IMG/VR virus record: IMGVR_UViG_3300036790_000248 | Span: 1-62,346 of that record | Length of the DNA: 62,346 nucleotides | Strand: one strand, 5' to 3' | Source of the DNA: a virus | Part shown: positions 1 to 62,346 of the stretch, piece after piece | Numbering within the stretch: position 1 is the stretch's first letter | Layout: every line of letters begins with the position of its first letter | Notes under the pieces: generated by a model | What the model saw: the letters and a program-made list of their open reading frames with translations, nothing else | The model's database searches: none | Told to the model about the DNA's origin: nothing | Program-made: the position numbers and the translations under genes

Positions 1-152
1 AGCGCAGTGCGCGCCGGGCCGCGATCCATGTCCTTGATCGAGAGGATGGCATTGCGGCAGTTGGCCAGCGGGGCCAGCAGAGAGAGCCCGATGCCCCACT
101 CCGGTGGCTGGAAACGCAGCGAGCCGTCGCCGTTGCGCGACACGGTCGGCAG
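1..152. repeat. Terminal direct repeat, left copy
   Basis: Bases 1..152 are the same as 62195..62346 except for one substitution (T at 53, G at 62247). The repeat lies inside the methyltransferase-glycosyltransferase gene and preserves its frame across the junction. It is either an assembly overlap of a circular or permuted genome or a short real terminal redundancy. Confidence 0.97.
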
Positions 153-923
153 CAGCAGCGCAAGGCCGATCTTGGAGACTTGCTCGACGCCGCCCAACTG
201 CTTCCACTCCAGTTGCGCGACGGAGGGGAGGCGCGGCGACGGAGGCGCAGCCGCGGCGATTTCAGGATAGTAGTTCGCCGTGCCGTCCAGTTTCAGGTCT
301 TCGACGCGCATGCGGCGCAGTGCGGTAGCCATGGATTCCTCCGACCAGTACCAGATGAAAGAGTGGCCCGGCGCGTATTGCCAGCCGGGGCAGAGCTCGT
401 CGATGGCGCGGCGGACGCCTGGCTCACCGCGATCATGGCCGCACAGCAGGCCGCCGGGAGCCAGCCGGGCACGCCATATCAGGATGTCGCGGCGAACGTC
501 GTCGTATTCGTGGGAACCGTCGATGAACACCATGTCGGGCTGAAGGTCGCCGGGGCCGCGCCCCAGCCATTCCACTGGCAGCGCGTGGGTATCGCCGTGG
601 TCGGCCACGATCAGCGTGACCGGAAGGCCGCGCGTGTTGTAGAGGAATTCTTCGCGCAGGTTCTCCTGCGGGACGGCCAAGTCCGCGTCCCGCGGCCCAC
701 GCATGTCGTCGATACACCACACGCGACCGGGCGTGTTGATGGCCATGGCCGTGGTAGAGCGGCCGAGGTAGCAGCCTACCTCGACGATCCGCTGGTGCGC
801 CGTCGCCTGCTCCGCCAGCCATTGGAGTTCGTCGGGAAACGGCCAGCGCAGGTCGGGGGTCGCCAGCGCGCGCGTGATGTCCACCGTTGCGGTCGTCGCA
901 GCCGCAGCCGCAGTCGTCGCCAT
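1..923 (-). CDS. Methyltransferase-glycosyltransferase, N-terminal part (continues at 62194)
   Basis: The frame starts at ATG 923 behind GGGAGGATG and runs off the left edge without a stop. Through the terminal repeat it continues at 62194 and stops at 61639, giving 492 residues. Residues 1-205 look like a class I SAM-dependent methyltransferase: motif I VEVGCYLGRS at 47-56, acidic motif MVFIDGSHEYDDV at 131-143, and LAPGGLLCGHD at 154-164. The glycosyltransferase part begins near residue 245. At residue 291 this copy codes Asn and the right-end copy His. A fused enzyme of this kind might modify a surface sugar or a virion protein; the acceptor cannot be read from sequence. The gene follows the large tail protein genes, so it is probably expressed late. 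Confidence 0.88.
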   Translation of the reverse strand, partial: MATTAAAAATTATVDITRALATPDLRWPFPDELQWLAEQATAHQRIVEVGCYLGRSTTAMAINTPGRVWCIDDMRGPRDADLAVPQENLREEFLYNTRGLPVTLIVADHGDTHALPVEWLGRGPGDLQPDMVFIDGSHEYDDVRRDILIWRARLAPGGLLCGHDRGEPGVRRAIDELCPGWQYAPGHSFIWYWSEESMATALRRMRVEDLKLDGTANYYPEIAAAAPPSPRLPSVAQLEWKQLGGVEQVSKIGLALLLPTVSRNGDGSLRFQPPEWGIGLSLLAPLANCRNAILSIKDMDRGPARTA

Positions 924-924
924 G

Positions 925-1059
925 TCACATCCTCCCGATCCACTCTACCTCGAAGTCCGTCAGCGACTCCAGCAATATTCCCTGCACCGCCGCCCGCGAG
1001 AACAATTCCGCGATCCACGCGCAAAAGTTGGCCTGACGGTCGTAGTGGCTGACGCGCAC
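925..1059 (-). CDS. Small hypothetical protein
   Basis: Forty-four residues from a GTG at 1059 preceded by GCGGGG, ending EVEWIGRM. It fills the gap between the large tail protein, which stops at 1080, and the methyltransferase gene, which starts at 923. Its last codons carry the ribosome binding site of that gene. The frame is open further upstream but only inside the preceding gene, so the GTG is the simplest start. It has no recognisable domain. It could instead be a non-coding spacer. Confidence 0.45.
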   Translation of the reverse strand: MRVSHYDRQANFCAWIAELFSRAAVQGILLESLTDFEVEWIGRM

Positions 1060-1079
1060 GCGTCGCCCCGCAACCGGGA

Positions 1080-4000
1080 TTAGATCGCCGCCTGTACGCC
1101 GTGCTTCCCGCCCAGTGACTTCCATGTGGTGTACGCCCCTTCGCGGCCCCATGCGCCGACGAGGATCTCCCAGTCGTCGAGGTACAGCTGGAACTGTCCG
1201 GTGGATTGCGCCGCGAACGTATACAGCTGGCCCTTGTTATACGTCAGCACGACCAGCAACTTTTGATACGCGCCGCCGGTAGATGGCAGCGTGACCGGGA
1301 TCGGACTGGTGCCGTCGAACGCGGTGATGGTGAGCGTGATCGGCGCGGAGGCGACGTACGCAGCCACGATCCGCTGGATGTGCGAGAAGCCATTGTTGCC
1401 GAACGATGTCGCCTGCGTCTCCCACGTCTCGGCCAGCTCCGGCGTCGGCTCGAACACGAAGGTCACGTCGAAGAACCGCCATGGCGTGGTGTCTGTCGGG
1501 GACACCTGCACCGTATGTGCGATGAACGGCTGGTTGAACGAGTACGGCAGGATGGACTCGCCGTTGTGAACGACCTGCGGCGTGAACGCGTGGAAGGCCA
1601 GCGTATCGCCGTCGATGATCTGCAACGGCTTGACCGCACCGGAGGTGTCGGCGTGCAGCAGGAATCCCTGGAAGAACTTCGCGCCTTCGGTGCCGCCGTC
1701 GTACCAGTCCGAATCCCGGTCGCCGATCAATTCCGGCTTGACCAAAAACGATGGCTGCCATGCCTGGAGCACCGTGGCGGAGGTCTGCTGCGTATAGTCG
1801 TCCGTCCACTGGAGCAACATGCCGAGGAAGTCGGTGGTGAGGCCGCCGCCGAGGGAGACCGGGAGTTGCTGGCGGGTGGCTGCGGTGGGAATGTTGGTAG
1901 TGGGCGTCAGGGCCGCGCCCAGGGACGTGGGCACGACCAGCATCCCGTTGCTGGTTGCAGGGGTCAGGTCGAGCCACAGGTCACCCCACTGCGCGCCGGC
2001 GCGGATGTCACCGCCGTCCCACTCGCGGGTGGCGATCGAGCATGCGATCGGGGTGGTGTCGTCGTTTTGCAGGTTGGCCTCGGAGTACACCTCGCCGGAC
2101 GATGTTCCTACGACGGTCAGCGGGTAGGCGGTGCCGGTGGACAGCAGCGTGCCTTCCGGCTGCTCTGGTGTGTAGTAACAGGTCGGCACGAATCCGGCTG
2201 CGGGGGACGGCGCGTCCACCGCCCACGCCATGCGGTTGAGGTCGCAGACCAGTGTATGGTATGTCCCGGTCGTGTCTTGATAGACCGCGTACAGGTAGTG
2301 GTTGCCGTAGGTGAGCCGGAACGTGGCGGCGCGGGAGTAATCCGGCGCGTACACGGTGAGGCCGAGATAGGTCACGCTGGTGCCGGGTACGCCGTCGCGG
2401 GGAAACAGGTTAGAGAGGTCGGCGTCGGTGAGCGATCCGCGTCCAGTGCCCCAGATGCCGTCCTTGGCCCAGAAGTAGATTTCCTTGCCGTCGGTGCAGT
2501 GGCCGTAGGGTGCCGCGAGCCCGCGCGGAATCGGCTGCTGGATGACGGAGTAGCGTTGCGCGGCGTTGCCCGGTTGCGGGTACAGCGCCCACCAGCGGTT
2601 TGGCGACGCAACGAAGCTGAGGCCGTCGAGGACTTCGCCGCCGAGGAGCGGCTCCGACGGAGCGGTAATCTCCAGATTGTATGCCGAGGGTGCGGAGTCC
2701 GGCGCGTAGTTCTTGGCGAAGTAGAGCGTGCCGGGGCGGGAGGAGTCGCCGACCGCGAATACCGTACCTTCCGAGTCCGGGCCCCACATGTACGGGAGGA
2801 ATTGCTGCGCCGTCTGCGGCTCGTAGATCGTCGCCGGGACATTGGTCTGGGCGCCCGCGTTCTCCAGAAACTCGAACAGGTAGCTGGAGCCGGTGAGGAG
2901 CGTGGGCCGCTGGCGCAGCGTGTAGACGTTGATCCCTCCCAACTGGACGAGATTACCCGGCAGGTAGCGCGTCGGGCCCAGCGTGGCGGCGGCGTTGATT
3001 GTCACCACGGCAGTGAAGCCTGTGACGCTGGTCGCGGTGGCTTCGAGCGGCACGTCGATCGTCGGCCATGGCTGGAGGTTGTCGAACTCCAACTCCTCGC
3101 CCGCGGTCGCGGCCTCGTCGGAATAGTTGTCGGTGAAGGTGGCCGCTGAGGATGCGCACTGGCCGATCTTGCGCCATGACGTGACGGTGCCGCCATAACG
3201 GAACACGTCTGCCGTGTCGATCTGGGTGTCGTAGGCCAGTGACGGAAGGCTGACCGTGACCGCGTTGCGCCGGGCGGTGACGCCGTAGCGCATATCCGGC
3301 GACGGATTTCCCTTTGTGCCCGTGAGGGATGATCGTGGCCGGATGCGGTAGCGATATGGCGCGCCGGACGGCCCGGTATCTGGTGTTGGGCCACCGACCA
3401 GTGACATCTGACCTAATGCTGCATTGGTCGCAGCAGAGCAATTAAATAGATATTGCAGCTTGACCGTGTTGAACAGCGTTCGCGTCTGATCATTGCCGAC
3501 ACGGGTCAGGTCGCCGATGCGGATGTCGATTTCGGCCCACTGGCCATCACCGGGCGTAGTCTGCGCCGAGGACGCGGTGGATAACTGGTTGTTCGAGGCT
3601 GCCGCCGTTTCCTCGTCGATGGTGGCGCGCTGCGTCACTAGCTGGGCCGCGCCCAACTGTGTCAACGTGTTCTGGACGCCTGCCTCAATATCGGAGACGC
3701 GGATGGTGTAATAGTAGAAGTTCTGCGTGAACGATCCGTCGCCCACGTCGAGCAGGAACTTGAACTCGTTCAGCGACGCCAGCGTGTCGATCCGCACCGA
3801 GATGTGGATATAGTCGTCCTCTTGGAAAGAGAAGGCCGCGCCGAAGGTGAACATGCCTACGAGGGACGCTGCGGAAGTCTGTGTGCCGATGCCTGCGCCT
3901 GAGATAGCAAAGGTAACGTCGTCGGAGGTGATGGCGTTGCCCGGAACGTAGGTCGACGAGCCATTAACCTGAATCGCCGGAGGCTGTGTGAACGTTTCAG

Positions 4001-5036
4001 CCGTTGTGTGCGTGCCTGTCGTCGAGGTCTCGATGCAGATCGTGCCGTCCGGGCCTTCAGTAACTGACCATACGAGACAGGTTTCCGGGCCGCTGGACAG
4101 TTTGATGAGGGCTCCGCGCCGCAACGACGACAGTAACGACTTGACGTAGAGAGACTGGTCGACAGTGCCCGGCCCTGCGTCGACAGTGCCGGGGACGATC
4201 ACGCAACGCCCAGTCGTCCCGGAGAAGTAGAAGATGGACGAGATTGCAATGGCGTTGGTCTGGCCGGGGAACACGTCCCACACAATACAAGTCGACGCAG
4301 CTACGATCTGCACGACCATGCCCCGTGAATAAGTGATGCCTGCGGAGACGCCAACCGTAGACGGCCCGCTGTGCCCCAGCACGGGATCGAGGAACGCGGA
4401 TTGCACCGTGTCACTGATGCGTGTACCACCAGATACCGCGCCTGCAACGCCTGCGTGGCTGTAGCTCAATGACGCCACGAATATGGACTGGTACTGTCCC
4501 GTTCCCTGTCCCGCGTTGCAAGCCGTCGCAGGCTCCGCGATCCCCACTGCCTGCTGCGTCACCGCGTCGGCGGCACCGGGCGACGAGAGTTTCTCGTAGT
4601 CGTGGCCGTTGGTGATGTACATCCACGGGCTAGGGGACTCCGCGGGCCGGAACGGGATCATGGTCACACCGAATACAGGCTGCGACGCGTTGGTCAGCGT
4701 CCCCACAAGCGCGGAAGTGTTGCCCGGCTGGCCAAGGTAGATGCGGGTCACGTGGGCGGTGTTATTGACCGAGGCCGCAAGGAACCGGGGATTGTTGTCG
4801 GTTCCGAGGGCCGTGTAGGCGCGGATGTCGGTGACCGGGATCGCCTGCGTCGGGAACAGCGGCGAGAGGCCCCAGCGGGTACGCACTGAGTCGTCCCGCG
4901 TGGCGCGGACGTTGGCGGCGTAGGCGTATTTGTAGTCCGGCAGCGCGTCGGCGGTGGCGTTGGTCTTCATGCCGAGGAAGCGGAACCGGAAGCCTTCCTT
5001 GGGGCGCGTGTATTGCTGGCCGAGGTCAATCGCCAC
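1080..5036 (-). CDS. Large tail protein, possibly nozzle-like
   Basis: A protein of 1318 residues, the longest in the window, starting at GTG 5036 and overlapping the end of the upstream adaptor-like gene by 11 bases. It is rich in beta-prone, Thr/Ser/Gly sequence with no signal peptide or membrane segment. The N-terminal stretch (LPDYKYAYAANVRATRDD, about residues 33-50) resembles the start of tail nozzle or stabilisation proteins of short-tailed phages, which list position after position around a propeller. It sits next to a probable head-tail adaptor, as T7-type gp11 and gp12 do. Size and position support a tail structural role; the nozzle assignment is inference. It is much longer than T7 gp12, so extra domains, perhaps receptor contact, are likely. 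Confidence 0.7.
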   Translation of the reverse strand: MAIDLGQQYTRPKEGFRFRFLGMKTNATADALPDYKYAYAANVRATRDDSVRTRWGLSPLFPTQAIPVTDIRAYTALGTDNNPRFLAASVNNTAHVTRIYLGQPGNTSALVGTLTNASQPVFGVTMIPFRPAESPSPWMYITNGHDYEKLSSPGAADAVTQQAVGIAEPATACNAGQGTGQYQSIFVASLSYSHAGVAGAVSGGTRISDTVQSAFLDPVLGHSGPSTVGVSAGITYSRGMVVQIVAASTCIVWDVFPGQTNAIAISSIFYFSGTTGRCVIVPGTVDAGPGTVDQSLYVKSLLSSLRRGALIKLSSGPETCLVWSVTEGPDGTICIETSTTGTHTTAETFTQPPAIQVNGSSTYVPGNAITSDDVTFAISGAGIGTQTSAASLVGMFTFGAAFSFQEDDYIHISVRIDTLASLNEFKFLLDVGDGSFTQNFYYYTIRVSDIEAGVQNTLTQLGAAQLVTQRATIDEETAAASNNQLSTASSAQTTPGDGQWAEIDIRIGDLTRVGNDQTRTLFNTVKLQYLFNCSAATNAALGQMSLVGGPTPDTGPSGAPYRYRIRPRSSLTGTKGNPSPDMRYGVTARRNAVTVSLPSLAYDTQIDTADVFRYGGTVTSWRKIGQCASSAATFTDNYSDEAATAGEELEFDNLQPWPTIDVPLEATATSVTGFTAVVTINAAATLGPTRYLPGNLVQLGGINVYTLRQRPTLLTGSSYLFEFLENAGAQTNVPATIYEPQTAQQFLPYMWGPDSEGTVFAVGDSSRPGTLYFAKNYAPDSAPSAYNLEITAPSEPLLGGEVLDGLSFVASPNRWWALYPQPGNAAQRYSVIQQPIPRGLAAPYGHCTDGKEIYFWAKDGIWGTGRGSLTDADLSNLFPRDGVPGTSVTYLGLTVYAPDYSRAATFRLTYGNHYLYAVYQDTTGTYHTLVCDLNRMAWAVDAPSPAAGFVPTCYYTPEQPEGTLLSTGTAYPLTVVGTSSGEVYSEANLQNDDTTPIACSIATREWDGGDIRAGAQWGDLWLDLTPATSNGMLVVPTSLGAALTPTTNIPTAATRQQLPVSLGGGLTTDFLGMLLQWTDDYTQQTSATVLQAWQPSFLVKPELIGDRDSDWYDGGTEGAKFFQGFLLHADTSGAVKPLQIIDGDTLAFHAFTPQVVHNGESILPYSFNQPFIAHTVQVSPTDTTPWRFFDVTFVFEPTPELAETWETQATSFGNNGFSHIQRIVAAYVASAPITLTITAFDGTSPIPVTLPSTGGAYQKLLVVLTYNKGQLYTFAAQSTGQFQLYLDDWEILVGAWGREGAYTTWKSLGGKHGVQAAI

Positions 5037-6375
5037 TGGACACTCCTGCGCCTGTCGTCGGTGCGTCGGACGTGAATCGCGGGTTGCGCTCGGCGTCGAG
5101 CTGCGACTGCCCCTGCAACACTTCCGCGAACTGGCCCATCTCGGCGATACGGGATGCGTAGAGTGCCGCCAGGGACAGGAACCGCTGGTGCATCGGGATC
5201 GTGGCCGCGAACTCAGCCCCGCCCATCTTGAACGTGGCGATGTGCTGCGCCTCGTCGAGCAGGGCCTCGTAGATGTCGAGGGTCACGTTGATCGGGTCGG
5301 TGGGCACGGACGGCACAGGCGCGTTCTCGATGACGGTTGCGGTGACGGAGCGCGTGGTGGAGTCGGCGGCTGGCGTCAGCGCGATCAGGTTCAGCGACGC
5401 GACGAGGGCCTGCGCCGGAGTGCCCTTGGCCGCGCCTTGCCACGACGGGTTGTACTGGTCGGCGGACGTGACCGCGTCGATCTCCAGCGGGAGGTTGTTG
5501 ACGCGGATGCCGAGCAGGGCTGGCGCGATGGTCAGCAGGCGCATCCCGTCGGCGTAGCGCTGCTCGCAGTAGCGCTGCCGCGGCAGATCCTTGGCGTTGG
5601 ATTCGCGGCCGAGGAGATCCGCCAGCGCGCCCCACTTGGCAAGCCACGACCAGTCGTCGGGGATCACGATCGGGGAGCCGGTGGGGGAGGTGATGGCGGA
5701 GTTGGAGGTAAGGACTTCGTAGATCCCGCCAGCCACGTTGAGTTGTGTGTCCACGTCGAAAGTGAGGAGAGGCTGCGTCGACATTGCGTACGTGGAAGGG
5801 ATACCCGGCGGCAGGGTCGTATAGTCCGGCTCGAAGGACTGCCACGCCCACGAGTCGTCCTGCCACAGCGTCGAGGGCGCGAGGCCCGTCGCAGGATTCG
5901 GCAGGTACGCCACGCGGCGCAGGTCGAGCGTCGTCGGCAGCAGGGCGATCCGGCCTGCGACGCCCGCCAGCTGGAACTGGGTCAGGACGCAGGCTGTCGC
6001 GCCGAGGAGTTCGTTGATGCGTTGCTGGAGCGCGTTGCCGATGTCGGAGAGGGAGAATTGCGTGGAGCCCAGCCATATTGTGGAGGCGCCGTTCGGAGGC
6101 TCCAGCAGGTGGTACTCGATCACCGTGTAGAGATAGTCGATGACGAGGAGTTGCTGGCGCAGGGACGTGGCGGGAGTGGTGAGGTCGTACCACGTCTCAT
6201 TGTCGACGGTGGGAAAGGTGAAGTCGCCGCGCCAGTAACCCGTGTAGGCGTTCCACTCTCTCAACGATTCCTGTACGTACAGGGTGAGTTCGTCCTGCGA
6301 CCAGAACTGGTTGGTCGGATCGTAGAGCCGCTGCGAGAGCGCGGCCAGCATGGTCGATAGGGTGGTAACGGGCAA
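5026..6375 (-). CDS. Probable tail or head-tail adaptor protein
   Basis: Encodes 449 residues. The start is a TTG at 6375 directly after the TGA of the upstream small gene, with the strong site GGGGGGAAG just before it; an in-frame ATG lies eight codons later. The N-terminal half is helical, with an early LYVQESLREWNAYTGYWRG segment typical of adaptor proteins that open with a helix bundle. The C-terminus holds a helical segment around HIATFKMGGAEFAATIPMHQ. The gene is translationally coupled to the large tail protein, which suggests the two products assemble together at the tail. No enzymatic motif is visible. Confidence 0.62.
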   Translation of the reverse strand: MPVTTLSTMLAALSQRLYDPTNQFWSQDELTLYVQESLREWNAYTGYWRGDFTFPTVDNETWYDLTTPATSLRQQLLVIDYLYTVIEYHLLEPPNGASTIWLGSTQFSLSDIGNALQQRINELLGATACVLTQFQLAGVAGRIALLPTTLDLRRVAYLPNPATGLAPSTLWQDDSWAWQSFEPDYTTLPPGIPSTYAMSTQPLLTFDVDTQLNVAGGIYEVLTSNSAITSPTGSPIVIPDDWSWLAKWGALADLLGRESNAKDLPRQRYCEQRYADGMRLLTIAPALLGIRVNNLPLEIDAVTSADQYNPSWQGAAKGTPAQALVASLNLIALTPAADSTTRSVTATVIENAPVPSVPTDPINVTLDIYEALLDEAQHIATFKMGGAEFAATIPMHQRFLSLAALYASRIAEMGQFAEVLQGQSQLDAERNPRFTSDAPTTGAGVSSGD

Positions 6376-6537
6376 TCACTTCCCCCCTCGCTTGCGGCGG
6401 CCTTTAGCGTGGTGCTTGACCTTGTGCTTCCTACCTCCCACGACGACTTCCTTGGCGTGTGTGGGGATGCCATGGATGTGCGTGTACGCACGGGACTTGC
6501 GATACGCCTCCTCGGACTTGAAGTGCTCGGTCGGCAT
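6376..6537 (-). CDS. Small very basic protein
   Basis: Fifty-three residues from ATG 6537, starting MPTEHFKSEEAYRKS and ending in a Lys/Arg/His-rich tail (KHKVKHHAKGRRKRGGK). Its TGA abuts the TTG of the next gene. The composition suits nucleic-acid or acidic-protein binding. Similar short lysine-rich reading frames occur near the capsid genes of this genome (17814, 18232, 18537). The function is unknown; a minor virion or packaging-associated role is inference. Confidence 0.6.
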   Translation of the reverse strand: MPTEHFKSEEAYRKSRAYTHIHGIPTHAKEVVVGGRKHKVKHHAKGRRKRGGK

Positions 6538-6540
6538 GGC

Positions 6541-6714
6541 TCACTCCTCCGTGTCCCGCCCGTCGTTGGAGTCCCGGTCGGCCTTGCGCCGGGGCCGCAC
6601 ATGGCCGATGAACGCCGCAGGGTCGTCGGCGATCTCACGGACGTTAAGGCCGTCCCGCTGAACGCGGGGGGAGAATTGAGAGTCCTTGTCGCGGGTTTCG
6701 TCGTAGCAAGTCAC
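6541..6714 (-). CDS. Small hypothetical protein
   Basis: Fifty-seven residues from GTG 6714 with a textbook ribosome binding site (AAGGAGG, seven bases upstream). It is charged and hydrophilic (DETRDKDSQFSPRVQRDG near the start, acidic end DGRDTEE) with no recognised fold. The stop lies three bases before the ATG of the next small gene, so they are one transcription unit. Confidence 0.62.
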   Translation of the reverse strand: MTCYDETRDKDSQFSPRVQRDGLNVREIADDPAAFIGHVRPRRKADRDSNDGRDTEE

Positions 6715-6769
6715 GCCGGGCCTCCTTAGATCATGTGCTGCTTGTATTGCGTGTCCTTGAGCAACCTAG

Positions 6770-7141
6770 CTAGGCCGCCGGTTGCGGATTCGCCGGTGTG
6801 TTATTGAGAATCATGACCACGGCATTGACCAGCGCCTCCGCCTTATCCACGGTCACGTTCTGGATGCCCAAGTCCTTCATCATAGACTGAATGAGGTTCC
6901 CCGATGTCGTCATCACGGCAGCGAGCTTCTGCGTTCCTGTGCCCGTCTGTGCCCCTATGGCCGCATAGTTAGCCTCAGTCGTGGTGACTTGGTTGATGAT
7001 GAGGTTGAGCAGCGGCGCAGCCGCAGGCGCGAAGATGGATGCTGCGCTGACTGCTACCTCCTCGCCGATCACAAATGGCTTGGTATGGAACAACCAGTTA
7101 ACGTCATGTCCGATGGCCTGCATCACAGATTTGAAGCTCAT
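6770..7141 (-). CDS. Hypothetical protein of the lysis-tail interval
   Basis: A product of 123 residues from ATG 7141, starting MSFKSVMQAIGHDVNWLF. It contains an amphipathic or hydrophobic Ala/Pro-rich stretch around residues 28-50 (VSAASIFAPAAAPLLNLII) and a second hydrophobic helix near 103-112. It lies directly downstream of the endolysin gene. A membrane-associated lysis role or a small structural role are both possible. I do not recognise the family with certainty. Confidence 0.6.
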   Translation of the reverse strand: MSFKSVMQAIGHDVNWLFHTKPFVIGEEVAVSAASIFAPAAAPLLNLIINQVTTTEANYAAIGAQTGTGTQKLAAVMTTSGNLIQSMMKDLGIQNVTVDKAEALVNAVVMILNNTPANPQPAA

Positions 7142-7153
7142 AAAGTTTCTCCT

Positions 7154-7642
7154 TTACAACGCATTTGCGGCTTGCCACACTGCGACAAGTCCGCCGCTCG
7201 CTGCTAAATTCCTGACTTCATCCGGGGGTTCGGCAATCGGCCATGGGCCATTTAACTGGAAATGCGGCGCGTCGGGCAAGTTGCAAAAGTCTGACCCGGA
7301 AACCATGCCTAACGCCTTCCCTGCATTCTCCATCATGCCCCAGGTGGAATGAGTTAAATTCCAGTCGGGAGCATATGCCCGATCCGGGCCAAACTGTGAA
7401 GGCACGACATCCACCGCCAACCCGAAGTTGTGATAACTGTAGCCTCCGCGCACGTTGGTGACAATGTTGCCTGACTTGGTGCGCCCCTGAGCGTATAAGC
7501 CGTCCTGCTCGGAAGATGTTCTGAGGGCTTGCACGACGCGCAGATAGATTCCCTCTTGAGAGAGATTTGAGGCCAACTGACGAATCAATCGGCCGAGGGC
7601 AGGTGCGACTCCACCCAAGCGCATTTCGCTGACTGCATCCAT
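7154..7642 (-). CDS. Endolysin, M15-type peptidoglycan peptidase
   Basis: Encodes 162 residues. The signature of the M15 (VanY/CwlK-like) zinc peptidases is clear: SYHNFGLAVDV places His71 and Asp78 as zinc ligands, and LPDAPHFQL gives Asp124 and His127. Such enzymes cleave peptide bonds in the peptidoglycan stem, often L-Ala-D-Glu. There is no signal peptide, so a holin is expected to release it. The small membrane protein at 7643..7849 ends immediately before its ATG, and further membrane proteins lie upstream, forming a lysis cassette. Confidence 0.9.
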   Translation of the reverse strand: MDAVSEMRLGGVAPALGRLIRQLASNLSQEGIYLRVVQALRTSSEQDGLYAQGRTKSGNIVTNVRGGYSYHNFGLAVDVVPSQFGPDRAYAPDWNLTHSTWGMMENAGKALGMVSGSDFCNLPDAPHFQLNGPWPIAEPPDEVRNLAASGGLVAVWQAANAL

Positions 7643-7849
7643 TTACCAGTTCTTCCTCGCACTGCGAGTCGGGAAGTCTTCTACCTTGACGCCGCGCTTC
7701 TCCGCTTCCGAAGCCATAAGCATTTCGTGTTCTACCATGAAGGTGCGGAGCGTAGAGCTAATCTTCCACAACCACCACAGGATGCCGCCGAGCGGGGCGA
7801 ACAGTACAATCTGCCCCGCCGACACATCCCACGTGAAGTGGATGCCCAT
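7643..7849 (-). CDS. Small membrane protein, lysis cassette
   Basis: Sixty-eight residues with one clear membrane segment (VLFAPLGGILWWLWKI, about 14-29) followed by a charged helical tail. Its stop codon abuts the endolysin start. A single-membrane-span protein next to an endolysin suggests a holin, antiholin or inner-membrane spanin; sequence alone does not decide. Confidence 0.65.
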   Translation of the reverse strand: MGIHFTWDVSAGQIVLFAPLGGILWWLWKISSTLRTFMVEHEMLMASEAEKRGVKVEDFPTRSARKNW

Positions 7850-7850
7850 C

Positions 7851-8042
7851 TCAGGAGTAAGCTCCGATGTGCGCCCCGTTCGCCAGCGAATCTATCGCGA
7901 AGTACTGCGGATATATGCCGTAAGTTGTCTGGAATGTTGCGATGGCATTGCTCAGCGCAGTCGCACGAGTCGGCCCGGTTGTGTGGCTCGAAAGATCAAT
8001 GAAGGTCAGCTTGTCCGGCGGGCCCGATGGCGTTGGTGACAT
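7851..8042 (-). CDS. Small hypothetical protein
   Basis: Sixty-three residues from ATG 8042 with AAGGAG upstream; a longer frame exists but lacks such a site. It starts MSPTPSGPPDKLTFIDLS and ends with AIDSLANGAHIGAYS. The first 47 bases overlap the end of the upstream gene in another frame. There is no membrane segment and no recognised domain. By position it belongs to the lysis region. Confidence 0.55.
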   Translation of the reverse strand: MSPTPSGPPDKLTFIDLSSHTTGPTRATALSNAIATFQTTYGIYPQYFAIDSLANGAHIGAYS

Positions 8043-8400
8043 TTTCAATCTCCTTAGCGTTCCCCTGCTCGTCTCGCTCCCAAATGAAAGCGAGTCCGGT
8101 GTCTCGAATACTCTTGCAATCTCCCTGCTCCTCCCAGATCGCGTGGTCGGCAATGTAGCCCGCCCAGATCACTGACTCGTTCGGGAAGTCAGGGCATCCC
8201 TGATAAATGAACGTGCCCAGTTCGTCATCGTGCATCCGCCACATATCGTGGCCAAGTTTTGTGAGCACCTGCACATGATGGTGGAGTTCGCGGGGGTACG
8301 GTTCCGGGCGCGAGGCGGCGAAGGCGAATATCCCGCAACAGAACATGGCGAACCAGATCGGCCACCAACGCGCTTCCCCATGATTCTGCCAGTCACTCAT
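7996..8400 (-). CDS. Membrane-anchored protein of the lysis region
   Basis: A product of 134 residues from ATG 8400, whose start overlaps the stop of the preceding gene. One membrane segment lies near the N-terminus (PIWFAMFCCGIFAFAAS, about 14-30), followed by a soluble domain with His-rich ELHHHVQVLTKLGHDMW. Type II anchoring plus position suggests a spanin or lysis accessory role, but I do not recognise the family. Confidence 0.58.
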   Translation of the reverse strand: MSDWQNHGEARWWPIWFAMFCCGIFAFAASRPEPYPRELHHHVQVLTKLGHDMWRMHDDELGTFIYQGCPDFPNESVIWAGYIADHAIWEEQGDCKSIRDTGLAFIWERDEQGNAKEIENVTNAIGPAGQADLH

Positions 8401-8539
8401 CGGTTTCTCCCGGCGGCGTTCGCGCTTCCATTTTCTCCACTTTCCTCTTAAGAGTGTCATTATCAGACAGCAGACTGCGAATCCACAGAACAAGCGCCCC
8501 GACCATGTATAAACATCCGGTATGGTTTTCAGTGGCCAC
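8393..8539 (-). CDS. Small membrane protein with coiled coil (spanin-like candidate)
   Basis: Forty-eight residues from GTG 8539 (an ATG eleven codons later is an alternative). A hydrophobic segment (LYMVGALVLWIRSLL) is followed by a heptad-like DNDTLKRKVEKMEAR. Its end overlaps the next gene by eight bases. A frame from 8546 reading in another phase also contains a hydrophobic stretch, but the coiled-coil version has the better protein character and the overlap typical of this operon. Confidence 0.48.
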   Translation of the reverse strand: MATENHTGCLYMVGALVLWIRSLLSDNDTLKRKVEKMEARTPPGETDE

Positions 8540-8605
8540 ATTGCTCTTTGTAGTCCTCTATTACGAAATGCGAACGGATAAACTTTCCTGTAACGAAAGC
8601 CGAAA

Positions 8606-8803
8606 CTATCGCGGCCAGTTCCAGTGTGCCGCAGGCCCAACCAAACCCAGCAGCATGTAAATCAAGACAATCGCGCATATCACCGCGAATACTACGGTGA
8701 CGATCTGCTTCACGGGCGGAGGCAGGGGAATCAAACTAAGAACCCACCAGACCAGCCCGAACACGATGCAAAGAATCAGCAGATAGATCAGGAACGAGAT
8801 CAT
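8606..8803 (-). CDS. Two-span membrane protein, holin candidate
   Basis: Sixty-five residues from ATG 8803 with GGAGGG upstream. Two strongly hydrophobic helices (FLIYLLILCIVFGLVWWVL and IVTVVFAVICAIVLIYMLL) are joined by a short LIPLPPPVKQ turn and end with a short polar tail. This size and topology are typical of small phage holins, and the endolysin is in the same operon. The ATG overlaps the TGA of the upstream membrane protein. Confidence 0.7.
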   Translation of the reverse strand: MISFLIYLLILCIVFGLVWWVLSLIPLPPPVKQIVTVVFAVICAIVLIYMLLGLVGPAAHWNWPR

Positions 8804-9276
8804 TTTCCCTCCGGATTCAACGTCGTCGTTTTCGATTGAAGTTGAGTCACTTCGGTTGTCTGCGTAACGAGTTGCGCCTGCACCACGGCAGTCTGCGGCA
8901 AGGGGCCGGGCATTTGCGGGACGATATCCTTCACGAAGGGGATCTTGGTCACCGAGAAGTCCACAACGGAATCGACCACATACCCAAACATGGCCGCCAC
9001 GGGAGCAAACTGCGTAATCATGGAAACGCCCCATGAATAGTTCTCCCAGCCGAAGTAGGCGAGAGCTTTGTCAGTCACTCCCGGAGTGAACAGCAGCCAA
9101 AAGGCCGTGCCGTCGATGAAGGCGCGCACTAGCAGAGGGGCCCACGATCTTTGCAGCCAATGGGTGTAACTGGTGGCAATGGGATTCGGCGGATTGATGC
9201 CGAAATAAGCCCTCTTGAGCCAGAAGGTGGCCATCCCGATGGTAAACCAGAGCCAGAGCCAGAGTTCGTGCTTCAT
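8800..9276 (-). CDS. Membrane protein of the lysis region
   Basis: Encodes 158 residues from ATG 9276, which shares a base with the stop of the collagen-like gene. It has an N-terminal segment ELWLWLWFTIGMATFWL, a middle segment near residues 48-65 and a third around 83-105, then a soluble Gln/Thr-rich tail. It could be a larger holin or an anchor protein. No family is recognised. Confidence 0.62.
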   Translation of the reverse strand: MKHELWLWLWFTIGMATFWLKRAYFGINPPNPIATSYTHWLQRSWAPLLVRAFIDGTAFWLLFTPGVTDKALAYFGWENYSWGVSMITQFAPVAAMFGYVVDSVVDFSVTKIPFVKDIVPQMPGPLPQTAVVQAQLVTQTTEVTQLQSKTTTLNPEGK

Positions 9277-9860
9277 CAGTGGCACCCCGAAAGCGTGACC
9301 GTGCCGTTATGCGCGGTCGTGAGCTTGGAACAGATGAAGGAGGGAGGCATCGCGCCGGCAGGGCCTTGCTTGCCCGTAGCCCCAGTCGGCCCGGTTGCGC
9401 CGGTTGCGCCCTTCGGCCCGGCGGGGCCTGTGGCTCCAGCCACGCCCTGCACGCCCTGCGGCCCGGTAGCTCCCTGCGGGCCGGTAGGCCCAGTAGCTCC
9501 CTGTGCGCCCTGACTCCCAGCCGGGCCGGGAGAGCCGGGAGGCCCAGATGGCCCCGGCGGCCCAACCTGCGGCACGTACCCCGCGCCGGAATCGACGAGG
9601 ATCGCGCCGTTGCTGAGGCATACGACGGGGATCGCGGCGGTGCCAATGCCGGGAGGACACGGCGCGGCGGTCGTGGCGGCGGTGAACGAGATCGTGGTCG
9701 TGGGCGATGCGCCCGGCTGCGGGATCACGTAGATCGGCCCCTGGATGCACGTGGCTCCAGCGGGCGCGGTCGTAGGACACTTGACGACTTGGCCGTGCGC
9801 CGTCGCTGCAAACGGCAGCAGCAGAAGCAGCAGGGTTAGCAGGGCCCGGTGGATACGCAT
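9276..9860 (-). CDS. Secreted collagen-like repeat protein
   Basis: Encodes 194 residues from ATG 9860 with AGGAGG upstream. A Sec-type signal peptide ([18 protein letters not shown]) is followed by a Cys-containing domain and then more than twenty Gly-X-Y triplets (for example [16 protein letters not shown] and [16 protein letters not shown]), closing with a short [17 protein letters not shown] domain. Collagen-like stretches form trimeric rods in phage fibres; here an export signal precedes them. It is the third in a row of signal-peptide proteins (with 9836..11491 and 11476..13569). It may be a secreted or periplasmic rod, or a fibre component. The longer open frame upstream has no start support. 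Confidence 0.78.
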
Positions 9861-11491
9861 ACTGGCTTTCCTCCTACTGCGATTTGGTGCGAGCCGTTGA
9901 CTGCGTGCTGGACGCCGTCGAGGGACTCGTAGGTCGTGTAGCCTGCGGGAACGGTGACCGTGGTGCATCCCGTGCCGCCGATCGTGTTTGGACAAGTGTA
10001 GCCGGAGTTGGAGTCGGTGGCGGAGGAATCGTAGACGAATAATTCGGGTGAGCCGCCGGAGCTGGTGAATGGTTCCGCGTAGACCGTGCCGGCAGGATTA
10101 GCGAACGTGCCGGGCACGCCGCCGATCATCCACAGCGCCAGACGGTCGAATCCGTTGCCGCCCAGCGTACCGACGAGGGCCGTGAACGATCCCTTGCCGT
10201 CCATCTGGTACCAGTCGCAATCCTGATAGCCGAGGAAGGCGCAGTAGAGATAGCGCCGGGTCGCGTCGGCTTCAAGGCAATCCCCGGTGGTGCAGAGCAT
10301 GGATTTGGTGCCAAACTCGTCCGCCGTCTTGGGCATCGGGATCAGATGCGTGAAGAAGGTGCCGTTGTGGGACGCCCCGGACTGCGAGACGCATCCCGCG
10401 GTGAGTTCGCAGACCAGCCAGCCGTTGGTGGCGATGAAGGATTCGGGAGTGTCCGGGTTGCCGTCGGGATGGATGTTGAGAACGTCGATCACCTGCCAGC
10501 CGAACACGGTGGCGGAGGCGACGGTGGGACATCCGGCGGGGTAGCCGTTGGTGCCGCCGACCAGTGTCGGAGTGGTGACCGAGGTGGCGATGAAGTTGTC
10601 GAGGATGTTGCCCGGCTGCACGGTCAGGACGTGGGACGATGGCGAGTAGATGACGGTGGAGGGGGATTTGCAGTTGAGGAACGCCCGGAGGTCGGCCCCG
10701 CGCCGCACCATGGCCTTGTTCATCAGGGCGGTGGTGTTGTTGGACGAGAGTGGAGAGGTGCCGCCACCGCAGCCCGCGCCGTTCCAGCACTGGAAGCCCT
10801 GCGTGTCCCATTCGTTCTGGAGTTCGATCGCGTCGAGCGTGATGCCCAGGCTGTTGAGATGAGTGATGAGGTTCGACAGGAACGTGAACATGGTCGTGTC
10901 GGTTTCCGTCGAGCCGCCCTGGGTGTTGTCGTCGTAAGCGCGGCAGGAGTTAGTCACGTCCGGCGAGCAACAGCCCGCGACGCCGCCGCAGGAGCCGACG
11001 GAGATCGTGCCCGCGAGGGCCGCGCCCGCGGGCGTGTCGCCGAGAGTGTAGATGACTTTCATGGGCGCATTGGGTGCGCCGGTGAATCCCGCCGTCTGCT
11101 TGCAGCGTTGCACGATGCTGTCCAGCGCCGTCCAGTTGAAGGAGTATGTGTGCGCGCCAACCGGGCCGGAGACGGTCATCAGCTGGCCGATCTTGGCGCC
11201 GGAATCCCAGATGCGACAGGTGCCTTGCTGCATGGCCGCGCCCGCGAGGTCGCGCGGCGGCCACGAAGGCGTAGAGGAATTGAAGATCCCGCCGAACATG
11301 CGCGGCAGGATGGACGGGCCGGGTGGCGGCGGAGTCGGGCCGCTGAGGCCGGAGATGGTGGTCTGGCCGCCAATCGCGGTCTGGCCGCCGACGACGGACT
11401 GCGCGGACAGCGGCGACGGCCAAGCTAGCAGCGCCGCCAGCAGGGCAGCGGTAACGAGAGAGATCGCGGTGGCGGTTATTTTATGGCGCAT
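9836..11491 (-). CDS. Secreted clan GH-A-like glycoside hydrolase (putative)
   Basis: A product of 551 residues. Signal peptide residues 1-30 end PSPLSA before QSVV. The core has the landmarks of a (beta/alpha)8 glycosidase of clan [13 protein letters not shown] with Glu227 as possible acid/base, [11 protein letters not shown] near 334-344, and TADEFGTK with Glu392 as possible nucleophile. Many cysteines suggest an oxidised, extracytoplasmic protein. The start overlaps the end of the fibre-like gene by 16 bases and no clear ribosome site is seen, so translational coupling is likely. It would degrade a polysaccharide; the substrate is unknown. That it is exported rather than simply attached to the virion is inferred from the signal peptide. 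Confidence 0.72.
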
Positions 11492-13569
11492 ACGAAAGCG
11501 TTCGCGTCGATGTTGAGTGTGCCAGCCGCGTTGCTGGTCGCGGCTTGGATTGTGAAGGTAGTTGAGCTGCCCGTAGTGACCGGGCCGCTGATGCGGACAG
11601 GGTAGTAGGTGCCCGTTGCTGCGGCGGCGGCCGCGGCGGTGACCAGCGCCCCGTTGGTGGTCTGGCGTCCGAAGGTGTGCGTCTGGGTGGTGGCGTTCGC
11701 GCCAATCTCTACGTTGAGCGACATGTTGGCCGGGGCGGAGGTGAAGTTGATGCCGAACTCCGCGGATTCGGCGGCGGTAGTGAATTTGTAGGTGCCGACG
11801 CAGTCGAGGAGTACCGCCGTCGCGCCCTGGATCGAGGTCGGATAGGTGAAGGCTGTGGTGCCGCCAGTCGTGCCATTTGAGTACGGCGACGCCGGGCCGA
11901 CCGTGGACGGCAGCGAGGTGGCGATGTTGACGCCGGAGGATCGGAGGCAGCCGGAGCCATCGCCGACCGCGACGATACCGTTGGCCATTCCGCCAAGGGA
12001 CGCCGCGCCGCAGGCGACGTTGGCCGCCGTCGAGCCGGAGAGGCCGAGGAACGAGGTCAGGGATTCGGAGCCGGACAGCGCCGGGAACAGGAGGATCGAG
12101 CCGTTGGTCGACGATGGCCCGGTGCCGGGCAGGCCGATTCCGTATTCCGCAGTGATTGTCGTCGGCGCGAACAGGCAGATGACGTTGGACGCCGCAGCGG
12201 CCTGGCAGGCGGTAAGCGGGTCAGGGCCCTGCTCGACGCCGAGGTAGCCGGCGGTGGAGGCGTTGGAGGTGGCGAGGGAGTTGAAGAATCCCGCGCCGGT
12301 GATGTCCACCGAGTAGAGGGTCGAGCCGCCGGCGGACTTGCCAAGGAGGAAGTTGCCGGTCGGAGTCGTGTCAGTAAATCGCGTCTGCTGGAGAACGGTG
12401 TTGCCGTTGGCGAGTTGCGTCTGTTGCTCGTTGCTGATGGCGAGCAGCGTGGGGATGGAAATAGTCGGGTTCGCACCAGCCGTAACGGTAATCTGGTTCG
12501 TAGTGCCCGTGATGGTAGCGATGCCAGAAGACGAGCATCCGGTGCAAGTGCCGCTGATGGTGATGTTCCCAACGGTCGTATTGCCGGTCACAGAGAGCGT
12601 GCTGCCGAGGCTGACTGGAACGCTGAGAGTCGTCAACGTCGTGTTGAAGTCGGCTATCGTGGTTACGCCGGACGTCAGAGTGATGTCGGTCTGGCTCCAG
12701 GATTGACCTGTACCGGTGCCGGTCGCACCGGTGAATAACTGCCACCCGTTTACAGGCGCGCCGCTTCCGCCAGCCTCAATACGGTTGCGAGGATTCCCGG
12801 AATTGAAGTCTTCGATGATGAGGGTCAGGCCGGTAGCGGTTCCCGGAAGCACGCGGAATAGCGCGCCAGTGGCGCCAGAATTAGTGAAATCGCAGGTCGA
12901 GGTGACGAGGCATTGCCACGCCTGATAGGTGCCGGAAGTTTGCGTCCACCCCACGGCGCCGTAGTCCGTCGCCAAGGGAGTCAGTGCTCCGGTTCGAGCC
13001 CCGCCCGCGCCGCCGGTGAACGATAACACTCCTGTGTTAGCGATCGTGGTCGTGCCCAGGGAATTGCTGATGCTGAGGCCGGGAGTCGTCACAGCGAGAT
13101 TCAGCAGGGCTTGGTTCCCGTTTACGATGCCGCTGGTCTGGAGCACGATGGATGTCCCGCCCCCGCCGCCGCCCGTGCCGGAGACAGCCGCGTCGTTCCA
13201 CGTGAACGGGGCTGGGAGCTGCGGGTAGGCCGGCGATGGGTTGCAGGAGGCGTCGTTCGAGATGGTCACGTCGTACTGGGCCGATTGGGACGCGAAGAAC
13301 AGGAACGATGCGTCCGCGTTGGCGCAGAAGGGATTGGCCAGCGGCGTGGAGGTGACGGTCGAGTAAATAGTGGCGAGGGTCGGCGATCCGGTGATGAACA
13401 CGCTGACCTTGCAGCGCGGGTACGTGCCCATCAGCGGATTCGAGGAGGAGATGCCGCTAACCGAGGCCAGCACATCGCCGGACTGGCACCATTGTTGAAA
13501 CGATCCGTTCTGCGCAAGGGCAGGAGCGGCGCAGGCCAGCAGGAGGAGCGGCAGAAGTCGCCGGATCAT
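11476..13569 (-). CDS. Fibre-like protein with Sec signal peptide
   Basis: A protein of 697 residues from ATG 13569; this ATG overlaps the stop of the adaptor gene and follows GGAGGG. The signal peptide MIRRLLPLLLLACAAPALA precedes a Thr/Ser/Gly-rich beta-repeat body (SLGSTLSVTGNTTVGNITIS and similar), typical of trimeric fibres. A C-terminal domain from about residue 600 has a pattern also seen in 59917..61359 (strand-rich, tyrosine then cysteine-containing strands). It is followed by the glycosidase-like and collagen-like genes. A longer frame to 13794 is open but lacks start support. A receptor-binding or surface-exposed fibre is the best guess; a signal peptide on such a protein is unusual. 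Confidence 0.72.
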   Translation of the reverse strand: MIRRLLPLLLLACAAPALAQNGSFQQWCQSGDVLASVSGISSSNPLMGTYPRCKVSVFITGSPTLATIYSTVTSTPLANPFCANADASFLFFASQSAQYDVTISNDASCNPSPAYPQLPAPFTWNDAAVSGTGGGGGGTSIVLQTSGIVNGNQALLNLAVTTPGLSISNSLGTTTIANTGVLSFTGGAGGARTGALTPLATDYGAVGWTQTSGTYQAWQCLVTSTCDFTNSGATGALFRVLPGTATGLTLIIEDFNSGNPRNRIEAGGSGAPVNGWQLFTGATGTGTGQSWSQTDITLTSGVTTIADFNTTLTTLSVPVSLGSTLSVTGNTTVGNITISGTCTGCSSSGIATITGTTNQITVTAGANPTISIPTLLAISNEQQTQLANGNTVLQQTRFTDTTPTGNFLLGKSAGGSTLYSVDITGAGFFNSLATSNASTAGYLGVEQGPDPLTACQAAAASNVICLFAPTTITAEYGIGLPGTGPSSTNGSILLFPALSGSESLTSFLGLSGSTAANVACGAASLGGMANGIVAVGDGSGCLRSSGVNIATSLPSTVGPASPYSNGTTGGTTAFTYPTSIQGATAVLLDCVGTYKFTTAAESAEFGINFTSAPANMSLNVEIGANATTQTHTFGRQTTNGALVTAAAAAAATGTYYPVRISGPVTTGSSTTFTIQAATSNAAGTLNIDANAFVCAIK

Positions 13570-14585
13570 GCGATCCCTCCCGGCGCGGCGGTTCCGGCCT
13601 GGGTGTTGTAGAACGGGTAGAGGTCGGAGCCGTCGTTGAGGCGGTAGGTCGTGTAGAAGTTGTCCACACGCTCGCGGTCGGCCATGCGGTCGCGTTTGAG
13701 CAGGGTGTCGTACTCGGATCGCGCCGCGCCCATTAGATATTGGAAGTTGGGGCCGACGCCGCGCGGGGCGAGTCCCTTGTTGGCCTCCGCCCACTCGTAG
13801 GCGTAGACGCGGGCGAGGGCCATGACCGTGTCCTCCCCGATCGCAGGCGGGAGTACGTCGCCGTTGGCTGCAAGGTCAAGCCCGGCGCGGATGCCGTAGA
13901 GCTGGTAATTGAGGTTGAAGGTTGGCGCGCCCCATAGCTCGAAGCGGAGAGCGTTGAAGGTCGGCGATCCCGCGACTGAGTCCGGCGCGTAGGGGACAAC
14001 GTCGGTCGGGATGCCGTACCACGTCCGCTGCGGGTCGCGCATGTCGAGGTCGCGGCGCGTGTAGCGATCCGTGTACAGAGAGCGGAAGTCAGACATGTCG
14101 CGGACGCTGATCCACGATTTGAAGTCCGTGATCGGCGAGTTAGATACGGTGGGGATGTAGTAGCACTGGTAGATCTGGAACGCCGATCCGGTCGTGGAAG
14201 CCTCGCCCCACCAACGGTCGAGGGTCAGCGTTGCCTCGGTCGAGGAGGGAGTGTTGGGCACGTAGGCAAGGATGTCGTAGAGGCAGGAGGACGCGATCCG
14301 AAACTGGCGCGAAGTGATGAGCGAGTAAGGTTGCGTCGGCAGGAGGGTGGCGAGGGCCGCGCCGTCGGCTGCGCTGAGGACGACGGTGGCGGAACCTTGC
14401 GTCGTGGCAGCGGAGATGCCGGTGTATTGTGCCGGGGCGATCCACTGCCCGTTGAAAAGGAGGAACGACCACAGGTTGCGCTCGCGGATGGTACGCCAGG
14501 CACGGTTCACCAGAGTACCGGTGTAGGAGTACGCCAGCTTGGGTACGCTGCCTCGTAGCTCCGTTCGCATGGATAAGAACGACAT
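13566..14585 (-). CDS. Head-tail adaptor-like structural protein
   Basis: Encodes 339 residues from ATG 14585. The N-terminus ELRGSVPKLAYSYTGTLVNR and the C-terminal helical segment DTVMALARVYAYEWAEANKG recall adaptor proteins that bind under the portal in short-tailed phages. It lies downstream of the capsid and decoration genes, separated from them by a hairpin at 14620..14643. Its stop overlaps the start of the fibre-like gene by four bases. The assignment rests on position, size and helix pattern. Confidence 0.6.
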   Translation of the reverse strand: MSFLSMRTELRGSVPKLAYSYTGTLVNRAWRTIRERNLWSFLLFNGQWIAPAQYTGISAATTQGSATVVLSAADGAALATLLPTQPYSLITSRQFRIASSCLYDILAYVPNTPSSTEATLTLDRWWGEASTTGSAFQIYQCYYIPTVSNSPITDFKSWISVRDMSDFRSLYTDRYTRRDLDMRDPQRTWYGIPTDVVPYAPDSVAGSPTFNALRFELWGAPTFNLNYQLYGIRAGLDLAANGDVLPPAIGEDTVMALARVYAYEWAEANKGLAPRGVGPNFQYLMGAARSEYDTLLKRDRMADRERVDNFYTTYRLNDGSDLYPFYNTQAGTAAPGGIA

Positions 14586-14619
14586 CGCCGCCGCGCCCTC
14601 ACGTCTCCTGGTTGCAAAT

Positions 14620-14643
14620 ATGGCGCGACCGGAGCCGCGCCAT
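14620..14643. other. Perfect 8-bp stem hairpin between head and adaptor genes
   Basis: ATGGCGCG and CGCGCCAT are separated by an 8-base loop. This sits in the roughly 100-base non-coding gap between 14685 and 14585. It lacks a following U-tract on the minus transcript, so it is more likely an attenuator, RNA-processing or stability element than a classic terminator. Confidence 0.6.
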
Positions 14644-14684
14644 CAAGTCACCTCACCCTACTGACAGTCGTCGCGTCGGCGGCC

Positions 14685-15083
14685 CTACACCATCGTCGCA
14701 TCGAGCCGGAACGTCTCAGCGGACAGGTCGGTCGCGTTGGTCACTTCGGTCGAGATCGCGCCGAATGCCGCGCTGGTGGTCATCCAGCGCAGGACGAGCT
14801 TCGGCGTCGCCAGACCGGGCGCAGGCGCAACAGTCTGGGTCGTCGATGCCGCCGAAACGCCGATGATGACGATATAGTTGCCGGATGCGGAATAGTTGCC
14901 CACGCCCATCGTGGTGTCGCAGCCGTCGAAGCCGCCAAAGCCGAGATCGGTCGCGTTGATTACGTCGCCGGTGCCCGACGAGGTGCCAATGTTGCCGTAG
15001 GACTTGGGCCCGGTGTGGTCGAATACCATGCGGATTTTCGACCCCATTGGCTGCGGGTAGCCCTGAACCGGTGTGTTCGCCAT
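14685..15083 (-). CDS. Probable capsid decoration or minor head protein
   Basis: Encodes 132 residues from ATG 15083 with a GGGAGG site. It is a Gly/Ser/Thr- and Ala-rich beta-type sequence (VGNYSASGNYIVIIGVSAAS) with no signal peptide. It is directly downstream of another small structural gene and the major capsid gene, where decoration proteins commonly lie. No family is recognised. Confidence 0.55.
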   Translation of the reverse strand: MANTPVQGYPQPMGSKIRMVFDHTGPKSYGNIGTSSGTGDVINATDLGFGGFDGCDTTMGVGNYSASGNYIVIIGVSAASTTQTVAPAPGLATPKLVLRWMTTSAAFGAISTEVTNATDLSAETFRLDATMV

Positions 15084-15095
15084 GCAAATCCTCCC

Positions 15096-15746
15096 TTAGA
15101 GTCGCGCCATGCCGCGGGTGATGGCCACTTTGGCCACGGTTGAGGTAGCAGTGGTGCCGATGGACACGCCGACGACGGACGCGACCGTGAGCGCGGTGAC
15201 CGCGAACCCGGACGTGAGGTTGTCGGCGGTGGACGCGACCGTAGCCGATGCCTTGGCGATGACCGTCGAGCCGCCCGTGGTCGCGCTGACCGTCGAGTCG
15301 AACAGGACAGACGCGATGCCCGCGATCTGGATCCAGCCGTAGTAGCCGTTGGTCAGGACGTTGATCCAGACGCCGAGGATGTAGGTCGGCACCGTGGTCA
15401 GGGGCTGGGCGTCGCCATAGGCCACGTACGGCGTGGTTGTGGTCGAGCCGATGTCGGCGGCGCGGTAGTAGGCGATTCCGCCCACGACCGAGGCGCGGGT
15501 CGTCCACACCGCGTTGACGTACATATAGATGCCGCCGTAGAGCGTGCCGACGGTGGTGTCGGAGAGCGCGAGGGCCGTGGCGTCGTCGAGAATGATGCGG
15601 TCGCCGGGCAGGGATTGCTGGCCCTGCGTAGCCGTGACGCCGGAGGGGACAGAATTGATCTGGCCGCCCAGTGTGGCGGTGTTTACGTCGTTGAGATACG
15701 CCGCATCAAGGTAATCGGCTTGCTTTGTAAACCATCCGCCTGCCAT
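15096..15746 (-). CDS. Probable head decoration or structural protein
   Basis: Encodes 216 residues starting MAGGWFTKQADYLDAAYL from ATG 15746 with GGAGG upstream. The N-terminal third resembles attachment segments of head fibre or decoration proteins. The C-terminal third is a repetitive Ala/Val/Thr sequence (TVSATTGGSTVIAKASATVA). It is located between the major capsid gene and 14685..15083. Function is inferred from position only. Confidence 0.55.
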   Translation of the reverse strand: MAGGWFTKQADYLDAAYLNDVNTATLGGQINSVPSGVTATQGQQSLPGDRIILDDATALALSDTTVGTLYGGIYMYVNAVWTTRASVVGGIAYYRAADIGSTTTTPYVAYGDAQPLTTVPTYILGVWINVLTNGYYGWIQIAGIASVLFDSTVSATTGGSTVIAKASATVASTADNLTSGFAVTALTVASVVGVSIGTTATSTVAKVAITRGMARL

Positions 15747-15785
15747 GGTAGAGCCTCCGAAGTGAATTCTGGTCGAGCGGGCGCG

Positions 15786-16928
15786 TTAGAAACCTGCGCC
15801 GTAGAGCTGTTCGTTGTCGCGGGGCGACACGGTATACACGTTGATCCCCACCTTGAAGAACCCGACCACGTTGTCCGGGTTGGTCTGCGAGCGAATCCAC
15901 GGGGTAAAGTTGAAGTTGTACTCCGGGTCGCTGGTCGGACGAACCTTCCATCCCTTGGTGCGGAGCCAGAAGAACGGCTCGCCGGGATTGATGGTCTTGT
16001 TGGCCGGCAGGTTCGAGATGGACGAGATGCCGGAGGCGGCCGAGGTGAACGTCGACGGCTTGATGGCGGTGGTCTGCGACAGGCCGGAGGGGAGGATCTG
16101 GCCGTATTTCGTCGACGGGCACAGTTTGTCAACCATGATCAGCGCGTTCATCACGCGGATGCCCACCATACCCATGTTCACGTCCTGTTCCTCGGCGTAG
16201 CGTTGCTTGGGCTCAAGGCGCTCCAGCAGGTACGCGTAGAGGGCTTTGTTGCAGACGCCGAGATCGGGTTCCTGGACGCAGTTGAGGTAGGCTTCGACGA
16301 GAGGCTTGTAAGTGATCTGGCCCGTGCCTCCGTTCTGGTCGCCCAGCCAGATCGGAATCGAGTTCAGGGTGTTGCCGACTGCGCCGTTGCGCGTCTGGCC
16401 GCCATAGGTGGTGAAGATGTTGCCGTCCCACGAGTTGGTCACGCCGTCGTTGAGCGCCTCGGAGAAACCGTTGATGAAGATGACACGGTTCTGGGAGATC
16501 GTGGTGCCGGATGCCTGGCCGTGGCGGAAGATGTCGATGCCAAGGTCGGTGTTGGCCGCCTGGACGGCGTTGGTCATGTAGGCGTCGATGATTTTCACCT
16601 TCGCCGCAGGCCCGGCGTTGATCACGCCTACCTGCCACAGGTTGACCGGAATCTGCTCGACGTACTCCTTGGGCACGAATCCAGTCGCGGCCAGAATCTG
16701 CTTCTGCATGACCGTGAGGTCGGAGCCGGGCGCGATGGCGCCGCCGTTGACGCGCTGGTACTGGAATGGCGTCTGCATGATCGTGCCGCCCATGTACTCG
16801 TCAAGCGCGCCGGAGAGGCGCATCTTGCGGAGGGTGGTCGAGTCGACGAAAAAGTTGTCGATGACGATGTCGTCCTTGAGGTCGGCCAGCGTTGTCGCGG
16901 AAATTTGGTCAAAACTCGGATCGGCCAC
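15786..16928 (-). CDS. Major capsid protein
   Basis: A 380-residue protein from GTG 16928 with AGGAGA upstream. It begins MADPSFDQISATTLADLK, followed by segments such as RVNGGAIAPGSDLTVMQKQ and EQIPVNLWQVGVINAG, and it has the alternating alpha and beta character of HK97-fold shells. It lies directly downstream of a scaffold-like gene and downstream of portal and terminase in the standard order. Size fits an HK97-fold coat protein without a fused protease. No protease gene is evident, so maturation may not need one. Confidence 0.85.
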   Translation of the reverse strand: MADPSFDQISATTLADLKDDIVIDNFFVDSTTLRKMRLSGALDEYMGGTIMQTPFQYQRVNGGAIAPGSDLTVMQKQILAATGFVPKEYVEQIPVNLWQVGVINAGPAAKVKIIDAYMTNAVQAANTDLGIDIFRHGQASGTTISQNRVIFINGFSEALNDGVTNSWDGNIFTTYGGQTRNGAVGNTLNSIPIWLGDQNGGTGQITYKPLVEAYLNCVQEPDLGVCNKALYAYLLERLEPKQRYAEEQDVNMGMVGIRVMNALIMVDKLCPSTKYGQILPSGLSQTTAIKPSTFTSAASGISSISNLPANKTINPGEPFFWLRTKGWKVRPTSDPEYNFNFTPWIRSQTNPDNVVGFFKVGINVYTVSPRDNEQLYGAGF

Positions 16929-16968
16929 GGTTATTCTCCTGTACTGCGAATGTCGTTACAGCGCGGCG

Positions 16969-17802
16969 TTAGTTCACCGCTCCCAGCTTTTCCAAATTCG
17001 GCATTACCTTGGCGATGCGTGCGTTCTCACGCTCCGCGTCGGACTTGAGCCACGGCTGCTTCTCGCCGTTGGCGGTCGCGGACAGGACGCGCCCGGTGAA
17101 CGGAGTGCGCGAGATCGTCTGCGGGCCGAGCAGCGGGTTCGATTCCGGGTGCTCGGACTTGTAGCGCGTGACCGCCTCGTCGGCGATCTTTTTCTCGTGC
17201 GCGGCGCGGTCGGCGGATGCCTTGGCGTCGCGGGCGGCCTGGACGCCGTAGCGCTCCATCCACAGGGATTCGACGGGGATCTTGCGCGACACGGCTTCCT
17301 TGCGGAGTTCGCGGAACGACAGTCGCTTGGCCGGGTCATTGCCGAACAGCGCGTGATGCTCGGCTGCGATGTCCTGCGCCGTGGCGATCGCGTCGCCCTC
17401 GCGCTCGGCGACCTGCATCAGGGTCTCACGATCCACATAATTCTTGGGGTCGAACGCCGGAGTCTCGGTGGGCTTGGGCGTCGTGGAGCCGGGTTCGAGG
17501 TTCTCGGCGACCTGGAGCAGGCCGAGCTCCTGTAGCTTTTTCAGTCGCGCCGTGTTGGCCGCGGAGTCGGCGAGGGCGGTGTCGCGCTCGCGGAGGTAGG
17601 ACTGGTTCTGCGTCTCCACCTGCGTCGCCCATTCGCGGTTGCGCTCGATCAGGTCGGCGGCCTTCTGGCGCTCGGCGGCGGCGGCTGCGACGAGGGACTG
17701 CTGCTTGTCGTAGGCTTTGCGCGCGGCGGGCACGTCCAACACGCGGATTTCGTCGGCGGTCGCGCCGTTCTCTGCGAGGAATTCTGCGTACGATTGAGCC
17801 AT
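16969..17802 (-). CDS. Scaffolding protein
   Basis: Encodes 277 residues from ATG 17802 with GGAGGG upstream. It is almost entirely charged and helical with long coiled-coil stretches (KQQSLVAAAAAERQKAADLI and the RDAKASADRAAHEKK region). The C-terminus (ENARIAKVMPNLEKLGAVN) is short and basic-amphipathic, as expected for the coat-binding end of scaffolds. It sits immediately upstream of the major capsid gene, the usual place. Confidence 0.75.
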   Translation of the reverse strand: MAQSYAEFLAENGATADEIRVLDVPAARKAYDKQQSLVAAAAAERQKAADLIERNREWATQVETQNQSYLRERDTALADSAANTARLKKLQELGLLQVAENLEPGSTTPKPTETPAFDPKNYVDRETLMQVAEREGDAIATAQDIAAEHHALFGNDPAKRLSFRELRKEAVSRKIPVESLWMERYGVQAARDAKASADRAAHEKKIADEAVTRYKSEHPESNPLLGPQTISRTPFTGRVLSATANGEKQPWLKSDAERENARIAKVMPNLEKLGAVN

Positions 17803-17813
17803 GGTACCCTCCG

Positions 17814-17909
17814 TTACTTCTTCGATCCCTTGCGGTTCTTTTTGGCCGCGTTCGCCACCTTCTTCTTGAACGGGCCTTGCTTTTCCTGAACCATCGCATG
17901 CTTCTTCAT
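17814..17909 (-). CDS. Tiny lysine-rich protein
   Basis: Thirty-one residues from ATG 17909 (MKKHAMVQEKQGPFKKK, then VANAAKKNRKGSKK). It lies in the gap between the proline-rich protein and the scaffold gene, behind GGAGACA. Coding is supported by its strongly biased composition and neat fit between genes. Function is unknown. Confidence 0.5.
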   Translation of the reverse strand: MKKHAMVQEKQGPFKKKVANAAKKNRKGSKK

Positions 17910-17921
17910 GGTAAGTGTCTC

Positions 17922-18224
17922 CTAGGCCGACGGTGTCGGCGGTGCTGCGGGCTCGGATGGCTTGCTGCCGGCCATGACCTTGAGCTGGACTTCGCGCATC
18001 AGGTCGTTAATTTTCGTGATCGCCGGCACTGCCGCCGGGAAATCCTGCGCCAGCTTGCGTAGTCCCTGCACCGTCTGGATCACCAGCCGCGATCCCGATT
18101 CCAGTTGCGGCGATGGGGCCGCAGGGGCCGGGGACGCGTCCGCGCCGTTGGGCGACGGAGGTGGCGTCGGGCCGCCCGGAGGCGGGGGGACGGTGGACTG
18201 GGACGACATGGGCGCGGCTGACAT
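17922..18224 (-). CDS. Proline-rich head-region protein
   Basis: One hundred residues from ATG 18224. The N-terminal half is disordered and Pro/Ala/Ser-rich (VPPPPGGPTPPPSPNG). The C-terminal half is one predicted helix pair (RLVIQTVQGLRKLAQDF, PAITKINDLMREVQLKVM). It precedes the scaffold gene and may be an assembly cofactor or minor head protein. Confidence 0.58.
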   Translation of the reverse strand: MSAAPMSSQSTVPPPPGGPTPPPSPNGADASPAPAAPSPQLESGSRLVIQTVQGLRKLAQDFPAAVPAITKINDLMREVQLKVMAGSKPSEPAAPPTPSA

Positions 18225-18231
18225 TAAAGTG

Positions 18232-18396
18232 TCAGACCGCCTTCCGCGACATCTTGGGCGCCTTGCCGGAGCCTTTGGCCGCGGCGGACTTCATGTCGGA
18301 GTGCAGCTTGAATCCGTGGCCGCCCTTGTGGTTGCCGATCTTGGTTCCGGTGATCTTGGCCATGCCGCCACCGGAGTGTCCTTTGCCGTATGCCAT
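18232..18396 (-). CDS. Small Gly/Lys/His-rich basic protein
   Basis: Fifty-four residues from ATG 18396 (MAYGKGHSGGGMAKITG, ending MSRKAV). The frame is open upstream but a weak GAGG site and the composition favour this start. Its charge resembles the other short basic proteins of the head region. It might bind DNA or acidic capsid surfaces. No family is recognised. Confidence 0.52.
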   Translation of the reverse strand: MAYGKGHSGGGMAKITGTKIGNHKGGHGFKLHSDMKSAAAKGSGKAPKMSRKAV

Positions 18397-18536
18397 TGCG
18401 TGTGCCTCGTCGTGGGTAGTGGTGGGAATGTGAAAGGGGAAGGATGGTGGCTCGCGCCGTCGTCCCGCCCCTGACTTCGGTTCATCCGTGCTCGGAGACA
18501 CGCTCAAGGCGCATCGTTGTCCGGGCCAGGAGGCGG

Positions 18537-18596
18537 TTACTTTTTGCCGTGCTTTTTGCCCTTTTTGCGCCGATTGGCAACGCGTCCGAAATCCAT
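18537..18596 (-). CDS. Nineteen-residue basic peptide
   Basis: MDFGRVANRRKKGKKHGKK from ATG 18596, preceded by AAAGGAGAACTC, a strong ribosome binding site. It is the first open frame after the candidate promoter at 18736..18765. Very short, so coding is uncertain, but the ribosome site and the match to neighbouring lysine-rich peptides argue for translation. Confidence 0.42.
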   Translation of the reverse strand: MDFGRVANRRKKGKKHGKK

Positions 18597-18735
18597 GATG
18601 AGTTCTCCTTTCCGCCACATGCAAAAAGGCCCACCAATCGCGGAATGTGAGGAGGAAGCGTGAAGCAAATCCTGATCCGCTGATCGGTGAGCCTTCTGGT
18701 GCGACGTGAGTCGCCAGCAAGTAGCTCGCTGGGAC

Positions 18736-18765
18736 ATTAGTCGCACAACCGGATTGCAATGTCAA
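18736..18765 (-). promoter_or_regulatory. Candidate promoter for the scaffold-capsid genes
   Basis: On the minus strand TTGACA (18765..18760) is followed after 18 bases by ACTAAT (18741..18736). ACTTTCTCA lies directly upstream, matching the ACTTT-like extension seen at four other promoters here. The position, in a 180-base gap before the capsid-region genes, fits an internal late promoter. Confidence 0.6.
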
Positions 18766-18775
18766 TGAGAAAGTG

Positions 18776-19009
18776 TTAGGACGGGTCGCCGATGGACTCG
18801 CGCTGCTCGAAGTGGGCGGAGGCCGCCGAGCCTTCGGTGAGGTCGATTGAGAGTCGGCCCGTGGCACGTTCGGAGATGAGAAGGCACAGGATGTCGATGA
18901 CGAAGCCAGCGATTTCGCGGCGGTTGCGGAGCCAGCGGCGGGAGCGGGACAGGAAGTGGCGCTCGTCGGTGATGTATTCGGGGATCGCGGACGAGGCAGG
19001 AGTGGCCAT
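18776..19009 (-). CDS. Small head-region protein
   Basis: Seventy-seven residues from ATG 19009, one base overlapping the portal stop. It contains a helical RRWLRNRREIAGFVIDILCLL segment with a moderately hydrophobic face. It is the last gene before the non-coding gap with the internal promoter. No family is recognised; it is coupled to portal translation. Confidence 0.6.
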   Translation of the reverse strand: MATPASSAIPEYITDERHFLSRSRRWLRNRREIAGFVIDILCLLISERATGRLSIDLTEGSAASAHFEQRESIGDPS

Positions 19010-21036
19010 CAGACGACGCGCCCCCCTCCCGCGCTCTCAGTAATTGTGCTTCTGCCGTTTGGCTTCTCCTTAAGAGCTGGAGCCTCTTGGCCGGAGGGTG
19101 GGCGGCCTTCCTGTTGCTTGCCGCCCGCTGCGGCGCCTGCGGGATTCATCGCCCCTTGTTCCGTTAGGCTCATGCCCAACTCTTTCATCCGCGCCGCGAA
19201 CATCAGGTTGAGTTCCTGCTCGTTCTCGAATTTCTCGCGCACCGTCGATCCCTTGATATGGCCGTAGTTGGGCACGTTGCACGCGTCGGCAATGGTCTGC
19301 GAATCGATCTGGATGCCCGCCTTCTTGAGCTGAATGAGCATCAGGCGCTGGGACATCTGCGTGATTTCATGGAGTGAGCGCGGCGTGATGACGAAACGTA
19401 AGGCCGACGCGAACACTCGTGCGCGCGCGATCTTGCCCGTCGGAGACTCTTTCGGCGCGGTCTTGGTGCCGGGGTCTTCGCCGGGGAGGTGTGATGGCAC
19501 CATTGTGTCCGGGTCGTAGTCGAAGGGCTCCATGGTCATCGCGTCCTCGCCGACCACCTGCATGAACCGGGCCGGGGGGACGTATTGCAGCGACAGGAAC
19601 TTCACCTGGTCGGCGATCTCGCGCATCGGCGGCTCCATCGAGCGCGACATGTCCTCGACGATCGGCCCGGCGGATTCGAGGATCTTCTCCAAGTCGTCGC
19701 CCGCGCCGCGGGCCTTGGCGAGGGCCAGCGCGTCGTGGATGCCGTGCTGCGAATCCATGGCCTCGCGCAGGAGTTCGTAGAATTTCAGCGTCTCGGCGGA
19801 GGTAGCGTAGACCTCCGGCGGCACGACCATCTCGAAGGGCTTGGAGGATTGTGCTCCGTCGAACCCGGCGCGCACCCGCGGCTGCATAGGGTCGAACTGC
19901 TGCGCCTCCTTCTTGGTCACGGAGTTGATGTCGTAGGCCAGCGGGAGGTCGAGCTTGGCGCGCTCCTTGTCCATGGTGCCGCGCTCGATCTCGGTCATGG
20001 ATTGCTGGATGTCGTAGCCGTCGCGCACCATCGAGAAGCCGAGAGGTTCCCACGGCCAGTGGTCGGTGGAGAACGGGACGGCGGGGAAGCGACCGTGCCA
20101 GTCGAACGAGGGGCCGTCGTAGAGGACGACGGATTCCGAGGAGATGAGCAGGCGGCGGTAGGGGTACAGGAGGTCGCCGGGCTGGACAGTGTAGGCCCAC
20201 GACGTGCCCGGCTCGCCCATCGGGATGTCGCGGGAGGTGGTGTTGCGCGTGAGGTCGATGACGTAGGTGTAGCGGATCGGCACCATTAGGTCGCCGATGC
20301 CGGGCAGCGCGGACGAGGACTTGCCGAACGAGAACATCCGTTGCCACAGGTTGCCCTGCGCCGAACGCCGGATTTCGTTGGAGTACCAGTAGAGGGAGGA
20401 GGTCGGGCGGAGTTCCGATTGGTAGCGGGGGAACATCCCGTGCGCCATGTAGATCGGCATCTCGTCGAGGATGGTCATCGCGTACGCCTGCTGGAAGTCG
20501 CCGGACGGGGGGAGCTGCGTGGGGAGGATGCAGGGCGCGCCGTAGGACAGAAGGCGGACGGCTCCCTGGCCCTGGCCGCCGAAGTCGCGGGAGTAGACGG
20601 GCCGGATCCATCCGGTCGAGGTGGCGGCGGCGTACTGGAGGGCTTCCTTGATTTTCACGTCGGCGTAGGTTTCCAGCCACCACGCGCGGACGTAGAGGTT
20701 GAACAGTTCCGCGTTGGGCGCGAAGGCCGGGTTGTCGGAGGAGTAGCCCCATAGAGGGCGGAGTTTCGCCAGCGTGCCCACGACCTCGCGGATGTTGCGT
20801 TTGAGATGGTTCGTGTTCAGAGAGGATCGGTATTTCACCGGTTCCGGGCCGACGCGGCCGGAGATCACGTCAAGGGCGCGGCGCCAGTCGGTGTGGCCGC
20901 GCTGGCGCTTGAGCCAGTCCATGCCGGATTCGGTGTTTTCGTTGAGCCAGCCGAGGCGGCGTTCCGGCGGCGCGGCAGCAGGCGGGCACTGCCACTCGTG
21001 GAGTTTGCCGTCGTTGCGGGGAGAGTCGACGCTCAT
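19009..21036 (-). CDS. Portal protein
   Basis: A 675-residue protein from ATG 21036, overlapping the stop of the upstream gene by four bases. It lies between the large terminase and scaffold-capsid genes, the canonical portal position, and has the size expected for a short-tailed phage portal. The N-terminal part (GMDWLKRQRGHTDWRRALDV, SSLNTNHLKRNIREVVGTLA) and the long C-terminal helical region (SLHEITQMSQRLMLIQLKKA) fit portal architecture. It forms the dodecameric DNA gate at the capsid vertex. The last 50 residues are a Pro/Gly-rich, probably disordered tail. Confidence 0.82.
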   Translation of the reverse strand: MSVDSPRNDGKLHEWQCPPAAAPPERRLGWLNENTESGMDWLKRQRGHTDWRRALDVISGRVGPEPVKYRSSLNTNHLKRNIREVVGTLAKLRPLWGYSSDNPAFAPNAELFNLYVRAWWLETYADVKIKEALQYAAATSTGWIRPVYSRDFGGQGQGAVRLLSYGAPCILPTQLPPSGDFQQAYAMTILDEMPIYMAHGMFPRYQSELRPTSSLYWYSNEIRRSAQGNLWQRMFSFGKSSSALPGIGDLMVPIRYTYVIDLTRNTTSRDIPMGEPGTSWAYTVQPGDLLYPYRRLLISSESVVLYDGPSFDWHGRFPAVPFSTDHWPWEPLGFSMVRDGYDIQQSMTEIERGTMDKERAKLDLPLAYDINSVTKKEAQQFDPMQPRVRAGFDGAQSSKPFEMVVPPEVYATSAETLKFYELLREAMDSQHGIHDALALAKARGAGDDLEKILESAGPIVEDMSRSMEPPMREIADQVKFLSLQYVPPARFMQVVGEDAMTMEPFDYDPDTMVPSHLPGEDPGTKTAPKESPTGKIARARVFASALRFVITPRSLHEITQMSQRLMLIQLKKAGIQIDSQTIADACNVPNYGHIKGSTVREKFENEQELNLMFAARMKELGMSLTEQGAMNPAGAAAGGKQQEGRPPSGQEAPALKEKPNGRSTITESAGGGRVV

Positions 21037-21251
21037 CGCCGGGGCACCCAGTCCAGCCACAGGACGGAAGGTTGTGGGTCGGCGCGGAGAGTCGATTCGG
21101 CCTCCGCACGGCGGGACTCCATCAGGGCGTGTTCCGCGGCGTCGCAGGTGTCGGAGATCCGGTAGGTAAAGGAGCCGTCGGGCAGAAGCTCCCCGGCGGC
21201 GAGGATGCGTTGCGCGCCCGCGTGAGAGTCAATGAAGGCTTGGTCGATCAT
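21033..21251 (-). CDS. Small hypothetical protein
   Basis: Seventy-two residues (MIDQAFIDSHAGAQRILAAG at the start, WLDWVPRR at the end). Four-base overlaps with both neighbours show tight coupling between the 138-residue gene and portal. It is acidic and soluble, with no domain recognised. Confidence 0.62.
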   Translation of the reverse strand: MIDQAFIDSHAGAQRILAAGELLPDGSFTYRISDTCDAAEHALMESRRAEAESTLRADPQPSVLWLDWVPRR

Positions 21252-21664
21252 AGGGATTCACCGAGGAGTTCTTCCGCGTTGCGCGGGTGGTCGTTCTCGC
21301 GGAGTTCCAGGTACGCCCGGTCGCACGCGAATCTGGCGCGGTACTTGTCACGCTTCTCCTCGCGCAGCTTGACGTATTCGCGCAGGAAGTCTTTCTCGTA
21401 GGGCGTGGTCGCGGAGGAGGCCATGCGCGCCGAGAGCCGGGACGCAACCTCGGATCGGGCAATGGCGAACGCCTGCTCGTCGGCGATGAGTTCGCGCTGG
21501 CAGCGGGCGTAGGTGGCCTGCTGGAGCCGGCGTTGCAGCGCGTCCACCTCGGCGAGCGTGTTGGCCTCGCGGTCGATGCAATCGGCGGGGCAGGGGATGT
21601 CGTCGGAGGGCGGCAGGAGGATGGTGCCGTCGCGGCGCTCGAAATAGCGGAGATGAATGGCCAT
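21248..21664 (-). CDS. Coiled-coil hypothetical protein
   Basis: Encodes 138 residues from ATG 21664. The start is beta-like (MAIHLRYFERRDGTILLPP); the rest is charged helix, probably coiled coil (LAEVDALQRRLQQATYARCQ, YEKDFLREYVKLREEKRDK). It sits between terminase and portal, so a packaging or head-completion role is possible but not shown. Confidence 0.62.
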   Translation of the reverse strand: MAIHLRYFERRDGTILLPPSDDIPCPADCIDREANTLAEVDALQRRLQQATYARCQRELIADEQAFAIARSEVASRLSARMASSATTPYEKDFLREYVKLREEKRDKYRARFACDRAYLELRENDHPRNAEELLGESL

Positions 21665-21699
21665 CGGTCGTCGTCCCTCAGCGCAACGTTATCACACGA

Positions 21700-23958
21700 T
21701 CACAATTCGTCCAACGTCAAAGGTCGGTAGGCGTCGAGCGACGCGGTGGGGAAGCGCGCGCCTGCCGAAGGCGAGATGTCGATCGGCGGCAGGCGGGTGG
21801 CGTTGGCGTCGCCCATGAACCGTTTCGCCGTACGGTCGGTCTTGGATTGCTTGCCGCGCACGATCTCGATGGAGATGGCGGCGGCGAAGATGCCGTCGTC
21901 GTGCTCGCCGTCCTCGTGCTCCTGCTTGACCTTGCCGCTGGCGGTGGAGTGGGACTCGAAGTGCTCGCATTCGTGCAGCGTCCACGGGGAGTTGAGCTCG
22001 TACCAGCCGTTGCGGATGGCGTCGATGAACGAGCCGATGAGGATCGGGCGCGACCAGCCGAACGTGTACCAGCCCAGTTTGTTGGACTTGGTGGACTTGG
22101 CCGAGTCGTAGCGCTGGAAGCGGAAGATGCGCGCGTATCCCATCTGGCGCATCTGCGTGGTGACCACGTCGCCGACCGACGCCACCTGTTCCGGCGCGAC
22201 CAGTGGTTGATGGTGCAGCGCGCCGGGATCGGTCATGGCGGCGGCGTAGTAGGACGCGATGGCCATGGCGAACGCGAACGCCTGCACGTGCGAGACGTAG
22301 CAGGAGCGGAACTCGGCGGCCTGAACGTCGGGCAGGCCGGGCCGGGGCGCGATCTCGGTGACGCAGATGACGGTCGAGTCGTTGCCCGTGCCGCCAGCGG
22401 TGTCGATGCCGATGGAGTAGTCGACGCCGGAGCGCGGCGGGTGCCACACGAACAGTTTGCCCTGCGCGTAGTCCCAGAACGCGTCGGGATTGGAGTGGCG
22501 CCAGGCGTCGACGCGGGCGTGGTCGTGGAGGAGCGGGATGAGCTCCCAGTTGTAGACGGGCCCACGCGGAGAGCGGAACGTGACCGGGATGCGCGGGCGC
22601 GGCGCGGAGGAGGAGCCGTAGTCGATGTCGTCCGGCGGAGGTTCGTACTCGTCCTCGATGGATTGGCCGGAGATGCCGTAGACGGCGTAGTCGCGCTTGC
22701 GGGCGCGGTCGACGCGATCCATCACGTCATAGCCGAACACGGACTCGGACGAGCGCTGGAGGGCTTCGGTGTCGTCGCCCGCCATCTCCTGAAACCACGT
22801 GGATTCCAGTCCCTTCGCCTTAGCTTCCTCATGGCCGATTTCCCAATAATATTGTTGCTCCAGCGGCATCGAGCCGTCGGCCCACCACGACCGTTTATCG
22901 CGCGGCAGGGTAGGATGCGGCGCGCACAGGTGGCGGCGGATCATGTCATGCGTACGGACGTACAACTCAGCCTTGGCCACGTGCTCCCGCGTATCCGGCA
23001 GGCGGCGGGAGTGGAAGTCCGGCGGAACAGGATGCGCCCGCAGCCACGCAGGCTTCGGGTAGATATCGAGTCCCACGAACCACGGCAGGAACAGCGGCAG
23101 CAGGCGCGATTGGCCCTCGGCGAAGTTGGACTTTGAGAAGCGCCAGGTGTCGGCCCACCAACCGACGTCGCCTTCGCCGGTGGATTCGAGAATGCCGAAT
23201 ATCGAGGGAGAGGGGTGGACGGCCTTGAACAGCGCGGCTTCGATCTGGTCGGCGGCGTTGGAGAACGATGCGCATTCGGAGAGATGGTAGACGGTCGGCG
23301 TGGCGCCGCGAGCGATACCACTCATTTGGTTGCCGTGCTGGATCGAGACGCCGGAGTTGAGGGAGCCAAATTCCAGCTTCCCACGGTCACTCTCGACGCG
23401 CGCCGTGTACTGAGGCCGCAGCCACACGGGAAGCATGTCGTATGCCATCAGGAGTTTCTTGGCCATCATGAGGGATTTCCCCTGATCGGCGGACGCGATG
23501 ACCGCGTTGACGCCGTAGGAGAACACGATGCGGATCATGATGAGGAGTTCGACGACGGTGGTCATGCCCAGCTGGCGCGCCTTCAGGATCATGATTTCGA
23601 TGGCCACGTCACGGGATTCGAGGTCGCCGATGATGCCGAACAGGATGGCTTGCGCGATGCGAAACGCGAACCGCCGGATCACCCCTTCCTCGTCGATCAC
23701 GAAGCCGTAGCGGGTGACGGCGTAGTCGGCGTCGCACATGACGAGGCAGCGCTCGTTGAGCATCCACTGGCGCTCCCAGGCGTCGAGATGGTGGACGCTG
23801 CAGGGGCGTCCGTCGGCGTCGAGGATGTAGCGGGATTCGTCGGTGAGCCACGTCTCGAACGCCTCGACCTCGTCGATCGAATGGCGCACGGGGACGAAGC
23901 CGAAGACGTCCTCGACTTCGGTGCGGATGCGGGCGGCGACTTTGTCGGGGTGGTACAT
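21700..23958 (-). CDS. terL: Terminase large subunit
   Basis: A 752-residue packaging motor. The ATPase part carries a Walker A-like KARQLGMTT at 126-134, a Walker B-region VYHLSECASF near 223-232 (Glu228) and the coupling-type ESTGEG at 258-263. QEMAGDDTEALQRSS near 390-404 is also typical of the family. The RNase H-like nuclease has GIDTAGGTGNDSTV (Asp519) and HDDG (Asp687-Asp688). It translocates DNA into the prohead and cuts it. Position just upstream of portal is standard. The N-terminal 100 residues before the ATPase are longer than in many homologues. Confidence 0.93.
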   Translation of the reverse strand: MYHPDKVAARIRTEVEDVFGFVPVRHSIDEVEAFETWLTDESRYILDADGRPCSVHHLDAWERQWMLNERCLVMCDADYAVTRYGFVIDEEGVIRRFAFRIAQAILFGIIGDLESRDVAIEIMILKARQLGMTTVVELLIMIRIVFSYGVNAVIASADQGKSLMMAKKLLMAYDMLPVWLRPQYTARVESDRGKLEFGSLNSGVSIQHGNQMSGIARGATPTVYHLSECASFSNAADQIEAALFKAVHPSPSIFGILESTGEGDVGWWADTWRFSKSNFAEGQSRLLPLFLPWFVGLDIYPKPAWLRAHPVPPDFHSRRLPDTREHVAKAELYVRTHDMIRRHLCAPHPTLPRDKRSWWADGSMPLEQQYYWEIGHEEAKAKGLESTWFQEMAGDDTEALQRSSESVFGYDVMDRVDRARKRDYAVYGISGQSIEDEYEPPPDDIDYGSSSAPRPRIPVTFRSPRGPVYNWELIPLLHDHARVDAWRHSNPDAFWDYAQGKLFVWHPPRSGVDYSIGIDTAGGTGNDSTVICVTEIAPRPGLPDVQAAEFRSCYVSHVQAFAFAMAIASYYAAAMTDPGALHHQPLVAPEQVASVGDVVTTQMRQMGYARIFRFQRYDSAKSTKSNKLGWYTFGWSRPILIGSFIDAIRNGWYELNSPWTLHECEHFESHSTASGKVKQEHEDGEHDDGIFAAAISIEIVRGKQSKTDRTAKRFMGDANATRLPPIDISPSAGARFPTASLDAYRPLTLDEL

Positions 23959-23964
23959 CGGCGG

Positions 23965-24702
23965 CTAGGAGTCGGCCTCGGACTCGGACTCGGAGTCCAC
24001 GTATTCCGCGTCTACCGTCACCGGCTCCCGCGCCGCGACGCGAGGCATGAACGCCTGCGGGCCGGTGGTCGTCGGTGCGGCTGGCAACTCCTTCGTCGCC
24101 GCGGACGCGAGGGCCGCGGACGCCTGCTGGCGCCGTTCGACGATGCGCCGGATCGTGTCCTCCGGCGACGCGAGGGAGGTGGCGTCGGACTTGGCGGCGG
24201 AGATAGCCGTCGCCGTGACGCCGATGTTGATCGTCGATCCCTTGGGAGATGGCGTGAATCCCATGTGCTTCAGGTGGGCCATCCTGTCTTCCACGCCCTC
24301 CGGCGTCTCCGCGACGGCGGAGGACACGGCGACGATGGCCTCGTGGCGTTCCGCAGCTTTGATCGCGCCCAGTTGCGCCTTCTGGAGCCGGATCACTTCC
24401 GCGATCACGCCCCACAGCCGCGTGGGGGAGAGGCCGGCGGCGACTGAGAACGCTTCCACGGGGAGAGTCCGGCGGACGTAGGCCGGCAGGAGCGGATTGT
24501 CGTACTTGGAGACGAAATGGCGCGCTTCCGGGAGGTCTGAGGCGCGCAGTGCATCGAGGACGGCAGGCAGGCCGCCGCCGACCTTGGCGATCAGGGAGGA
24601 GATTCGCGGCGCGTCGTCGACGGCCTTGGGATCGACGCCGAGGATCAGGTAGGCGCGGGCGCGGCGGTCGCGGGAGGCGGGAGTGGAGGCGAAGGGGCTC
24701 AC
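23965..24702 (-). CDS. Possible terminase small subunit
   Basis: Encodes 245 residues, ending six bases before the large terminase start. A central helix-turn-helix-like segment (LPVEAFSVAAGLSPTRLWGV) and a helical QKAQLGAIKAAERHEAIVAV stretch fit a DNA-binding oligomeric packaging subunit. The C-terminus is acidic (DAEYVDSESESEADS), useful for contacting partner proteins. The assignment relies mainly on position and the HTH-like segment. Confidence 0.5.
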   Translation of the reverse strand: MSPFASTPASRDRRARAYLILGVDPKAVDDAPRISSLIAKVGGGLPAVLDALRASDLPEARHFVSKYDNPLLPAYVRRTLPVEAFSVAAGLSPTRLWGVIAEVIRLQKAQLGAIKAAERHEAIVAVSSAVAETPEGVEDRMAHLKHMGFTPSPKGSTINIGVTATAISAAKSDATSLASPEDTIRRIVERRQQASAALASAATKELPAAPTTTGPQAFMPRVAAREPVTVDAEYVDSESESEADS

Positions 24703-24881
24703 CGGCTGGCTCCATCGGCCCGGCCCCGGTCGTCGAATCCGCGCTCGAAGTCCTCCGGCGTGGCGACGGAGAACTCAGCAGGCCGTCGCGCCAGCGTTGG
24801 CGTCGGCGGGTGGGCACGCTCCAGCGATTCCGCGATGCGGCGGAGGTAGACGAGGGCGCGACCCGGTGCAGTGACGAGCAT
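24699..24881 (-). CDS. Small hypothetical protein
   Basis: Sixty residues (MLVTAPGRALVYLRRIAESL at the start), overlapping the next gene by four bases. It is basic and hydrophilic with one N-terminal helix. It belongs to the terminase operon; function unknown. Confidence 0.55.
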   Translation of the reverse strand: MLVTAPGRALVYLRRIAESLERAHPPTPTLARRPAEFSVATPEDFERGFDDRGRADGASR

Positions 24882-24883
24882 AG

Positions 24884-25009
24884 CTAACTATTACACCTCA
24901 CCAACGTTAATGCCCATTCTACGGCTTGGCCCCAACTGAAGCAGGGGGCAAGGATGCTGTTGTACTCTACCGCCCAGTAATTTCCGAACTTAAACACTCG
25001 TGGCTTCAT
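24884..25009 (-). CDS. Small hypothetical protein
   Basis: Forty-one residues from ATG 25009 (MKPRVFKFGNYWAVEYNSIL, ending LTLVRCNS). It fits exactly between its neighbours with gaps of two bases or less, and has an aromatic, compact-domain composition. A GGAGAAAGGG stretch lies upstream inside the previous gene. Confidence 0.5.
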   Translation of the reverse strand: MKPRVFKFGNYWAVEYNSILAPCFSWGQAVEWALTLVRCNS

Positions 25010-25010
25010 G

Positions 25011-25328
25011 CTATCGATATCCCTTTCTCCACGTTTCCTTTGGAATTGGTGGTCGTTTGTAGGGTCGAGACGGGATAGGCTTTCGCGGTGGAGATGGCCT
25101 ACGCAATCTCAGATCGTTATCCATCTTCCAGAAGTGAAACTGACAGTCACTTTCCGCCGTTGCTAGATGCACGGTACTAATGCCGTCGTTGTCTTTCATC
25201 ACGTCGAATAATATCCCCGCGCCCGTACCTGCGAGTGGTCTACCATTCTTGTCGTTGATGTCAATCATGCCTGTCTTCCAATGAATGACGATGTTGATCT
25301 GCGTGATGTCACGACGCTGCCTACTCAT
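25011..25328 (-). CDS. Hypothetical protein
   Basis: Encodes 105 residues from ATG 25328. A beta-rich first 70 residues (ITQINIVIHWKTGMIDIND) suggest a small globular domain; the tail is Arg/Pro/Lys-rich (PPRKPIPSRPYKRPPIPKE). It overlaps the upstream gene end by four bases. No family is recognised. Confidence 0.58.
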   Translation of the reverse strand: MSRQRRDITQINIVIHWKTGMIDINDKNGRPLAGTGAGILFDVMKDNDGISTVHLATAESDCQFHFWKMDNDLRLRRPSPPRKPIPSRPYKRPPIPKETWRKGYR

Positions 25329-25900
25329 AGACCTAGCTCTTTCCGCTGCTCCTCGGTCACGTCCGTGAGGTCGGGCAGCGGGAACTCTGCGCTAGCAGCC
25401 ATGCCAATGTCTGACGGGTGGTATTGCACGAGGCGCTCCGTCGAATGGCCGTCCTGTCCCATCGTCGTGACTTCGATCGGCAGCGAGTGCTCGATGCGGG
25501 CCAGGTTGGGAGAGTCGATATCGCGGACGAGTTGCGTCGATTGGAACACGGTGGGGGCGGCGTCGCAGGCGTCGGGGGCGACGGAGGTGGCGTCGTCCGT
25601 TGGCGGCGGCGGAGGCGGCGCGAGCGTCGGCCCCGGCTCCAGCGCGGCGAGGGCGGGCGTCCGAGCGACCGCGTCGTCGGCGGCGGGCCGGGAGCGCACC
25701 GCGTCCACCGAGACCGGGATCGCGGGCAGGCCGAGGTGCAGGGTCAGGCGGAGTTCGTAGGCGATGCGCGGGTAGGCGGTCTGGCCGGAAAGCAGGCCGT
25801 TATCGGCCAGCATCCGGGCCACGTCGGCGAGAATTATTTGCGAGAGTTCCGTCCCTTGCAGCGCCTTGTTGCTAACCAGCTCCCTGCTCGTTGGGCTCAT
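25325..25900 (-). CDS. Hypothetical protein with Pro-rich linker
   Basis: Encodes 191 residues from ATG 25900 with AAGGAG upstream; a longer open frame lacks such a site. An N-terminal helical domain (NKALQGTELSQIILADVARM) is followed by a proline-rich linker (LEPGPTLAPPPPPPTDDATS) and an acidic C-terminal domain (PLPDLTDVTEEQRKELGL). It lies upstream of the terminase genes, so a packaging or early-late regulator role is possible. Confidence 0.58.
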   Translation of the reverse strand: MSPTSRELVSNKALQGTELSQIILADVARMLADNGLLSGQTAYPRIAYELRLTLHLGLPAIPVSVDAVRSRPAADDAVARTPALAALEPGPTLAPPPPPPTDDATSVAPDACDAAPTVFQSTQLVRDIDSPNLARIEHSLPIEVTTMGQDGHSTERLVQYHPSDIGMAASAEFPLPDLTDVTEEQRKELGL

Positions 25901-26222
25901 GGGTGGTGCTCCTTCGTAGTCGTCGTTGAGTATAGTCGTTGGCCTTGGCCTCCAGCGCGGCGCGGGAGAGTCGAGGGTCGTCGAGGGCGAGGCGGCGGAT
26001 GACACGGAGAGGGAGGCCGCGGGCCAGGAGGGAGGCCAGCCATCTTGCGTGGGCCTGTCGCGCCTTTTCAAGAGGGAATATTCCAAAGTCCGCATAATGG
26101 AATGGCAGTGTTGTCAGCCACACCGTCACCGGGCCTTCCCAGTGCTCCCAGCGGTCGGCGGCGATCCGGTCGAAGCGGGGCGTCGTCGTGAGGGCGGAGG
26201 TGGGCGTGGTGGCGAGGGTCAT
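25872..26222 (-). CDS. Hypothetical protein
   Basis: Encodes 116 residues from ATG 26222, overlapping the zinc-ribbon gene by four bases and the downstream gene by 29. It includes ADRWEHWEGPVTVWLTTLPF followed by a basic helical ARWLASLLARGLPLRVIRRL segment. No domain is recognised. The tight overlaps support co-translation. Confidence 0.58.
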   Translation of the reverse strand: MTLATTPTSALTTTPRFDRIAADRWEHWEGPVTVWLTTLPFHYADFGIFPLEKARQAHARWLASLLARGLPLRVIRRLALDDPRLSRAALEAKANDYTQRRLRRSTTHEPNEQGAG

Positions 26223-26770
26223 CGCGTCCCCCCTTCGCGCTCCAGTTCGTCCAATCCCGGCGGCGGCGGCACTGTCCGGCGCAGGTGCGGCCTCGGCGGC
26301 GGCGCGGCGGCGATCCGCGGCGGGGTCTGAGGTGCATCCGGCACAGGCAGCGAGTCCATCTCCAGCGCCGTCGTGACTTCCTCGACGGCACGGCGCGGCA
26401 GCGCGGCCTCCAGCTCCCGCACTTTGGCTTTGTGGCGGTAGAGACGGCGGCGCGCGACCGCCTCGGCGCGCATCTTCTCCTGCGTCGCGGGCGCGATCCG
26501 CGAGGGTCGCCGCGCGTTGGCGCGCACGCCCGGCCGATCCCAGTAAGAGGAGTGGCAGTTCGGGCAGGAGGTCGGATGCGGGTTGCGGTAGGGCCGCCAC
26601 TCGCCGAACAGGCGGCCGTAGCCGCAGCGGCGGCACCACAGCGGGAGCTGCCGACGAGGGTTCGCGGTCAGGGCCGCCCACAGCCTGGAGTCGGCGTCTT
26701 CCTCCGCCTCCAATTCCCACGCCCGGTCGCGTTCGCGTTCGCGTTCGCGTTGTACGTCGTCCGTTATCAT
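26219..26770 (-). CDS. Zinc-ribbon protein
   Basis: Encodes 183 residues. A four-cysteine ribbon, CRRCGYGRLFG followed by SCPNCHSSYWDRP, lies near residues 46-82 and probably binds zinc. A basic helical region (RRLYRHKAKVRELEAALPRR) and a Pro-rich tail follow. The N-terminus is strikingly Arg/Glu-alternating. It may bind DNA or RNA and regulate the late operon, since it is one of its first genes; that is inference. Confidence 0.65.
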   Translation of the reverse strand: MITDDVQRERERERDRAWELEAEEDADSRLWAALTANPRRQLPLWCRRCGYGRLFGEWRPYRNPHPTSCPNCHSSYWDRPGVRANARRPSRIAPATQEKMRAEAVARRRLYRHKAKVRELEAALPRRAVEEVTTALEMDSLPVPDAPQTPPRIAAAPPPRPHLRRTVPPPPGLDELEREGGTR

Positions 26771-27051
26771 TGTTTCGTCAGCGTCGACTCTTGTTCCGGT
26801 TCCTTCAACTTGTATACGTCCGCCAGCTGCGACCCGGCGACGAACTGCACCGGCACGGTCGCGATCAGCACGATCTCGCCGGGCATGGCAAGCGCACCTT
26901 CCGGGCCGGTAGCGAGCACCGTCGATGCCGGGCGCACGTCGACCACGCGAAAGTTGAGCGCGGGGGACTGGAGCGAAGCGCGCACCAAGTCCCCCTTCTT
27001 GAGCGTGTTGCCCAGCGCGTCCAGCGGCCAGCTGCGGTCGGCGTTGCTCAT
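26767..27051 (-). CDS. Small beta-type hypothetical protein
   Basis: Ninety-four residues from ATG 27051 (MSNADRSWPLDALGNTLKKG). The sequence reads as a small beta-barrel (GDLVRASLQSPALNFRVVDV, GEIVLIATVPVQFVAG), suggesting an SH3- or KOW-like domain. Four-base overlaps with both neighbours. Confidence 0.58.
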   Translation of the reverse strand: MSNADRSWPLDALGNTLKKGDLVRASLQSPALNFRVVDVRPASTVLATGPEGALAMPGEIVLIATVPVQFVAGSQLADVYKLKEPEQESTLTKQ

Positions 27052-27359
27052 GCGGTCTGGGATATCTCCAATCCCGTCGGAGTCGGCTGGAGCAGCGGCA
27101 CGGACACGGTGCCCGCGACCGGCGACGGCGCGCCCGGCGGCGTGAACGAGGATGTACACGTGAGATTGAACGCCGTCGCGGTGTCTGTGGCGACCGTTTG
27201 CGCGGTCACCGATGTCCCGTCCGCCGATGGTGTCAGGGTCACGTTGGTGTCGTCTGACGTCCAAGTGAAGGTCGTCCCGGCGGGGAAGATGGTGCCCGCG
27301 GGGGTAGGGGTCTCGGCGAATGTGCCCGCCGAACCGAGAGTGATTCCGTTGATAGCCAT
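27048..27359 (-). CDS. Ig-like domain protein, first gene of the late block
   Basis: Encodes 103 residues from ATG 27359 with AAGGAG upstream. It forms one bacterial Ig-like (Big_2-type) domain: TFTWTSDDTNVTLTPSADG, then VTAQTVATDTATAFNLTC. Such domains decorate virions and bind carbohydrate surfaces. The same frame is open to 27542 and would add an N-terminal hydrophobic segment (MLLALIAIALILGWLLVLVR), but no ribosome site precedes those codons and they abut the candidate promoter, so the shorter form is preferred. Confidence 0.66.
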   Translation of the reverse strand: MAINGITLGSAGTFAETPTPAGTIFPAGTTFTWTSDDTNVTLTPSADGTSVTAQTVATDTATAFNLTCTSSFTPPGAPSPVAGTVSVPLLQPTPTGLEISQTA

Positions 27360-27549
27360 GATCGTAGCTCCTTGAATCTGTGAGATTTGTAGCGTTGTGG
27401 GAATGCGGGCGAGGAGGAACCCTAAGTGGAGCAGCGTGTCCAGCAGGCGGTCGGATCGTCGGAACGATTCTCGCACCAAAACCAGCAACCAGCCTAGAAT
27501 CAACGCGATAGCTATCAGTGCGAGGAGCATAGCCGGTGCCATGGAGGAC

Positions 27550-27579
27550 AGCGTAACACGGGCTGGAACGCGGTGTCAA
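27550..27579 (-). promoter_or_regulatory. Candidate leftward promoter of the late block
   Basis: Minus-strand TTGACA (27579..27574) with TACGCT after 18 bases (27555..27550). The -10 match is weak, but the upstream sequence ACATTCACC and the 11-base element at 27587..27597 match the rightward promoter in sequence and spacing. Confidence 0.5.
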
Positions 27580-27586
27580 GGTGAAT

Positions 27587-27597
27587 GTAGCGTAACT
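27587..27597 (-). promoter_or_regulatory. Promoter-upstream element, leftward copy
   Basis: AGTTACGCTAC on the minus strand, exactly 7 bases before TTGACA of the leftward promoter. An identical copy lies 7 bases before TTGACA of the rightward promoter at 28307. It is a candidate operator or activator site. Confidence 0.65.
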
Positions 27598-27599
27598 TT

Positions 27600-28288
27600 A
27601 CGGCCCCCCCCCCCCCTCCTCCCTCCCCGGAAGTGGGATCGACGCGACCGTTCGAACGAGATCGATGATTCGCGTCGATTCGCGTCGATCCTCGGCCTCC
27701 CTCCCTCCTTCCTCCCGCCTCCCGCGGCGACGAGCAAAATTATAAAAATAAAATTAGTGAGAATGACGCGAGGGGGAGTGGGAGGATGTCTCCGTCCGAG
27801 GGCCGCCCCTTCCTGCGGACAACTCGGCCGGGGCCGCGGCCGGCGCCGCCGACGCGGGATGCGCGGGGTGGAGATCCGTTAACCGTTAACGCCAGCGACG
27901 GCGACGCCGACCCTCCCTCGTAGTTTATACGACGTTAGTTTAACGCTGTATAAGGAATGGCTTGGGGACGCGGGAACCCGCGCGGGACAAGGGATTGCGA
28001 CGCGGACGTGGGGACGGAGGAGGGACTGAGGGACAAGGGACTGGCGCTGGCGCTGGCGCTGGCGAACCGTCGGCGGAACCGACCGACCAGTCGGTATCGG
28101 CGGACGCGGGAGGAGGCGGCGCACCAATCCCACTCCTCCACCATCCCTACTATCCCTATCAGGATCATGCCAAGTATCCCCATAATCCCTACTAAGTCTA
28201 TGGCACACATCGGCCTAGGGAGGATGCAACCGACTGGCCAATCGGTATCCGCGTTGATATCTGCCAGTGTGGGGCGGATTATTTTGCG
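27600..28288. other. Divergent non-coding control region, candidate origin
   Basis: About 690 bases without a convincing gene between the leftward and rightward transcription units. It holds a run of 13 C at 27604..27616, a duplicated GATTCGCGTC near 27666, a GTTAAC pair near 27880, a threefold CTGGCG repeat near 28040, two related imperfect palindromes (ACCGACCAGTCGGTATC near 28082 and CGACTGGCCAATCGGTATC near 28230) and a repeated ATCCCTACTA near 28143 and 28186. Open frames here are low-complexity and have no ribosome sites. The repeats suggest protein binding sites and perhaps replication initiation. Confidence 0.5.
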
Positions 28289-28299
28289 AGTTACGCTAC
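28289..28299 (+). promoter_or_regulatory. Promoter-upstream element, rightward copy
   Basis: AGTTACGCTAC followed by 7 bases and TTGACA. It is identical in sequence and spacing to the element of the leftward promoter. Confidence 0.65.
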
Positions 28300-28306
28300 T
28301 TTTCTC

Positions 28307-28335
28307 TTGACACACGTGTAAGGTCGCGGTAGAGT
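28307..28335 (+). promoter_or_regulatory. Rightward early promoter
   Basis: TTGACA (28307..28312), 17-base spacer, TAGAGT (28330..28335). ACTTTTCTC lies directly upstream. It drives the first plus-strand genes, whose start is at 28373. Confidence 0.8.
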
Positions 28336-28345
28336 GTGCATGTCA

Positions 28346-28362
28346 GTTAGATCAATCGGGAG
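28346..28362 (+). repeat. Leader repeat copy 1
   Basis: GTTAGATCAATCGGGAG, placed just before the first early gene. Near-identical copies stand before the next genes at 29015, 29400 and 29945. Each supplies the ribosome binding site of the following gene. Confidence 0.7.
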
Positions 28363-28372
28363 CACAAATTCA

Positions 28373-28969
28373 ATGCGAGGTCTGGGAATGACAACGAAAC
28401 AGCTGATTACGGATGGGCAATCGCTCGAATCCGCCACTTACCACAGCAAGTATCCAATCGTTACCTACGATGACGGTTATGGCCCATTATGGATATCGCG
28501 GAATTCCATCGGCATAAATGGGATCGTTCGCGCTAAGACTTGGGAAGATGCTTATTCCATCTGCGAAGATGAATTCTTTCTTGAGGCCGATGAGACGGTG
28601 GAGCAGATCCAAAAGGAATATGGCTTCAAGCGCGAACACGTCAAGATTGTGCGCGACGCGAACGGCGAACGTGAGGTACGGAACTCGGATTACCCAAATG
28701 GGACATTATCAGGCGTTGAATTCGTTCGTTGGGAGACACGCGAGACTCCTGATGCTGACGCATGGGCCGACAATGAGCTATTTCAAGAGGCGTTTGGATT
28801 CCGACCCAATGGCCCCAACAAACACGACAAATTGAACCATGGTATCTACAGCAAGGATTTGAATGGTGATTACCTTACCTTGCTCACAGCTGAAATGATC
28901 GAGGATATTGGAATTGTGCTCACACTGAGCGCAGAGGATTCGGCAGACCAGACCTCGCAATCTGCCTAA
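28373..28969 (+). CDS. First early protein, hypothetical
   Basis: Encodes 198 residues from ATG 28373, 10 bases after CGGGAG; an ATG at 28388 is an alternative. It is acidic and soluble, with segments YPIVTYDDGYGPLWISRNSI and TWEDAYSICEDEFFLEADET. As the first gene after the strongest promoter it is likely an early host-takeover or anti-defence factor, but no motif proves this. Confidence 0.68.
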   Translation: MRGLGMTTKQLITDGQSLESATYHSKYPIVTYDDGYGPLWISRNSIGINGIVRAKTWEDAYSICEDEFFLEADETVEQIQKEYGFKREHVKIVRDANGEREVRNSDYPNGTLSGVEFVRWETRETPDADAWADNELFQEAFGFRPNGPNKHDKLNHGIYSKDLNGDYLTLLTAEMIEDIGIVLTLSAEDSADQTSQSA

Positions 28970-29014
28970 CTGCCGAGCATGGCGTCCGTGGCGACATTGG
29001 CGCTGTGTTGAGCG

Positions 29015-29031
29015 GTTAGATCAATCGGGAG
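29015..29031 (+). repeat. Leader repeat copy 2
   Basis: GTTAGATCAATCGGGAG again, seven bases before ATG 29039; identical to copy 1. Confidence 0.7.
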
Positions 29032-29038
29032 CAATCAA

Positions 29039-29392
29039 ATGGCGCAATATCAAGTGATTGACCAGCAAACAAAGCAGGTTATGGGCACGTATCAGTCTCG
29101 CAGCCGGGCACGCAACAAGGCCGATCAGCTCGACATGCAGTATGGCGCGATCCGCTACTACGTCCGAACAATCGAGCCGGAAGCTTCGCTAAAGGCTACC
29201 GTTACCTGCATCAAGCGTGCATTGCGCCGCGAGGAAGGCTATCCGGTCGGTGTTTCAGCTCCGCTCTATGTCGCGTGCGGATGCGGCGGAAAGGTGCCTG
29301 TCCCGACGATTGCAGGGATGCCAATGACTTACGTTTGCGGGCAGTGTGCCACCGAATACGACAGCAAGGGATACATTTTGGAAGCACGGTAG
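29039..29392 (+). CDS. Zinc-ribbon hypothetical protein
   Basis: Encodes 117 residues. The first 60 are a basic helical and beta domain (QSRSRARNKADQLDMQYG). The last 45 carry CGCGGKVPVP and VCGQCATEYDSKG, a probable four-cysteine zinc ribbon. Possibly a nucleic-acid or RNA-polymerase binder; this is unproven. It follows leader repeat copy 2. Confidence 0.68.
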   Translation: MAQYQVIDQQTKQVMGTYQSRSRARNKADQLDMQYGAIRYYVRTIEPEASLKATVTCIKRALRREEGYPVGVSAPLYVACGCGGKVPVPTIAGMPMTYVCGQCATEYDSKGYILEAR

Positions 29393-29399
29393 CGGTTCG

Positions 29400-29413
29400 A
29401 GATCAATCGGGAG
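29400..29413 (+). repeat. Leader repeat copy 3
   Basis: AGATCAATCGGGAG, the core of the leader repeat, before ATG 29421; the preceding GGTTCG differs from copies 1 and 2. Confidence 0.65.
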
Positions 29414-29420
29414 GGACGGT

Positions 29421-29612
29421 ATGACACAGCGAGGATGGTACGAAACGGAATTGTTGGATTGGTGGCGAGTGAGCCGTACCGCATTAGCAGGATTGGAGTA
29501 TGTGCCGACGCGGTTCGACCGTTTGCAGTGGGCATTAGCTCAGTTCCTCAAGGCCCATCCTGACCAGCCGCGCAAAGACGTATACCTAGACTTGGACAGG
29601 GTTACGCGATGA
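29421..29612 (+). CDS. Small hypothetical protein
   Basis: Sixty-three residues from ATG 29421 (MTQRGWYETELLDWWRVSRT). It is Trp-rich and helical. The open frame extends upstream but only this ATG has a ribosome site. It overlaps the next gene by four bases. Confidence 0.6.
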   Translation: MTQRGWYETELLDWWRVSRTALAGLEYVPTRFDRLQWALAQFLKAHPDQPRKDVYLDLDRVTR

Positions 29613-29923
29613 GTGAACCTATATGCACCGACTGCGGCGGAATCCATTATGGCTCAGTAGGATGCCCGTACTATCGCGCTGAGCCGTGCATGGACTGCGA
29701 GAAGATGGTGGAGTATCGCCAAGAGCGCAAGTTTGACCTGTTCGGTCGCACTTATCACGTTGGCTGCACTTTCTTAGTCGATCCGCCATCAGAATTGCGG
29801 ATGGCGCGTAAGAAGTGGGCGAATCCGGCATCAATCTGCATCCGCTGCAAGCAAGCTCTGGCGGATCATACCTGTCCTATAACGCTCGGGATTTCTGAGC
29901 CAAACTTTTTCACGAAGGCGTAG
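29609..29923 (+). CDS. Cysteine-rich zinc-binding protein
   Basis: Encodes 104 residues with ten cysteines in pairs: ICTDCGGIHYGSVGC, PCMDCEKM and SICIRCKQALADHTC. The pattern suggests two or three zinc ribbons. Coupled to the previous gene. Function unknown; one of several zinc-ribbon proteins in the early block. Confidence 0.65.
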   Translation: MSEPICTDCGGIHYGSVGCPYYRAEPCMDCEKMVEYRQERKFDLFGRTYHVGCTFLVDPPSELRMARKKWANPASICIRCKQALADHTCPITLGISEPNFFTKA

Positions 29924-29944
29924 AAACGGCGATACAGTTGGCCA

Positions 29945-29960
29945 GTTAGATCAAGAGGAG
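29945..29960 (+). repeat. Leader repeat copy 4 (diverged)
   Basis: GTTAGATCAAGAGGAG, a diverged copy of the leader repeat, nine bases before ATG 29969. Confidence 0.55.
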
Positions 29961-29968
29961 AAGCGAAT

Positions 29969-30124
29969 ATGACGCAACAACAGAGGGTCGAACTTGCAAG
30001 TAAGGCGCTGACGAATGGCGTTACGCGCGGTCGGTTCATTCGTGAGAATTCTACCAGTCGCGTCATAGCCGAGTTGCAGTTGTGGTCGGATGCGTACAGC
30101 GAGGCTATGCGATGCGCGTCCTAG
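29969..30124 (+). CDS. Small hypothetical protein
   Basis: Fifty-one residues from ATG 29969 behind AGAGGAG (MTQQQRVELASKALTNGVTR). It is helical and hydrophilic and overlaps the start of the broken methylase gene by 13 bases. No domain recognised. Confidence 0.55.
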   Translation: MTQQQRVELASKALTNGVTRGRFIRENSTSRVIAELQLWSDAYSEAMRCAS

Positions 30125-30704
30125 TTGGGTGCGAACGGTTCGGAATAGTGCGCGATGCGTTCCTGAAAACTGGCCATGACGCCTATTCGGTTGATCTCGT
30201 TCCATGCGAAGGCCAGCACATCGTTGCTGATGTCCTGAGCGTGCTGGATCATGGATGGGACTTGGGTATTTTCTTCCCGGATTGCACTTTCGTTTGCGGC
30301 AGTGGACTGCACTGGAATAAGCGCAGACCTGAACGTGCCGAAAAGACGGAGCGAGCTATCGAGTTTTTTGTTCGGTTTAACGAATGCGCCAATTGAGCGG
30401 ATTGCCTTGGAGAATCCCATCGGTTGCCTGAGCACGCGGTATCGGAAGCCGGATCAGATTATTCAGCCGTGGCAGTTCGGACACCCGGAATCCAAGGCAA
30501 CCTGCTTATGGCTCAAGAATCTGCCGAAACTTCAGCCAACGAATGTATTGACCCCGCGGGAAGGTGACTATCGCCGCGGCTGGGATAATCAGACCCCGTC
30601 CGGCCAAAATAAACTCGGCCCGTCGCCTGAACGCGCAATGATACGGGCTAAGACCTACCATGGCACTGGTAGCGGTGAGGTTGTGGGAGGAGTGGCGGCG
30701 ATGA
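30112..30704 (+). pseudogene. Frameshifted DNA cytosine-methylase-like gene
   Basis: Closely parallels the intact gene at 36244..36810: MRVLVGCERFGIVRDAFLKTG, then FFPDCTFVCGSG, IALENPIGCLST, DQIIQPWQFGHPESKATCLW. The frame breaks at the T6 run 30364..30369 (phase 1 to phase 2) and again near 30665, after which phase 3 reads RLWEEWRR and ends at a TGA overlapping the ATG of the next gene. The catalytic PPC of the intact paralogue is PDC here. Two indels in one gene favour decay over sequencing error, but both remain possible. Confidence 0.72.
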
Positions 30705-31021
30705 CCAAGCACGCGTTGCTGATGATCGTGCTCCAACTGGCGTCCTCCGGCGCCGACGCGTGGACGACGCATCGCGGACTCAGCGAGCCCGGCCACTTCG
30801 AGCGCAATCCTCTGGCGCGGCCGTTCGTGGGATCGACCGCCGGCCAGGTGGCGTTCTTCGGTGGCGGCGCGGGGATCAAGCTGGCGCTGCCATGGGCGCT
30901 GCGACGTCGTGGGCATGGCCGGATGGCCACAGTCGCCGAATGGACCGGGATCGTGGACTCCGGTGTCGCGGCGGGGAACAATGTAGCGGAGTTGCGGCGC
31001 GGGGCATCCCACAAGCCATAG
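30701..31021 (+). CDS. Membrane protein, hypothetical
   Basis: Encodes 106 residues from ATG 30701, whose ATGA overlaps the ancestral stop of the methylase pseudogene. It has a hydrophobic start (ALLMIVLQLASSGADAWTTH), a Gly-rich middle segment (VAFFGGGAGIKLALPWAL) and a third helix (WTGIVDSGVAAGNNVAEL). The motif DAWTTHRGLSEPGHFERNP with conserved-looking Asp and Asn resembles small membrane proteins of unknown function seen in phages. Confidence 0.6.
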   Translation: MTKHALLMIVLQLASSGADAWTTHRGLSEPGHFERNPLARPFVGSTAGQVAFFGGGAGIKLALPWALRRRGHGRMATVAEWTGIVDSGVAAGNNVAELRRGASHKP

Positions 31022-31038
31022 CGATCATAGCTGCCGCC

Positions 31039-31167
31039 GTGAGTATCCTGTGGATCGTGTGGAAATCAGGTCGAGTGGGGCGCGAGACGCGTCACCAGGG
31101 GGGCGGCGAGGGCGAAACGGTCGAATATCTCCGCGCGGCCATCGTCGCCCGTTGCCTTTGGCCATAA
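31039..31167 (+). CDS. Small single-span membrane protein (uncertain)
   Basis: Forty-two residues from GTG 31039 (VSILWIVWKSGRVGRETRHQ). The frame is hydrophobic upstream too, but no ATG is available. It overlaps the end of the convergent gene 31092..32159 by 76 bases, which lowers confidence. Confidence 0.35.
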   Translation: MSILWIVWKSGRVGRETRHQGGGEGETVEYLRAAIVARCLWP

Positions 31168-32159
31168 CTGGTAGGTCTTATATGGTCAAATCGCTCGGCG
31201 AGTTCTCGCACGGTGGCCAGCATGTGCTGTCGGATGTGCCGCCTCCCGCATACGGAACACGTTGGCAGTTCGGGCGCATCTTCCTCGATCGTTTCGCCGT
31301 CTCCGTGCTCGAATCCGCGAAACGTGCCATATAGCGCAGTGAGATCCTCATTGCGGAATTCGGCGCTCAACTCCAGCTCGCGCGCGCCGACGGACTCCCA
31401 GTACGCGACGAATCCGCTGTTGGCTAACCGTAAGCCGGTTTCCTGCGTGTCCCCGTCCCGGTCGTCGTAGGTACGAACGCGAAGCGTGGCGGCGGGCCCG
31501 GCGATGCGCTTCCATAGCGCGTTGAGCTCAGGCCAGTACGGTAATCGATCGCCCTCGTGGATCACGTGGAACATGGTGCCGTCGAATCGTGGCGTAAACG
31601 CAGCCAGCCATTGCCAGCCGTGTTCGCCATCGAAGGTGTTGGCGAAGCGGCGGAACAATTCTCGCCCACGCACCATGCTGGATCGGCGATCTCCTGGCGC
31701 ATCTGGCAACTCGAACGTGAACACTTGAATGGAGGATTGCGCCAAGTGGGCGTGCAATCGCGGATGCTCGTAGCGGAACTTGCTGATGCGGGCTTTTGGC
31801 GCGGCGCACGGCTCGTGCAGCATCGGCTTCCCGCATACCACGGGAGAGTGTTCCGCCTCGTGGCCGGCGGCGCAATGCGACGTAACATTGTGGATGTGAG
31901 AGCAGCCGGCGAGGGAATTCGCTTCGGAAGCGCGATCCGCGGCCAGTAGCCGGTTGGCACGGGCCAGCGTCTTGGGCTCCAGCTCGGCGGCGATCTCCGG
32001 CTTGATCTGGATGCGACCGGTGGAGTCGTCGCGTGTCAGGCCGTGTTGGAGAGTCGGCGGCGCGTACCAGTTGGCGGCAGGGTCGATGCGTTGGAGAGTG
32101 GTGAAGAGGCGTGGGTCGTTGGCTGTGATGGAGTCTGGGACGAGCGGAATGGTAGACAA
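31092..32159 (-). CDS. Possible rolling-circle-type Rep-like protein (diverged)
   Basis: Encodes 355 residues on the opposite strand to its surroundings, from TTG 32159 preceded by GGAGGGAAA. A Cys/His-rich segment (CSHIHNVTSHCAAGHEAEHS, then CGKPMLHEPC) comes first. The middle, GTMFHVIHEGDRLPYWPELN followed by ALWKRIAG, resembles the HUH region of plasmid Rep proteins (HxH, then a helix with LxxLWxxxTG), but the first His of the HUH pair is replaced. A C-terminal CSVCGRRHIRQH ribbon follows. The Rep idea is inference; it could be another zinc-binding DNA protein. Confidence 0.55.
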   Translation of the reverse strand: MSTIPLVPDSITANDPRLFTTLQRIDPAANWYAPPTLQHGLTRDDSTGRIQIKPEIAAELEPKTLARANRLLAADRASEANSLAGCSHIHNVTSHCAAGHEAEHSPVVCGKPMLHEPCAAPKARISKFRYEHPRLHAHLAQSSIQVFTFELPDAPGDRRSSMVRGRELFRRFANTFDGEHGWQWLAAFTPRFDGTMFHVIHEGDRLPYWPELNALWKRIAGPAATLRVRTYDDRDGDTQETGLRLANSGFVAYWESVGARELELSAEFRNEDLTALYGTFRGFEHGDGETIEEDAPELPTCSVCGRRHIRQHMLATVRELAERFDHIRPTSYGQRQRATMAARRYSTVSPSPPPW

Positions 32160-32178
32160 TTTCCCTCCGACAAGGGTC

Positions 32179-32210
32179 GAGAGTCACGGTGTGTCGGCAC
32201 CATGACTCTC
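32179..32210. other. Strong hairpin upstream of the 31092..32159 gene
   Basis: GAGAGTCACGGTG and CACCATGACTCTC are separated by 6 bases, a 13-bp stem with one mismatch. It lies 20 bases before the TTG start of the minus gene, so it may hide or regulate its ribosome site. On the plus strand it is followed by GGCCTTTGTTTT, which could act as a terminator. Confidence 0.65.
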
Positions 32211-32399
32211 TCGGCCTTTGTTTTCAATGTCCATCCTCGACGGACGGCGACTGAAGTTGCTCATACCTTAGCGCACAATGCAAGCGAAAAGATACAGCCA
32301 AGTGAAAAACTTTCGACCGGGGCCGGACGACTCTCGGCGGCGACTGGCCAACCTCGTCCATTTCTACGACACCCGCCACTGTCACTCTAAACTTAGCAC
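32211..32399. other. Non-coding divergent gap
   Basis: Together with the hairpin and the promoter at 32400 this is a gap of about 309 bases between divergent genes. I see no gene and no clear leftward promoter in it. Confidence 0.4.
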
Positions 32400-32428
32400 T
32401 TGACATACTCCGCGTGGGCTGGTATAAA
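32400..32428 (+). promoter_or_regulatory. Strong promoter of the nuclease operon
   Basis: TTGACA (32400..32405), 17-base spacer, TATAAA (32423..32428), with ACTTAGCAC directly upstream. It is the best match to the sigma-70 consensus in the window. Translation starts 41 bases downstream of the -10 element at ATG 32469. Confidence 0.85.
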
Positions 32429-32468
32429 CGGTTCGTGCGTCGGCATCGGCGACACTGAAAGGGAGACC

Positions 32469-32858
32469 ATGCAACGTTCTAAGACCGTACTAACAATGGA
32501 GATAACTGGCATCGAGCGACTGGGCAAGCCAAGCAACGGAGAGACATTGAAGCTCACCTTGGCGCAGGATAAGTCCAAGGTGCCATACGAGACGTATCTG
32601 TACTTCCCGTGGAATGAAACGACCGCGACGGGAGCACGGTTGGGCGACCGTATTACCATCGAGGTATGGCACGAAGGTTCTACAACCTTTGAGTCGGCGA
32701 CGCAACCAGCTAACGAGGCTACGACGGTTAGGGACGAGGCTCCGTCGCCGCTGGGAGAGACCGCTGTGGAGCGTGTCGAGCGGGTGATGTCGCGCTACGA
32801 CGACGCCCGCCCCAGTCGGATCGACCTGATCCCGGATACGGAGGATGGACGTGGCTAA
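32469..32858 (+). CDS. Hypothetical beta-domain protein
   Basis: Encodes 129 residues from ATG 32469 behind GGGAGA. The first 75 residues look like a small beta-barrel (KTVLTMEITGIERLGKPSNG, GDRITIEVWHEGSTTFE). The rest is an acidic, probably disordered tail. It overlaps the nuclease gene by 14 bases, so it may be a partner, perhaps a DNA-binding accessory; this is inference. Confidence 0.62.
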   Translation: MQRSKTVLTMEITGIERLGKPSNGETLKLTLAQDKSKVPYETYLYFPWNETTATGARLGDRITIEVWHEGSTTFESATQPANEATTVRDEAPSPLGETAVERVERVMSRYDDARPSRIDLIPDTEDGRG

Positions 32859-34461
32859 CACAGTGTGGACGGATCGGTCGCGGATTGAAACGCACCAACG
32901 CTGCGCCCGGCTGCGCTGGCTGGAGTACCACGCCGAGGGTACGGGCATCGTACCCGCGAAGAAGCCGCTGCCGCTGGCCGTGGGCGGGAGCGTGCATAAG
33001 GGATTGGAGACGCTGCTCCTGCGTGCCATCGACATGGAATACATGGGCATCAAGACGCTGGAGGACGGCGTGGAGGATGTCGCCGTCGCCGCGGCGCTGG
33101 CCGACTTCTCCACCCACCGTTCCGCCCTGGCGCTGGACACGACCGAGCTGGCGGCGATGGCGGTCACGCCGACGGACTCGTTCGACGCGCAGGTGTCGGC
33201 GCAAGCCAAGGAACTCGGCCTGACCGCCGACGATCCGGCGATCGCGGAACTGTTCTCGCGCCAGCGGAATGCAGCGGCGGAGTTCGACAACTGGCTGTAT
33301 CGGGAGCAGGCGGCCTTAGTGGAGGGGATGGTGCGGGCCTACGCCCGGCGCCGATTGCGCCCGCTGCTGGAGGAATACGAGGTGCTGGAGGTGGAGCGGG
33401 AGGGGGATTGGGAACTGGCGGAGGTGCCTGCATTATACAACGTTCAAGGGTTGCACTTGGAGCCGCCGACAGCGTATTCGATCCGCTTCATGTCCCGCCC
33501 CGACGCCCTCCTGCGATCCCGCGCCGACAACTCCCTGTACCTGCTGTCGTACAAGACTGCCGCGTCGTGGGACGTGCGTAAGGCCAGGGACGCCGAACAC
33601 GATATGCAGGGATTGAGTGAGGGGGTAGAGGTGGAGCGGAGGCTGGGGGAGTGGTGGCGCATAATCCAAGATTCTAAGACGCCTCTGGGAACCTTCTCTC
33701 TGGATACATCAGAAGCAATGGTGAAGTTTCTCGCGTCCCTGCCCGCCCCGCCCCGCATCCTCGGCATCCGCTACGAATACCTGCTCAAAGGCGCCCGCTA
33801 CGCCGACAAGGATCTCGGATCGCGGTTCGGCATCAACGTGTGGGCCCAGCGCAGCCACCTGATCCGCGCCTACCAGTCCGACGCCGCGGGATGGTGCTGG
33901 TCGTACGACTTCCTCAAGGACGACGGAGGGACGTCCAAACTCTACTATAAGAATTGGCGCCCGCGCGCGGTGTGGGAGCACATGACCGTGAAGGCGTGGA
34001 TCGACATGCTGGACGCTTCGACGGAGACCATGTCCGCCTACGACTCCACCGTGGGCCAGGAACCGCGACCGCTGGGCTGGGGCTCGCCGGCGCAGGCGCA
34101 AGGGTACACGGCGACGCATCCGCTGGACGATTGCTTCGTGGCTCCGCTGACCGTGTATCGATCCGACGACCAGCTCCGCGACTGGATCGAGCAGGTAGAG
34201 GCGCAGGAGACGCGCGTGGCCGAGGGAGTGGCGGCCGTGGACGCGGCGACGGACGACGGTGAGCGTCGGCACCTCCTCAATGTCCTGTTCCCGATGTCGC
34301 GCCGTGCATGCTCCTACCCGACGGAGTGTTCGATGGTCAGGGTATGCTATGGCGGCGACGATATCCGTACCGCGCCGCTGGAGTCAGGACTGTATCGTCC
34401 GAGGACGCCGAACCACCAGGCGGAGAAGGACGCGGCGGCGCCGGCTTCGACGGAAGGCTGA
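32845..34461 (+). CDS. Cas4/RecB-like PD-(D/E)XK nuclease with Fe-S cysteines
   Basis: Encodes 538 residues from ATG 32845. RSRIETHQRCARLRWLEYH at 11-29 and LAVGGSVHKGLE at 44-55 (His51) match the N-terminal motifs of RecB-family (PDDEXK_1) nucleases. FMSRPDALLR and LLSYKTAASW supply the likely Asp and Lys of the active site. Cys20 together with Cys489, Cys495 and Cys501 is the cysteine arrangement of the Fe-S cluster in Cas4 and AddB. It probably processes DNA ends for recombination with the RecA-fold ATPase at 44617, or degrades host DNA. Confidence 0.78.
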   Translation: MDVANTVWTDRSRIETHQRCARLRWLEYHAEGTGIVPAKKPLPLAVGGSVHKGLETLLLRAIDMEYMGIKTLEDGVEDVAVAAALADFSTHRSALALDTTELAAMAVTPTDSFDAQVSAQAKELGLTADDPAIAELFSRQRNAAAEFDNWLYREQAALVEGMVRAYARRRLRPLLEEYEVLEVEREGDWELAEVPALYNVQGLHLEPPTAYSIRFMSRPDALLRSRADNSLYLLSYKTAASWDVRKARDAEHDMQGLSEGVEVERRLGEWWRIIQDSKTPLGTFSLDTSEAMVKFLASLPAPPRILGIRYEYLLKGARYADKDLGSRFGINVWAQRSHLIRAYQSDAAGWCWSYDFLKDDGGTSKLYYKNWRPRAVWEHMTVKAWIDMLDASTETMSAYDSTVGQEPRPLGWGSPAQAQGYTATHPLDDCFVAPLTVYRSDDQLRDWIEQVEAQETRVAEGVAAVDAATDDGERRHLLNVLFPMSRRACSYPTECSMVRVCYGGDDIRTAPLESGLYRPRTPNHQAEKDAAAPASTEG

Positions 34462-34497
34462 AGGCAAATGGCACAGACGACACGGAGGATGGAAATG

Positions 34498-35115
34498 AAG
34501 CGTGAGTTACAGCCTGCAATTGAAGCGACGTTGCGTTGGCCGGATGGTTGGCCGCGCACCCTCATTGAGCACCGCCAGTCGCGGAGCGCATGGAAAAAGC
34601 CAGCCATCGAATACCAGAAAGCGATCACAAAGGAACTGATTGCGTTAAAGGTGACCGCTGCAAGTATCACTTTCAATGCTTCGGGCTCCCGCGATCCAGG
34701 CGTTGCTGTGTGGTACTCCCTAGAATCCGCCGATGATGTCTCGTGGCAGATAGGGTTGCAGATCGACAACCCCGCCCCGACGCTGGCAGAGATTGATACC
34801 GCTTTTAAGCGGTTGTCTGTGAGGTGTCATCCGGACACTCATCCCGACGACGCGAACGCTCTTGAAATGTTCAAGAAAATCAATGGTTTCAGAATGGCCG
34901 CCCGCGCCTACATTCTGGGGACTGCGGCTCCGGCACTGGAGAACTGCTTCCCGATGGATCGGTTCGTGGACGTGAAGCAAAATCTCGCTGGAGCGCGTTT
35001 GTTTATCGCATACGTTCGCGGCATGGAGCGGCTCGGCGGCCCTGCCGTCGTGAAGCGAATCATGGAGCGCACATTCCGCACAGCGTTGACCGCTGGCGCA
35101 TCGGAGGCAGCATGA
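34498..35115 (+). CDS. J-domain (DnaJ-like) protein
   Basis: Encodes 205 residues from ATG 34498 behind GGAGG; an ATG at 34468 would add ten residues. The middle carries a J-domain: TLAEIDTAFKRLSVRCHPDT with the HPD signature at 111-113, then an amphipathic helix with FKKINGFRMAARAYILG. J-domains stimulate DnaK-type Hsp70 ATPase. An N-terminal domain of 85 residues may choose the client. It probably recruits host DnaK for replication-complex or capsid remodelling, as inferred from the HPD. Confidence 0.75.
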   Translation, partial: KRELQPAIEATLRWPDGWPRTLIEHRQSRSAWKKPAIEYQKAITKELIALKVTAASITFNASGSRDPGVAVWYSLESADDVSWQIGLQIDNPAPTLAEIDTAFKRLSVRCHPDTHPDDANALEMFKKINGFRMAARAYILGTAAPALENCFPMDRFVDVKQNLAGARLFIAYVRGMERLGGPAVVKRIMERTFRTALTAGASEAA

Positions 35116-35513
35116 GCACATTCCCGCAACTGGTCGGGCGCGTCGAAGAAGAACTCGCCGAACCAAACGAACTCGAAATGCTCAAAGCGCAAGTTGCCGA
35201 GATGCAGGACGAGCTAAACACGATCAAGGCGATTCTCATGCGACAGTACGGCGCGTTCAAGGCGGGCTTCGGCGATCAGGCCATTGTGACCGCAGACAGT
35301 TCTAGCAAGTGGGATTCGATCAAAAACCGGATGCCGCCTCGCCACAAGGAAGCTATCGACATGCTGCTACTGCAAGGCTCCATGAAGCGCACACAACTCG
35401 CATCCGCGCTGAAGATGGACTATTCCAATTGCACCAAGAACGTTGTAGGCGTGCTCAAATCGCAAGGCTGGATCGTGGAAAACGGCGGTAATTTATCGCT
35501 GAAACCGTTGTAG
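35112..35513 (+). CDS. Coiled-coil winged-helix protein, putative regulator
   Basis: Encodes 133 residues from ATG 35112, overlapping the J-domain gene by four bases. Residues 15-45 form a coiled coil (LEMLKAQVAEMQDELNTIKA). The C-terminal 60 read as a winged helix (EAIDMLLLQGSMKRTQLASA, NVVGVLKSQGWIVENGG). It probably binds DNA as a dimer and may regulate early genes. Confidence 0.65.
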   Translation: MSTFPQLVGRVEEELAEPNELEMLKAQVAEMQDELNTIKAILMRQYGAFKAGFGDQAIVTADSSSKWDSIKNRMPPRHKEAIDMLLLQGSMKRTQLASALKMDYSNCTKNVVGVLKSQGWIVENGGNLSLKPL

Positions 35514-35537
35514 TGCAGGGAAAGGGGAATCCTGAAA

Positions 35538-35777
35538 ATGGCGAATCCAAGTGAGCCAAAGTTTACCAAGGGGCCGTGGCGAATCTCTTCGTTGCAGAAG
35601 TGGTACGTAATTCCGGGCGATGGGGCGGAGCCTATCTGTTCGCTGGCCGAAGCGCTGCAAGCCGCTTTACCGCACATTGAGGCTTTGACTTATTCAGGGC
35701 ACAGACCGCCCTCAGTTGCGGAAGCGAAACGAGTCAAGGCATTGATTGAGGCAGCGCTGAAGAAAGCAGGACTTTAA
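35538..35777 (+). CDS. Small hypothetical protein
   Basis: Seventy-nine residues from ATG 35538 behind AAAGGGG. It starts MANPSEPKFTKGPWRISSLQ, a GPWR pattern seen in short phage proteins of unknown role. The helical C-terminus ends KRVKALIEAALKKAGL. Its stop overlaps the next ATG. Confidence 0.6.
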   Translation: MANPSEPKFTKGPWRISSLQKWYVIPGDGAEPICSLAEALQAALPHIEALTYSGHRPPSVAEAKRVKALIEAALKKAGL

Positions 35778-35947
35778 TGGCGAGTGACGAAAAGTGGGAT
35801 AACGGGAAGTGGCAGGCTGCGGTCATGCACCTGCTGGCTTGTAGATCGGAAGTCGCTGCCTGCCCAGTGTGCGTGGAGATTGAACGGCAGACGAAGATCG
35901 AGCCGCCGCGCACAATTCTTGAACTGGGGGCAACCGATGGCGAGTGA
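35777..35947 (+). CDS. Small Cys-containing protein
   Basis: Fifty-six residues from ATG 35777 (MASDEKWDNGKWQAAVMHLL, then CRSEVAACPVCVEIE). Its start shares a base with the previous stop (TAATG) and its end overlaps the next gene by 11 bases. MASD is repeated at the next start. Function unknown. Confidence 0.52.
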   Translation: MASDEKWDNGKWQAAVMHLLACRSEVAACPVCVEIERQTKIEPPRTILELGATDGE

Positions 35948-36242
35948 CGGAGCGATGAAAGCAGCGCGGGAAATTACGAAGTTCGTGAACTTTCTGCTGG
36001 AGCCGTGCGAGTCGCAGATTGCGAATGTGGATGCGGACTTGGCAGCCATCGTGGACCGTGAGGCCGTGGCTCCGCTCAGAGAGGCGCTACAGGGATTGAT
36101 GTATCTGACCGACCAAGGCCGAGAAGGCGGGATGATTCTGTCGCGCTACGACGGCAAGCCTATCACAAACGCCGATCAAGGCGTGATCGACCGCGCATAC
36201 CTAGCGGCTGAGGCTGCACTGAAGCTGGCCGGGGGAGAGTGA
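35937..36242 (+). CDS. Small hypothetical protein
   Basis: Encodes 101 residues from ATG 35937 with GGGGGC upstream. It is helical, with AADQ-like segments (EALQGLMYLTDQGREGGMIL and DQGVIDRAYLAAEAALKLAG). It ends at the recurrent GGGGGAGAGTGAGAT junction that also provides the ribosome site of the methylase-like gene. Confidence 0.58.
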   Translation: MASDGAMKAAREITKFVNFLLEPCESQIANVDADLAAIVDREAVAPLREALQGLMYLTDQGREGGMILSRYDGKPITNADQGVIDRAYLAAEAALKLAGGE

Positions 36243-36243
36243 G

Positions 36244-36810
36244 ATGCGGGTACTGGTCGCTTGCGAGTTCTCTGGTGTAGTCATGCGGGCGTTTCGCAAA
36301 CGCGGCCATGATGCGTGGGCCTATGACGCGCTGGAGCCTGTCGCGGATTATCACATGCAGCGCGATTTATCATCACGCGCAACAGGCCACGCATGGTTCG
36401 AGCACAAACACTGGGATTTGATGATTGCCTTCCCACCGTGTACGCATTTGGCTGTGAGTGGTGCGCGTTGGTTCAAGGATAAACGCAAGGAACAGGCTGA
36501 GGCGATTGAGTTTGTGCTTCATCTGGCGAATGCGCTTGTGCCGCGGATTGCCATCGAGAATCCGATTGGTGTATTGAGCACGAAATGGCGCAAGCCCGAT
36601 CAGATTATCCAGCCATGGCAATTCGGGCATGGAGAGACGAAGGCGACGTGTTTGTGGCTGAAGAACCTGCCGAAACTGGTGCCTACGGATGTAGTGGAAG
36701 GCCGGGAGCAACGCATCTGGAAAATGGCTCCGTCGCCGGATCGCTGGAAGCGTCGCAGCGTGACGTATCAGGGGATCGCGGACGCGATGGCAGAGCAGTG
36801 GGGAGAGTGA
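36244..36810 (+). CDS. DNA cytosine-methylase-like protein
   Basis: Encodes 188 residues from ATG 36244. MRVLVACEFSGVVMRAFRKR gives a degenerate cofactor-binding motif. AFPPCTHLAVSG contains the PPC catalytic-type motif (Cys66), and RIAIENPIGVLS resembles the ENV motif as ENP (105-107). The protein is short relative to full C5 methyltransferases and appears to lack a target-recognition domain. It may modify phage DNA against restriction, or be a divergent, possibly inactive relative. A decayed paralogue lies at 30112..30704. Confidence 0.72.
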   Translation: MRVLVACEFSGVVMRAFRKRGHDAWAYDALEPVADYHMQRDLSSRATGHAWFEHKHWDLMIAFPPCTHLAVSGARWFKDKRKEQAEAIEFVLHLANALVPRIAIENPIGVLSTKWRKPDQIIQPWQFGHGETKATCLWLKNLPKLVPTDVVEGREQRIWKMAPSPDRWKRRSVTYQGIADAMAEQWGE

Positions 36811-36822
36811 GATATGCCAGGA
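36800..36822 (+). repeat. 23-base junction repeat, copy 1
   Basis: Starts GGGGAGAGTGAGAT and runs through ATGCCAGGA. An identical 23-base copy lies at 40285..40307. Each spans the stop of a methylase-like gene and the start codon of the following open frame. Confidence 0.8.
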
Positions 36823-36963
36823 GAGAAGACGCCGATGTGGTGCAGGGTGTTGGGGGAGTGTGCCGTCTGGCTCTGGGTGCTTACCTTAACTGGCGCAGTA
36901 GTGTGTTTGGCAGCCGCCGCATTTTGGTGGCTAACTTTCGAGATCATCAAGGAGAGCCGATGA
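36814..36963 (+). CDS. Small single-span membrane protein
   Basis: Forty-nine residues from ATG 36814, inside the junction repeat that supplies its GGGGAG ribosome site. A long hydrophobic stretch (VWLWVLTLTGAVVCLAAAAF) ends with WWLTFEIIKESR. It may sit in the host inner membrane. Function unknown. Confidence 0.55.
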   Translation: MPGEKTPMWCRVLGECAVWLWVLTLTGAVVCLAAAAFWWLTFEIIKESR

Positions 36964-36994
36964 CCCACTCAGCAGAAGAGACCGAGAGTTGCCC

Positions 36995-38047
36995 ATGACT
37001 GTAGGACGCGATGGCAAGCAAGGGTTGGGCGGCAAGTCGCATAGGTCGCACGCTTCCGGCAAAGGACGCTCTGCAAGATTCGCCGCACAAATTAAAGACA
37101 ATCTAGAGAGGCAGGTATCGCGTATGGAAAAAGACCTTCGCAATGAAGCCGCTAAAAAGATGGTCGATTTGGTTGAGAAATCTTGGGACAAGCAAGGACT
37201 GACCGAAGACGAAAGAGACGCACTAGTGTCGGGGCACTCCACGGGCACGGGAGAGAAGTGCCCACACTGTGGAAGCACTGACCGTGGAGTATTTCTGGGG
37301 CAGGCAGATGGCTGCACAGCCGCGAATCACGATGATTGGCACGACGAAATCGGCTCCACGGGCACGGGAAGGACGCCGCAATGCCCGCACTGTATTCACG
37401 CTCCGCATATTGGATATTGCTTGGCTCCGGGATGCGGTTGTCTTATCACAAGTCGGGAGGCCGCACCTGTGACGGAAAGGACGGAGGAAACGCCGACGCT
37501 GGATGAGAGTCAGGCCAAGTTGGTCGTGTGGGGCACGGAATGTTTCGGAGCGGAGCACATGGCGGATCGCAAGGTTCGCGCTCTGCGGCTGATGGAGGAA
37601 GCTATCGAGTTTTCACAGGCGGTCGAAGCGCCGATTGAACAGTGCCGCAAGTTGGTGGATTACGTCTACTCACGGCCACCCGGCAAGCCGACACAGGAAC
37701 TGGGAGGCATTGGCGTGACTTGGCTCGTCGCCGCTGCTGCGCTCGGAGAAAGCGCCGCCGAAGCATTACGCTGCGAAATGGAGCGGATCGCTAAGAAACT
37801 GCCATCCCACTTCGCCAAGAGGAATCAGCAAAAACTCGACGCAGGATTCGACGCTCAAGGGGAGGCCGCATCCGAGCCGCCCACGCAGCCAGCCACGACG
37901 CTAATTATGCTGCTCAATGAGGCGTGGGGATTGCTTGATTCCGCAAAGATTGCCATCAGGGATGAGGATACCTTGCGCGATTGGAGAGCGGCAGTAGAGC
38001 CAATTCTGCTTACTGGAAAGTTGGCGGCGGCAGCGCCCACGGGCTAG
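36995..38047 (+). CDS. MazG-like nucleotide pyrophosphohydrolase with zinc knuckles
   Basis: Encodes 350 residues from ATG 36995. A basic helical N-terminus is followed by two related cysteine modules (STGTGEKCPHCGS and STGTGRTPQCPHC, then CLAPGCGC), probably zinc-binding. Residues about 170-290 match the phage MazG-like family: RLMEEAIEFSQAVEAP with EExxE-type metal ligands and PTQELGGIGVTWLVAAAALG. These enzymes hydrolyse (d)NTPs to monophosphates. The ORF ends at TAG 38045, but the same frame continues with 37 protein-like codons to a TGA at 38159, so an amber stop may have shortened the protein. Confidence 0.7.
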   Translation: MTVGRDGKQGLGGKSHRSHASGKGRSARFAAQIKDNLERQVSRMEKDLRNEAAKKMVDLVEKSWDKQGLTEDERDALVSGHSTGTGEKCPHCGSTDRGVFLGQADGCTAANHDDWHDEIGSTGTGRTPQCPHCIHAPHIGYCLAPGCGCLITSREAAPVTERTEETPTLDESQAKLVVWGTECFGAEHMADRKVRALRLMEEAIEFSQAVEAPIEQCRKLVDYVYSRPPGKPTQELGGIGVTWLVAAAALGESAAEALRCEMERIAKKLPSHFAKRNQQKLDAGFDAQGEAASEPPTQPATTLIMLLNEAWGLLDSAKIAIRDEDTLRDWRAAVEPILLTGKLAAAAPTG

Positions 38048-38200
38048 TGGGTCAAGGATGCAGTCGATGAAATATGGGCACGCTGGCAGGATATGTGCAG
38101 CCCGTTCAATCCCGGCACAATGGAAGAGATCATCAAGAAGCATCTGCGCCCCACCAGTTGACTAAGGGCGACCCCATTTTGAGCACACTAGGAGGCGAAA

Positions 38201-38521
38201 GTGATCAAGGCGATTAGGACAGTTTTAGCTGTATCAATTCTTGGAGGTTGTGCAATGGCGCAGCAATTCACTCTTCCGGTGCAACAAGGCACGCTGAAGC
38301 GGGTTGAGCAGATTTCCGCTGACGAAAAGGCCGAGTTGCAAAAAGCAGCCGATGCAGTGACCAAGGCGCAAGCAGATTTCGAGGCCGCAAAATCCAAGGT
38401 TGCTACGGCACACAAAATGACCCGCGAAAACTACATGGAATGGTCATCGTGGTACGAGTTCGACGGCGATTTCATATTGCAGCGATTTTCGTTCAACATA
38501 GTAAATCACGTTGGATGGTGA
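38201..38521 (+). CDS. Small secreted protein or lipoprotein
   Basis: Encodes 106 residues from GTG 38201 with AGGAGG upstream. A signal peptide with an LGGC lipobox-like site (IRTVLAVSILGGCAMAQ) allows either lipidation at the Cys or cleavage after AMA. The mature part has a coiled coil (ISADEKAELQKAADAVTKAQ). It could be a phage-encoded envelope protein affecting superinfection, or a lysis partner. Both are inference. Confidence 0.6.
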   Translation: MIKAIRTVLAVSILGGCAMAQQFTLPVQQGTLKRVEQISADEKAELQKAADAVTKAQADFEAAKSKVATAHKMTRENYMEWSSWYEFDGDFILQRFSFNIVNHVGW

Positions 38522-38533
38522 GGGGAGGCGCTG

Positions 38534-38749
38534 ATGCCCAAGGAAGTGAAGCCGGGGACGAGGGGAGCCCAATGTCCCGATAGCTCCTATACGCACATTT
38601 GGAACGGCTGCGAGTTTCCCGGCGTAGTGCTGCGATTTAAGCATGTGCAGATCGGGCTGGATCGCCACAGCATCAGGCTCTACGTGTTCGGTAAGCGAAT
38701 CGTAAACTGGAATCGCAAGGAGAATTATGAGCAGCAGCCCATCAGATAA
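38534..38749 (+). CDS. Small hypothetical protein
   Basis: Seventy-one residues from ATG 38534 behind GGGGAGG. A beta-rich domain (PGVVLRFKHVQIGLDRHSIR) is followed by a basic tail. It overlaps the next gene by 23 bases. Confidence 0.58.
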   Translation: MPKEVKPGTRGAQCPDSSYTHIWNGCEFPGVVLRFKHVQIGLDRHSIRLYVFGKRIVNWNRKENYEQQPIR

Positions 38750-39653
38750 GCCGACGAAGCCGAGCGCCGCGAAGGTGTGCGTGATGTGCGAGACGCCGAT
38801 TTATTTCGGCGAAGCATACAGCGAAGGCCGCAACGTTTTTGTCCATGCGGATCGTTCAACCTGCAAACGGAATATCGTGCAAGCCAAGCCAGTTGAGGCG
38901 GAGAGTGGCGTGGAAGCGCCTCCAACGGTGGGAGAAGTTTCTCAGAAAGCTGCATTGATTCAGCAAGCGCAAAAGATAGTCCGATTGGAGGCCGAGATTA
39001 AGGCGCTCCGGGCAGCGCTCCCGCAGGAAACGCCCGCACAGCCATGCATGGTCGGATGGAATGAAGGGTTGCGGGCAATCTTCGAGGCGGAGGCGAAGCG
39101 CTTTCACTTGCCACTCGAAATGAAGGACGAGAGGCTGCAAAACTATGCCGCACACGAGACTCGCATCGCCTACATCATGTTTCAGTTCGGCTACCACCAA
39201 GCAGCGCAGATTCCGCTCCCGCAGGAAACGCCCGCACAGCCGATCGAGGTAACGCGATTTGCCGAGTTCGATGATGCGGAACATCCGGCGAATCAGTGGT
39301 GGGAGAAGCACGGCCAATACATGCTCAGCGGCGGTGGTCGCCGCGAATTCATCTGGGCCTGTCGCGGATGGATCGCACGGGAGCAATTAGCGTGCGGCGT
39401 AGATGTGACTGGCGACTCAATGCAGGAAGCGGCGCTGGCGAGTTCCGCTCCGGCCCCTTCCGGCGTCGAGCAACGAGCCGCAACGGAACTGCGCACATTG
39501 CTCAATAGATGGGAGGGTTACTTTGAAGCGTTCACGAGTCCCTTCTATACGAAAACTGGCGAGCCGGATGCGATGCAGGGGTTGCGTCAGTGCATCACGG
39601 AATTGCAGGAACTTCTGGAGGCTGAGGCCGCTCTGCGTGGAGGGGGAGACTGA
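38727..39653 (+). CDS. Modular hypothetical protein with internal repeats
   Basis: Encodes 308 residues from ATG 38727 with AAGGAG upstream. It opens with a cysteine pair (KVCVMCETPIYFGEAYSEG, later CKRN), then a coiled coil (QAQKIVRLEAEIKALRAALP). Two LPQETPAQP linkers, coded by a 28-base direct repeat, separate helical modules. The multi-module layout with duplicated linkers suggests assembly by recombination. Function unknown. Confidence 0.6.
   Translation: MSSSPSDKPTKPSAAKVCVMCETPIYFGEAYSEGRNVFVHADRSTCKRNIVQAKPVEAESGVEAPPTVGEVSQKAALIQQAQKIVRLEAEIKALRAALPQETPAQPCMVGWNEGLRAIFEAEAKRFHLPLEMKDERLQNYAAHETRIAYIMFQFGYHQAAQIPLPQETPAQPIEVTRFAEFDDAEHPANQWWEKHGQYMLSGGGRREFIWACRGWIAREQLACGVDVTGDSMQEAALASSAPAPSGVEQRAATELRTLLNRWEGYFEAFTSPFYTKTGEPDAMQGLRQCITELQELLEAEAALRGGGD
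39016..39043 (+). repeat. 28-base direct repeat, copy 1
   Basis: Starts CGCTCCCGCAGGAAACGCCC and encodes LPQETPAQP. Identical to 39214..39241 within the same gene. Confidence 0.85.
39214..39241 (+). repeat. 28-base direct repeat, copy 2
   Basis: Second copy of the linker-coding repeat, 198 bases after copy 1 and in the same frame. Confidence 0.85.
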
Positions 39654-39656
39654 CAA

Positions 39657-40295
39657 GTGCGGATACTTGATCTATTCTGCGGCGCGGGCGGGGCGGCGAT
39701 GGGACTGCATCAGGCGTTCCCCGGAGCCTACGTAATCGGCATAGACTCCGAGCCTCAGCCGAACTACCCGTTCTTGTTTATGCAGATGGATTGGCTAGAA
39801 GGCGCGCAAAAGTACATTGATTGGGCAGAGTTCTTTTGGTGCTCTCCAGTTTGCAAAAGATATACACAAATGCTTAATCACGGGCTGACTGACCGAAACA
39901 AACATCCCGATTTTATTCCAAGAGTGCGTAAGTGGCTCCTGGCGAATGCTGGGAAGCGTCCTTGGGTTATAGAAAATGTCGCCGGCGCTCCGTTGCTCAA
40001 TGCCAATATGCTGTGCGGAGAGATGTTCGGACTACGAGTGATGCGGCATCGTTTCTTCGAGACTTCGTTCGCTGTTAAGTCCCCAAAGCACCCAAAGCAC
40101 GATAAACGGGGTGCGATCCGCAAGCAAGGTGATGGTGGCTGGTACTACCGCGTGTACGGACACGAAACCGGGAAGGCGTCATGGGGCGCGGCTATGGGGA
40201 TTGACTGGATGCGCTCGCCGGAACTCGCACAAGCCATCCCGCCAGCCTACTCACGTTACATCGGAGAGCAATTCAAGCTAGTAGGGGGAGAGTGA
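39657..40295 (+). CDS. DNA (cytosine-5) methyltransferase
   Basis: Encodes 212 residues from GTG 39657. Motif I is clear (MRILDLFCGAGGAAMGLHQA). Motif IV is SPVC (Cys66), in place of the usual PPC but with the catalytic Cys kept. Motif VI is ENV at 106-108 (VIENVAGAP). The C-terminus (QAIPPAYSRYIGEQFK) matches the final motif X of the family. The enzyme is small, as is typical of phage orphan methylases, and probably protects phage DNA. Confidence 0.82.
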   Translation: MRILDLFCGAGGAAMGLHQAFPGAYVIGIDSEPQPNYPFLFMQMDWLEGAQKYIDWAEFFWCSPVCKRYTQMLNHGLTDRNKHPDFIPRVRKWLLANAGKRPWVIENVAGAPLLNANMLCGEMFGLRVMRHRFFETSFAVKSPKHPKHDKRGAIRKQGDGGWYYRVYGHETGKASWGAAMGIDWMRSPELAQAIPPAYSRYIGEQFKLVGGE

Positions 40296-40307
40296 GATAT
40301 GCCAGGA
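40285..40307 (+). repeat. 23-base junction repeat, copy 2
   Basis: Identical to 36800..36822 and likewise covers the end of a DNA-methylase gene and the ATGCCAGGA that follows. Confidence 0.8.
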
Positions 40308-40311
40308 AACG

Positions 40312-40389
40312 ATGAAGGAATGCCAAGAGGAATGGGATTCAGTGTCTTCGTTGCGGGCGCGTTCGGCTCCTGCCGGGAAGGAAAAGTAA
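40312..40389 (+). CDS. Very small open frame (uncertain)
   Basis: Twenty-five residues (MKECQEEWDSVSSLRARSAP then AGKEK) ending directly before ATG 40390. A competing 43-residue frame starts at ATG 40299 in the junction repeat. Either or neither may be translated. Confidence 0.28.
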   Translation: MKECQEEWDSVSSLRARSAPAGKEK

Positions 40390-40833
40390 ATGGGAATGTA
40401 TACGGAGTTGTGCATCGGCGTGGAATTTAAGAAAGACACCCCTGCGGATGTTATCGCGTGCCTCTCGCAAATGGCGTCACCTTCGGATGCTGTCAAGTTT
40501 GATCCGCCAGAGAGTTTGGCCGCGCATCCCTTATTCAAGACGGATCGTTGGCATTGGATGCTTAGGAGTGGTGGAAGTTACTACTTCGCCGCGAAGCCCT
40601 GCCTAGTATGGCAGCGTGATGAGATCACGGATTCGTACTTTCTTACGGTGTTGACCAACATTAAGAACTATACGGGCGAGTGGGAACAGTTTATGGGCTT
40701 CATCGCCCCTTGGCTCTGTACGCAGGGATTTCTTGGCTACTATCGCTATGAGGAAGATGACGAACCGACGCTGCTTTACAACGATGACGGAACAATCGTA
40801 TGGCGTCGGACGAGCGGTGAACCCCATGCCTGA
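40390..40833 (+). CDS. Hypothetical protein
   Basis: Encodes 147 residues from ATG 40390 with GGAAGGAAAAG upstream. It begins MGMYTELCIGVEFKKDTPAD, a start I associate with short phage proteins of unknown function. It is aromatic-rich (RWHWMLRSGGSYYFAAKPC). It overlaps the lipoprotein gene by eight bases. Confidence 0.65.
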   Translation: MGMYTELCIGVEFKKDTPADVIACLSQMASPSDAVKFDPPESLAAHPLFKTDRWHWMLRSGGSYYFAAKPCLVWQRDEITDSYFLTVLTNIKNYTGEWEQFMGFIAPWLCTQGFLGYYRYEEDDEPTLLYNDDGTIVWRRTSGEPHA

Positions 40834-41005
40834 CCCGAAGCCCTGCCTCATCGTGATCGCATTGCTGCTGCTGAGTGGCTGCGCGGTCGTGCGAGCCCCG
40901 AAACGGGCGTATCAGTTCATGTACTGCAACCAGATGAACCCTGACGGCAAGCATTGCGATGTGTGGGCAACGACGTGCGGGAAACTCGATTGCGCGGGGC
41001 GCTGA
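40826..41005 (+). CDS. Small lipoprotein
   Basis: Fifty-nine residues from ATG 40826. The signal sequence CLIVIALLLLSGC ends in a good lipobox (LSGC), predicting lipid attachment at the cysteine. The mature part has four further Cys. Phage lipoproteins can block receptors or serve as outer-membrane spanins. No endolysin is nearby here, so a superinfection role is the more attractive guess. Confidence 0.62.
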   Translation: MPDPKPCLIVIALLLLSGCAVVRAPKRAYQFMYCNQMNPDGKHCDVWATTCGKLDCAGR

Positions 41006-41040
41006 AGCCGGAGCGGGGCCACTGAGAAAGGAAGGGAACG

Positions 41041-41232
41041 ATGCGAGATCTGGAAATTGAGTTGCAGGCAAAGTGCCTGATTTATTCGTTGATTCACATG
41101 CCTCTGCCATTATCTTGGCGGCAGAGAAAACTTGGACAGGAGTTATTTCGCTTTCTCGCCGCACGCAACCCTACCACGAACGATCCTGAGTGGAAGCGGA
41201 AGAATTTATTGCTCCGGGGAGGCTCGCAATGA
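41041..41232 (+). CDS. Small hypothetical protein
   Basis: Sixty-three residues from ATG 41041 with AAGGAAGGG upstream (MRDLEIELQAKCLIYSLIHM). It is basic and helical in the second half (RQRKLGQELFRFLAARNP). Function unknown. Confidence 0.55.
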   Translation: MRDLEIELQAKCLIYSLIHMPLPLSWRQRKLGQELFRFLAARNPTTNDPEWKRKNLLLRGGSQ

Positions 41233-41262
41233 ATGATCCAGGCACGCCGAAAGGAGAGACTA

Positions 41263-41538
41263 ATGCTTACGTTGATTAGGCCCGCGATGCTGCTGGGCTT
41301 GATAGCTTTCATGCTGTTCTGGTTCACGCCCTCGATGCGGCGACTGGATGCCTACTCGGATCGGCGGGATCATGTCTTCCATGAGACGATGCGCTGCTAC
41401 GACCGGACGGAGGCAGCCGAGAACTATGACGAGGCCCTACGCTGCTCCGAAGTTTGGTATCAGTGGATAGACAACAATGCTCAGCCTGAATCCGGCTGGA
41501 ATTGGCCGTGGGCTGGATGGAACGAGGAGAGCCGATGA
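41263..41538 (+). CDS. Small membrane-anchored protein
   Basis: Ninety-one residues from ATG 41263 behind AAAGGAGAG. One membrane segment (PAMLLGLIAFMLFWFTP) is followed by a charged domain with three Cys (MRCYDRTEAAENYDEALRCS). It overlaps the next gene by four bases. Confidence 0.58.
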   Translation: MLTLIRPAMLLGLIAFMLFWFTPSMRRLDAYSDRRDHVFHETMRCYDRTEAAENYDEALRCSEVWYQWIDNNAQPESGWNWPWAGWNEESR

Positions 41539-41717
41539 CATCTTCCAAGCCAGTCCAAGAGAAGGAACGAGCGCGAAAATTGATGCATCGCCTAGATCAA
41601 TCGTGGGCGAGTAATAAGGGCCTGAGACTATCCCGCGAAGATTGCGAGGAACTGCGTTCACTGTTGGCCGCCTACGCCTCAGAGGCCCGCAGAGAAGAGA
41701 AATCGGAGGAGAAATGA
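41535..41717 (+). CDS. Small helical protein
   Basis: Sixty residues from ATG 41535, highly charged and helical (EKERARKLMHRLDQSWASNK; EELRSLLAAYASEARREEKS). Coupled on both sides by four-base overlaps. Confidence 0.55.
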   Translation: MTSSKPVQEKERARKLMHRLDQSWASNKGLRLSREDCEELRSLLAAYASEARREEKSEEK

Positions 41718-42082
41718 GCACGGAGAAGGAACGAGCCGCATTCGAGACATGGGTGAAACATGAACTGCTAGACGGCGGACTTATCAACCTGGAGCGCGAA
41801 GAAGGTGGAGAGTATTCGCACTCTGCCGCCAATCTAGCGTGGGAAGTTTGGCAAGCCGCCTGTGCCTCAGGGGGCCGCACCGAATGCGCATGGTGCAAGA
41901 AGTTCGTGGATTTCGTAGTCGCTCCGCCTGAAGGAACAGGCTTGTGTATCTGTCACGGGTGCGAGGCAGCGTATCTCAGAGGACGAACAGAGCAAGCGAA
42001 AGAGGATGCACAACGACTTTACCAGTCGCGGCTTGAGCCAAAGCCGTCTGGTCCTCCGCGACTACCGAAGGTGACTCGATGA
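41714..42082 (+). CDS. Zinc-binding hypothetical protein
   Basis: Encodes 122 residues from ATG 41714 with GGAGGAGAA upstream. A helical N-terminus (RAAFETWVKHELLDGGLINL) is followed by CAWCKKFVDF and CICHGCEAAYL, a four-cysteine zinc site. Function unknown. Confidence 0.6.
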   Translation: MSTEKERAAFETWVKHELLDGGLINLEREEGGEYSHSAANLAWEVWQAACASGGRTECAWCKKFVDFVVAPPEGTGLCICHGCEAAYLRGRTEQAKEDAQRLYQSRLEPKPSGPPRLPKVTR

Positions 42083-42132
42083 GACCTTTACTTTTGGCTG
42101 TCATGCTTGGATTGGTCGGGACGGGAGGATAA
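42079..42132 (+). CDS. Seventeen-residue hydrophobic peptide (uncertain)
   Basis: MRPLLLAVMLGLVGTGG from ATG 42079, overlapping the previous stop by four bases. Its GGGAGGA end provides the ribosome site for the TTG at 42136. It may be only a translational bridge. Confidence 0.3.
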   Translation: MRPLLLAVMLGLVGTGG

Positions 42133-42135
42133 GCT

Positions 42136-42852
42136 TTGGCGAACGATGCGATTGGCGACCGGATGAAGGGGCAATATGAGAACCGGACACGTATTTTTCT
42201 GCCGCGCCGGACGTACACGATTCTGCGGGTGGATGGTAAGGCGTTCCACTCCTACTGCGCGAAGATGGAGCGGCCATACGATGTGAAGTTTATGGGTGCG
42301 ATGGATGTTACTGCTGCCACGATGCTGAAGGAGTTGATGGGCGCGGAGTTTGCCTACATCCAGTCTGATGAGATTTCTTTCCTTCTGACGGACTTCGCCA
42401 AGACGAGCACCGAGGCGTGGTTCGACGGCAATGTACAGAAAATGGCGAGCGTGGGCGCATCCATGGCGACGGCTGTATTCTCGGCTCAGATGGGGTGCGG
42501 CTTGCCGATGTTCGATGCGCGGGTGTTCACTATTCCCGATTATGTCGAGGTCGAGAACTACTTCGTCTGGCGGCAGCAGGATGCGGTTCGTAACTCAATC
42601 CTGATGCTGGCGCAGCACTACTATTCGCCGAAGGAAATGCACGGCAAGAATTGCTCCGTATTGCAAGACATGATCCACGACAAGGGAGACAATTGGAATA
42701 ATCACCCAACGAGATTCAAGCGCGGAGGCTTCGTCTGGTACAACCGCGAAACGCTGCCCTACCCGTCGTGGGAGATTGACGATGCGCCTAACTTTACGGG
42801 CGAAGAAGAGCGCCCCAAATTCGCCGCACTGATTCCGAAACATGGCTACTGA
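42136..42852 (+). CDS. Thg1-like 3'-5' nucleotidyltransferase
   Basis: Encodes 238 residues from TTG 42136, seven bases after GGAGG. ILRVDGKAFHSYCAK (Asp33) and FAYIQSDEISFLL (Asp78, Glu79) match the metal-binding motifs of tRNA-His guanylyltransferase and Thg1-like proteins, which add nucleotides to RNA 5' ends. There is no tRNA gene in the window, so the substrate would be host tRNA, for example tRNA cut during anti-phage defence. Repair of damaged tRNA is inference. Confidence 0.85.
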   Translation: MANDAIGDRMKGQYENRTRIFLPRRTYTILRVDGKAFHSYCAKMERPYDVKFMGAMDVTAATMLKELMGAEFAYIQSDEISFLLTDFAKTSTEAWFDGNVQKMASVGASMATAVFSAQMGCGLPMFDARVFTIPDYVEVENYFVWRQQDAVRNSILMLAQHYYSPKEMHGKNCSVLQDMIHDKGDNWNNHPTRFKRGGFVWYNRETLPYPSWEIDDAPNFTGEEERPKFAALIPKHGY

Positions 42853-42904
42853 CGGTGCGCGATGAAGCTTTGTGTTCTTACTCTCTGCGGAGGCTAACTA
42901 TTCT

Positions 42905-44125
42905 ATGTATCGTACCGTTCTAACCTTGATCCTGCTGGCCGGACTCGGCGCGCCCTGCGCCGCCCAATCCCAGTACACCGAATCCGTCCTCTACTCCTTC
43001 ACTTCCGCTGCCGACGGATCGTATCCCGTCGGCGGCTTGATCGTCGACGCCAAGGGGACACTCTACGGCACAACGCAATACGGTGGCTCTCTCACCGGCC
43101 CCTGCGCCCAAGGCGGCTGCGGGACTGTGTTCAAGCTGTCGCCCACCGGCGTCAAGACGACCCTGCACACGTTCACGGCTGGCACCGATGGTGCGCTGCC
43201 GAACGCGTCGCTGGCGATGGATAAAAGCGGCAGCCTCTACGGCACCACTGTGTTTGGCGGCGTCGGCTACGGGATCGTGTTCAAGCTGACAGCGGCCGGG
43301 CGGTATTCGATCCTGCATACGTTCGGCAAGGCGGCGGGGGATGGGCGCTACCCTCTTGGCCCTCCGACGCTCGACTCCGCCGGCAACCTCTACGGCACCG
43401 CCAGCGACCTCAACGTGTGCGACGCCGAATGCCCCACGGTCAAAGACGGCGGCTACGGCGTCGTGTGGAAGCTCTCCGCGAAGGGAGCCGTAGAGACGAT
43501 CCTCTACGCGTTCGGCGTCGACGGCAATCCGGTCGCCAACCTGATCCGCGACGGCCAGGGCAACCTCTACGGCGGCGCGTTCGCGGGTGGTACCGCGTCC
43601 GGCGGCACCTTCTACGGTGGTGCGCTGTTCAAGCTCCCCGCGAAAGGGGCCGAATCGACGATCTACGCCTTCTGCGCGGACGCCGGGTGCGCCGACGGCC
43701 AAGATCCCTCCTACGTGGCCCGTGACTCCCGCGGTAACTTCTATGCCGAGGTGGCCGGCGCTGGCTCGGCCATGCAGGGAGCGATCGCCGTGGTAACGGC
43801 GCAGGGCATGGAGTCGATGCTGTGGCAATTCTGTTCCCTTGCCGGGTGCGTGGATGGCCAGTCTCCATCCGGCCCGCTGGTCGTGATTGGCGGCAGCCTT
43901 TACGGAGTCACGCAGGGCGGCGGGGCCAGCGGCGAGGGGACGGTGTACGAGCTCACTCCCTCCGGTGCCCTCACAACACTGTATTCGTTCGTGCCTGGCG
44001 GCGATGCAGCCCAGCCGATGGGCGGGGTCGTGGCTGACGCGGCGGGAAACCTCTACGGAACGTCGTCGGCAGGCGGTGCGAACGGGATGGGAGCGGTGTG
44101 GAAGCTTACGGCGGCGGGGAAATAG
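42905..44125 (+). CDS. Secreted GloVer-repeat propeller protein
   Basis: Encodes 406 residues from ATG 42905 behind GCGGAGG. A signal peptide (TVLTLILLAGLGAPCAAQ) precedes about seven tandem repeats, each with a YSFT/HTFG-type strand, GNLYGT, and GTVFKLSPTG-type closing strand (for example AKGTLYGTTQYGG, SGSLYGTTVFGG, AGNLYGTSSAGG). This is the pattern of the GloVer-containing, choice-of-anchor family (TIGR03803-type) that I associate with acidobacterial genomes, and it suggests a beta-propeller. It is probably a cargo gene acquired from the host. Its role during infection is unknown. Confidence 0.8.
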   Translation: MYRTVLTLILLAGLGAPCAAQSQYTESVLYSFTSAADGSYPVGGLIVDAKGTLYGTTQYGGSLTGPCAQGGCGTVFKLSPTGVKTTLHTFTAGTDGALPNASLAMDKSGSLYGTTVFGGVGYGIVFKLTAAGRYSILHTFGKAAGDGRYPLGPPTLDSAGNLYGTASDLNVCDAECPTVKDGGYGVVWKLSAKGAVETILYAFGVDGNPVANLIRDGQGNLYGGAFAGGTASGGTFYGGALFKLPAKGAESTIYAFCADAGCADGQDPSYVARDSRGNFYAEVAGAGSAMQGAIAVVTAQGMESMLWQFCSLAGCVDGQSPSGPLVVIGGSLYGVTQGGGASGEGTVYELTPSGALTTLYSFVPGGDAAQPMGGVVADAAGNLYGTSSAGGANGMGAVWKLTAAGK

Positions 44126-44155
44126 TTATGCACAGGATTCCCTCTAACTTTCCCC

Positions 44156-44184
44156 TTGACACGCCAACGGCCCCCGCGTATCGT
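44156..44184 (+). promoter_or_regulatory. Promoter of the replication operon
   Basis: TTGACA (44156..44161), 17-base spacer, TATCGT (44179..44184), with ACTTTCCCC directly upstream. The ATG at 44201 lies only about 10 bases from the expected start site and has no ribosome site, so the first message is nearly leaderless. Confidence 0.75.
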
Positions 44185-44200
44185 CGGTTACGGTAATTCA

Positions 44201-44371
44201 ATGAATAACAAGCCGCAACAAAAAACTACAGTGTGGAGCCTCCGGGTTCCGGTGGCCCTGATCCGGCGCGTGACACGGCTGGCGGACGCGGAAAGCCGCA
44301 CGGCATCGAACATGGCCCGGCTGCTGCTGGAGTCGGCGTTGGCGGTCAAGGAGAATAGCAATGGCAAGTAA
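44201..44371 (+). CDS. Ribbon-helix-helix regulator
   Basis: Fifty-six residues from ATG 44201. VWSLRVPVALIRRVTRLADA followed by SRTASNMARLLLESALA has the strand plus two-helix pattern of Arc/CopG-type DNA-binding proteins. As the first gene after the promoter at 44156 it may autoregulate the replication operon. It overlaps the next gene by 11 bases. Confidence 0.72.
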   Translation: MNNKPQQKTTVWSLRVPVALIRRVTRLADAESRTASNMARLLLESALAVKENSNGK

Positions 44372-44624
44372 GCAACGGATTCGCAAACTCAATATCGGCC
44401 CCGCAATGCTCCAGTCGGATCGCGTCACGGCGAAGAACTCGCACGTCGGTATGGTCGTGATCGCCGACTATGTGTCCGACGAGGACGCACAGCGGTATCT
44501 CGTGTTCGAGCGTCAAGGTGTGGTTGCCACGACAAAGCGTGCGAAGAAGACGAACGCCAAGGCCGTCGCCGCGCCGGCGCAATCCGCGACCGCATTCCCA
44601 CCGCCGGACGTGGCCCGTGGCTGA
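44361..44624 (+). CDS. Hypothetical protein
   Basis: Eighty-seven residues from ATG 44361 behind GGAGAATAG. A small beta domain (SHVGMVVIADYVSDEDAQRY) is followed by a basic Ala/Lys linker (TTKRAKKTNAKAVAAPAQ). It overlaps the ATPase gene by eight bases, suggesting a partner in replication or recombination. Confidence 0.6.
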   Translation: MASKQRIRKLNIGPAMLQSDRVTAKNSHVGMVVIADYVSDEDAQRYLVFERQGVVATTKRAKKTNAKAVAAPAQSATAFPPPDVARG

Positions 44625-45639
44625 CTCAGGCGTTCTGTACGGCGAGACCGACACCTTCAAGACGACCGCCATCGGCCACATGGCGCAGTACATCGCCGAG
44701 AAGACAGGTAAGGCCACGCTTCTGTTCAGCGCCGACGGTGGCGGCTGGAAGCCGGTACAGGAGGAGATCGATGCCGGGATGATCCGACCCTATCGCTGCG
44801 ACACGGCTACGATTCCACTCCCGATCCTGCGTAAAGTGTCGCAGGGCTACTGGCCGCGCAACCCGGAGGAGACGGACATCTCCAAGGTAGACTTTTGTCC
44901 CATCGACTGGTCGGACGTTGGCGCGATCGCTATTGAAGGATTCACGTCGATCGGAACGATGCTGATGCGCCACGTTGCGGACAAGAATCTCAAGACGGGG
45001 GAAGAAGGCACGACGCCGTTCTCAATGCCGATCCTCGTAAGTGGGCAGATGCGGCAGGAGACGTTTGCCGGGAATTCGCGCGGCCACTATAACTTTGTCC
45101 AGAACCAGCTCTATGGCCTCACTATGAACTTCATATCGTGGCCTGTCTCCTACGTCCTGTTTACCGGGCATGAGAAGAAGACGGAGGAAGGGGATCGCAC
45201 GATCGTGATGGGAGTGGCGACCCCCGGCAAGGCGATCACTCCGCTGATCCCGACATGGGTTGGCGACTGCATCCACGCGCAGGACTACCAGATCGAGAAG
45301 ATCACGCAGCTTCCCAAGCCGGGTGGCAAGCCGGGCGAGATGATCGACGACAAGACGTTCGAGCGTCACTGCCGCTACTACTTTCGCAAGCACCCTGATC
45401 CGGTGACTGGGCTGTCGTTCCCAGCCAAGCCACGTGTGACACACTCGGCCGTGCGGGAATTGGACAAGCGGTTCCCTGGAGGGTTCTTCGAGCCGACGCC
45501 GGAACACGGATTCGACTTGTACCTGCGCGCGCTGGACGAGTTGGCGAAGGTGAAGGCGGGATCGCTGACCGGATGGCGCGAACGCGCTGATGCCAAATTA
45601 GGACGTGGCCCAAGAGTCCCAGAGTTATCAACGAAGTAA
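44617..45639 (+). CDS. RecA-fold ATPase, Sak4-like
   Basis: Encodes 340 residues from GTG 44617. A Walker A variant, LYGETDTFKTT (9-17), replaces the usual GK by FK. A Walker B-like strand, VGAIAIEGFTSIG, follows near residue 105. The size and context match phage RecA-fold ATPases of the AAA_24 or Sak4 type, which cooperate with a single-strand DNA-binding protein in annealing and replication. The next gene may encode that partner. Confidence 0.72.
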   Translation: MADSGVLYGETDTFKTTAIGHMAQYIAEKTGKATLLFSADGGGWKPVQEEIDAGMIRPYRCDTATIPLPILRKVSQGYWPRNPEETDISKVDFCPIDWSDVGAIAIEGFTSIGTMLMRHVADKNLKTGEEGTTPFSMPILVSGQMRQETFAGNSRGHYNFVQNQLYGLTMNFISWPVSYVLFTGHEKKTEEGDRTIVMGVATPGKAITPLIPTWVGDCIHAQDYQIEKITQLPKPGGKPGEMIDDKTFERHCRYYFRKHPDPVTGLSFPAKPRVTHSAVRELDKRFPGGFFEPTPEHGFDLYLRALDELAKVKAGSLTGWRERADAKLGRGPRVPELSTK

Positions 45640-45665
45640 CTATCACAACGGAGGAAGCGAATAAC

Positions 45666-46424
45666 ATGACAGCCGCATTTGGAGAAGTGACGTACGACAA
45701 CGCCGCAGCGCCGGGGGACTCTCCCGCCACTAGCGGCGACGCAACGCAGCTCATCGACCCCAACGACCCCCGGCTTACGTCGGAAGTCCTCACCATCAAC
45801 CCGGACGCGGACGCGTATGCGATCCTGCCTCCACTGCCCGACGGCAAATGGCGCGCCAAGGCGAAACAGGTCGACATCAGGGACGACAAAGGCCAGCAGC
45901 AACGGTACGCTGTGTTCAGCCGCGCCAAGATGGCCAACGGCGCTCCGTTCCTTGCCACCAACGTCGAGTTCAGCGTGATCGACCATTCCGGCGAGTTCGA
46001 CGGCGTGAAACTCACCGAATACTGGGTCAAGACGCTCGTCGACGCCAGGAAGGGAACGTCGCAGGCGGCGACTCTGACGGCCAAACTGGGCGGCAAGCCG
46101 CTGGCATCCGGCACGCAGAAGCAGATGATGGATCTCCTGCTGTCCACGCTGGCCGCCGAGCCGGAATTGGTCATCGAGACCGCGTGGTCGGCGGAGTGCC
46201 AGCATTGCCAGGAGGCGGCGAAGAAGAAGGGCGATCGCGCCCCGCGTCCGTTCCTGCAAGGCATGCACCGGTTCCCATCGACCAAGACGCCGGGCGTACA
46301 CGATCCGATGGCGAAGTGCCCGACGCAGGGATGTGGGTCGCTGGTGCGGGCCCAGCCGCGCATCGTGGGCATCTTCTCGCTGAAGGAAGCGCAGGCGACG
46401 CGAGGCACCGGGGCGGCGAAGTAA
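45666..46424 (+). CDS. Possible ssDNA-binding partner of the Sak4-like ATPase
   Basis: Encodes 252 residues from ATG 45666 with CGGAGGAAGC upstream. An acidic N-terminus is followed by a beta-rich body (KWRAKAKQVDIRDDKGQQQR, NVEFSVIDHSGEF) and a four-cysteine module (CQHCQEAA; KCPTQGCGS). Position directly after the ATPase and the predicted beta content suggest a DNA-binding accessory. No signature motif proves it. Confidence 0.55.
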   Translation: MTAAFGEVTYDNAAAPGDSPATSGDATQLIDPNDPRLTSEVLTINPDADAYAILPPLPDGKWRAKAKQVDIRDDKGQQQRYAVFSRAKMANGAPFLATNVEFSVIDHSGEFDGVKLTEYWVKTLVDARKGTSQAATLTAKLGGKPLASGTQKQMMDLLLSTLAAEPELVIETAWSAECQHCQEAAKKKGDRAPRPFLQGMHRFPSTKTPGVHDPMAKCPTQGCGSLVRAQPRIVGIFSLKEAQATRGTGAAK

Positions 46425-46431
46425 TCCGCCA

Positions 46432-46842
46432 ATGCCTCGCTATAAACACGGAACGTCGCGGCACCCAAAGGGCTATCCTGTGGTCAAGGCGGGCCCTTTG
46501 CGCGACCAACTCGTGCATCGGGTTGTGGCCGCCGCACTGATCGGGCGAGATCTCCGTAAGGATGAGGAAGTCCATCACCGCGACGGCAATCGGCTTAACT
46601 TCCACTGGTCGAATCTGGTTGTGATGGGGCATCGGGATCACGGATGGGTGTCGTCACGGCAGGCGTGGTACATGCGCGACAGGGATGCTCGTGAGAAGTT
46701 AGAGTGGGACGCCTTCATGGCGGATGAGGCGACAAGGTTCCAAGTAGATGTTTGCACCGCACGGGGGATTGGCGAGCCGTGGCAACCTACGCGAAAAGAC
46801 GGGGCATTGAAGACGGAGTGGGCGTCGAGACCGGGGGTATAG
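46432..46842 (+). CDS. HNH endonuclease
   Basis: Encodes 136 residues from ATG 46432. EEVHHRDGNRLNFHWSNLVV contains the HNH core: His48-His49, Asn61 and a later His near 67-70 (GHRDHG), of the HNH_3 type common in phages and homing genes. It may be a free-standing homing endonuclease or help DNA metabolism. It sits between the ATPase and helicase genes with eight-base and two-base gaps. Confidence 0.8.
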   Translation: MPRYKHGTSRHPKGYPVVKAGPLRDQLVHRVVAAALIGRDLRKDEEVHHRDGNRLNFHWSNLVVMGHRDHGWVSSRQAWYMRDRDAREKLEWDAFMADEATRFQVDVCTARGIGEPWQPTRKDGALKTEWASRPGV

Positions 46843-46843
46843 G

Positions 46844-47101
46844 TTGCGGCATGCAGGCGACACCGACCTCCGCACTCTGCAACGCCATGTACACGACAAC
46901 CAGGTATTGATCGAGAGGGCCAGATGGCTGCGCCAGATACTACGACGAAAACGCCAGTGGAGGTGGATATACGCGACGGAGGAAACGGTCGCGGGTGCGT
47001 ACCGCCCGATGACGCCGCTGGCATTCCAGGTGATGGTGAACGAGACGCTGCGGCGCTGCGGGATCACGGCGACGGCGACGGCGAGATGGAGGGGGGAGTG
47101 A
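46844..47101 (+). CDS. Small basic protein upstream of the helicase
   Basis: Eighty-five residues from TTG 46844 (MRHAGDTDLRTLQRHVHDNQ). It has a strongly basic helix (RARWLRQILRRKRQWRWIYA). Its end overlaps the helicase start by four bases. It may bind nucleic acid or load the helicase; this is inference. Confidence 0.5.
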   Translation: MRHAGDTDLRTLQRHVHDNQVLIERARWLRQILRRKRQWRWIYATEETVAGAYRPMTPLAFQVMVNETLRRCGITATATARWRGE

Positions 47102-48378
47102 CCGACCTGGCGGCGGTGCCGTGCGAGTTCACCTGCGGCGTCGCCGGGAGCGGCAAGACGTACCTGTGGCGCGAACGCATCGCCGCCGACCCCAGCGCGG
47201 GCGTGCTGGCCGCAACAACCGGCATAGCAGCCGTGAACCTCGGCACCACGACCTTGAACAGTTTGTTGCGATTCTTCGACACCGACTCCCTGCGCGACTC
47301 CTACCTCAACGGGTCGCTGGTGCGTCGGCTCAAGGAACTGAGGGAGGATTACCGCCGGATCGTGATCGACGAAGTGTCGATGATGGACGGCGATCAGCTC
47401 GGCATCCTCGTGCGGGCGGCGTTGGAGTGTAACTCGTTCCTGTCCGCGTCCGGCGCGCCGCCGCTGGGACTCACCCTCGTCGGCGACTTCGCCCAGCTCC
47501 CTCCGGTCAAGGCCCGCTGGGCGTTCGAGTCTGACGAATGGCACCGCTTTGACGCCGCCACGACGCGACTCACCAAAGTATGGCGGCAGGACGCCGGGCC
47601 ATTCCTCAACGCGCTCAACCTGACGCGATCCGGTTGCGGCGACGCGGCGGCGGCAGTGCTGTCGCAGGAGGGACTGGAGTGGCACTCCTCCCTCGACATC
47701 GGCTTCGACGGCACGACGATCGTGCCCAAGAACGACGCCGTCGATCGCTACAACGGGATGGCCCTCGACCGCCTCTCCGGCGCGACGTTTACTCTGACCA
47801 ACCGCCGATGGGGCAAGCAGCGCGGCGAGTGGAAGCAGGTGCCCGACCGGGTGACGCTGAAGCCGGGCGCGTACGTGATGCTGCTGTCGAACTCCTACGG
47901 CGACGATGGCTCGCTGGAGTACGCCAACGGGGACTGCGGCCACGTGCGCGACCACTCCGCCGGATCGCTGACCGTGGAACTGGTGCGTAACGGGGCCGAG
48001 GTGGACGTCCGGCGCGTGGTGCGTGACACGGGCCGCAAGGATAAGCCGGAAGGATGGACGCGCGGCGACGGCGCAACCGGGCACGGCGAGTGGCTGTCGC
48101 GGCCACACTGGATACCGGATAAGCGGCGGAGGTTCGTCGAGGGACAGGTGGAAATGTGGCCGGTGCGACTGGCGTATGCGTCCACGGTACACAAGTCTCA
48201 GGGGCTGTCGCTCGATCGCCTTCAGTGCGACATAAGGGATCACTTCTTCTCCGCCCCAGCAATGGAATACGTCGCCCTGAGCCGATGCCGCACCCTCGCT
48301 GGGCTCCGCATCGTGGGACAACGGGAACGATTCATCCGCAACTGCAACATTGACGAGCGTACTAGGCCGTGGCTATGA
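47098..48378 (+). CDS. SF1 helicase, Pif1/RecD-like
   Basis: Encodes 426 residues from GTG 47098 behind GGGGGGA; an open frame further upstream overlaps the previous gene and looks non-coding. Motif I is GVAGSGKT at 14-21. Motif II is RIVIDEVSMMD, followed by LVGDFAQLPPV (motif III) and LTKVWRQ (motif IV). The C-terminal motifs are LAYASTVHKSQGLS (V) and YVALSRCRTLAGL (VI). The set is that of 5'-3' Pif1/RecD2 helicases. It probably unwinds DNA at the fork or in recombination with the polymerase. Confidence 0.88.
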   Translation: MTDLAAVPCEFTCGVAGSGKTYLWRERIAADPSAGVLAATTGIAAVNLGTTTLNSLLRFFDTDSLRDSYLNGSLVRRLKELREDYRRIVIDEVSMMDGDQLGILVRAALECNSFLSASGAPPLGLTLVGDFAQLPPVKARWAFESDEWHRFDAATTRLTKVWRQDAGPFLNALNLTRSGCGDAAAAVLSQEGLEWHSSLDIGFDGTTIVPKNDAVDRYNGMALDRLSGATFTLTNRRWGKQRGEWKQVPDRVTLKPGAYVMLLSNSYGDDGSLEYANGDCGHVRDHSAGSLTVELVRNGAEVDVRRVVRDTGRKDKPEGWTRGDGATGHGEWLSRPHWIPDKRRRFVEGQVEMWPVRLAYASTVHKSQGLSLDRLQCDIRDHFFSAPAMEYVALSRCRTLAGLRIVGQRERFIRNCNIDERTRPWL

Positions 48379-48566
48379 GGTGCGTCGCGACATACACACG
48401 TGGACGTAAGCAGGGCCAGCAGTGTAAGCAGAAGGCCACATTTGGTCGTAACTACTGCACCGTTCATGCGCCGGAGCACAAGGCTGAGATCGCCCGTGCG
48501 CGCGGGCTGCGAGTGGTACCTACAAGGAGAGCCGAAGATGGCCGAGATAAAGCTCAAGTTTCCTGA
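48375..48566 (+). CDS. Small zinc-finger protein
   Basis: Sixty-three residues from ATG 48375, overlapping the helicase stop. CVATYTRGRKQGQQCKQK then NYCTVHAPEHK gives a Cys-Cys-Cys-His site, a compact zinc motif found in phage and plasmid proteins. Rest basic. Overlaps the next gene by 29 bases. Confidence 0.62.
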   Translation: MRCVATYTRGRKQGQQCKQKATFGRNYCTVHAPEHKAEIARARGLRVVPTRRAEDGRDKAQVS

Positions 48567-48885
48567 CTCCGTTCCGTTAGACCAGATTGATATTCCGTTC
48601 CTTCAAGGGATGCTCAACCGGATGGCATTTGGCTTTCATAATTACGGGCACATGCGTCGCTACGACAATCGCCCCAACAGCTTGAAGAATGTGGAGATCA
48701 GGCTGCGCGAGTACAAACGCACACACAACACAGAGTTCCTGATGGACGCGGCTAACTACTGCATGATGGAGTTCTGTGCCCCGCACTTCAAGGATGCAGA
48801 GTTTCGCGCCACATCCAAGGCGGAATCGCCTGGCGCAATTGTCAACGGTAGGCTGGTTAAAGGAAAGGAAGACTATGGCAGATAA
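48538..48885 (+). CDS. Hypothetical protein
   Basis: Encodes 115 residues from ATG 48538 with AAGGAGAG upstream. It contains MLNRMAFGFHNYGHMRRYDN and EFLMDAANYCMMEFCAPHFK, a helical fold with conserved-looking aromatic residues that I associate with small phage proteins of unknown function. It overlaps the next gene by 11 bases. Confidence 0.6.
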   Translation: MAEIKLKFPDSVPLDQIDIPFLQGMLNRMAFGFHNYGHMRRYDNRPNSLKNVEIRLREYKRTHNTEFLMDAANYCMMEFCAPHFKDAEFRATSKAESPGAIVNGRLVKGKEDYGR

Positions 48886-49072
48886 TGACGACATGAACAA
48901 CGACCCCGCAATCCTCACCGAGCACGGACGCACGACCCCGTGGGCGCGGCGGCAGGCGGTGCTGAATATGAAGCGCGACCCGGCCCTGCTGGCGCGGATG
49001 GTCGCGCAGTTCGGCGAGGAGCGCATCCGGCGGGACTATCCTGAATGCTTCATGGAGGAGGAATCGCAATGA
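48875..49072 (+). CDS. Small hypothetical protein
   Basis: Sixty-five residues from ATG 48875 behind GGAAAGGAAG. It has an acidic start (MADNDDMNNDPAILTEHGRT) and a basic helical end (ALLARMVAQFGEERIRRDYP). No domain recognised. Confidence 0.55.
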   Translation: MADNDDMNNDPAILTEHGRTTPWARRQAVLNMKRDPALLARMVAQFGEERIRRDYPECFMEEESQ

Positions 49073-49554
49073 CATCCCGTATCGCCATCTGCGTCACTGC
49101 CATCCTGGCCGTCGTGTTCCTCGCTGCGACGGCGCACTGTCAAGACAGCACTGGCAACGTCAAGGGGGACGGGCCGATCCCGTCGTCCATTAAGACGCCG
49201 CCAGGCAAGCCAACCGTAGACTCCGGTATCCCGCTGCCTCCGCCGCCGTTGCTGTCGGCCGACGACAAGTTCCATGGCCGCTCCCTCCAGTTGGAGGAGG
49301 CGCAGGACATCTCCGCGTTGCAGCAGACGCCGCAGTACCAGACCGCCATGGCCGCGCAGCAGCGCCGGGCGCAGTTCTTCCGCGACCTGTACGCCAAGTA
49401 CCATCTGGACGCGGCGCATTACGTGGTATGCGACGGGCCGGGGACGGGACAGCCAAGCGAGGCCGCGTGCAAGGGCGTGGCGCGGGGGGACATGGAGTGG
49501 CGGGCGGTGGTTGCGCCGGCGCCAGCGCCAGCCGCAACGGGGCCGAAGAGGTGA
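49069..49554 (+). CDS. Secreted hypothetical protein
   Basis: Encodes 161 residues from ATG 49069 behind GGAGGAGGAA. A Sec signal peptide (IAICVTAILAVVFLAATAHC) is followed by a Pro-rich linker and a helical domain (SLQLEEAQDISALQQTPQYQ, QQRRAQFFRDLYAKYHLDAA) with two Cys. It is embedded in the replication operon immediately before the polymerase, a strange place for an exported protein. Function unknown. Confidence 0.65.
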   Translation: MTSRIAICVTAILAVVFLAATAHCQDSTGNVKGDGPIPSSIKTPPGKPTVDSGIPLPPPPLLSADDKFHGRSLQLEEAQDISALQQTPQYQTAMAAQQRRAQFFRDLYAKYHLDAAHYVVCDGPGTGQPSEAACKGVARGDMEWRAVVAPAPAPAATGPKR

Positions 49555-52328
49555 GCCGATGCAAGCCCAGTTCGTGTTCCGGCTGCTCAATTGAAGGCCA
49601 TGGAACAGATTTCAGCGCGATCGAGGGAACCGGATCGCTCGGTGTCCTCATCTGTGCCGAAGCCAGCGGTGAGCTCGAAGCCCGCGACCAGCTCCCGCTA
49701 CGCCCGTATGCGCCCAGCGGCTCCGTGCTCGAACGCACCTTTCGACGGATGGGCTACTCCCGCGCCCAGTTCTCGATCACCAATACGCTCCGCTGCCGCC
49801 CGCGCAACAACTGGCTGGCGGGCGCGCCGTGGGAGTTCGGAGCACTCAACCACTGCCGATCTAATCTCGATGCCGCTATTAGCGAGCGTAGGCCCCGCGC
49901 TATCTTGGCTCTAGGGGATACAGCGCTGCGCGAACTTACCAATGAGGTCGGGCCCGCGAGAGGCGTGTCTCATCTCTGTGGATACGCGCTGCCGGGGCCG
50001 CCCGATCCACATGTGGCGGCGATTCAGGCGATCCCGGTGATCCCCGCCTTCCACCCGGCGTTCATCCGGCGCGGCAAGGCGTCGCTGCAAGGCGTGTTCG
50101 CGCGCAACCTGCAACGGGCGGTGAACGTGGCGGCGGGGCGCGATCGTGAATGGACGTGGGGCATCGACCCCGAAAGGAGTGAGACGTATGGACAGCTCAG
50201 ATATTCGCTACATCCTAGCCTTGACGAGGCGCGAGCATTTGCGCGAAGAGTTACGGAATCTCCGGAACGAACTCTCTCCTACGATATCGAGACTTTCGAG
50301 AGCGCTAGCCTTGATGAGGATGCTCGCGATGGATTTACAGATACCCGCATTCGACTCATCCAGTTCTCTATTGAATCAGGCAGTGGAATCGCTCTCCCTT
50401 GGGAGGGAACTTATCGAGACATCGCTGGCGAGTTGCTACGAACCTCCAATGTCAAGTGCGGCCACAACCTCTGGCTCTTCGACAACAAAGTCCTCGACGC
50501 CTGCGGGGCCCGCGAGGGACTCGACCTCCGACCACGAGGCGTGATCCACGACACGCTCCAGATGTTCCACCACTGGCAACCGGATCTCCCGGCGCACCTA
50601 CAGTTCTGCGCCCAGTTCGTGCAGTTCCCGTTCCCGTGGAAACACTTGGCGGCCACCAACCTGGAGTTCTACGGCTGCGTGGATGTGGACGCGACGCTGC
50701 GCCTGTACACGTTCCTGCGCCAGCAACTCGACCGCGACGGGATCTGGGACTCGCCGTACGACGCGTCCGGCGACTGTGTCGGCGGGTACGTGGGCCAGGT
50801 GGCGCAGGTCAGGCCGATCCTCGCGGCGATGGAGCGCCGGGGATTGCCCGTCGACGACACCGAGCGGTTGAAGCTGGACGGGGAGTTCGATGCGGCGCAA
50901 CAGGAGTTGGACGCGGCGCTGCAACTGAGAGTGCCGGAGGAAGTGCTGGGGCTGGAGCCGCGGCGCGGGAAGAAAGGGAACTATGATTACGGATACGTCA
51001 GGACGCCTAAAGATACTACAGGTCTCGTACTGCGGGCCTGTACCATCACCACGATTGATGAGAGCACTGGAGAGCCTTGCCGAAGCAGCGTTGAACGCTA
51101 TTGCCGGGTCATTGCCTTCAACCCCAACTCTCCTGACCAGCTCAAACGATACATGGACGCTAGAGGTCACAAGCGTCCTAAATCCCGCGAACAAGACGAC
51201 GAAGGCCACGACAAAGACACCACGGCGAAGAAAGAGTTAGTCCGGCTGGCGCATCGCAGCGGCGACGACTTCTACCTGCGCGTCATCGAGTATCGAGAGT
51301 TATCGAAAATGCGAGGGACGTACATTGATGGCTTCGCGCCCCACGCCGACGGGCGCGTCCACACGACGTTCACGTTCGACACCGGCACGGGCCAGCTCAC
51401 CTCCCGCAACCCGAACGCGCAGAACTTCCCCAAGCATGGTCGGCTCGCCAAGGCCATCCGCCGCATGGTCGCCGCGCCGCCCGGCCGCATCCTCGTCGAG
51501 TGGGACTACAAGGCTTATCACGTCCTCACCACTGGCTGGTGCGCCGAGGACGCCTCCTACATACGGATGGCGCGGCTGGACATGCACTCGTTCGTCGCGG
51601 GATGCTTCCTCGGTACGTGGCAACCGCAAATCATGGAGGAGTCCGATGAGGAGCTTCGAGATCGCTTTCGATGGTTCAAGCAGGACAGCGACCGCAAACG
51701 TGTCCGTGATAAGCAAGCCAAGCCTTCCATTCTCGGAGTCGGCTTTGGAATGGGCGCTCGGCGACTGTATCAGGAGAACCTTGAGCACTTTTCTGGGGAG
51801 CGAGTTGCAAAGCATTTCCTCGATCTCCTGCACCGTCTTTTTCCGCGAGTCTTTGCGTGGCAGCAGCGTATCCGCCAGCAGGCCCACGAGCAACAGTACC
51901 TGCGCTCCCCGTTCGGCCACCTGCGACGGTTCTACGAAGTCTTCACTTGGGACTACAAATCGGCCACGTACAAAAACGGCGACCAGGCGGAGGAGGCGGT
52001 AGCGTTCCTGCCCGCCAACGTCGCGTTCGGCAACATCCGGCTCACGATGAAGGCGCTGGAACGCGCTGGGATCGCTGACCGCTATGGCCTGTGCAATACG
52101 ATCCACGATTCGCTGATGTTCGACTTCCCCGCGCCGCTGCTGGAGCAACACATCGCCGAGGTGTACCCGATCCTGATCGCGCCGTCGCCGGTGCTGCGGA
52201 ACTCGGTTACACCGGAAGGACTGTGGTGTGACGCGGAATGCAGTGCCGGGCCGAACTGGGCTTCAATGACTGAGAGGGAGGTCGCTCATGCGCCGACTGT
52301 GGCGTCTTCTGTTGCTGCGATGGTATAG
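49551..52328 (+). CDS. UDG-like domain fused to family A DNA polymerase
   Basis: Encodes 925 residues from GTG 49551 (GTGA overlap with the previous stop). Residues 1-195 resemble family 4 uracil-DNA glycosylases (Cys4, Cys9, Cys12 then EGTGSLGVLICAEASGELEA, TNTLRCRPRNNW, IPAFHPAFIRRG). A 3'-5' exonuclease follows (SYDIETFES, Asp245 and Glu247; CVDVDATLRLY). The polymerase has motif A VEWDYKAYHVL (Asp652), motif B RDKQAKPSILGVGFG (Lys724) and motif C TIHDSLMFD (His852-Asp853), with Ser in place of the usual Glu. A glycosylase-like domain on PolA is known in SPO1-type phage polymerases. It is the main replicase here. Confidence 0.9.
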   Translation: MSRCKPSSCSGCSIEGHGTDFSAIEGTGSLGVLICAEASGELEARDQLPLRPYAPSGSVLERTFRRMGYSRAQFSITNTLRCRPRNNWLAGAPWEFGALNHCRSNLDAAISERRPRAILALGDTALRELTNEVGPARGVSHLCGYALPGPPDPHVAAIQAIPVIPAFHPAFIRRGKASLQGVFARNLQRAVNVAAGRDREWTWGIDPERSETYGQLRYSLHPSLDEARAFARRVTESPERTLSYDIETFESASLDEDARDGFTDTRIRLIQFSIESGSGIALPWEGTYRDIAGELLRTSNVKCGHNLWLFDNKVLDACGAREGLDLRPRGVIHDTLQMFHHWQPDLPAHLQFCAQFVQFPFPWKHLAATNLEFYGCVDVDATLRLYTFLRQQLDRDGIWDSPYDASGDCVGGYVGQVAQVRPILAAMERRGLPVDDTERLKLDGEFDAAQQELDAALQLRVPEEVLGLEPRRGKKGNYDYGYVRTPKDTTGLVLRACTITTIDESTGEPCRSSVERYCRVIAFNPNSPDQLKRYMDARGHKRPKSREQDDEGHDKDTTAKKELVRLAHRSGDDFYLRVIEYRELSKMRGTYIDGFAPHADGRVHTTFTFDTGTGQLTSRNPNAQNFPKHGRLAKAIRRMVAAPPGRILVEWDYKAYHVLTTGWCAEDASYIRMARLDMHSFVAGCFLGTWQPQIMEESDEELRDRFRWFKQDSDRKRVRDKQAKPSILGVGFGMGARRLYQENLEHFSGERVAKHFLDLLHRLFPRVFAWQQRIRQQAHEQQYLRSPFGHLRRFYEVFTWDYKSATYKNGDQAEEAVAFLPANVAFGNIRLTMKALERAGIADRYGLCNTIHDSLMFDFPAPLLEQHIAEVYPILIAPSPVLRNSVTPEGLWCDAECSAGPNWASMTEREVAHAPTVASSVAAMV

Positions 52329-53371
52329 GCCGACTGCGGAGTCGGAGTGGCCTGTCGTGCGTCTGCGCCAGCTGCTCGGATCTGATACAGGCCCAGTCCT
52401 GCGATGTCCACTCGGCTATCGCATGGCATGCACACCGGCTGCCACGCGCACGGCCCTCCAACCGGATCACACGCCGACCGCGCCATCGGCACCGACAGCG
52501 GATCCACCGCCGCGTCTGCGTCCACGAGTCGTCTACGCATCTCCTCCACTAGAAGGAGTATTTCCGATCGGATACGGCTGCCCTGTGCCTGCGAAGGTTG
52601 AGAAATGGTTACATGGTGAAGAAGGGACGGCGTAACGTGATCGGCGTCGAGCAGATCGCACCACGCGTCGGCGTCCGGCTTGGTCTGGTCGGCGTACCAC
52701 AGCGGCGTCCACTTGTCGCCGGAGAGTTTGCGCCATCCGCCCTTGCCGTCCGGTCGCTGGAACCGGTACTGCCCCGCGATGCACGGATGCTTCCAGCATC
52801 GCGCCCACGGCGACACGCGGCGACCGGATCGCTGCTGGCCGATATCGACTACATGCAGCATCATCGGCGCGTCCAGCATCACCATGTCGCCGATCACCGC
52901 CCACGAGTGCGCCTCGCGGGCCAGCGTGTCGGCGTCGAAGCTGTCCGCCGTGATCCATCTGTGAAGAGTGCCGGAATCGTCGAGCCAAGAGGAGGGACGC
53001 CATGAAGCTAACGTGGAATCAGTGCTGTGGATTGATACTGATTGCGGTCGGGTCAGTACAAGTAGTGTCAACCTGGATATGGCTGTTAAGACGACACCGA
53101 GCATCCCGGCCCAGTCCTGCGCCACCGTCCACGGGTCGCCGGTCAGCATGTCCAGTCCCGGCCGCGCCGCCTCGGACAGAAACCGGGTACGCGCATCCGA
53201 CCTTACAACCTCAATCGGTTCGGTGTTCGATAGTCGGAACACACCTTCGCGTAGACACGACCGGAACAATGACGCCGGACGCCATCGCAACACGCGCCAC
53301 TGCCGCTCTAAAAGCCAGCGACGGGGGCAGGTCTGCCACTGGCGGAGATCCGAGGCGGACACGGTGAACAT
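52286..53371 (-). CDS. RecB-like nuclease family protein with Fe-S cysteines
   Basis: Encodes 361 residues from ATG 53371 behind GTGGGGA, converging on the polymerase gene with a 43-base overlap. MFTVSASDLRQWQTCPRRWL at the start and SLFRSCLREGVFRLSN resemble phage PD-(D/E)XK proteins. Cys15 with Cys301, Cys308 and Cys314 reproduces the Cas4-type four-cysteine layout of 32845..34461. I cannot locate a full D...ExK active site, so activity is uncertain. The conserved-looking SGTLHRWIT and SPWARCWKHPC segments support a real gene. Confidence 0.68.
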   Translation of the reverse strand: MFTVSASDLRQWQTCPRRWLLERQWRVLRWRPASLFRSCLREGVFRLSNTEPIEVVRSDARTRFLSEAARPGLDMLTGDPWTVAQDWAGMLGVVLTAISRLTLLVLTRPQSVSIHSTDSTLASWRPSSWLDDSGTLHRWITADSFDADTLAREAHSWAVIGDMVMLDAPMMLHVVDIGQQRSGRRVSPWARCWKHPCIAGQYRFQRPDGKGGWRKLSGDKWTPLWYADQTKPDADAWCDLLDADHVTPSLLHHVTISQPSQAQGSRIRSEILLLVEEMRRRLVDADAAVDPLSVPMARSACDPVGGPCAWQPVCMPCDSRVDIAGLGLYQIRAAGADARQATPTPQSAYTIAATEDATVGA

Positions 53372-53402
53372 ACGTCCCCACAATATCACCAATCCGGTAC
53401 GC

Positions 53403-53582
53403 ATGGATGATCCGTGCTACCGCTGCGACGGGCGCTGGAAGCTCCTGCGCGTGACGCCGGACGACTTGGATCGCATGGTGGAGTGGGGCGTGGAACTGAT
53501 CGTCAAATGTCGCGGCTGCGGCATCCTTAGCGCCGCTACTCGTCGCCGACCGGGGGCGGAGGAACAGTCCGAGGGCGTTTGA
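53403..53582 (+). CDS. Small zinc-ribbon protein
   Basis: Fifty-nine residues from ATG 53403 (MDDPCYRCDGRWKLLRVTPD, then VKCRGCGILSAATRRR). It forms a compact four-cysteine ribbon. It diverges from the nuclease gene and overlaps the 3' end of the convergent ejection-protein gene by 47 bases. No promoter is obvious. Confidence 0.55.
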   Translation: MDDPCYRCDGRWKLLRVTPDDLDRMVEWGVELIVKCRGCGILSAATRRRPGAEEQSEGV

Positions 53583-55095
53583 AGCGGTCGTAGAGTTCCG
53601 CGCCAGCCTCGCCCCCAACCGCGTATCCCAGCAGCGGGTGACCCATCGCCGATCCCATAGACCCGCCGACCACTTTCCCTCCGAGACGGGCTGCCTTACG
53701 AGCCATCGTGCCCTTCTCCGGCGGCTTGGGCGGCTTGGGCCTCGGCAACTCCTTCACTTCCGGCACCTTCTTGCTGATCTCCGCAGCCTCGCCTGCAATG
53801 CGTTTCGCGGCCAACGGCAGATGCGGCTTGGCGCCATGCTCGGTGTAGCGGCGTAACTGGTTCGACATGTACTCGTTGCCGCGGCCCATAACCTGCGGCT
53901 CCAAGAAGTTGGCGTCGAGTGCTTTGTGTGCGCGAGCCAACGGGGACTTGGGATCGACCCAATCCTGACGGAACTGACGCTCAGACGATTTCAGCGCCGT
54001 GTATTGGTCGCCCAGCTTGCGGGACTCGGCGGCCTTGGTAAGTTGCGAGTCCAATCCCTCCTGCACCGACTTCAACGCTTGGTACACGTTGCCGGGGAGG
54101 TTCCCCTGCGCCAGCTTGTCGCCGATCGCGGAGTAGTGTACGCGGGCCGTGTCGAACGGTAACTCTCCCGTGCCTGGGATGGCCTTCAACTCGCCCCCCG
54201 CACCTTCCATGAACTCCTGTATCCCCATCTCCTTCGCCAGATCGTTGAACACTTTCAGTGACGAGGGGCTTCCCTTGAGATACTTGGCCTTCGCATCTTC
54301 AATCTGGTTGAACGCGGCAGCGGGGTCAAGTTGCGCCCCCTCCATCCCTTGGCGGAACTGGCCCCAACGCTGATCCAGCGACGACCGTGCGCGGGTGTAC
54401 GTCTCCTGTAGATTCTGGTGCAACTCCTTCACGGTGCCCTTTGCCGCAGCGTCCAGCCGCGCCTTACGCTGCACCTGCGCGGTGGCGTCACGGTACCCAC
54501 GATTGGCCTTCTCGATGGCCTCGACGCGCTCTGGTGTCATGACCTCGGATGCGGGAGGCTCTGGCACCGTCTTTCCGCGCAGCGTGGCGGTCGTGGCCTC
54601 GGAGCTCCCAGACGGCTCCGCACCCGCCTCGTGCATGATCCCAGCCGTGAGGGCGTCCCCAGCGAGGTTAGCGGGATCCTTCGCCCAATCCTTGGCCGCA
54701 GCGACGATCTGGCCCGGCGGCCCGTACTTCCACGCCCGCGCCAGTGTCTCTTTCGGCCCGGCGAAGGGATGCGGGCCTGACATTCTTCGCACCAGATCGG
54801 CATGCTCTGGCGTCCCACGCTCAGTCATGGCGATAGCTCCGCTGATCGTCTGGTTGAGGCTGTGGCCAGTGTCGCCGACGCGCTTGCTGGTACGAGCGAG
54901 GAACGACTGGCTGGGATCGACGTTAGGATCGCCGACCAGTGGCGATTCGTGCATGGCGATGGACGGCTTGGCTATCGTGGGCGGTGCAATAGGCGACGCC
55001 GCACTGCGATCCGGCTCGGCGTATTGTGCCCACTTGTCGGACTGCCCGCCGCCAGACGCGGGTTCTGCGTACTGGGCCCACTTATCATCGGGCAT
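53536..55095 (-). CDS. Internal (ejection) virion protein C
   Basis: A 519-residue protein from ATG 55095, the last late gene. A nine-residue motif DKWAQYAEP occurs twice at the N-terminus (residues 4-12 and 20-28). The middle is long helical coiled coil. The end has a glycine-zipper-like segment (KVVGGSMGSAMGHPLLGYAV) able to enter membranes. Its place as third of three helical Ala/Gln-rich proteins at the end of the late block fits ejection proteins that form a channel across the envelope in short-tailed phages. Confidence 0.62.
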   Translation of the reverse strand: MPDDKWAQYAEPASGGGQSDKWAQYAEPDRSAASPIAPPTIAKPSIAMHESPLVGDPNVDPSQSFLARTSKRVGDTGHSLNQTISGAIAMTERGTPEHADLVRRMSGPHPFAGPKETLARAWKYGPPGQIVAAAKDWAKDPANLAGDALTAGIMHEAGAEPSGSSEATTATLRGKTVPEPPASEVMTPERVEAIEKANRGYRDATAQVQRKARLDAAAKGTVKELHQNLQETYTRARSSLDQRWGQFRQGMEGAQLDPAAAFNQIEDAKAKYLKGSPSSLKVFNDLAKEMGIQEFMEGAGGELKAIPGTGELPFDTARVHYSAIGDKLAQGNLPGNVYQALKSVQEGLDSQLTKAAESRKLGDQYTALKSSERQFRQDWVDPKSPLARAHKALDANFLEPQVMGRGNEYMSNQLRRYTEHGAKPHLPLAAKRIAGEAAEISKKVPEVKELPRPKPPKPPEKGTMARKAARLGGKVVGGSMGSAMGHPLLGYAVGGEAGAELYDRFKRPRTVPPPPVGDE

Positions 55096-56734
55096 CCGGG
55101 TGATCCTTCTTGAACTCGGCGACCATGCTAGTGGGGATGTTGTACGTCTTGCCGCCGCTGGTAAATCGTTGCGTCTTACCCTTGCCGTCCGGCGGAGGTG
55201 ATACCGTATTCCCGCGCCCCTTCGCGCCTAACTCGTCGCTGTATTCGTCCTCGACGCGATCTACATGATCCTTCAGGATGCCGACCTTTTGGTCGCCGAG
55301 ATCCACCATCTGGCGCATCTGCTCCGGCGTCAACGTCACGCCGCTCAGATACCCGTCATCGCTGAACTTGGCTCCCAGCTTGGCCAGCCAAGGCGCGGAT
55401 GACGTGGCTTCATCCCACACCGCCCGCGTGATCCGGGCGCCTTTCTGCGCGCCCAGCGTCATGCCGATGTGGTTGGCGACGAGCGACAGCATCGCCTGCT
55501 GGTCACCCTTGAGGCCCGCGTCCAAGTTTTGGTGCATCGTCGTCTGGCGATCGATGGCAGAGTCGTAGTCCGACCGCGCCTTTTTGACTTCTTTCTGCGC
55601 GGCGGCGTAATCGCTGCGGTCGAGTGCATGCTGGAACGCCAGCGTAGACGCAGTGATCTGGTGCTGAAACCTGCGATCGTCTCGCGCATCTTGCGCCGCC
55701 TCGTGCGCCTTCTCAACCTTCTTCGCTGAGTCGTAGATCGCCTTGGCCTCCGGGGGCATCGTAGTGGGGTCGGTGTAATACTCATTCGTCGCTGGGTTCT
55801 TGACGCCGACCAGCATTCCATCCTTGAAATCCGGCTGCATCTCTTTGCCCGCACCTTTGGGCGTCACTCCGGCCTTGGTCATCACGGCCTTCTCGACATC
55901 CTCCGGCGACATTTGCGGGAATGCGTCATGGAGGTCGTCGCGGAACCGCTTCAGGTCGTTGACGTGGTAGCGTGGATCGGCCTCGGCGGTCAGCTTGTCA
56001 CGGTATTCCTGATCCTTGATCCGGCGGGCATCCTGCTCCTTCATCGACGCAGCATCGGAGTCCCGTTGCGCGGCCTCCATGAGCGGGTTGCTGGACGGCG
56101 CGGTTGGCGGAGTCGGAGTCGCGGAGGCCGCCGTTGGTGCTCCCGTGGGCGGAGGCGGCACCGTCCCGGATTGTGGTGACGGCGGCGCGGCTCCTTGCGG
56201 CGGCGGTGGCACGGTCGGCGAACCCTGCTGTGTTGGCGGTGCGCCACCCGGCGCTGGCTGCTGGCCGCCCTGCCCTGGCTGGCCGCCGTGTGCCCCTGAC
56301 AGATGTTTCAGCAACCCGCCCACCTGCTGAATGATCGGCTTGGCTTGCTTCGATTTCCCGGCGATCTTCGTATAGTCCGCCCACGCGCCATCGGCCATCT
56401 GCTGCCACTGCTGCATCTCCTCCGGCTTCACCGGCTGCCCGGTCACCGGATTCGTCCCTGTGGCTTTCGCCTTGGCGATCATGCCGTAGTAACGCTTGGC
56501 CGTCTCGGAGTGACGCTGCGCGTCGGCGATCACTTGATCGTGGTGCTGTTGCAACGCCTTGTCGATGGCAGGCGTGCCGCCACCACTGAGCCGCGAGATG
56601 ATGCTGCGGAACTTGTCCATCCCGCCGCCGTTGCCCGCTCCCTGTACATCTACCGCGGGATCGCCGGACGGCGGTGCGGCCACCGTCGGCGTGCCTTGCG
56701 TCGCTGGTTGTTGTGGCGGCATAGTGAGAGTCAC
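55085..56734 (-). CDS. Internal (ejection) virion protein B
   Basis: A 549-residue protein from GTG 56734. An N-terminal helical region is followed by a Pro/Gly/Gln-rich linker (QPAPGGAPPTQQGSPTVPPP) and a long charged helical part (DYAAAQKEVKKARSDYDSAI). No enzyme motif is seen. It overlaps the next gene by 11 bases. By position and composition it is a second ejection-type protein. Confidence 0.6.
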   Translation of the reverse strand: MTLTMPPQQPATQGTPTVAAPPSGDPAVDVQGAGNGGGMDKFRSIISRLSGGGTPAIDKALQQHHDQVIADAQRHSETAKRYYGMIAKAKATGTNPVTGQPVKPEEMQQWQQMADGAWADYTKIAGKSKQAKPIIQQVGGLLKHLSGAHGGQPGQGGQQPAPGGAPPTQQGSPTVPPPPQGAAPPSPQSGTVPPPPTGAPTAASATPTPPTAPSSNPLMEAAQRDSDAASMKEQDARRIKDQEYRDKLTAEADPRYHVNDLKRFRDDLHDAFPQMSPEDVEKAVMTKAGVTPKGAGKEMQPDFKDGMLVGVKNPATNEYYTDPTTMPPEAKAIYDSAKKVEKAHEAAQDARDDRRFQHQITASTLAFQHALDRSDYAAAQKEVKKARSDYDSAIDRQTTMHQNLDAGLKGDQQAMLSLVANHIGMTLGAQKGARITRAVWDEATSSAPWLAKLGAKFSDDGYLSGVTLTPEQMRQMVDLGDQKVGILKDHVDRVEDEYSDELGAKGRGNTVSPPPDGKGKTQRFTSGGKTYNIPTSMVAEFKKDHPDAR

Positions 56735-56736
56735 CT

Positions 56737-57321
56737 TTATCCGAAGATCACGTCCAGCGCATCGGACGCCAGATTGCCCGTGGACTGAGCCTTCTGCTGG
56801 TGCAGGGCGTCCGACGTGGTGCGCGAATCCCCGGCCAGCTTCGTCAGGTCGCCCGCCGCCTGCCCGCCCAGTCCCAGCAGGTTGCCCGCCTGCGACGCAA
56901 GCGTGCTCCCCACAGCGGTCGCGCCTGTGGCAGCCTTCGACTTGGCATCGTTCACCGCCGCGTCGATCGAGGCACGCTTGGAATCCTCCAGCGTCTGCGT
57001 GGTCGCGTTGACGCCGCCGCCGCGCGCCGTACCGCTCCCGGCGATCTGGCGCTTGGCCGCGTCCGTCTGCTGCGTCGCCGCGTTCACCGTCGGCGCGACG
57101 GCGCTGAGTGTCGCAGCCCGGTCGCCGCCGAGTAACTTGGAGTAGTAGCCGCCCGCCTGGCCAAGGAGGTCTGAGGCCGCGCCAGTCGAGTTCTTGCCCG
57201 TGTTCATGCCGAAGTTGAACAGGTTGGAGAGATCGCCGAATCCGGCGAGCTGCTGCTTGCGATCGGTCTTGGCCCCCGATCCGCCGAACACGTTCCCGAT
57301 GTCCCCCGCTAGTCCCGGCAT
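56737..57321 (-). CDS. Internal (ejection) virion protein A
   Basis: Encodes 194 residues from ATG 57321. It is Gly/Ala/Ser/Gln-rich and helical (SDLLGQAGGYYSKLLGGDRA, AGNLLGLGGQAAGDLTKLAG), like T7 gp14-type internal core proteins that insert in the outer membrane. It is first of the three probable ejection genes. Assignment is inferred from composition and order. Confidence 0.58.
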   Translation of the reverse strand: MPGLAGDIGNVFGGSGAKTDRKQQLAGFGDLSNLFNFGMNTGKNSTGAASDLLGQAGGYYSKLLGGDRAATLSAVAPTVNAATQQTDAAKRQIAGSGTARGGGVNATTQTLEDSKRASIDAAVNDAKSKAATGATAVGSTLASQAGNLLGLGGQAAGDLTKLAGDSRTTSDALHQQKAQSTGNLASDALDVIFG

Positions 57322-57334
57322 GGCATCCCCTCGC

Positions 57335-57751
57335 TCATTGCGTCACGAACACGGCCGACGCGATCTTCTTCATCCCGCGATCGCGGCACAGTTTCTCCGT
57401 GTGCGGATTGCCTGCCAGCACCATCCAGCCGCGGGCCTTGATCGACGTTAGGAATTCGACCATCTTGTCGGCCAGTTGCGCCGCCAGCTCCGTCCCGCGC
57501 TCGTCGGAATTGACGTATAGCGGCTCCGCGTGAGGCACCAGTTGCATCACGTGGAAGCCGACGATGCGGTCGTCGCGTTTGGCGACCAGCACCCGCGTCA
57601 GCGTCCGGTTGAGCGACATCCATCCGCGCGTGGCGCAGATCTCGTCGATGGTGTCCCATTCCTCGCGCGTGGCCGGGCGGGGCGCGTCCGCCGCGTCTGG
57701 CCCGTCGATCCACTCGAATCGCACATCCTGCGCTGCGTCGTCGTCTGCCAT
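57335..57751 (-). CDS. GNAT-like acetyltransferase-fold protein
   Basis: Encodes 138 residues from ATG 57751 with GGGAGG upstream. RVLVAKRDDRIVGFHVMQLV is the typical GNAT beta-4/5 region, and LYVNSDERGTELAAQLADKM plus HTEKLCRDRGMKKI fit the cofactor-binding helix and C-terminal part, although the Q/RxxGxG/A loop is weak (SDERGT). It lies just before the ejection-protein genes, as T7 gene 13 (an acetyltransferase-like internal protein) does. It may be structural or an assembly factor. Confidence 0.65.
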   Translation of the reverse strand: MADDDAAQDVRFEWIDGPDAADAPRPATREEWDTIDEICATRGWMSLNRTLTRVLVAKRDDRIVGFHVMQLVPHAEPLYVNSDERGTELAAQLADKMVEFLTSIKARGWMVLAGNPHTEKLCRDRGMKKIASAVFVTQ

Positions 57752-57763
57752 CGCTGGCCTCCC

Positions 57764-58201
57764 TTACTGTACGAATCCCGTTACCAGCGCCGAATCGCCA
57801 TTGTTGTCGGCGTCGATATAGAACTGGTAGCCGGAGAATGTGTCCCGCACTCTGGGCGCGCTGCTGATGAATATCGTCTGCCCCGGCAGCAGCACGGCCA
57901 CCATGGCGCCGTAGTCGTCCCGGTTGCCGAGTCCCTGCACGCCCTTACGCATGATATACACGTTGCCTGCGTTGGTCTGAAGGCCGTCTGTGTTGGCCTT
58001 GAATCCCTGAAACATGAGTTGCTGGAAGCACGACGTGTACTCGTCGCTGCTGGCGGTCGTGGCCGTCTCCGGCGCGTTGACCGACGAGGGATCGACCAGT
58101 GACATGATACCGACGGGCGTGCCTGCCGCCGCCACGACGATCAGCCCCAGCGGCCACGTCGGGCCCGACTTCCAGTCCTTCATTACCGATTGCGTCGCCA
58201 T
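57764..58201 (-). CDS. Probable structural protein
   Basis: Encodes 145 residues from ATG 58201 with GAGGAG upstream. A hydrophobic N-terminal stretch (TWPLGLIVVAAAGTPVGIMS) leads to a beta-type domain (GAMVAVLLPGQTIFISSAPR; YQFYIDADNNGDSALVTGF). It resembles small virion decoration proteins. No family is recognised. Confidence 0.55.
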   Translation of the reverse strand: MATQSVMKDWKSGPTWPLGLIVVAAAGTPVGIMSLVDPSSVNAPETATTASSDEYTSCFQQLMFQGFKANTDGLQTNAGNVYIMRKGVQGLGNRDDYGAMVAVLLPGQTIFISSAPRVRDTFSGYQFYIDADNNGDSALVTGFVQ

Positions 58202-58232
58202 GGTGATCTCCTCTTACTCTAACTCGATTGGT

Positions 58233-59915
58233 CTAGCGAATTGCCCATCCTCCGCTGATGGTGACGCCGGAACTGATCTGGCCCGGTGCTGTTGAGGACT
58301 GGGAGAATGCGTTGAGTGCCGCTGCGTAGGTGCCGTCGCCGTGGCCGCCGGGGCAGGTCGGTAAGGTCGCCGAAGTTGGCCCCTGACAGCGCATCCCGTA
58401 CACCGCGCCCGGATAACTTCCGGTTCCGCACGTGCCAGCGCTCTCGATACAGTAAGTCGGATCGAAGGCAAGCGCGGCGTCGAAAGCGTATAACTCCAAC
58501 GTCGAAAGGTGCCGAGATTTGGCGTACGGCAGATAGGCGACCAAACTGCCCGTGCTGGATCTGGTTCCACCTGCGCCCTGAAAACCGGGGACTCCGGTAA
58601 GCCCGCTTTGCCAAATACAGGAACCGTTATAGACCGCGGTCGGATCGGAACGGTCGATCTGCTGGCCTTCAATCGGCTGCGTACCGGGACTGACGCTGCC
58701 GCCGCTGTAGTAGTTGGCCGCAGAGGTTACCCAATCGGCAGATGAGTAAGGGGGAGGCGGAGTTGCGCTGCACTTGTCGGTTGCTTGGAGTCCTTGCGAG
58801 CCGAATCCGTTGCGATGCCCGCCCGCGTTCGAGGCCGCAATGGCGTACCCGGCCTGCGCGTCGGCGTAAGAGTAGTCCGGCGAGGAGCCCGTCCAGCCGG
58901 GATTCATCGAGTTGATGACCTGAAATGTCGGGTTCAGGGTAGCCATGTAATTGATGGAATTCTGAATCCATGCGAGCCATGTTGTCTTTGCCTGCGCCTG
59001 CGAGGCATACCCCGGAAACCCGTCCGCAACCATCTGGTCCGGGCAGAGCATGACCACTTCCCCGCCACGCGCCGCTGGAAGGCCACGCGAGTAGCTGATT
59101 TGGGAGACGTTGGCGGAGTGATTGAAGTGATAGACCAGAGCCGCCTCGAACGCCTCCTGCGCCGCCGTGTAGCCCGCATCCGTAGGCACGAACCAAGACT
59201 GCACCTGCGACTCAGAGAATCCCGATCCGGTCGCAGTCACGGCATTGGTGGCCCCAGAGTGGTACGTCCATGAGGTCGGAGTGGCAGCGATAATTTGCAC
59301 CCCAGCCTGAGTCGTGATATTGAATGTTGAGTCGGTGAATCCGTAGGTCCAAACGGTGTCGCCCGCGTTGTACGAGTTATTCTGCGTGACCGTGGCGACA
59401 TCGGAACCGCCGGTCAGCCGCGAAGCGCTGGTGATCGCTACGCCCGCATCCTGCGAGCAGGAGTCCTTCGCCACGTTGATGTAATGCTGGGTTCCGGCAA
59501 CAGTCGTCCACGCACTCGTCGTCAGGTAGTACGGTGTGGCGGAATTTGGCCCGTTGGTCTGGGAGGTCGTTAAAATGTTGACCTTCTTCCCGGCAGTGAA
59601 CCACTGCGCCAAGGTCGCGTCCGCGCTCGTCCAGTCATAAGTGTGGTAGAGCGTCGGGAAGGTCGCGTCTTGCTGGCAGATGTCCGTGCCAGTCGGGGCG
59701 CATGGAGTGGTCAGCGCGGCAGCCGTGGTCGTTTCGACCGAGGCCCATGATGGCCCGTCCGTCACGCCAAGGATGGTAGCCTGTGTCAGCACGTAAGTCT
59801 TGAAATGCGTGTTTCCTGTCCCTGATTCGGGAGGGCCGACTACGTAGACGGAAGGCGCCTGCGCCGCCGCGAGCGAGGCGACGAGGATGAGTGCGAGATG
59901 GAGCACTTTCCGCAT
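58233..59915 (-). CDS. Secreted hydrolase-like protein (putative glycosidase)
   Basis: Encodes 560 residues from ATG 59915. The signal peptide MRKVLHLALILVASLAAAQA precedes a barrel-like protein: HFNHSANVSQISYSRGLPAA, RGGEVVMLCPD, FQVINSMNPGWTG and NGFGSQGLQ resemble strand ends of glycoside hydrolases, with Glu in RGGE a possible catalytic residue. It follows the second fibre-like gene directly, as 9836..11491 follows the first. It has no clear ribosome site and is probably coupled. Substrate and activity are unknown. Confidence 0.62.
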   Translation of the reverse strand: MRKVLHLALILVASLAAAQAPSVYVVGPPESGTGNTHFKTYVLTQATILGVTDGPSWASVETTTAAALTTPCAPTGTDICQQDATFPTLYHTYDWTSADATLAQWFTAGKKVNILTTSQTNGPNSATPYYLTTSAWTTVAGTQHYINVAKDSCSQDAGVAITSASRLTGGSDVATVTQNNSYNAGDTVWTYGFTDSTFNITTQAGVQIIAATPTSWTYHSGATNAVTATGSGFSESQVQSWFVPTDAGYTAAQEAFEAALVYHFNHSANVSQISYSRGLPAARGGEVVMLCPDQMVADGFPGYASQAQAKTTWLAWIQNSINYMATLNPTFQVINSMNPGWTGSSPDYSYADAQAGYAIAASNAGGHRNGFGSQGLQATDKCSATPPPPYSSADWVTSAANYYSGGSVSPGTQPIEGQQIDRSDPTAVYNGSCIWQSGLTGVPGFQGAGGTRSSTGSLVAYLPYAKSRHLSTLELYAFDAALAFDPTYCIESAGTCGTGSYPGAVYGMRCQGPTSATLPTCPGGHGDGTYAAALNAFSQSSTAPGQISSGVTISGGWAIR

Positions 59916-59916
59916 G

Positions 59917-61359
59917 TTAATTAGTCTGCGTTAACTGGCAGGAGGCGTTCGCCCCTACCGTGATGTTGTTCGTCCCGTTGGCCGCAGTCTGTAACGTTAG
60001 AGCTGTACCGGAGGCCGTGGCGCCGTTCTGTATATTCGCGGCTACATGCACCCATTCTCCAGCCGCCGCCGCGCCGGAAGCGCCGGTCTTGGTTCCGTAG
60101 GCCGTTTGCGCCAAGGTCGTGATCTGCGCGTAAGCACCCGCCGCGCCGATAGGGCCGTCCGCCTCAAGGCTGTAGGAAGTCGCGGTGCCCGGCCCGCCAA
60201 GGCAGAACTGCAAAGTAGCCGAGGCCGCAAAAGTGACAGGTACCTCACACTTCAATACGTATCGCTTATTCGCTGCGATGTTCCACGTCATGCTCGTAAC
60301 GTTGGTACAAGTTGCCGTTGACTGAGCGGTCATTGCAGCTGTCAGGAAACCAGCACCCAGATCGACGAACCCGGCAGTCGTTCCCGCCGTGCCTGCGGTG
60401 GTTGTTGTGAACGATCCCGCCGCAGGAGTCGTGTTGCCGATGGCTGCCGGAGCGGCCCAGTTCTTGCCGACCAGAAGGCTGGCGTTCTGCGAGCCGTTGT
60501 CTGCGAAGTAATTCGTGCCGTCACTGCAAACGGTCGCTCGCGAGGCCACCTGCGCCGAGGAGGGAGCAGTCATCGTCACGCTCGTCACCGCGCCGTTAAT
60601 GTTCTGGCCGCTACGAGCGATGGTCAGCACGCCGTTGCCATAGTTGACGACGTTGATGCACTGTGCTGCCGGAGGCTGCGAGCCGGAGGCGACAAGCGTA
60701 ATCGTAAAGGTACCGGACGCCGCGTAAATCGTGCAGTGGTTGGCGAAGTCGGCAGCCGTAACCTGGTAGGTCGCCGTTTGCGGGTTGATGCAACCTAACG
60801 CGGAAGTTGGTAAATTCATCAACGATGTGAACTCACTTCCGCCATGAATAGAGGCCACGTATCCTGAAGTCGAATCAGAGCGGATGTAACTTTGGCTAGC
60901 TTGCGGTGATCCCGCTACGGAGTTCTCCGTCGCTGCCATGCAGCCAGTCGCCGATCCGCAAGCCGTCGGAGGAGACGCGCCGACTGCGAACCCTGCCCCC
61001 GTATAGCCGAGAGTCGTGCCCGTGTCGGTGAGCAGCGTGTCACCCCCAAGGGTAGTCGGGCCCGTGTAGATCGCCAGCTGAGTCGCGGTGCCGGGAGTGA
61101 TCGTCCCACTACCTCCACCGCAAGGCGTGCCCGCATCCTGAATCTGTGTGTTGGAGAAGAAGCTGGAGCAATCCCCCGGCGTGATCGCGCCTTTCGTGGT
61201 CACAGTGCCGCCCGACGCCGACCCTTGTGCGGATGCCAAAGGGACGGCGGCTCCCATTACCAACCCAGCCAACAGGATAAAGGTTGCCGCCGCGTAACGC
61301 ATGCGGCCAGCATAACGGGAAAGTGGCGCGGAATCAATCGGATTCATGTCGTACCTCAT
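59917..61359 (-). CDS. Fibre-like protein with Sec signal peptide (second copy type)
   Basis: Encodes 480 residues from ATG 61359, overlapping the previous gene by four bases; ATG 61302 would give 461. The signal peptide AAATFILLAGLVMGAAVPLA ends SAQ. A Thr/Ser/Gly-rich beta-repeat body follows, and a C-terminal domain (NIAANKRYVLKCEVPVTFAA; EWVHVAANIQNG) has the look of jelly-roll fibre tips and a pattern like the end of 11476..13569. It is probably a receptor-binding or surface-attached fibre. Confidence 0.68.
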   Translation of the reverse strand: MRYDMNPIDSAPLSRYAGRMRYAAATFILLAGLVMGAAVPLASAQGSASGGTVTTKGAITPGDCSSFFSNTQIQDAGTPCGGGSGTITPGTATQLAIYTGPTTLGGDTLLTDTGTTLGYTGAGFAVGASPPTACGSATGCMAATENSVAGSPQASQSYIRSDSTSGYVASIHGGSEFTSLMNLPTSALGCINPQTATYQVTAADFANHCTIYAASGTFTITLVASGSQPPAAQCINVVNYGNGVLTIARSGQNINGAVTSVTMTAPSSAQVASRATVCSDGTNYFADNGSQNASLLVGKNWAAPAAIGNTTPAAGSFTTTTAGTAGTTAGFVDLGAGFLTAAMTAQSTATCTNVTSMTWNIAANKRYVLKCEVPVTFAASATLQFCLGGPGTATSYSLEADGPIGAAGAYAQITTLAQTAYGTKTGASGAAAAGEWVHVAANIQNGATASGTALTLQTAANGTNNITVGANASCQLTQTN

Positions 61360-61652
61360 GGCTTGTATACAATCTGGCCGCTGGCTCCGTCGTAAGTCAG
61401 GCGGTCGCCGTCGTTGGGCGTCATGGCCTTGACGAAGAGGCCACCGATTTTCGTCGTCGATGGGCCGTTGGCGACCTGCGACGCGAGGTCGGAGTGCTTC
61501 TTCGTCATCGTCGCCAACTGGCCCTGCGTCTCTTTCAGCCGATCCTGCAACGAATACACATGGTCGAACAGCAGCCGGAAGTCGTTGTGCAGATCCTTCG
61601 TCTTTGTCGGCGACGGGTAGTAGCGATTCTGTTGCGGGTCAACTTTGGGCAT
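61356..61652 (-). CDS. Small coiled-coil protein
   Basis: Ninety-eight residues from ATG 61652. A coiled coil (DHVYSLQDRLKETQGQLATM) is followed by a short beta module ending LTYDGASGQIVYKP, a pattern of trimeric fibre-attachment or tail accessory proteins. It overlaps the glycosyltransferase gene upstream by 14 bases and the fibre gene downstream by four. Confidence 0.62.
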   Translation of the reverse strand: MPKVDPQQNRYYPSPTKTKDLHNDFRLLFDHVYSLQDRLKETQGQLATMTKKHSDLASQVANGPSTTKIGGLFVKAMTPNDGDRLTYDGASGQIVYKP

Positions 61653-62346
61653 TCGCGCCTCCCGCGTCCCGTGGCCGCATCGGGTACGAGTCCTCGGCCA
61701 GACGGTAGACGCGCCCGTCCTGCCCCCAGTGGTCGCACAGCACGCCGCCGTGCGCCATCATGCGGAACCCCGCGTTGCGCAGGCGGTAGCAGAAATACAT
61801 ATCGTCCGTCCACTCCGTCGACAGCGGCAGGGCGTCGCCATTACGGTACAGGCCCAGCGACCGGGCATGCTCGACGCCGTGCACGTCCACGAACCACGGC
61901 TCCGGGAGATCGTCGAACACGGAGAGCCGGATCATCATGCAGCCCGTGGCGACGGCCTGACACTCGAACACATCGCCGCGCTTCCACCGCCAGTACGGCC
62001 CGATGCCGTAATCCTGAAACACCAGCGGTACCGCGGGATCGGATTTCGTGGTGTAGATGCCGCCCACCACCGCTACGTCCTCGTCGGCGTTCTCCAGTAC
62101 GTACTGTAACTTTTGCATCGCGTCCGGCGGCGGCACGGTGTCGTCGTCAAGGAACATGCCCCACCTGGCGCCGTAGCTCCGGGCCTGCTTGACCAGCGCA
62201 GTGCGCGCCGGGCCGCGATCCATGTCCTTGATCGAGAGGATGGCATGGCGGCAGTTGGCCAGCGGGGCCAGCAGAGAGAGCCCGATGCCCCACTCCGGTG
62301 GCTGGAAACGCAGCGAGCCGTCGCCGTTGCGCGACACGGTCGGCAG
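61639..62346 (-). CDS. Methyltransferase-glycosyltransferase, C-terminal part (starts at 923)
   Basis: The open frame enters from the right edge and, through the terminal repeat, is the second half of the gene starting at 923. Residues about 245-492 form a GT-A glycosyltransferase: MFLDDDTVPP carries the metal-binding DxD (324-326), then VGGIYTTK, ATGCMMIR, EWTDDMYFCYRLRNAGF and LCDHWG, which fit a GT2-like fold acting on a nucleotide-sugar. The internal GTG at 62337 is an artefact of the truncated frame, not the true start. Confidence 0.88.
   Translation of the reverse strand: MPTVSRNGDGSLRFQPPEWGIGLSLLAPLANCRHAILSIKDMDRGPARTALVKQARSYGARWGMFLDDDTVPPPDAMQKLQYVLENADEDVAVVGGIYTTKSDPAVPLVFQDYGIGPYWRWKRGDVFECQAVATGCMMIRLSVFDDLPEPWFVDVHGVEHARSLGLYRNGDALPLSTEWTDDMYFCYRLRNAGFRMMAHGGVLCDHWGQDGRVYRLAEDSYPMRPRDAGGANAQS
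62195..62346. repeat. Terminal direct repeat, right copy
   Basis: Repeats bases 1..152 with one difference (G at 62247 for T at 53), which changes one codon between His and Asn in the spanning gene. Confidence 0.97.

What the first reader, a model, noticed from the sequence alone, without database searches (positions are those of the whole stretch)
9276..13569. Three consecutive late genes encode Sec signal-peptide proteins: fibre-like, glycosidase-like, collagen-like
Virion fibres normally assemble in the cytoplasm and have no signal peptide. Here three coupled late genes each begin with a strong signal peptide. This implies export during infection, or virion parts acquired outside the cytoplasm, or secreted matrix-degrading and matrix-binding factors. 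I know of no described system of this type.
Basis: partly seen in the sequence, partly recalled or inferred. Interest (0 to 1): 0.85.

Follow-up and report, generated by a model that had tools for sequence, protein, structure and literature searches.

The report
Phage tail spikes carrying export signals
A soil phage related to viruses of Acidobacteriota encodes its tail-spike and fibre proteins with signals that send them out of the bacterial cytoplasm, apparently so that they can form disulfide bonds in the periplasm before joining virus particles, an assembly route I could not find described for tailed phages.

Summary
The three N-terminal signal peptides are real, and the late region holds two more (58233-59915, 59917-61302). 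The first protein is a tailspike: right behind its signal peptide sits a head-binding (virion-docking) domain, supported by profile and fold matches to tailspikes docked on Pam1/Pan3 virions. Jilinvirus fibres carry the same domain without a signal peptide. Cultured Acidobacteriota podoviruses Tunturi_1/2 carry five signal-peptide proteins at the same position. Across 51 IMG/VR loci the signal peptide switches at least four times behind one conserved tail gene. Signal-peptide forms carry a Cys pair in the docking domain, about three times the Cys content, and even Cys numbers (34/41 versus 87/186): a footprint of disulfides, hence of export. Docking domains are conserved while everything behind them varies, as in receptor-binding proteins. 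Best reading: tailspikes are exported through Sec, folded oxidatively in the periplasm and loaded onto virions at lysis. Export is well supported; virion loading is inferred; no proteomics exists. The 'glycosidase' call for 9836-11491 is unproven. Tunturi_3, infecting the same host strain, has fibres without signal peptides, so the trait belongs to a phage lineage, not the host. Not described in the literature I could search.

The parts
13566..14585 (-). conserved tail gene immediately upstream; marks the locus in relatives with or without signal peptides
   Evidence: phmmer hits in nearly all loci upstream of the tailspike gene; 33% identical to Tunturi_1 gp11 'tail protein'
11476..13569 (-). 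gene A, exported tailspike/fibre, 697 aa, signal peptide ALA|QN, 14 Cys in the mature part
13180..13512 (-). head-binding (virion-docking) domain of gene A directly after the signal peptide, with the conserved Cys pair (QWC...PRC)
   Evidence: profile match to PDB 9vyg/9vyh tail spikes E 1.8e-6 and 7eeq head-binding domain E 0.028; AF2 model pLDDT 84, Foldseek top four are 9vyg and 7eeq
   Evidence: no family matches
9276..9860 (-). gene C, exported collagen-like stalk protein of 194 aa, signal peptide ATA|HG, 6 Cys flanking the collagen repeat
   Evidence: PF01391 E 6.3e-16
59917..61302 (-). gene D, exported fibre-like protein of 461 aa (likely start ATG 61302), signal peptide ASA|QG, 12 Cys; outside the finding's coordinates
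58233..59915 (-). gene E, exported protein of 560 aa, signal peptide AAA|QA, 10 Cys, start one base after the stop of D; outside the finding's coordinates
7154..7642 (-). M15/VanY endolysin of the same late region, without signal peptide
   Evidence: PF02557 E 4.8e-9, PHROG endolysins

Best explanation
Genes A-E are late proteins exported through the host Sec system. A is a tailspike whose mature N-terminus is a head-binding (virion-docking) domain and whose C-terminal part is a variable receptor-binding/depolymerase module. B-E are further exported fibre, stalk or enzyme parts. Mechanism: Sec export and signal-peptide cleavage place them in the oxidising periplasm, where they form disulfides and assemble. 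Heads with their tail hubs are built in the cytoplasm. When holin and endolysin breach the envelope the particles meet the folded spikes and dock them through the head-binding domain. Shown: signal-peptide-like N-termini, identity of the docking domain, cysteine pairing footprint, conserved position, repeated switching between exported and cytoplasmic forms at one locus. Inferred: cleavage, disulfide formation, and docking onto virions at lysis.
For: (1) Signal peptides on A-E; shuffles pass 0-9/2000. (2) The domain behind A's signal peptide matches tailspike head-binding domains by profile (9vyg/9vyh E 1.8e-6) and by fold (top four PDB hits 9vyg, 7eeq). (3) The same domain sits at the extreme N-terminus with no signal peptide in Jilinvirus fibres. 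(4) Tunturi_1/2 podoviruses, same position: gp12, 13, 14, 16, 17 have signal peptides; enrichment 5/6 versus 3/99 genes, p 3e-6. (5) In IMG/VR loci signal-peptide proteins of at least 200 aa have even Cys counts in 34/41 (p 1e-5) versus 87/186 without; Cys 1.85% versus 0.60%, p 6e-12. (6) Both Cys of the docking-domain pair occur in nearly all signal-peptide forms; the first is lost in forms without signal peptide. (7) The state changes at least 4 times on the tail-gene tree, forced by well-supported branches, and whole loci switch together. (8) The N-terminal 100 aa align in 86% of pairs, residues 150-end in 2%, the modularity of receptor-binding proteins.
Against: No virion or secretome proteomics exists. 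SignalP could not be run. B-E, and gp13-17 of Tunturi_1, have no recognised docking domain. How exported spikes reach cytoplasmic particles is not shown. Tunturi_3 grows on the same host strain without signal peptides on its fibres, so export is not compulsory for a phage of that host. The host of the window phage is inferred only from distant relatives.
Confidence: 0.6

Rival explanations
1. Exported but never part of the virion: periplasmic or secreted enzymes/adhesins that loosen exopolysaccharide, help release, or shape the surroundings for progeny; the fibre resemblance reflects domain recycling.
For: B, C and E lack a recognised docking domain; Tunturi_4 has a separate signal-peptide-less fibre (gp111) beside exported gp113/gp114; a 600-aa exported module is shared by Tunturi_1 gp17 and Tunturi_4 gp114 at about 50% identity.
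Against: A keeps a conserved head-binding domain that would be useless off the virion; A takes the position of signal-peptide-less fibres in sister phages behind the same tail gene; constant N-terminus with fully variable C-terminus is typical of virion-attached receptor-binding proteins.
Confidence: 0.22
2. Exported spikes bind their receptor on or under the infected cell's own surface and block superinfection or re-adsorption of progeny to debris.
For: Export plus receptor-binding-type architecture would permit it; phage-encoded envelope proteins are a known class (lambda Lom in PMC12309495).
Against: No outer-membrane anchor or clear lipobox on A-E; does not explain the conserved docking domain; late operon position.
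Confidence: 0.07
3. The hydrophobic N-termini are not signal peptides but uncleaved virion-anchoring or chaperone-binding peptides of cytoplasmic fibres.
For: No cleavage data; position directly before the docking domain.
Against: Classic charge/hydrophobic/AXA layout with sequence turnover; even-Cys and high-Cys signature specific to these proteins; loss of the first Cys of the pair in the forms without the peptide.
Confidence: 0.06
4. Artefact of start-site choice or chance hydrophobic stretches.
For: Start codons were not verified experimentally; at least one relative (L025) lacks an obvious start codon.
Against: Recurrence in cultured Tunturi_1/2 with deposited gene calls, in Tunturi_4, and in about 30 IMG/VR loci; shuffle control.
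Confidence: 0.03

Closest known systems
Tunturiibacter phages Tunturi_1 and Tunturi_2 (PP887698, PP885685; PMC11924767)
   Same: Podovirus-type gene order; terminase 32% and tail protein 33% identical; five signal-peptide proteins at the same position, the first with the homologous docking domain and Cys pair
   Different: Proteins behind the docking domain show no detectable similarity to A-E; the paper does not mention signal peptides and has no proteomics
Tailspike head-binding domains of cyanophages Pam1 (7eeq) and Pan3 (9vyg/9vyh)
   Same: Sequence profile and predicted fold of A's domain match them; they are the part that docks the spike on the virion
   Different: The A form has an extra N-terminal segment with a Cys, giving the Cys pair, and is preceded by a signal peptide
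Jilinvirus-type fibres (Escherichia phages Alux-21, ep3, ECOO78; Serratia MQ-4; Klebsiella KA2-1)
   Same: The same domain, annotated head-binding / prophage tail fibre N-terminal
   Different: Domain starts at residue 1, no signal peptide, no Cys pair
Signal-peptide or SAR endolysins, Rz1 spanins, lambda Lom
   Same: Known cases of tailed-phage proteins that use host export
   Different: Lysis or envelope proteins, not carriers of a virion-docking domain
Filamentous phage coat proteins (pIII, pVIII)
   Same: Virion proteins exported through the inner membrane before assembly (general knowledge)
   Different: Unrelated virus group that assembles at the membrane and is extruded without lysis

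Membership tests
Tailspike/fibre with head-binding domain (gene A) | N-terminal head-binding domain homologous to solved virion-docked tailspikes | tested here: met
   Profile E 1.8e-6 to 9vyg chains; Foldseek top four 9vyg/7eeq, prob 0.99-1.00 but E only 4e-3 to 6e-2, TM about 0.5
Tailspike/fibre with head-binding domain (gene A) | Position next to tail genes in the late operon | tested here: met
   Directly downstream of the conserved tail gene in the window; the same gene lies upstream in most relatives
Tailspike/fibre with head-binding domain (gene A) | Conserved N-terminus, variable C-terminus | tested here: met
   86% versus 2% of pairs align
Tailspike/fibre with head-binding domain (gene A) | Protein present in the virion | not testable with these tools
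   No proteomics for this or related phages
Sec signal-peptide (type I) exported protein | Positive n-region, hydrophobic core, AXA-type cleavage site | tested here: met
   A-E pass the rule, scores 3.8-4.6; shuffles 0-9/2000; SignalP not run
Sec signal-peptide (type I) exported protein | Cleavage and presence outside the cytoplasm | tested here: inconclusive
   Indirect only: even Cys parity and high Cys content, Cys pair linked to the signal peptide
Glycoside hydrolase (gene B) | Match to a glycosidase family or TIM-barrel fold with catalytic residues | tested here: inconclusive
   No match in Pfam, NCBIfam, PHROGs, no significant PDB match; model pLDDT 32
Collagen-like protein (gene C) | Gly-X-Y repeat over the Pfam cut-off | tested here: met
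   PF01391 58.3 bits, cut-off 27.2

The most novel reading that the evidence does not exclude
A lineage of tailed phages makes its particles in two compartments: capsid and tail hub in the cytoplasm, receptor-binding spikes in the periplasm with disulfides formed by the host, the two joined only at lysis. The signal peptide behaves as an evolvable switch between cytoplasmic and periplasmic spike maturation.
Probability: 0.5. Interest if true: 0.9.

Novelty: new variant of a known kind. Interest (0 to 1): 0.78.

Why it matters
Tailed-phage assembly is generally described as cytoplasmic up to lysis. Exported, disulfide-bonded tailspikes would mean a second maturation compartment, would explain how such phages make Cys-rich stable receptor-binding proteins, and would add the host Sec and Dsb machinery to the requirements for making infectious particles. 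It is directly testable now, because cultured Tunturi phages carry the same arrangement.

Tried and rejected
Single-sequence fold of gene B: pLDDT 32, unusable. Close-relative scans for B, E and A's N-terminus return only one near-identical contig, IMGVR_UViG_3300036830_000166. The genome-wide scan for host-assigned prophages gave two loci, a Methanoregulaceae MAG contig (probable binning error) and a single-cell genome of unclear kind, so no host-phylum correlation could be tested. Host physiology as the cause of the signal peptides was rejected by Tunturi_3, which infects the same strain X5P2 with signal-peptide-less fibres. A second conserved mature N-terminal motif (VxVGN) was seen in 5-6 of 65 exported proteins versus 2 of 458 controls, but the motif was chosen after looking and was not pursued. 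Vibrio phage 1.205.O, a distant terminase relative, has no signal peptides on its large fibre candidates. Literature searches for exported tailed-phage fibres found none.

Full report
WHAT IS THERE. The window is a 62,346-base IMG/VR virus record. Its terminase (21700-23958), portal (19009-21060) and major capsid (15786-16928) genes lie on the minus strand and lead into the tail gene 13566-14585 and then genes A (13569-11476), B (11491-9836) and C (9860-9276), followed by a membrane protein and an M15 endolysin. If the genome is circular or circularly permuted, as the continuous minus-strand late genes suggest, the late region runs on past position 1 to the right end of the window, where two further genes carry signal peptides: D (61302-59917) and E (59915-58233, its ATG one base after the stop of D). 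The start of D is my choice; a longer ATG start at 61359 exists.

ARE THE SIGNAL PEPTIDES REAL. SignalP was not available, so I wrote a rule (positive n-region, 9-residue hydrophobic core, AXA-type site). A-E pass at 3.8-4.6; shuffled versions of the same proteins pass in 0-9 of 2000. Among 41 other window genes only a small lipoprotein-like gene and one marginal case pass. In the deposited gene set of Tunturi_1, 5 of the 6 genes gp12-gp17 pass, against 3 of 99 elsewhere (two lipoproteins and a membrane protein), p 3.4e-6.

THE CULTURED RELATIVE. The best annotated relatives are Tunturiibacter podoviruses Tunturi_1 and 2 (Acidobacteriota hosts): terminase 32% identity, tail protein 33%. In the same position they carry gp12 (MKKFIQLALLFILPAAASA|QT), gp13, gp14 (tail spike), gp16 and gp17, all with signal peptides. 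The describing paper mentions no signal peptides and contains no proteomics. An unrelated siphovirus of the genus, Tunturi_4, has two such proteins (gp113, gp114), and its gp114 shares a 600-residue module at about 50% identity with Tunturi_1 gp17. Tunturi_3, which infects the same strain X5P2 as Tunturi_1/2, has no signal peptide on its fibres, so the trait is not imposed by the host.

WHAT GENE A IS. The 80-100 residues behind its signal peptide match the N-terminus of Jilinvirus fibres annotated as head-binding or tail-fibre N-terminal domain, where the domain starts at residue 1 without a signal peptide. A 36-member profile finds Pan3 tail spikes (9vyg/9vyh, E 1.8e-6) and the Pam1 tailspike head-binding domain (7eeq, E 0.028) among all PDB sequences. 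The AlphaFold model (pLDDT 84) gives the same entries as its top four Foldseek hits, with probability 0.99-1.00 but modest E-values (4e-3 to 6e-2) and TM near 0.5; viral predicted structures with the fold include phage pectate-lyase and tail-spike proteins. Across 30 family members the first 100 residues align in 86% of pairs and the region beyond residue 150 in 2%: a constant docking end and a variable binding end, as in receptor-binding proteins.

THE NATURAL EXPERIMENT. A scan of IMG/VR with a degenerate pattern gave 51 loci with the domain. About 30 have a signal peptide directly before it, the rest start at the domain (MQAYTGFAQQGD..., MQRAQGFAQQGN...). The same tail gene lies upstream in both kinds. 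On a tree of that tail gene the state changes at least four times, each forced by well-supported branches; for example L035 with and L041 without are sisters, and the window's own clade (with L025) is sister to five loci without. Loci with the signal-peptide form usually have several further signal-peptide late proteins; loci without have none in the fetched stretch, apart from small Rz1-like lipoproteins. L025 was counted as a signal-peptide form although its start codon is not obvious.

THE CYSTEINE FOOTPRINT. Signal-peptide forms of the domain carry two cysteines (YC...PxC); forms without the signal peptide lack the first, and some lack both (the flags for L026 and L055 come from sequence outside the homologous position). 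Over all loci, signal-peptide proteins of at least 200 residues have even numbers of cysteines in 34 of 41 cases (p 1.3e-5), against 87 of 186 for other proteins, and 1.85% against 0.60% cysteine (p 6e-12). In the window the mature counts are 14, 20, 6, 12 and 10, all even (A-C; D and E counted). These samples include related sequences, so the p-values are optimistic, but the direction repeats across independent switches. Even and high cysteine numbers are what disulfide-bonded, exported proteins show; an uncleaved anchor peptide on a cytoplasmic protein would not predict this.

HOW IT PROBABLY WORKS. Sec exports the precursors; signal peptidase frees a mature N-terminus a few residues before the docking domain; disulfides form in the periplasm; particles released from the cytoplasm at lysis pick up spikes through the docking domain. 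Export is strongly supported. Docking at lysis is inference from the identity and conservation of the docking domain and from the exchange of exported and non-exported forms at one locus. The main rival, secreted non-virion factors, remains open for B, C, D and E, which lack a recognised docking domain.

GENE B. The glycosidase reading could not be supported: no family match, no informative fold, one near-identical relative only.

NOVELTY. The docking domain and tailspike architecture are known; Sec-exported spikes in tailed phages were not found in the searched open-access literature. [quoted passage not shown] Subscription literature and most preprints were not searchable.

Noticed in passing
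window 38201-38521 (+): 106-aa GTG-started protein with signal peptide and possible lipobox (SILGGC), in the early region: candidate lipoprotein.
   Followed up: no
window 34468-35115 (+): 215-aa protein with a DnaJ domain (PF00226, E 1.4e-7); a phage-encoded co-chaperone.
   Followed up: no
window 42136-42852 (+): tRNA-His guanylyltransferase (Thg1, PF04446, E 1.1e-25), unusual in a phage.
   Followed up: no
window 61639-62337 (-): Family 2 glycosyltransferase-like protein in the late region, next to the exported genes D and E.
   Followed up: no
L017 6457 and 7926, L023 5551 and 7923, L033 5360 and 7923: Tandem paralogous signal-peptide proteins with the same docking domain in one phage, suggesting two alternative or paired spikes.
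   Followed up: no
L012 6501, L038 3690 and 5161, L039 6718, L051 6313: A second recurrent mature N-terminal motif ([VI]x[VI]GN) shortly after the predicted cleavage site of exported late proteins; possibly another docking end.
   Followed up: partly
Tunturi_1 gp17 (L003:19474-23028) and Tunturi_4 gp114 (L070:35018-37324): Exported 600-aa module shared at about 50% identity between a podovirus and an unrelated siphovirus of the same host genus.
   Followed up: partly
L073:46490-46939 (Vibrio phage 1.205.O): 149-aa signal-peptide protein next to large fibre candidates; resembles a pilus-type secreted domain by eye only.
   Followed up: no

What the first reader, a model, noticed from the sequence alone, without database searches (positions are those of the whole stretch)
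18736..44184. Shared ACTTT-like sequence immediately upstream of every TTGACA promoter
Five candidate promoters on both strands read ACTTTTCTC, ACATTCACC, ACTTAGCAC, ACTTTCCCC and ACTTTCTCA directly before TTGACA (28307, 27579 minus, 32400, 44156, 18765 minus). A and C are invariant at -9 and -8 from the hexamer and T at -6 is invariant. This looks like an extended -35 box recognised by the host polymerase or a phage factor.
Basis: seen in the sequence. Interest (0 to 1): 0.75.

Follow-up and report, generated by a model that had tools for sequence, protein, structure and literature searches.

The report
AT-rich booster before acidobacterial phage promoters
Five promoters in this soil-bacterium virus do share letters just before their TTGACA box, but comparison with relatives shows the real shared feature is an A/T-rich triplet plus a C at fixed distances, also seen in unrelated viruses of the same bacteria and more weakly in host genomes, so it is most likely a docking site for the host's own RNA polymerase.

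Summary
The five ACWT-N5-TTGACA sites are real and far above chance (5 of 13 TTGACA; p about 3e-9). The window is a phage related to Tunturiibacter (Acidobacteriota) phage Tunturi_1. In about 20 relatives the "AC" is not conserved: C at -8 is rare (5%). Sites with a -10 instead share A/T at -7 (96%) and -6 (96%), C at -1 (73%) and often A at -10/-9, roughly AARWWWNNNC-TTGACA. Coding TTGACA and control hexamers lack this. In the closest relative (G001) orthologous promoters replace ACTTTCCCC by AAATAAGTG and ACTTTCTCA by CGATTCCTG, keeping TTGACA. Unrelated phages Tunturi_3 and Tunturi_4 have the same architecture. Terriglobia chromosomes show it more weakly, and their alpha-CTD DNA-contact residues are conserved. 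The phage has no Sigma70_r4 match. Best explanation: host sigma70-type promoters with a proximal UP-like element (-45 to -40) bound by alpha-CTD, plus a host-lineage preference for C just before TTGACA. The phage-factor option is disfavoured, except that the two divergent early promoters share a separate 10-bp repeat, GTTACGCTAC, that could be an operator. No transcript data exist.

The parts
28298..28335 (+). Rightward early promoter: ACTTTTCTC + TTGACA (28307-28312) + 17 bp + TAGAGT; upstream A/T triplet TTT at -7..-5 and C at -1
   Evidence: orthologue in G001 is ACTTTTTAC-TTGACA
27550..27588 (-). Leftward early promoter, divergent from the previous one: ACATTCACC + TTGACA (27579-27574) + 18 bp + TACGCT
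   Evidence: identical in G001
32391..32428 (+). Promoter ACTTAGCAC + TTGACA (32400-32405) + 17 bp + TATAAA, upstream of the gene called at 32469
   Evidence: identical extension in G001
44147..44184 (+). Promoter ACTTTCCCC + TTGACA (44156-44161) + 17 bp + TATCGT; in G001 the extension is AAATAAGTG with TTGACA and a TAAAGT -10 kept
18736..18774 (-). Weakest candidate: ACTTTCTCA + TTGACA (18765-18760), directly after the stop of the gene ending at 18776; only a 4/6 -10 (ACTAAT at 18 bp). In G001 TTGACATTGCAATCCGGTTGTG is conserved but the extension reads CGATTCCTG
   Evidence: lowest profile score of the five
28290..28299 (+). GTTACGCTAC block directly upstream of, and supplying the AC of, the rightward early promoter; possible operator
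   Evidence: 10-mer occurs only twice in the window, at the same offset from TTGACA in both divergent promoters, and likewise in G001
27587..27596 (-). Second GTTACGCTAC block, upstream of the leftward early promoter; a third GTTACGCT (27557-27550, minus strand) covers that promoter's -10

Best explanation
These are ordinary housekeeping-sigma promoters of an acidobacterial phage, read by the host RNA polymerase. The region just upstream of TTGACA carries an A/T-rich block at promoter positions about -45/-44 and -42 to -40 (our -10/-9 and -7 to -5). It lies where the C-terminal domain of one alpha subunit docks in the minor groove (proximal UP-element position), and there is a preferred C at -36, immediately before TTGACA. 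In this genome the block happens to read ACTTT or ACATT; in relatives it reads GATTT, AAATAA and similar. Shown: position-specific conservation, its restriction to non-coding TTGACA, its presence in unrelated phages of the same host genus and weakly in host-class chromosomes, and conservation of alpha-CTD contact residues in the host class. Inferred: binding by alpha-CTD, promoter activity, start sites, and which protein reads the C.
For: Family profile: in 45 non-coding TTGACA with a -10, A/T at -7 and -6 is 96% each, A/T triplet 34/45 against 12/200 coding (p 4e-22), C at -1 33/45 against 44/200 (p 1e-10), both together 27/45 against 28/720 control hexamers. A profile trained without this window and G001 ranks the five sites as the top five of 13 TTGACA. 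G001 orthologues change the letters but keep T/A richness and TTGACA. Unrelated phages Tunturi_3/4 (36 sites): A/T at -7 92%, C at -1 78%, A at -9 75%; a profile trained only on them separates family promoters from coding TTGACA with AUC 0.83. Terriglobia chromosomal promoters: A/T 60-69% at -10..-6 and C at -1 43% against 20% in host coding TTGACA, p 1e-4. Host alpha-CTD keeps the VRSxNCLK and NFGRKSLxE motifs. The proximal UP element spans -45 to -37 in E. coli (PMC2613000). No Sigma70_r4 in the phage.
Against: The A/T block is more fixed in phase and sequence (G/A-A-T-T) than a typical loose UP element, and UP elements do not predict C at -36. Host chromosomal enrichment is weaker than in the phages and comes from a mixed sample. 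No transcript or binding data exist. Site 18765 scores poorly and may not be a promoter.
Confidence: 0.72

Rival explanations
1. A phage-encoded or lineage-specific regulator binds ACTT (or the longer GTTACGCTACTTT block) upstream of the promoters and activates or represses them.
For: GTTACGCTAC occurs only twice in the window, at identical offsets before the two divergent early promoters, with a third GTTACGCT on one -10; the same holds in G001. The exact AC at -9/-8 is confined largely to this window and G001.
Against: Three of the five sites lack GTTACGCT. Two ACTT sites are not conserved in G001 although TTGACA is. The general A/T + C architecture is shared with unrelated phages and hosts. 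No DNA-binding regulator was recognised among the proteins scanned.
Confidence: 0.12
2. Acidobacteriota housekeeping sigma itself reads a true extended -35 element (C at -36 and perhaps bases to -42) by region 4, rather than alpha-CTD doing the work.
For: C at -1 is enriched in acidobacterial phages (73-78%) and hosts (43%) but not in Desulfuromonadia promoters (24%) or phage T5 (11% of 18). The first 100 kb of Tunturi_5, annotated with its own sigma factor, gave no TTGACA-16..18-TANNNT site.
Against: The -7 to -5 block is A/T rather than base-specific, which fits minor-groove reading. A/T enrichment at -9 to -6 is also present in Desulfuromonadia. The T5 control is small.
Confidence: 0.25
3. 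Chance: with few sites the reader saw a coincidental match.
For: The exact AC at -9/-8 is not conserved in the family, and two of the five sites share a duplicated block.
Against: p about 3e-9 for ACWT and 4 in 200,000 for three invariant columns; an independent profile from relatives picks the same five sites.
Confidence: 0.04

Closest known systems
Proximal UP element (alpha-CTD subsite, -45 to -37) of sigma70 promoters
   Same: Position upstream of TTGACA, A/T-rich content, not letter-exact, host alpha-CTD contact residues conserved
   Different: Here a short block with G/A-A-T-T flavour in fixed phase, plus a strong C at -36; binding not tested
Weak flanking preference tcTTGACat of E. coli sigma70 promoters (Hawley and McClure; own knowledge)
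   Same: C directly before TTGACA
   Different: Much stronger here (73-78%); absent in the Desulfuromonadia sample and in the small T5 control
Phage-modified promoters such as T4 middle promoters (MotA box; own knowledge)
   Same: A conserved box upstream of the -10 shared by several phage promoters
   Different: Here TTGACA is kept rather than replaced, the box is shared with unrelated phages and host, and no MotA-like gene was recognised

Membership tests
sigma70-type promoter | TTGACA-like -35 and TANNNT-like -10, 16-18 bp apart | tested here: met
   Met for 28307, 44156 and 27579; near for 32400 (TATAAA); weak for 18765
sigma70-type promoter | Transcription starts about 7 bp after the -10 | not testable with these tools
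   No transcript data
Proximal UP element | A/T-rich tract within -45 to -37, enriched at promoters over matched control DNA | tested here: met
   A/T 92-96% at -7; control hexamers about 50%
Proximal UP element | Host alpha-CTD with conserved DNA-contact residues | tested here: met
   VRSYNCLK and NFGRKSLNE in Terriglobia RpoA
Proximal UP element | Binding by alpha-CTD and loss of activity on its removal | not testable with these tools
   Needs in vitro transcription
   A 41%, C 5%, T 66% in 41 family sites; G001 orthologues differ
Phage-encoded sigma or sigma appropriation | Sigma factor gene in the phage | tested here: not met
   No PF04545 match; appropriation proteins outside known families cannot be excluded

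The most novel reading that the evidence does not exclude
Acidobacteriota RNA polymerase recognises a lineage-specific extended -35 element, AARWWWNNNC-TTGACA, with a specific contact to C at -36, which their phages use in near-consensus form.
Probability: 0.35. Interest if true: 0.5.

Novelty: new variant of a known kind. Interest (0 to 1): 0.35.

Why it matters
My searches of the open library found no description of promoter architecture in Acidobacteriota, one of the most abundant soil phyla, or in their phages. A consensus taken from phage promoters gives a usable promoter model for genetic tools and for annotating soil phage genomes, and it makes the -36 C preference directly testable. 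It also shows how a small-sample motif (ACTTT) can be a local spelling of a looser, host-defined element.

Tried and rejected
The exact ACTT pattern in 37 relatives gave 5 hits in 4 records, so it is not a family box. Megablast of the window against named phages found nothing; protein searches gave Tunturi_1/2. A Granulicella plasmid accession was not held. GTTACGCT as the -10 of an overlapping promoter was considered and dropped because no -35 lies at the right distance. Host promoter sites were copied from the partial listing: 105 taken, leaving out evident repeats, and 88 kept after removing near-duplicates. My gene finder calls only 55-96% of relatives as coding, so 'non-coding' there includes some missed genes, which should dilute rather than inflate the signal. 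The phage T5 control had only 18 sites, three with TTGACA.

Full report
WHAT THE WINDOW IS. The window is a whole IMG/VR virus record, G000, 62,346 bases and 62% GC. Its major head protein and terminase match Tunturiibacter phages Tunturi_1/2 at 32-33% identity over almost their full length. Thirty-seven IMG/VR records carry close relatives, fifteen of them of 62-66 kb with head proteins 64-87% identical. Tunturi_1 is a podovirus isolated on Tunturiibacter psychrotolerans, class Terriglobia, Acidobacteriota (PMC11924767). An acidobacterial host is therefore likely but inferred. Structural genes run leftward and replication genes rightward from a divergent region at about 27.5-28.4 kb.

THE OBSERVATION. 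The five strings are exactly where stated. Five of 13 TTGACA carry ACWT at -9, p about 3e-9; sets of five random non-coding 9-mers reach three or more invariant columns in 4 of 200,000 draws. Two of the sites share a longer upstream block, GTTACGCTAC, so the five are not fully independent.

IS ACTT THE CONSERVED THING? No. The exact pattern is rare in relatives. In G001, the closest relative, the 32400 and 27579 promoters are unchanged and 28307 changes only downstream of ACTTTT. The 44156 promoter has AAATAAGTG instead of ACTTTCCCC, and the 18765 site has CGATTCCTG instead of ACTTTCTCA, with TTGACA kept in both. Across the family (22 genomes or fragments including this one and Tunturi_1), 45 non-coding TTGACA with a TANNNT -10 show A/T 96% at -7, 96% at -6, 82% at -5, A about 50% at -10/-9, and C 73% at -1. 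Coding TTGACA and permuted control hexamers in non-coding DNA show none of this (Fisher tests). C at -8, 'invariant' in the window, is found in 5% of the sites when this window and G001 are left out. A scan for A/T triplet + NNNC + relaxed -35 + -10 in the window returns only 28307, 44156 and 27579.

WHO READS IT? Three tests favour the host polymerase. First, Tunturi_3 and Tunturi_4, unrelated to Tunturi_1 and to each other by the authors' account, have 36 such promoters with the same layout, for example AAATAACATC-TTGACA: A/T 92% at -7, C 78% at -1. A profile trained on them alone separates this family's promoters from coding TTGACA with AUC 0.83. The first 100 kb of Tunturi_5, a jumbo phage annotated with its own sigma factor, has no TTGACA-16..18-TANNNT site. 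Second, Terriglobia chromosomes show a weaker form: A/T 60-69% at -10 to -6 and C 43% at -1 in 88 sites, against 20% C in host coding TTGACA. Third, the phage encodes no Sigma70_r4 protein, while Terriglobia RpoA keeps the alpha-CTD motifs that contact UP elements (which residues make the contact is own knowledge of E. coli alpha). In E. coli the proximal UP element spans -45 to -37 (PMC2613000), which is our -10 to -2.

WHAT IS LESS ORDINARY. The C directly before TTGACA is not explained by alpha-CTD. It is not enriched in 55 Desulfuromonadia sites (24%) or in 18 phage T5 sites (11%), whereas A/T at -9 to -6 is enriched in Desulfuromonadia too. The host versus Desulfuromonadia difference is modest (p 0.02). 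So the A/T part is a general bacterial feature, while the C may be a preference of the acidobacterial lineage, conceivably read by sigma region 4. This remains inference.

A SECOND, SEPARATE FEATURE. GTTACGCTAC occurs only twice in the window, at the same offset before the two divergent early promoters, and GTTACGCT a third time over the -10 of the leftward one. G001 keeps all three. This could be an operator for a phage regulator. I did not see it in the promoter listings of other relatives.

VERDICT. Observation confirmed; interpretation right in kind (extended -35 region read by host polymerase), wrong in consensus and not phage-specific. It is a new variant of a known kind of promoter element, of moderate interest because acidobacterial promoters appear undescribed in the library searched.

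Noticed in passing
27550-27596 minus and 28290-28299 plus: GTTACGCTAC/GTTACGCT occurs three times, all in the divergent early control region, at matching offsets to the two promoters; a candidate operator conserved in G001.
   Followed up: partly
27542 minus: The leftward early promoter's predicted start falls at or next to an ATG (27542) opening a 164-codon frame with a membrane-like N-terminus; the first 60 residues are identical in G001. Possibly a leaderless message.
   Followed up: partly
about 27604-27616 minus: A run of about 13 G (minus strand) upstream of the leftward promoter, interrupted by a T and shorter in G001; a slippage-prone tract or an assembly artefact.
   Followed up: no
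42136-42852 plus: tRNA-His guanylyltransferase (Thg1-like) gene, phrog_4717 at E 3e-74, in a phage genome in which no tRNA gene was found.
   Followed up: no
L286 (Tunturi_5) 3240-4220: The jumbo acidobacterial phage Tunturi_5 has an annotated RNA polymerase sigma factor, and its first 100 kb lacks TTGACA-type promoters with a TANNNT -10, unlike Tunturi_3 and Tunturi_4.
   Followed up: partly
G182 (Terriglobia-class chromosome), several contigs: One host-class genome lists about ten similar promoters of the type ACCTCAYAATATCTA-TTGACA-GTTGGTAAATA...TATRMT, suggesting a repeated regulatory or mobile element.
   Followed up: no
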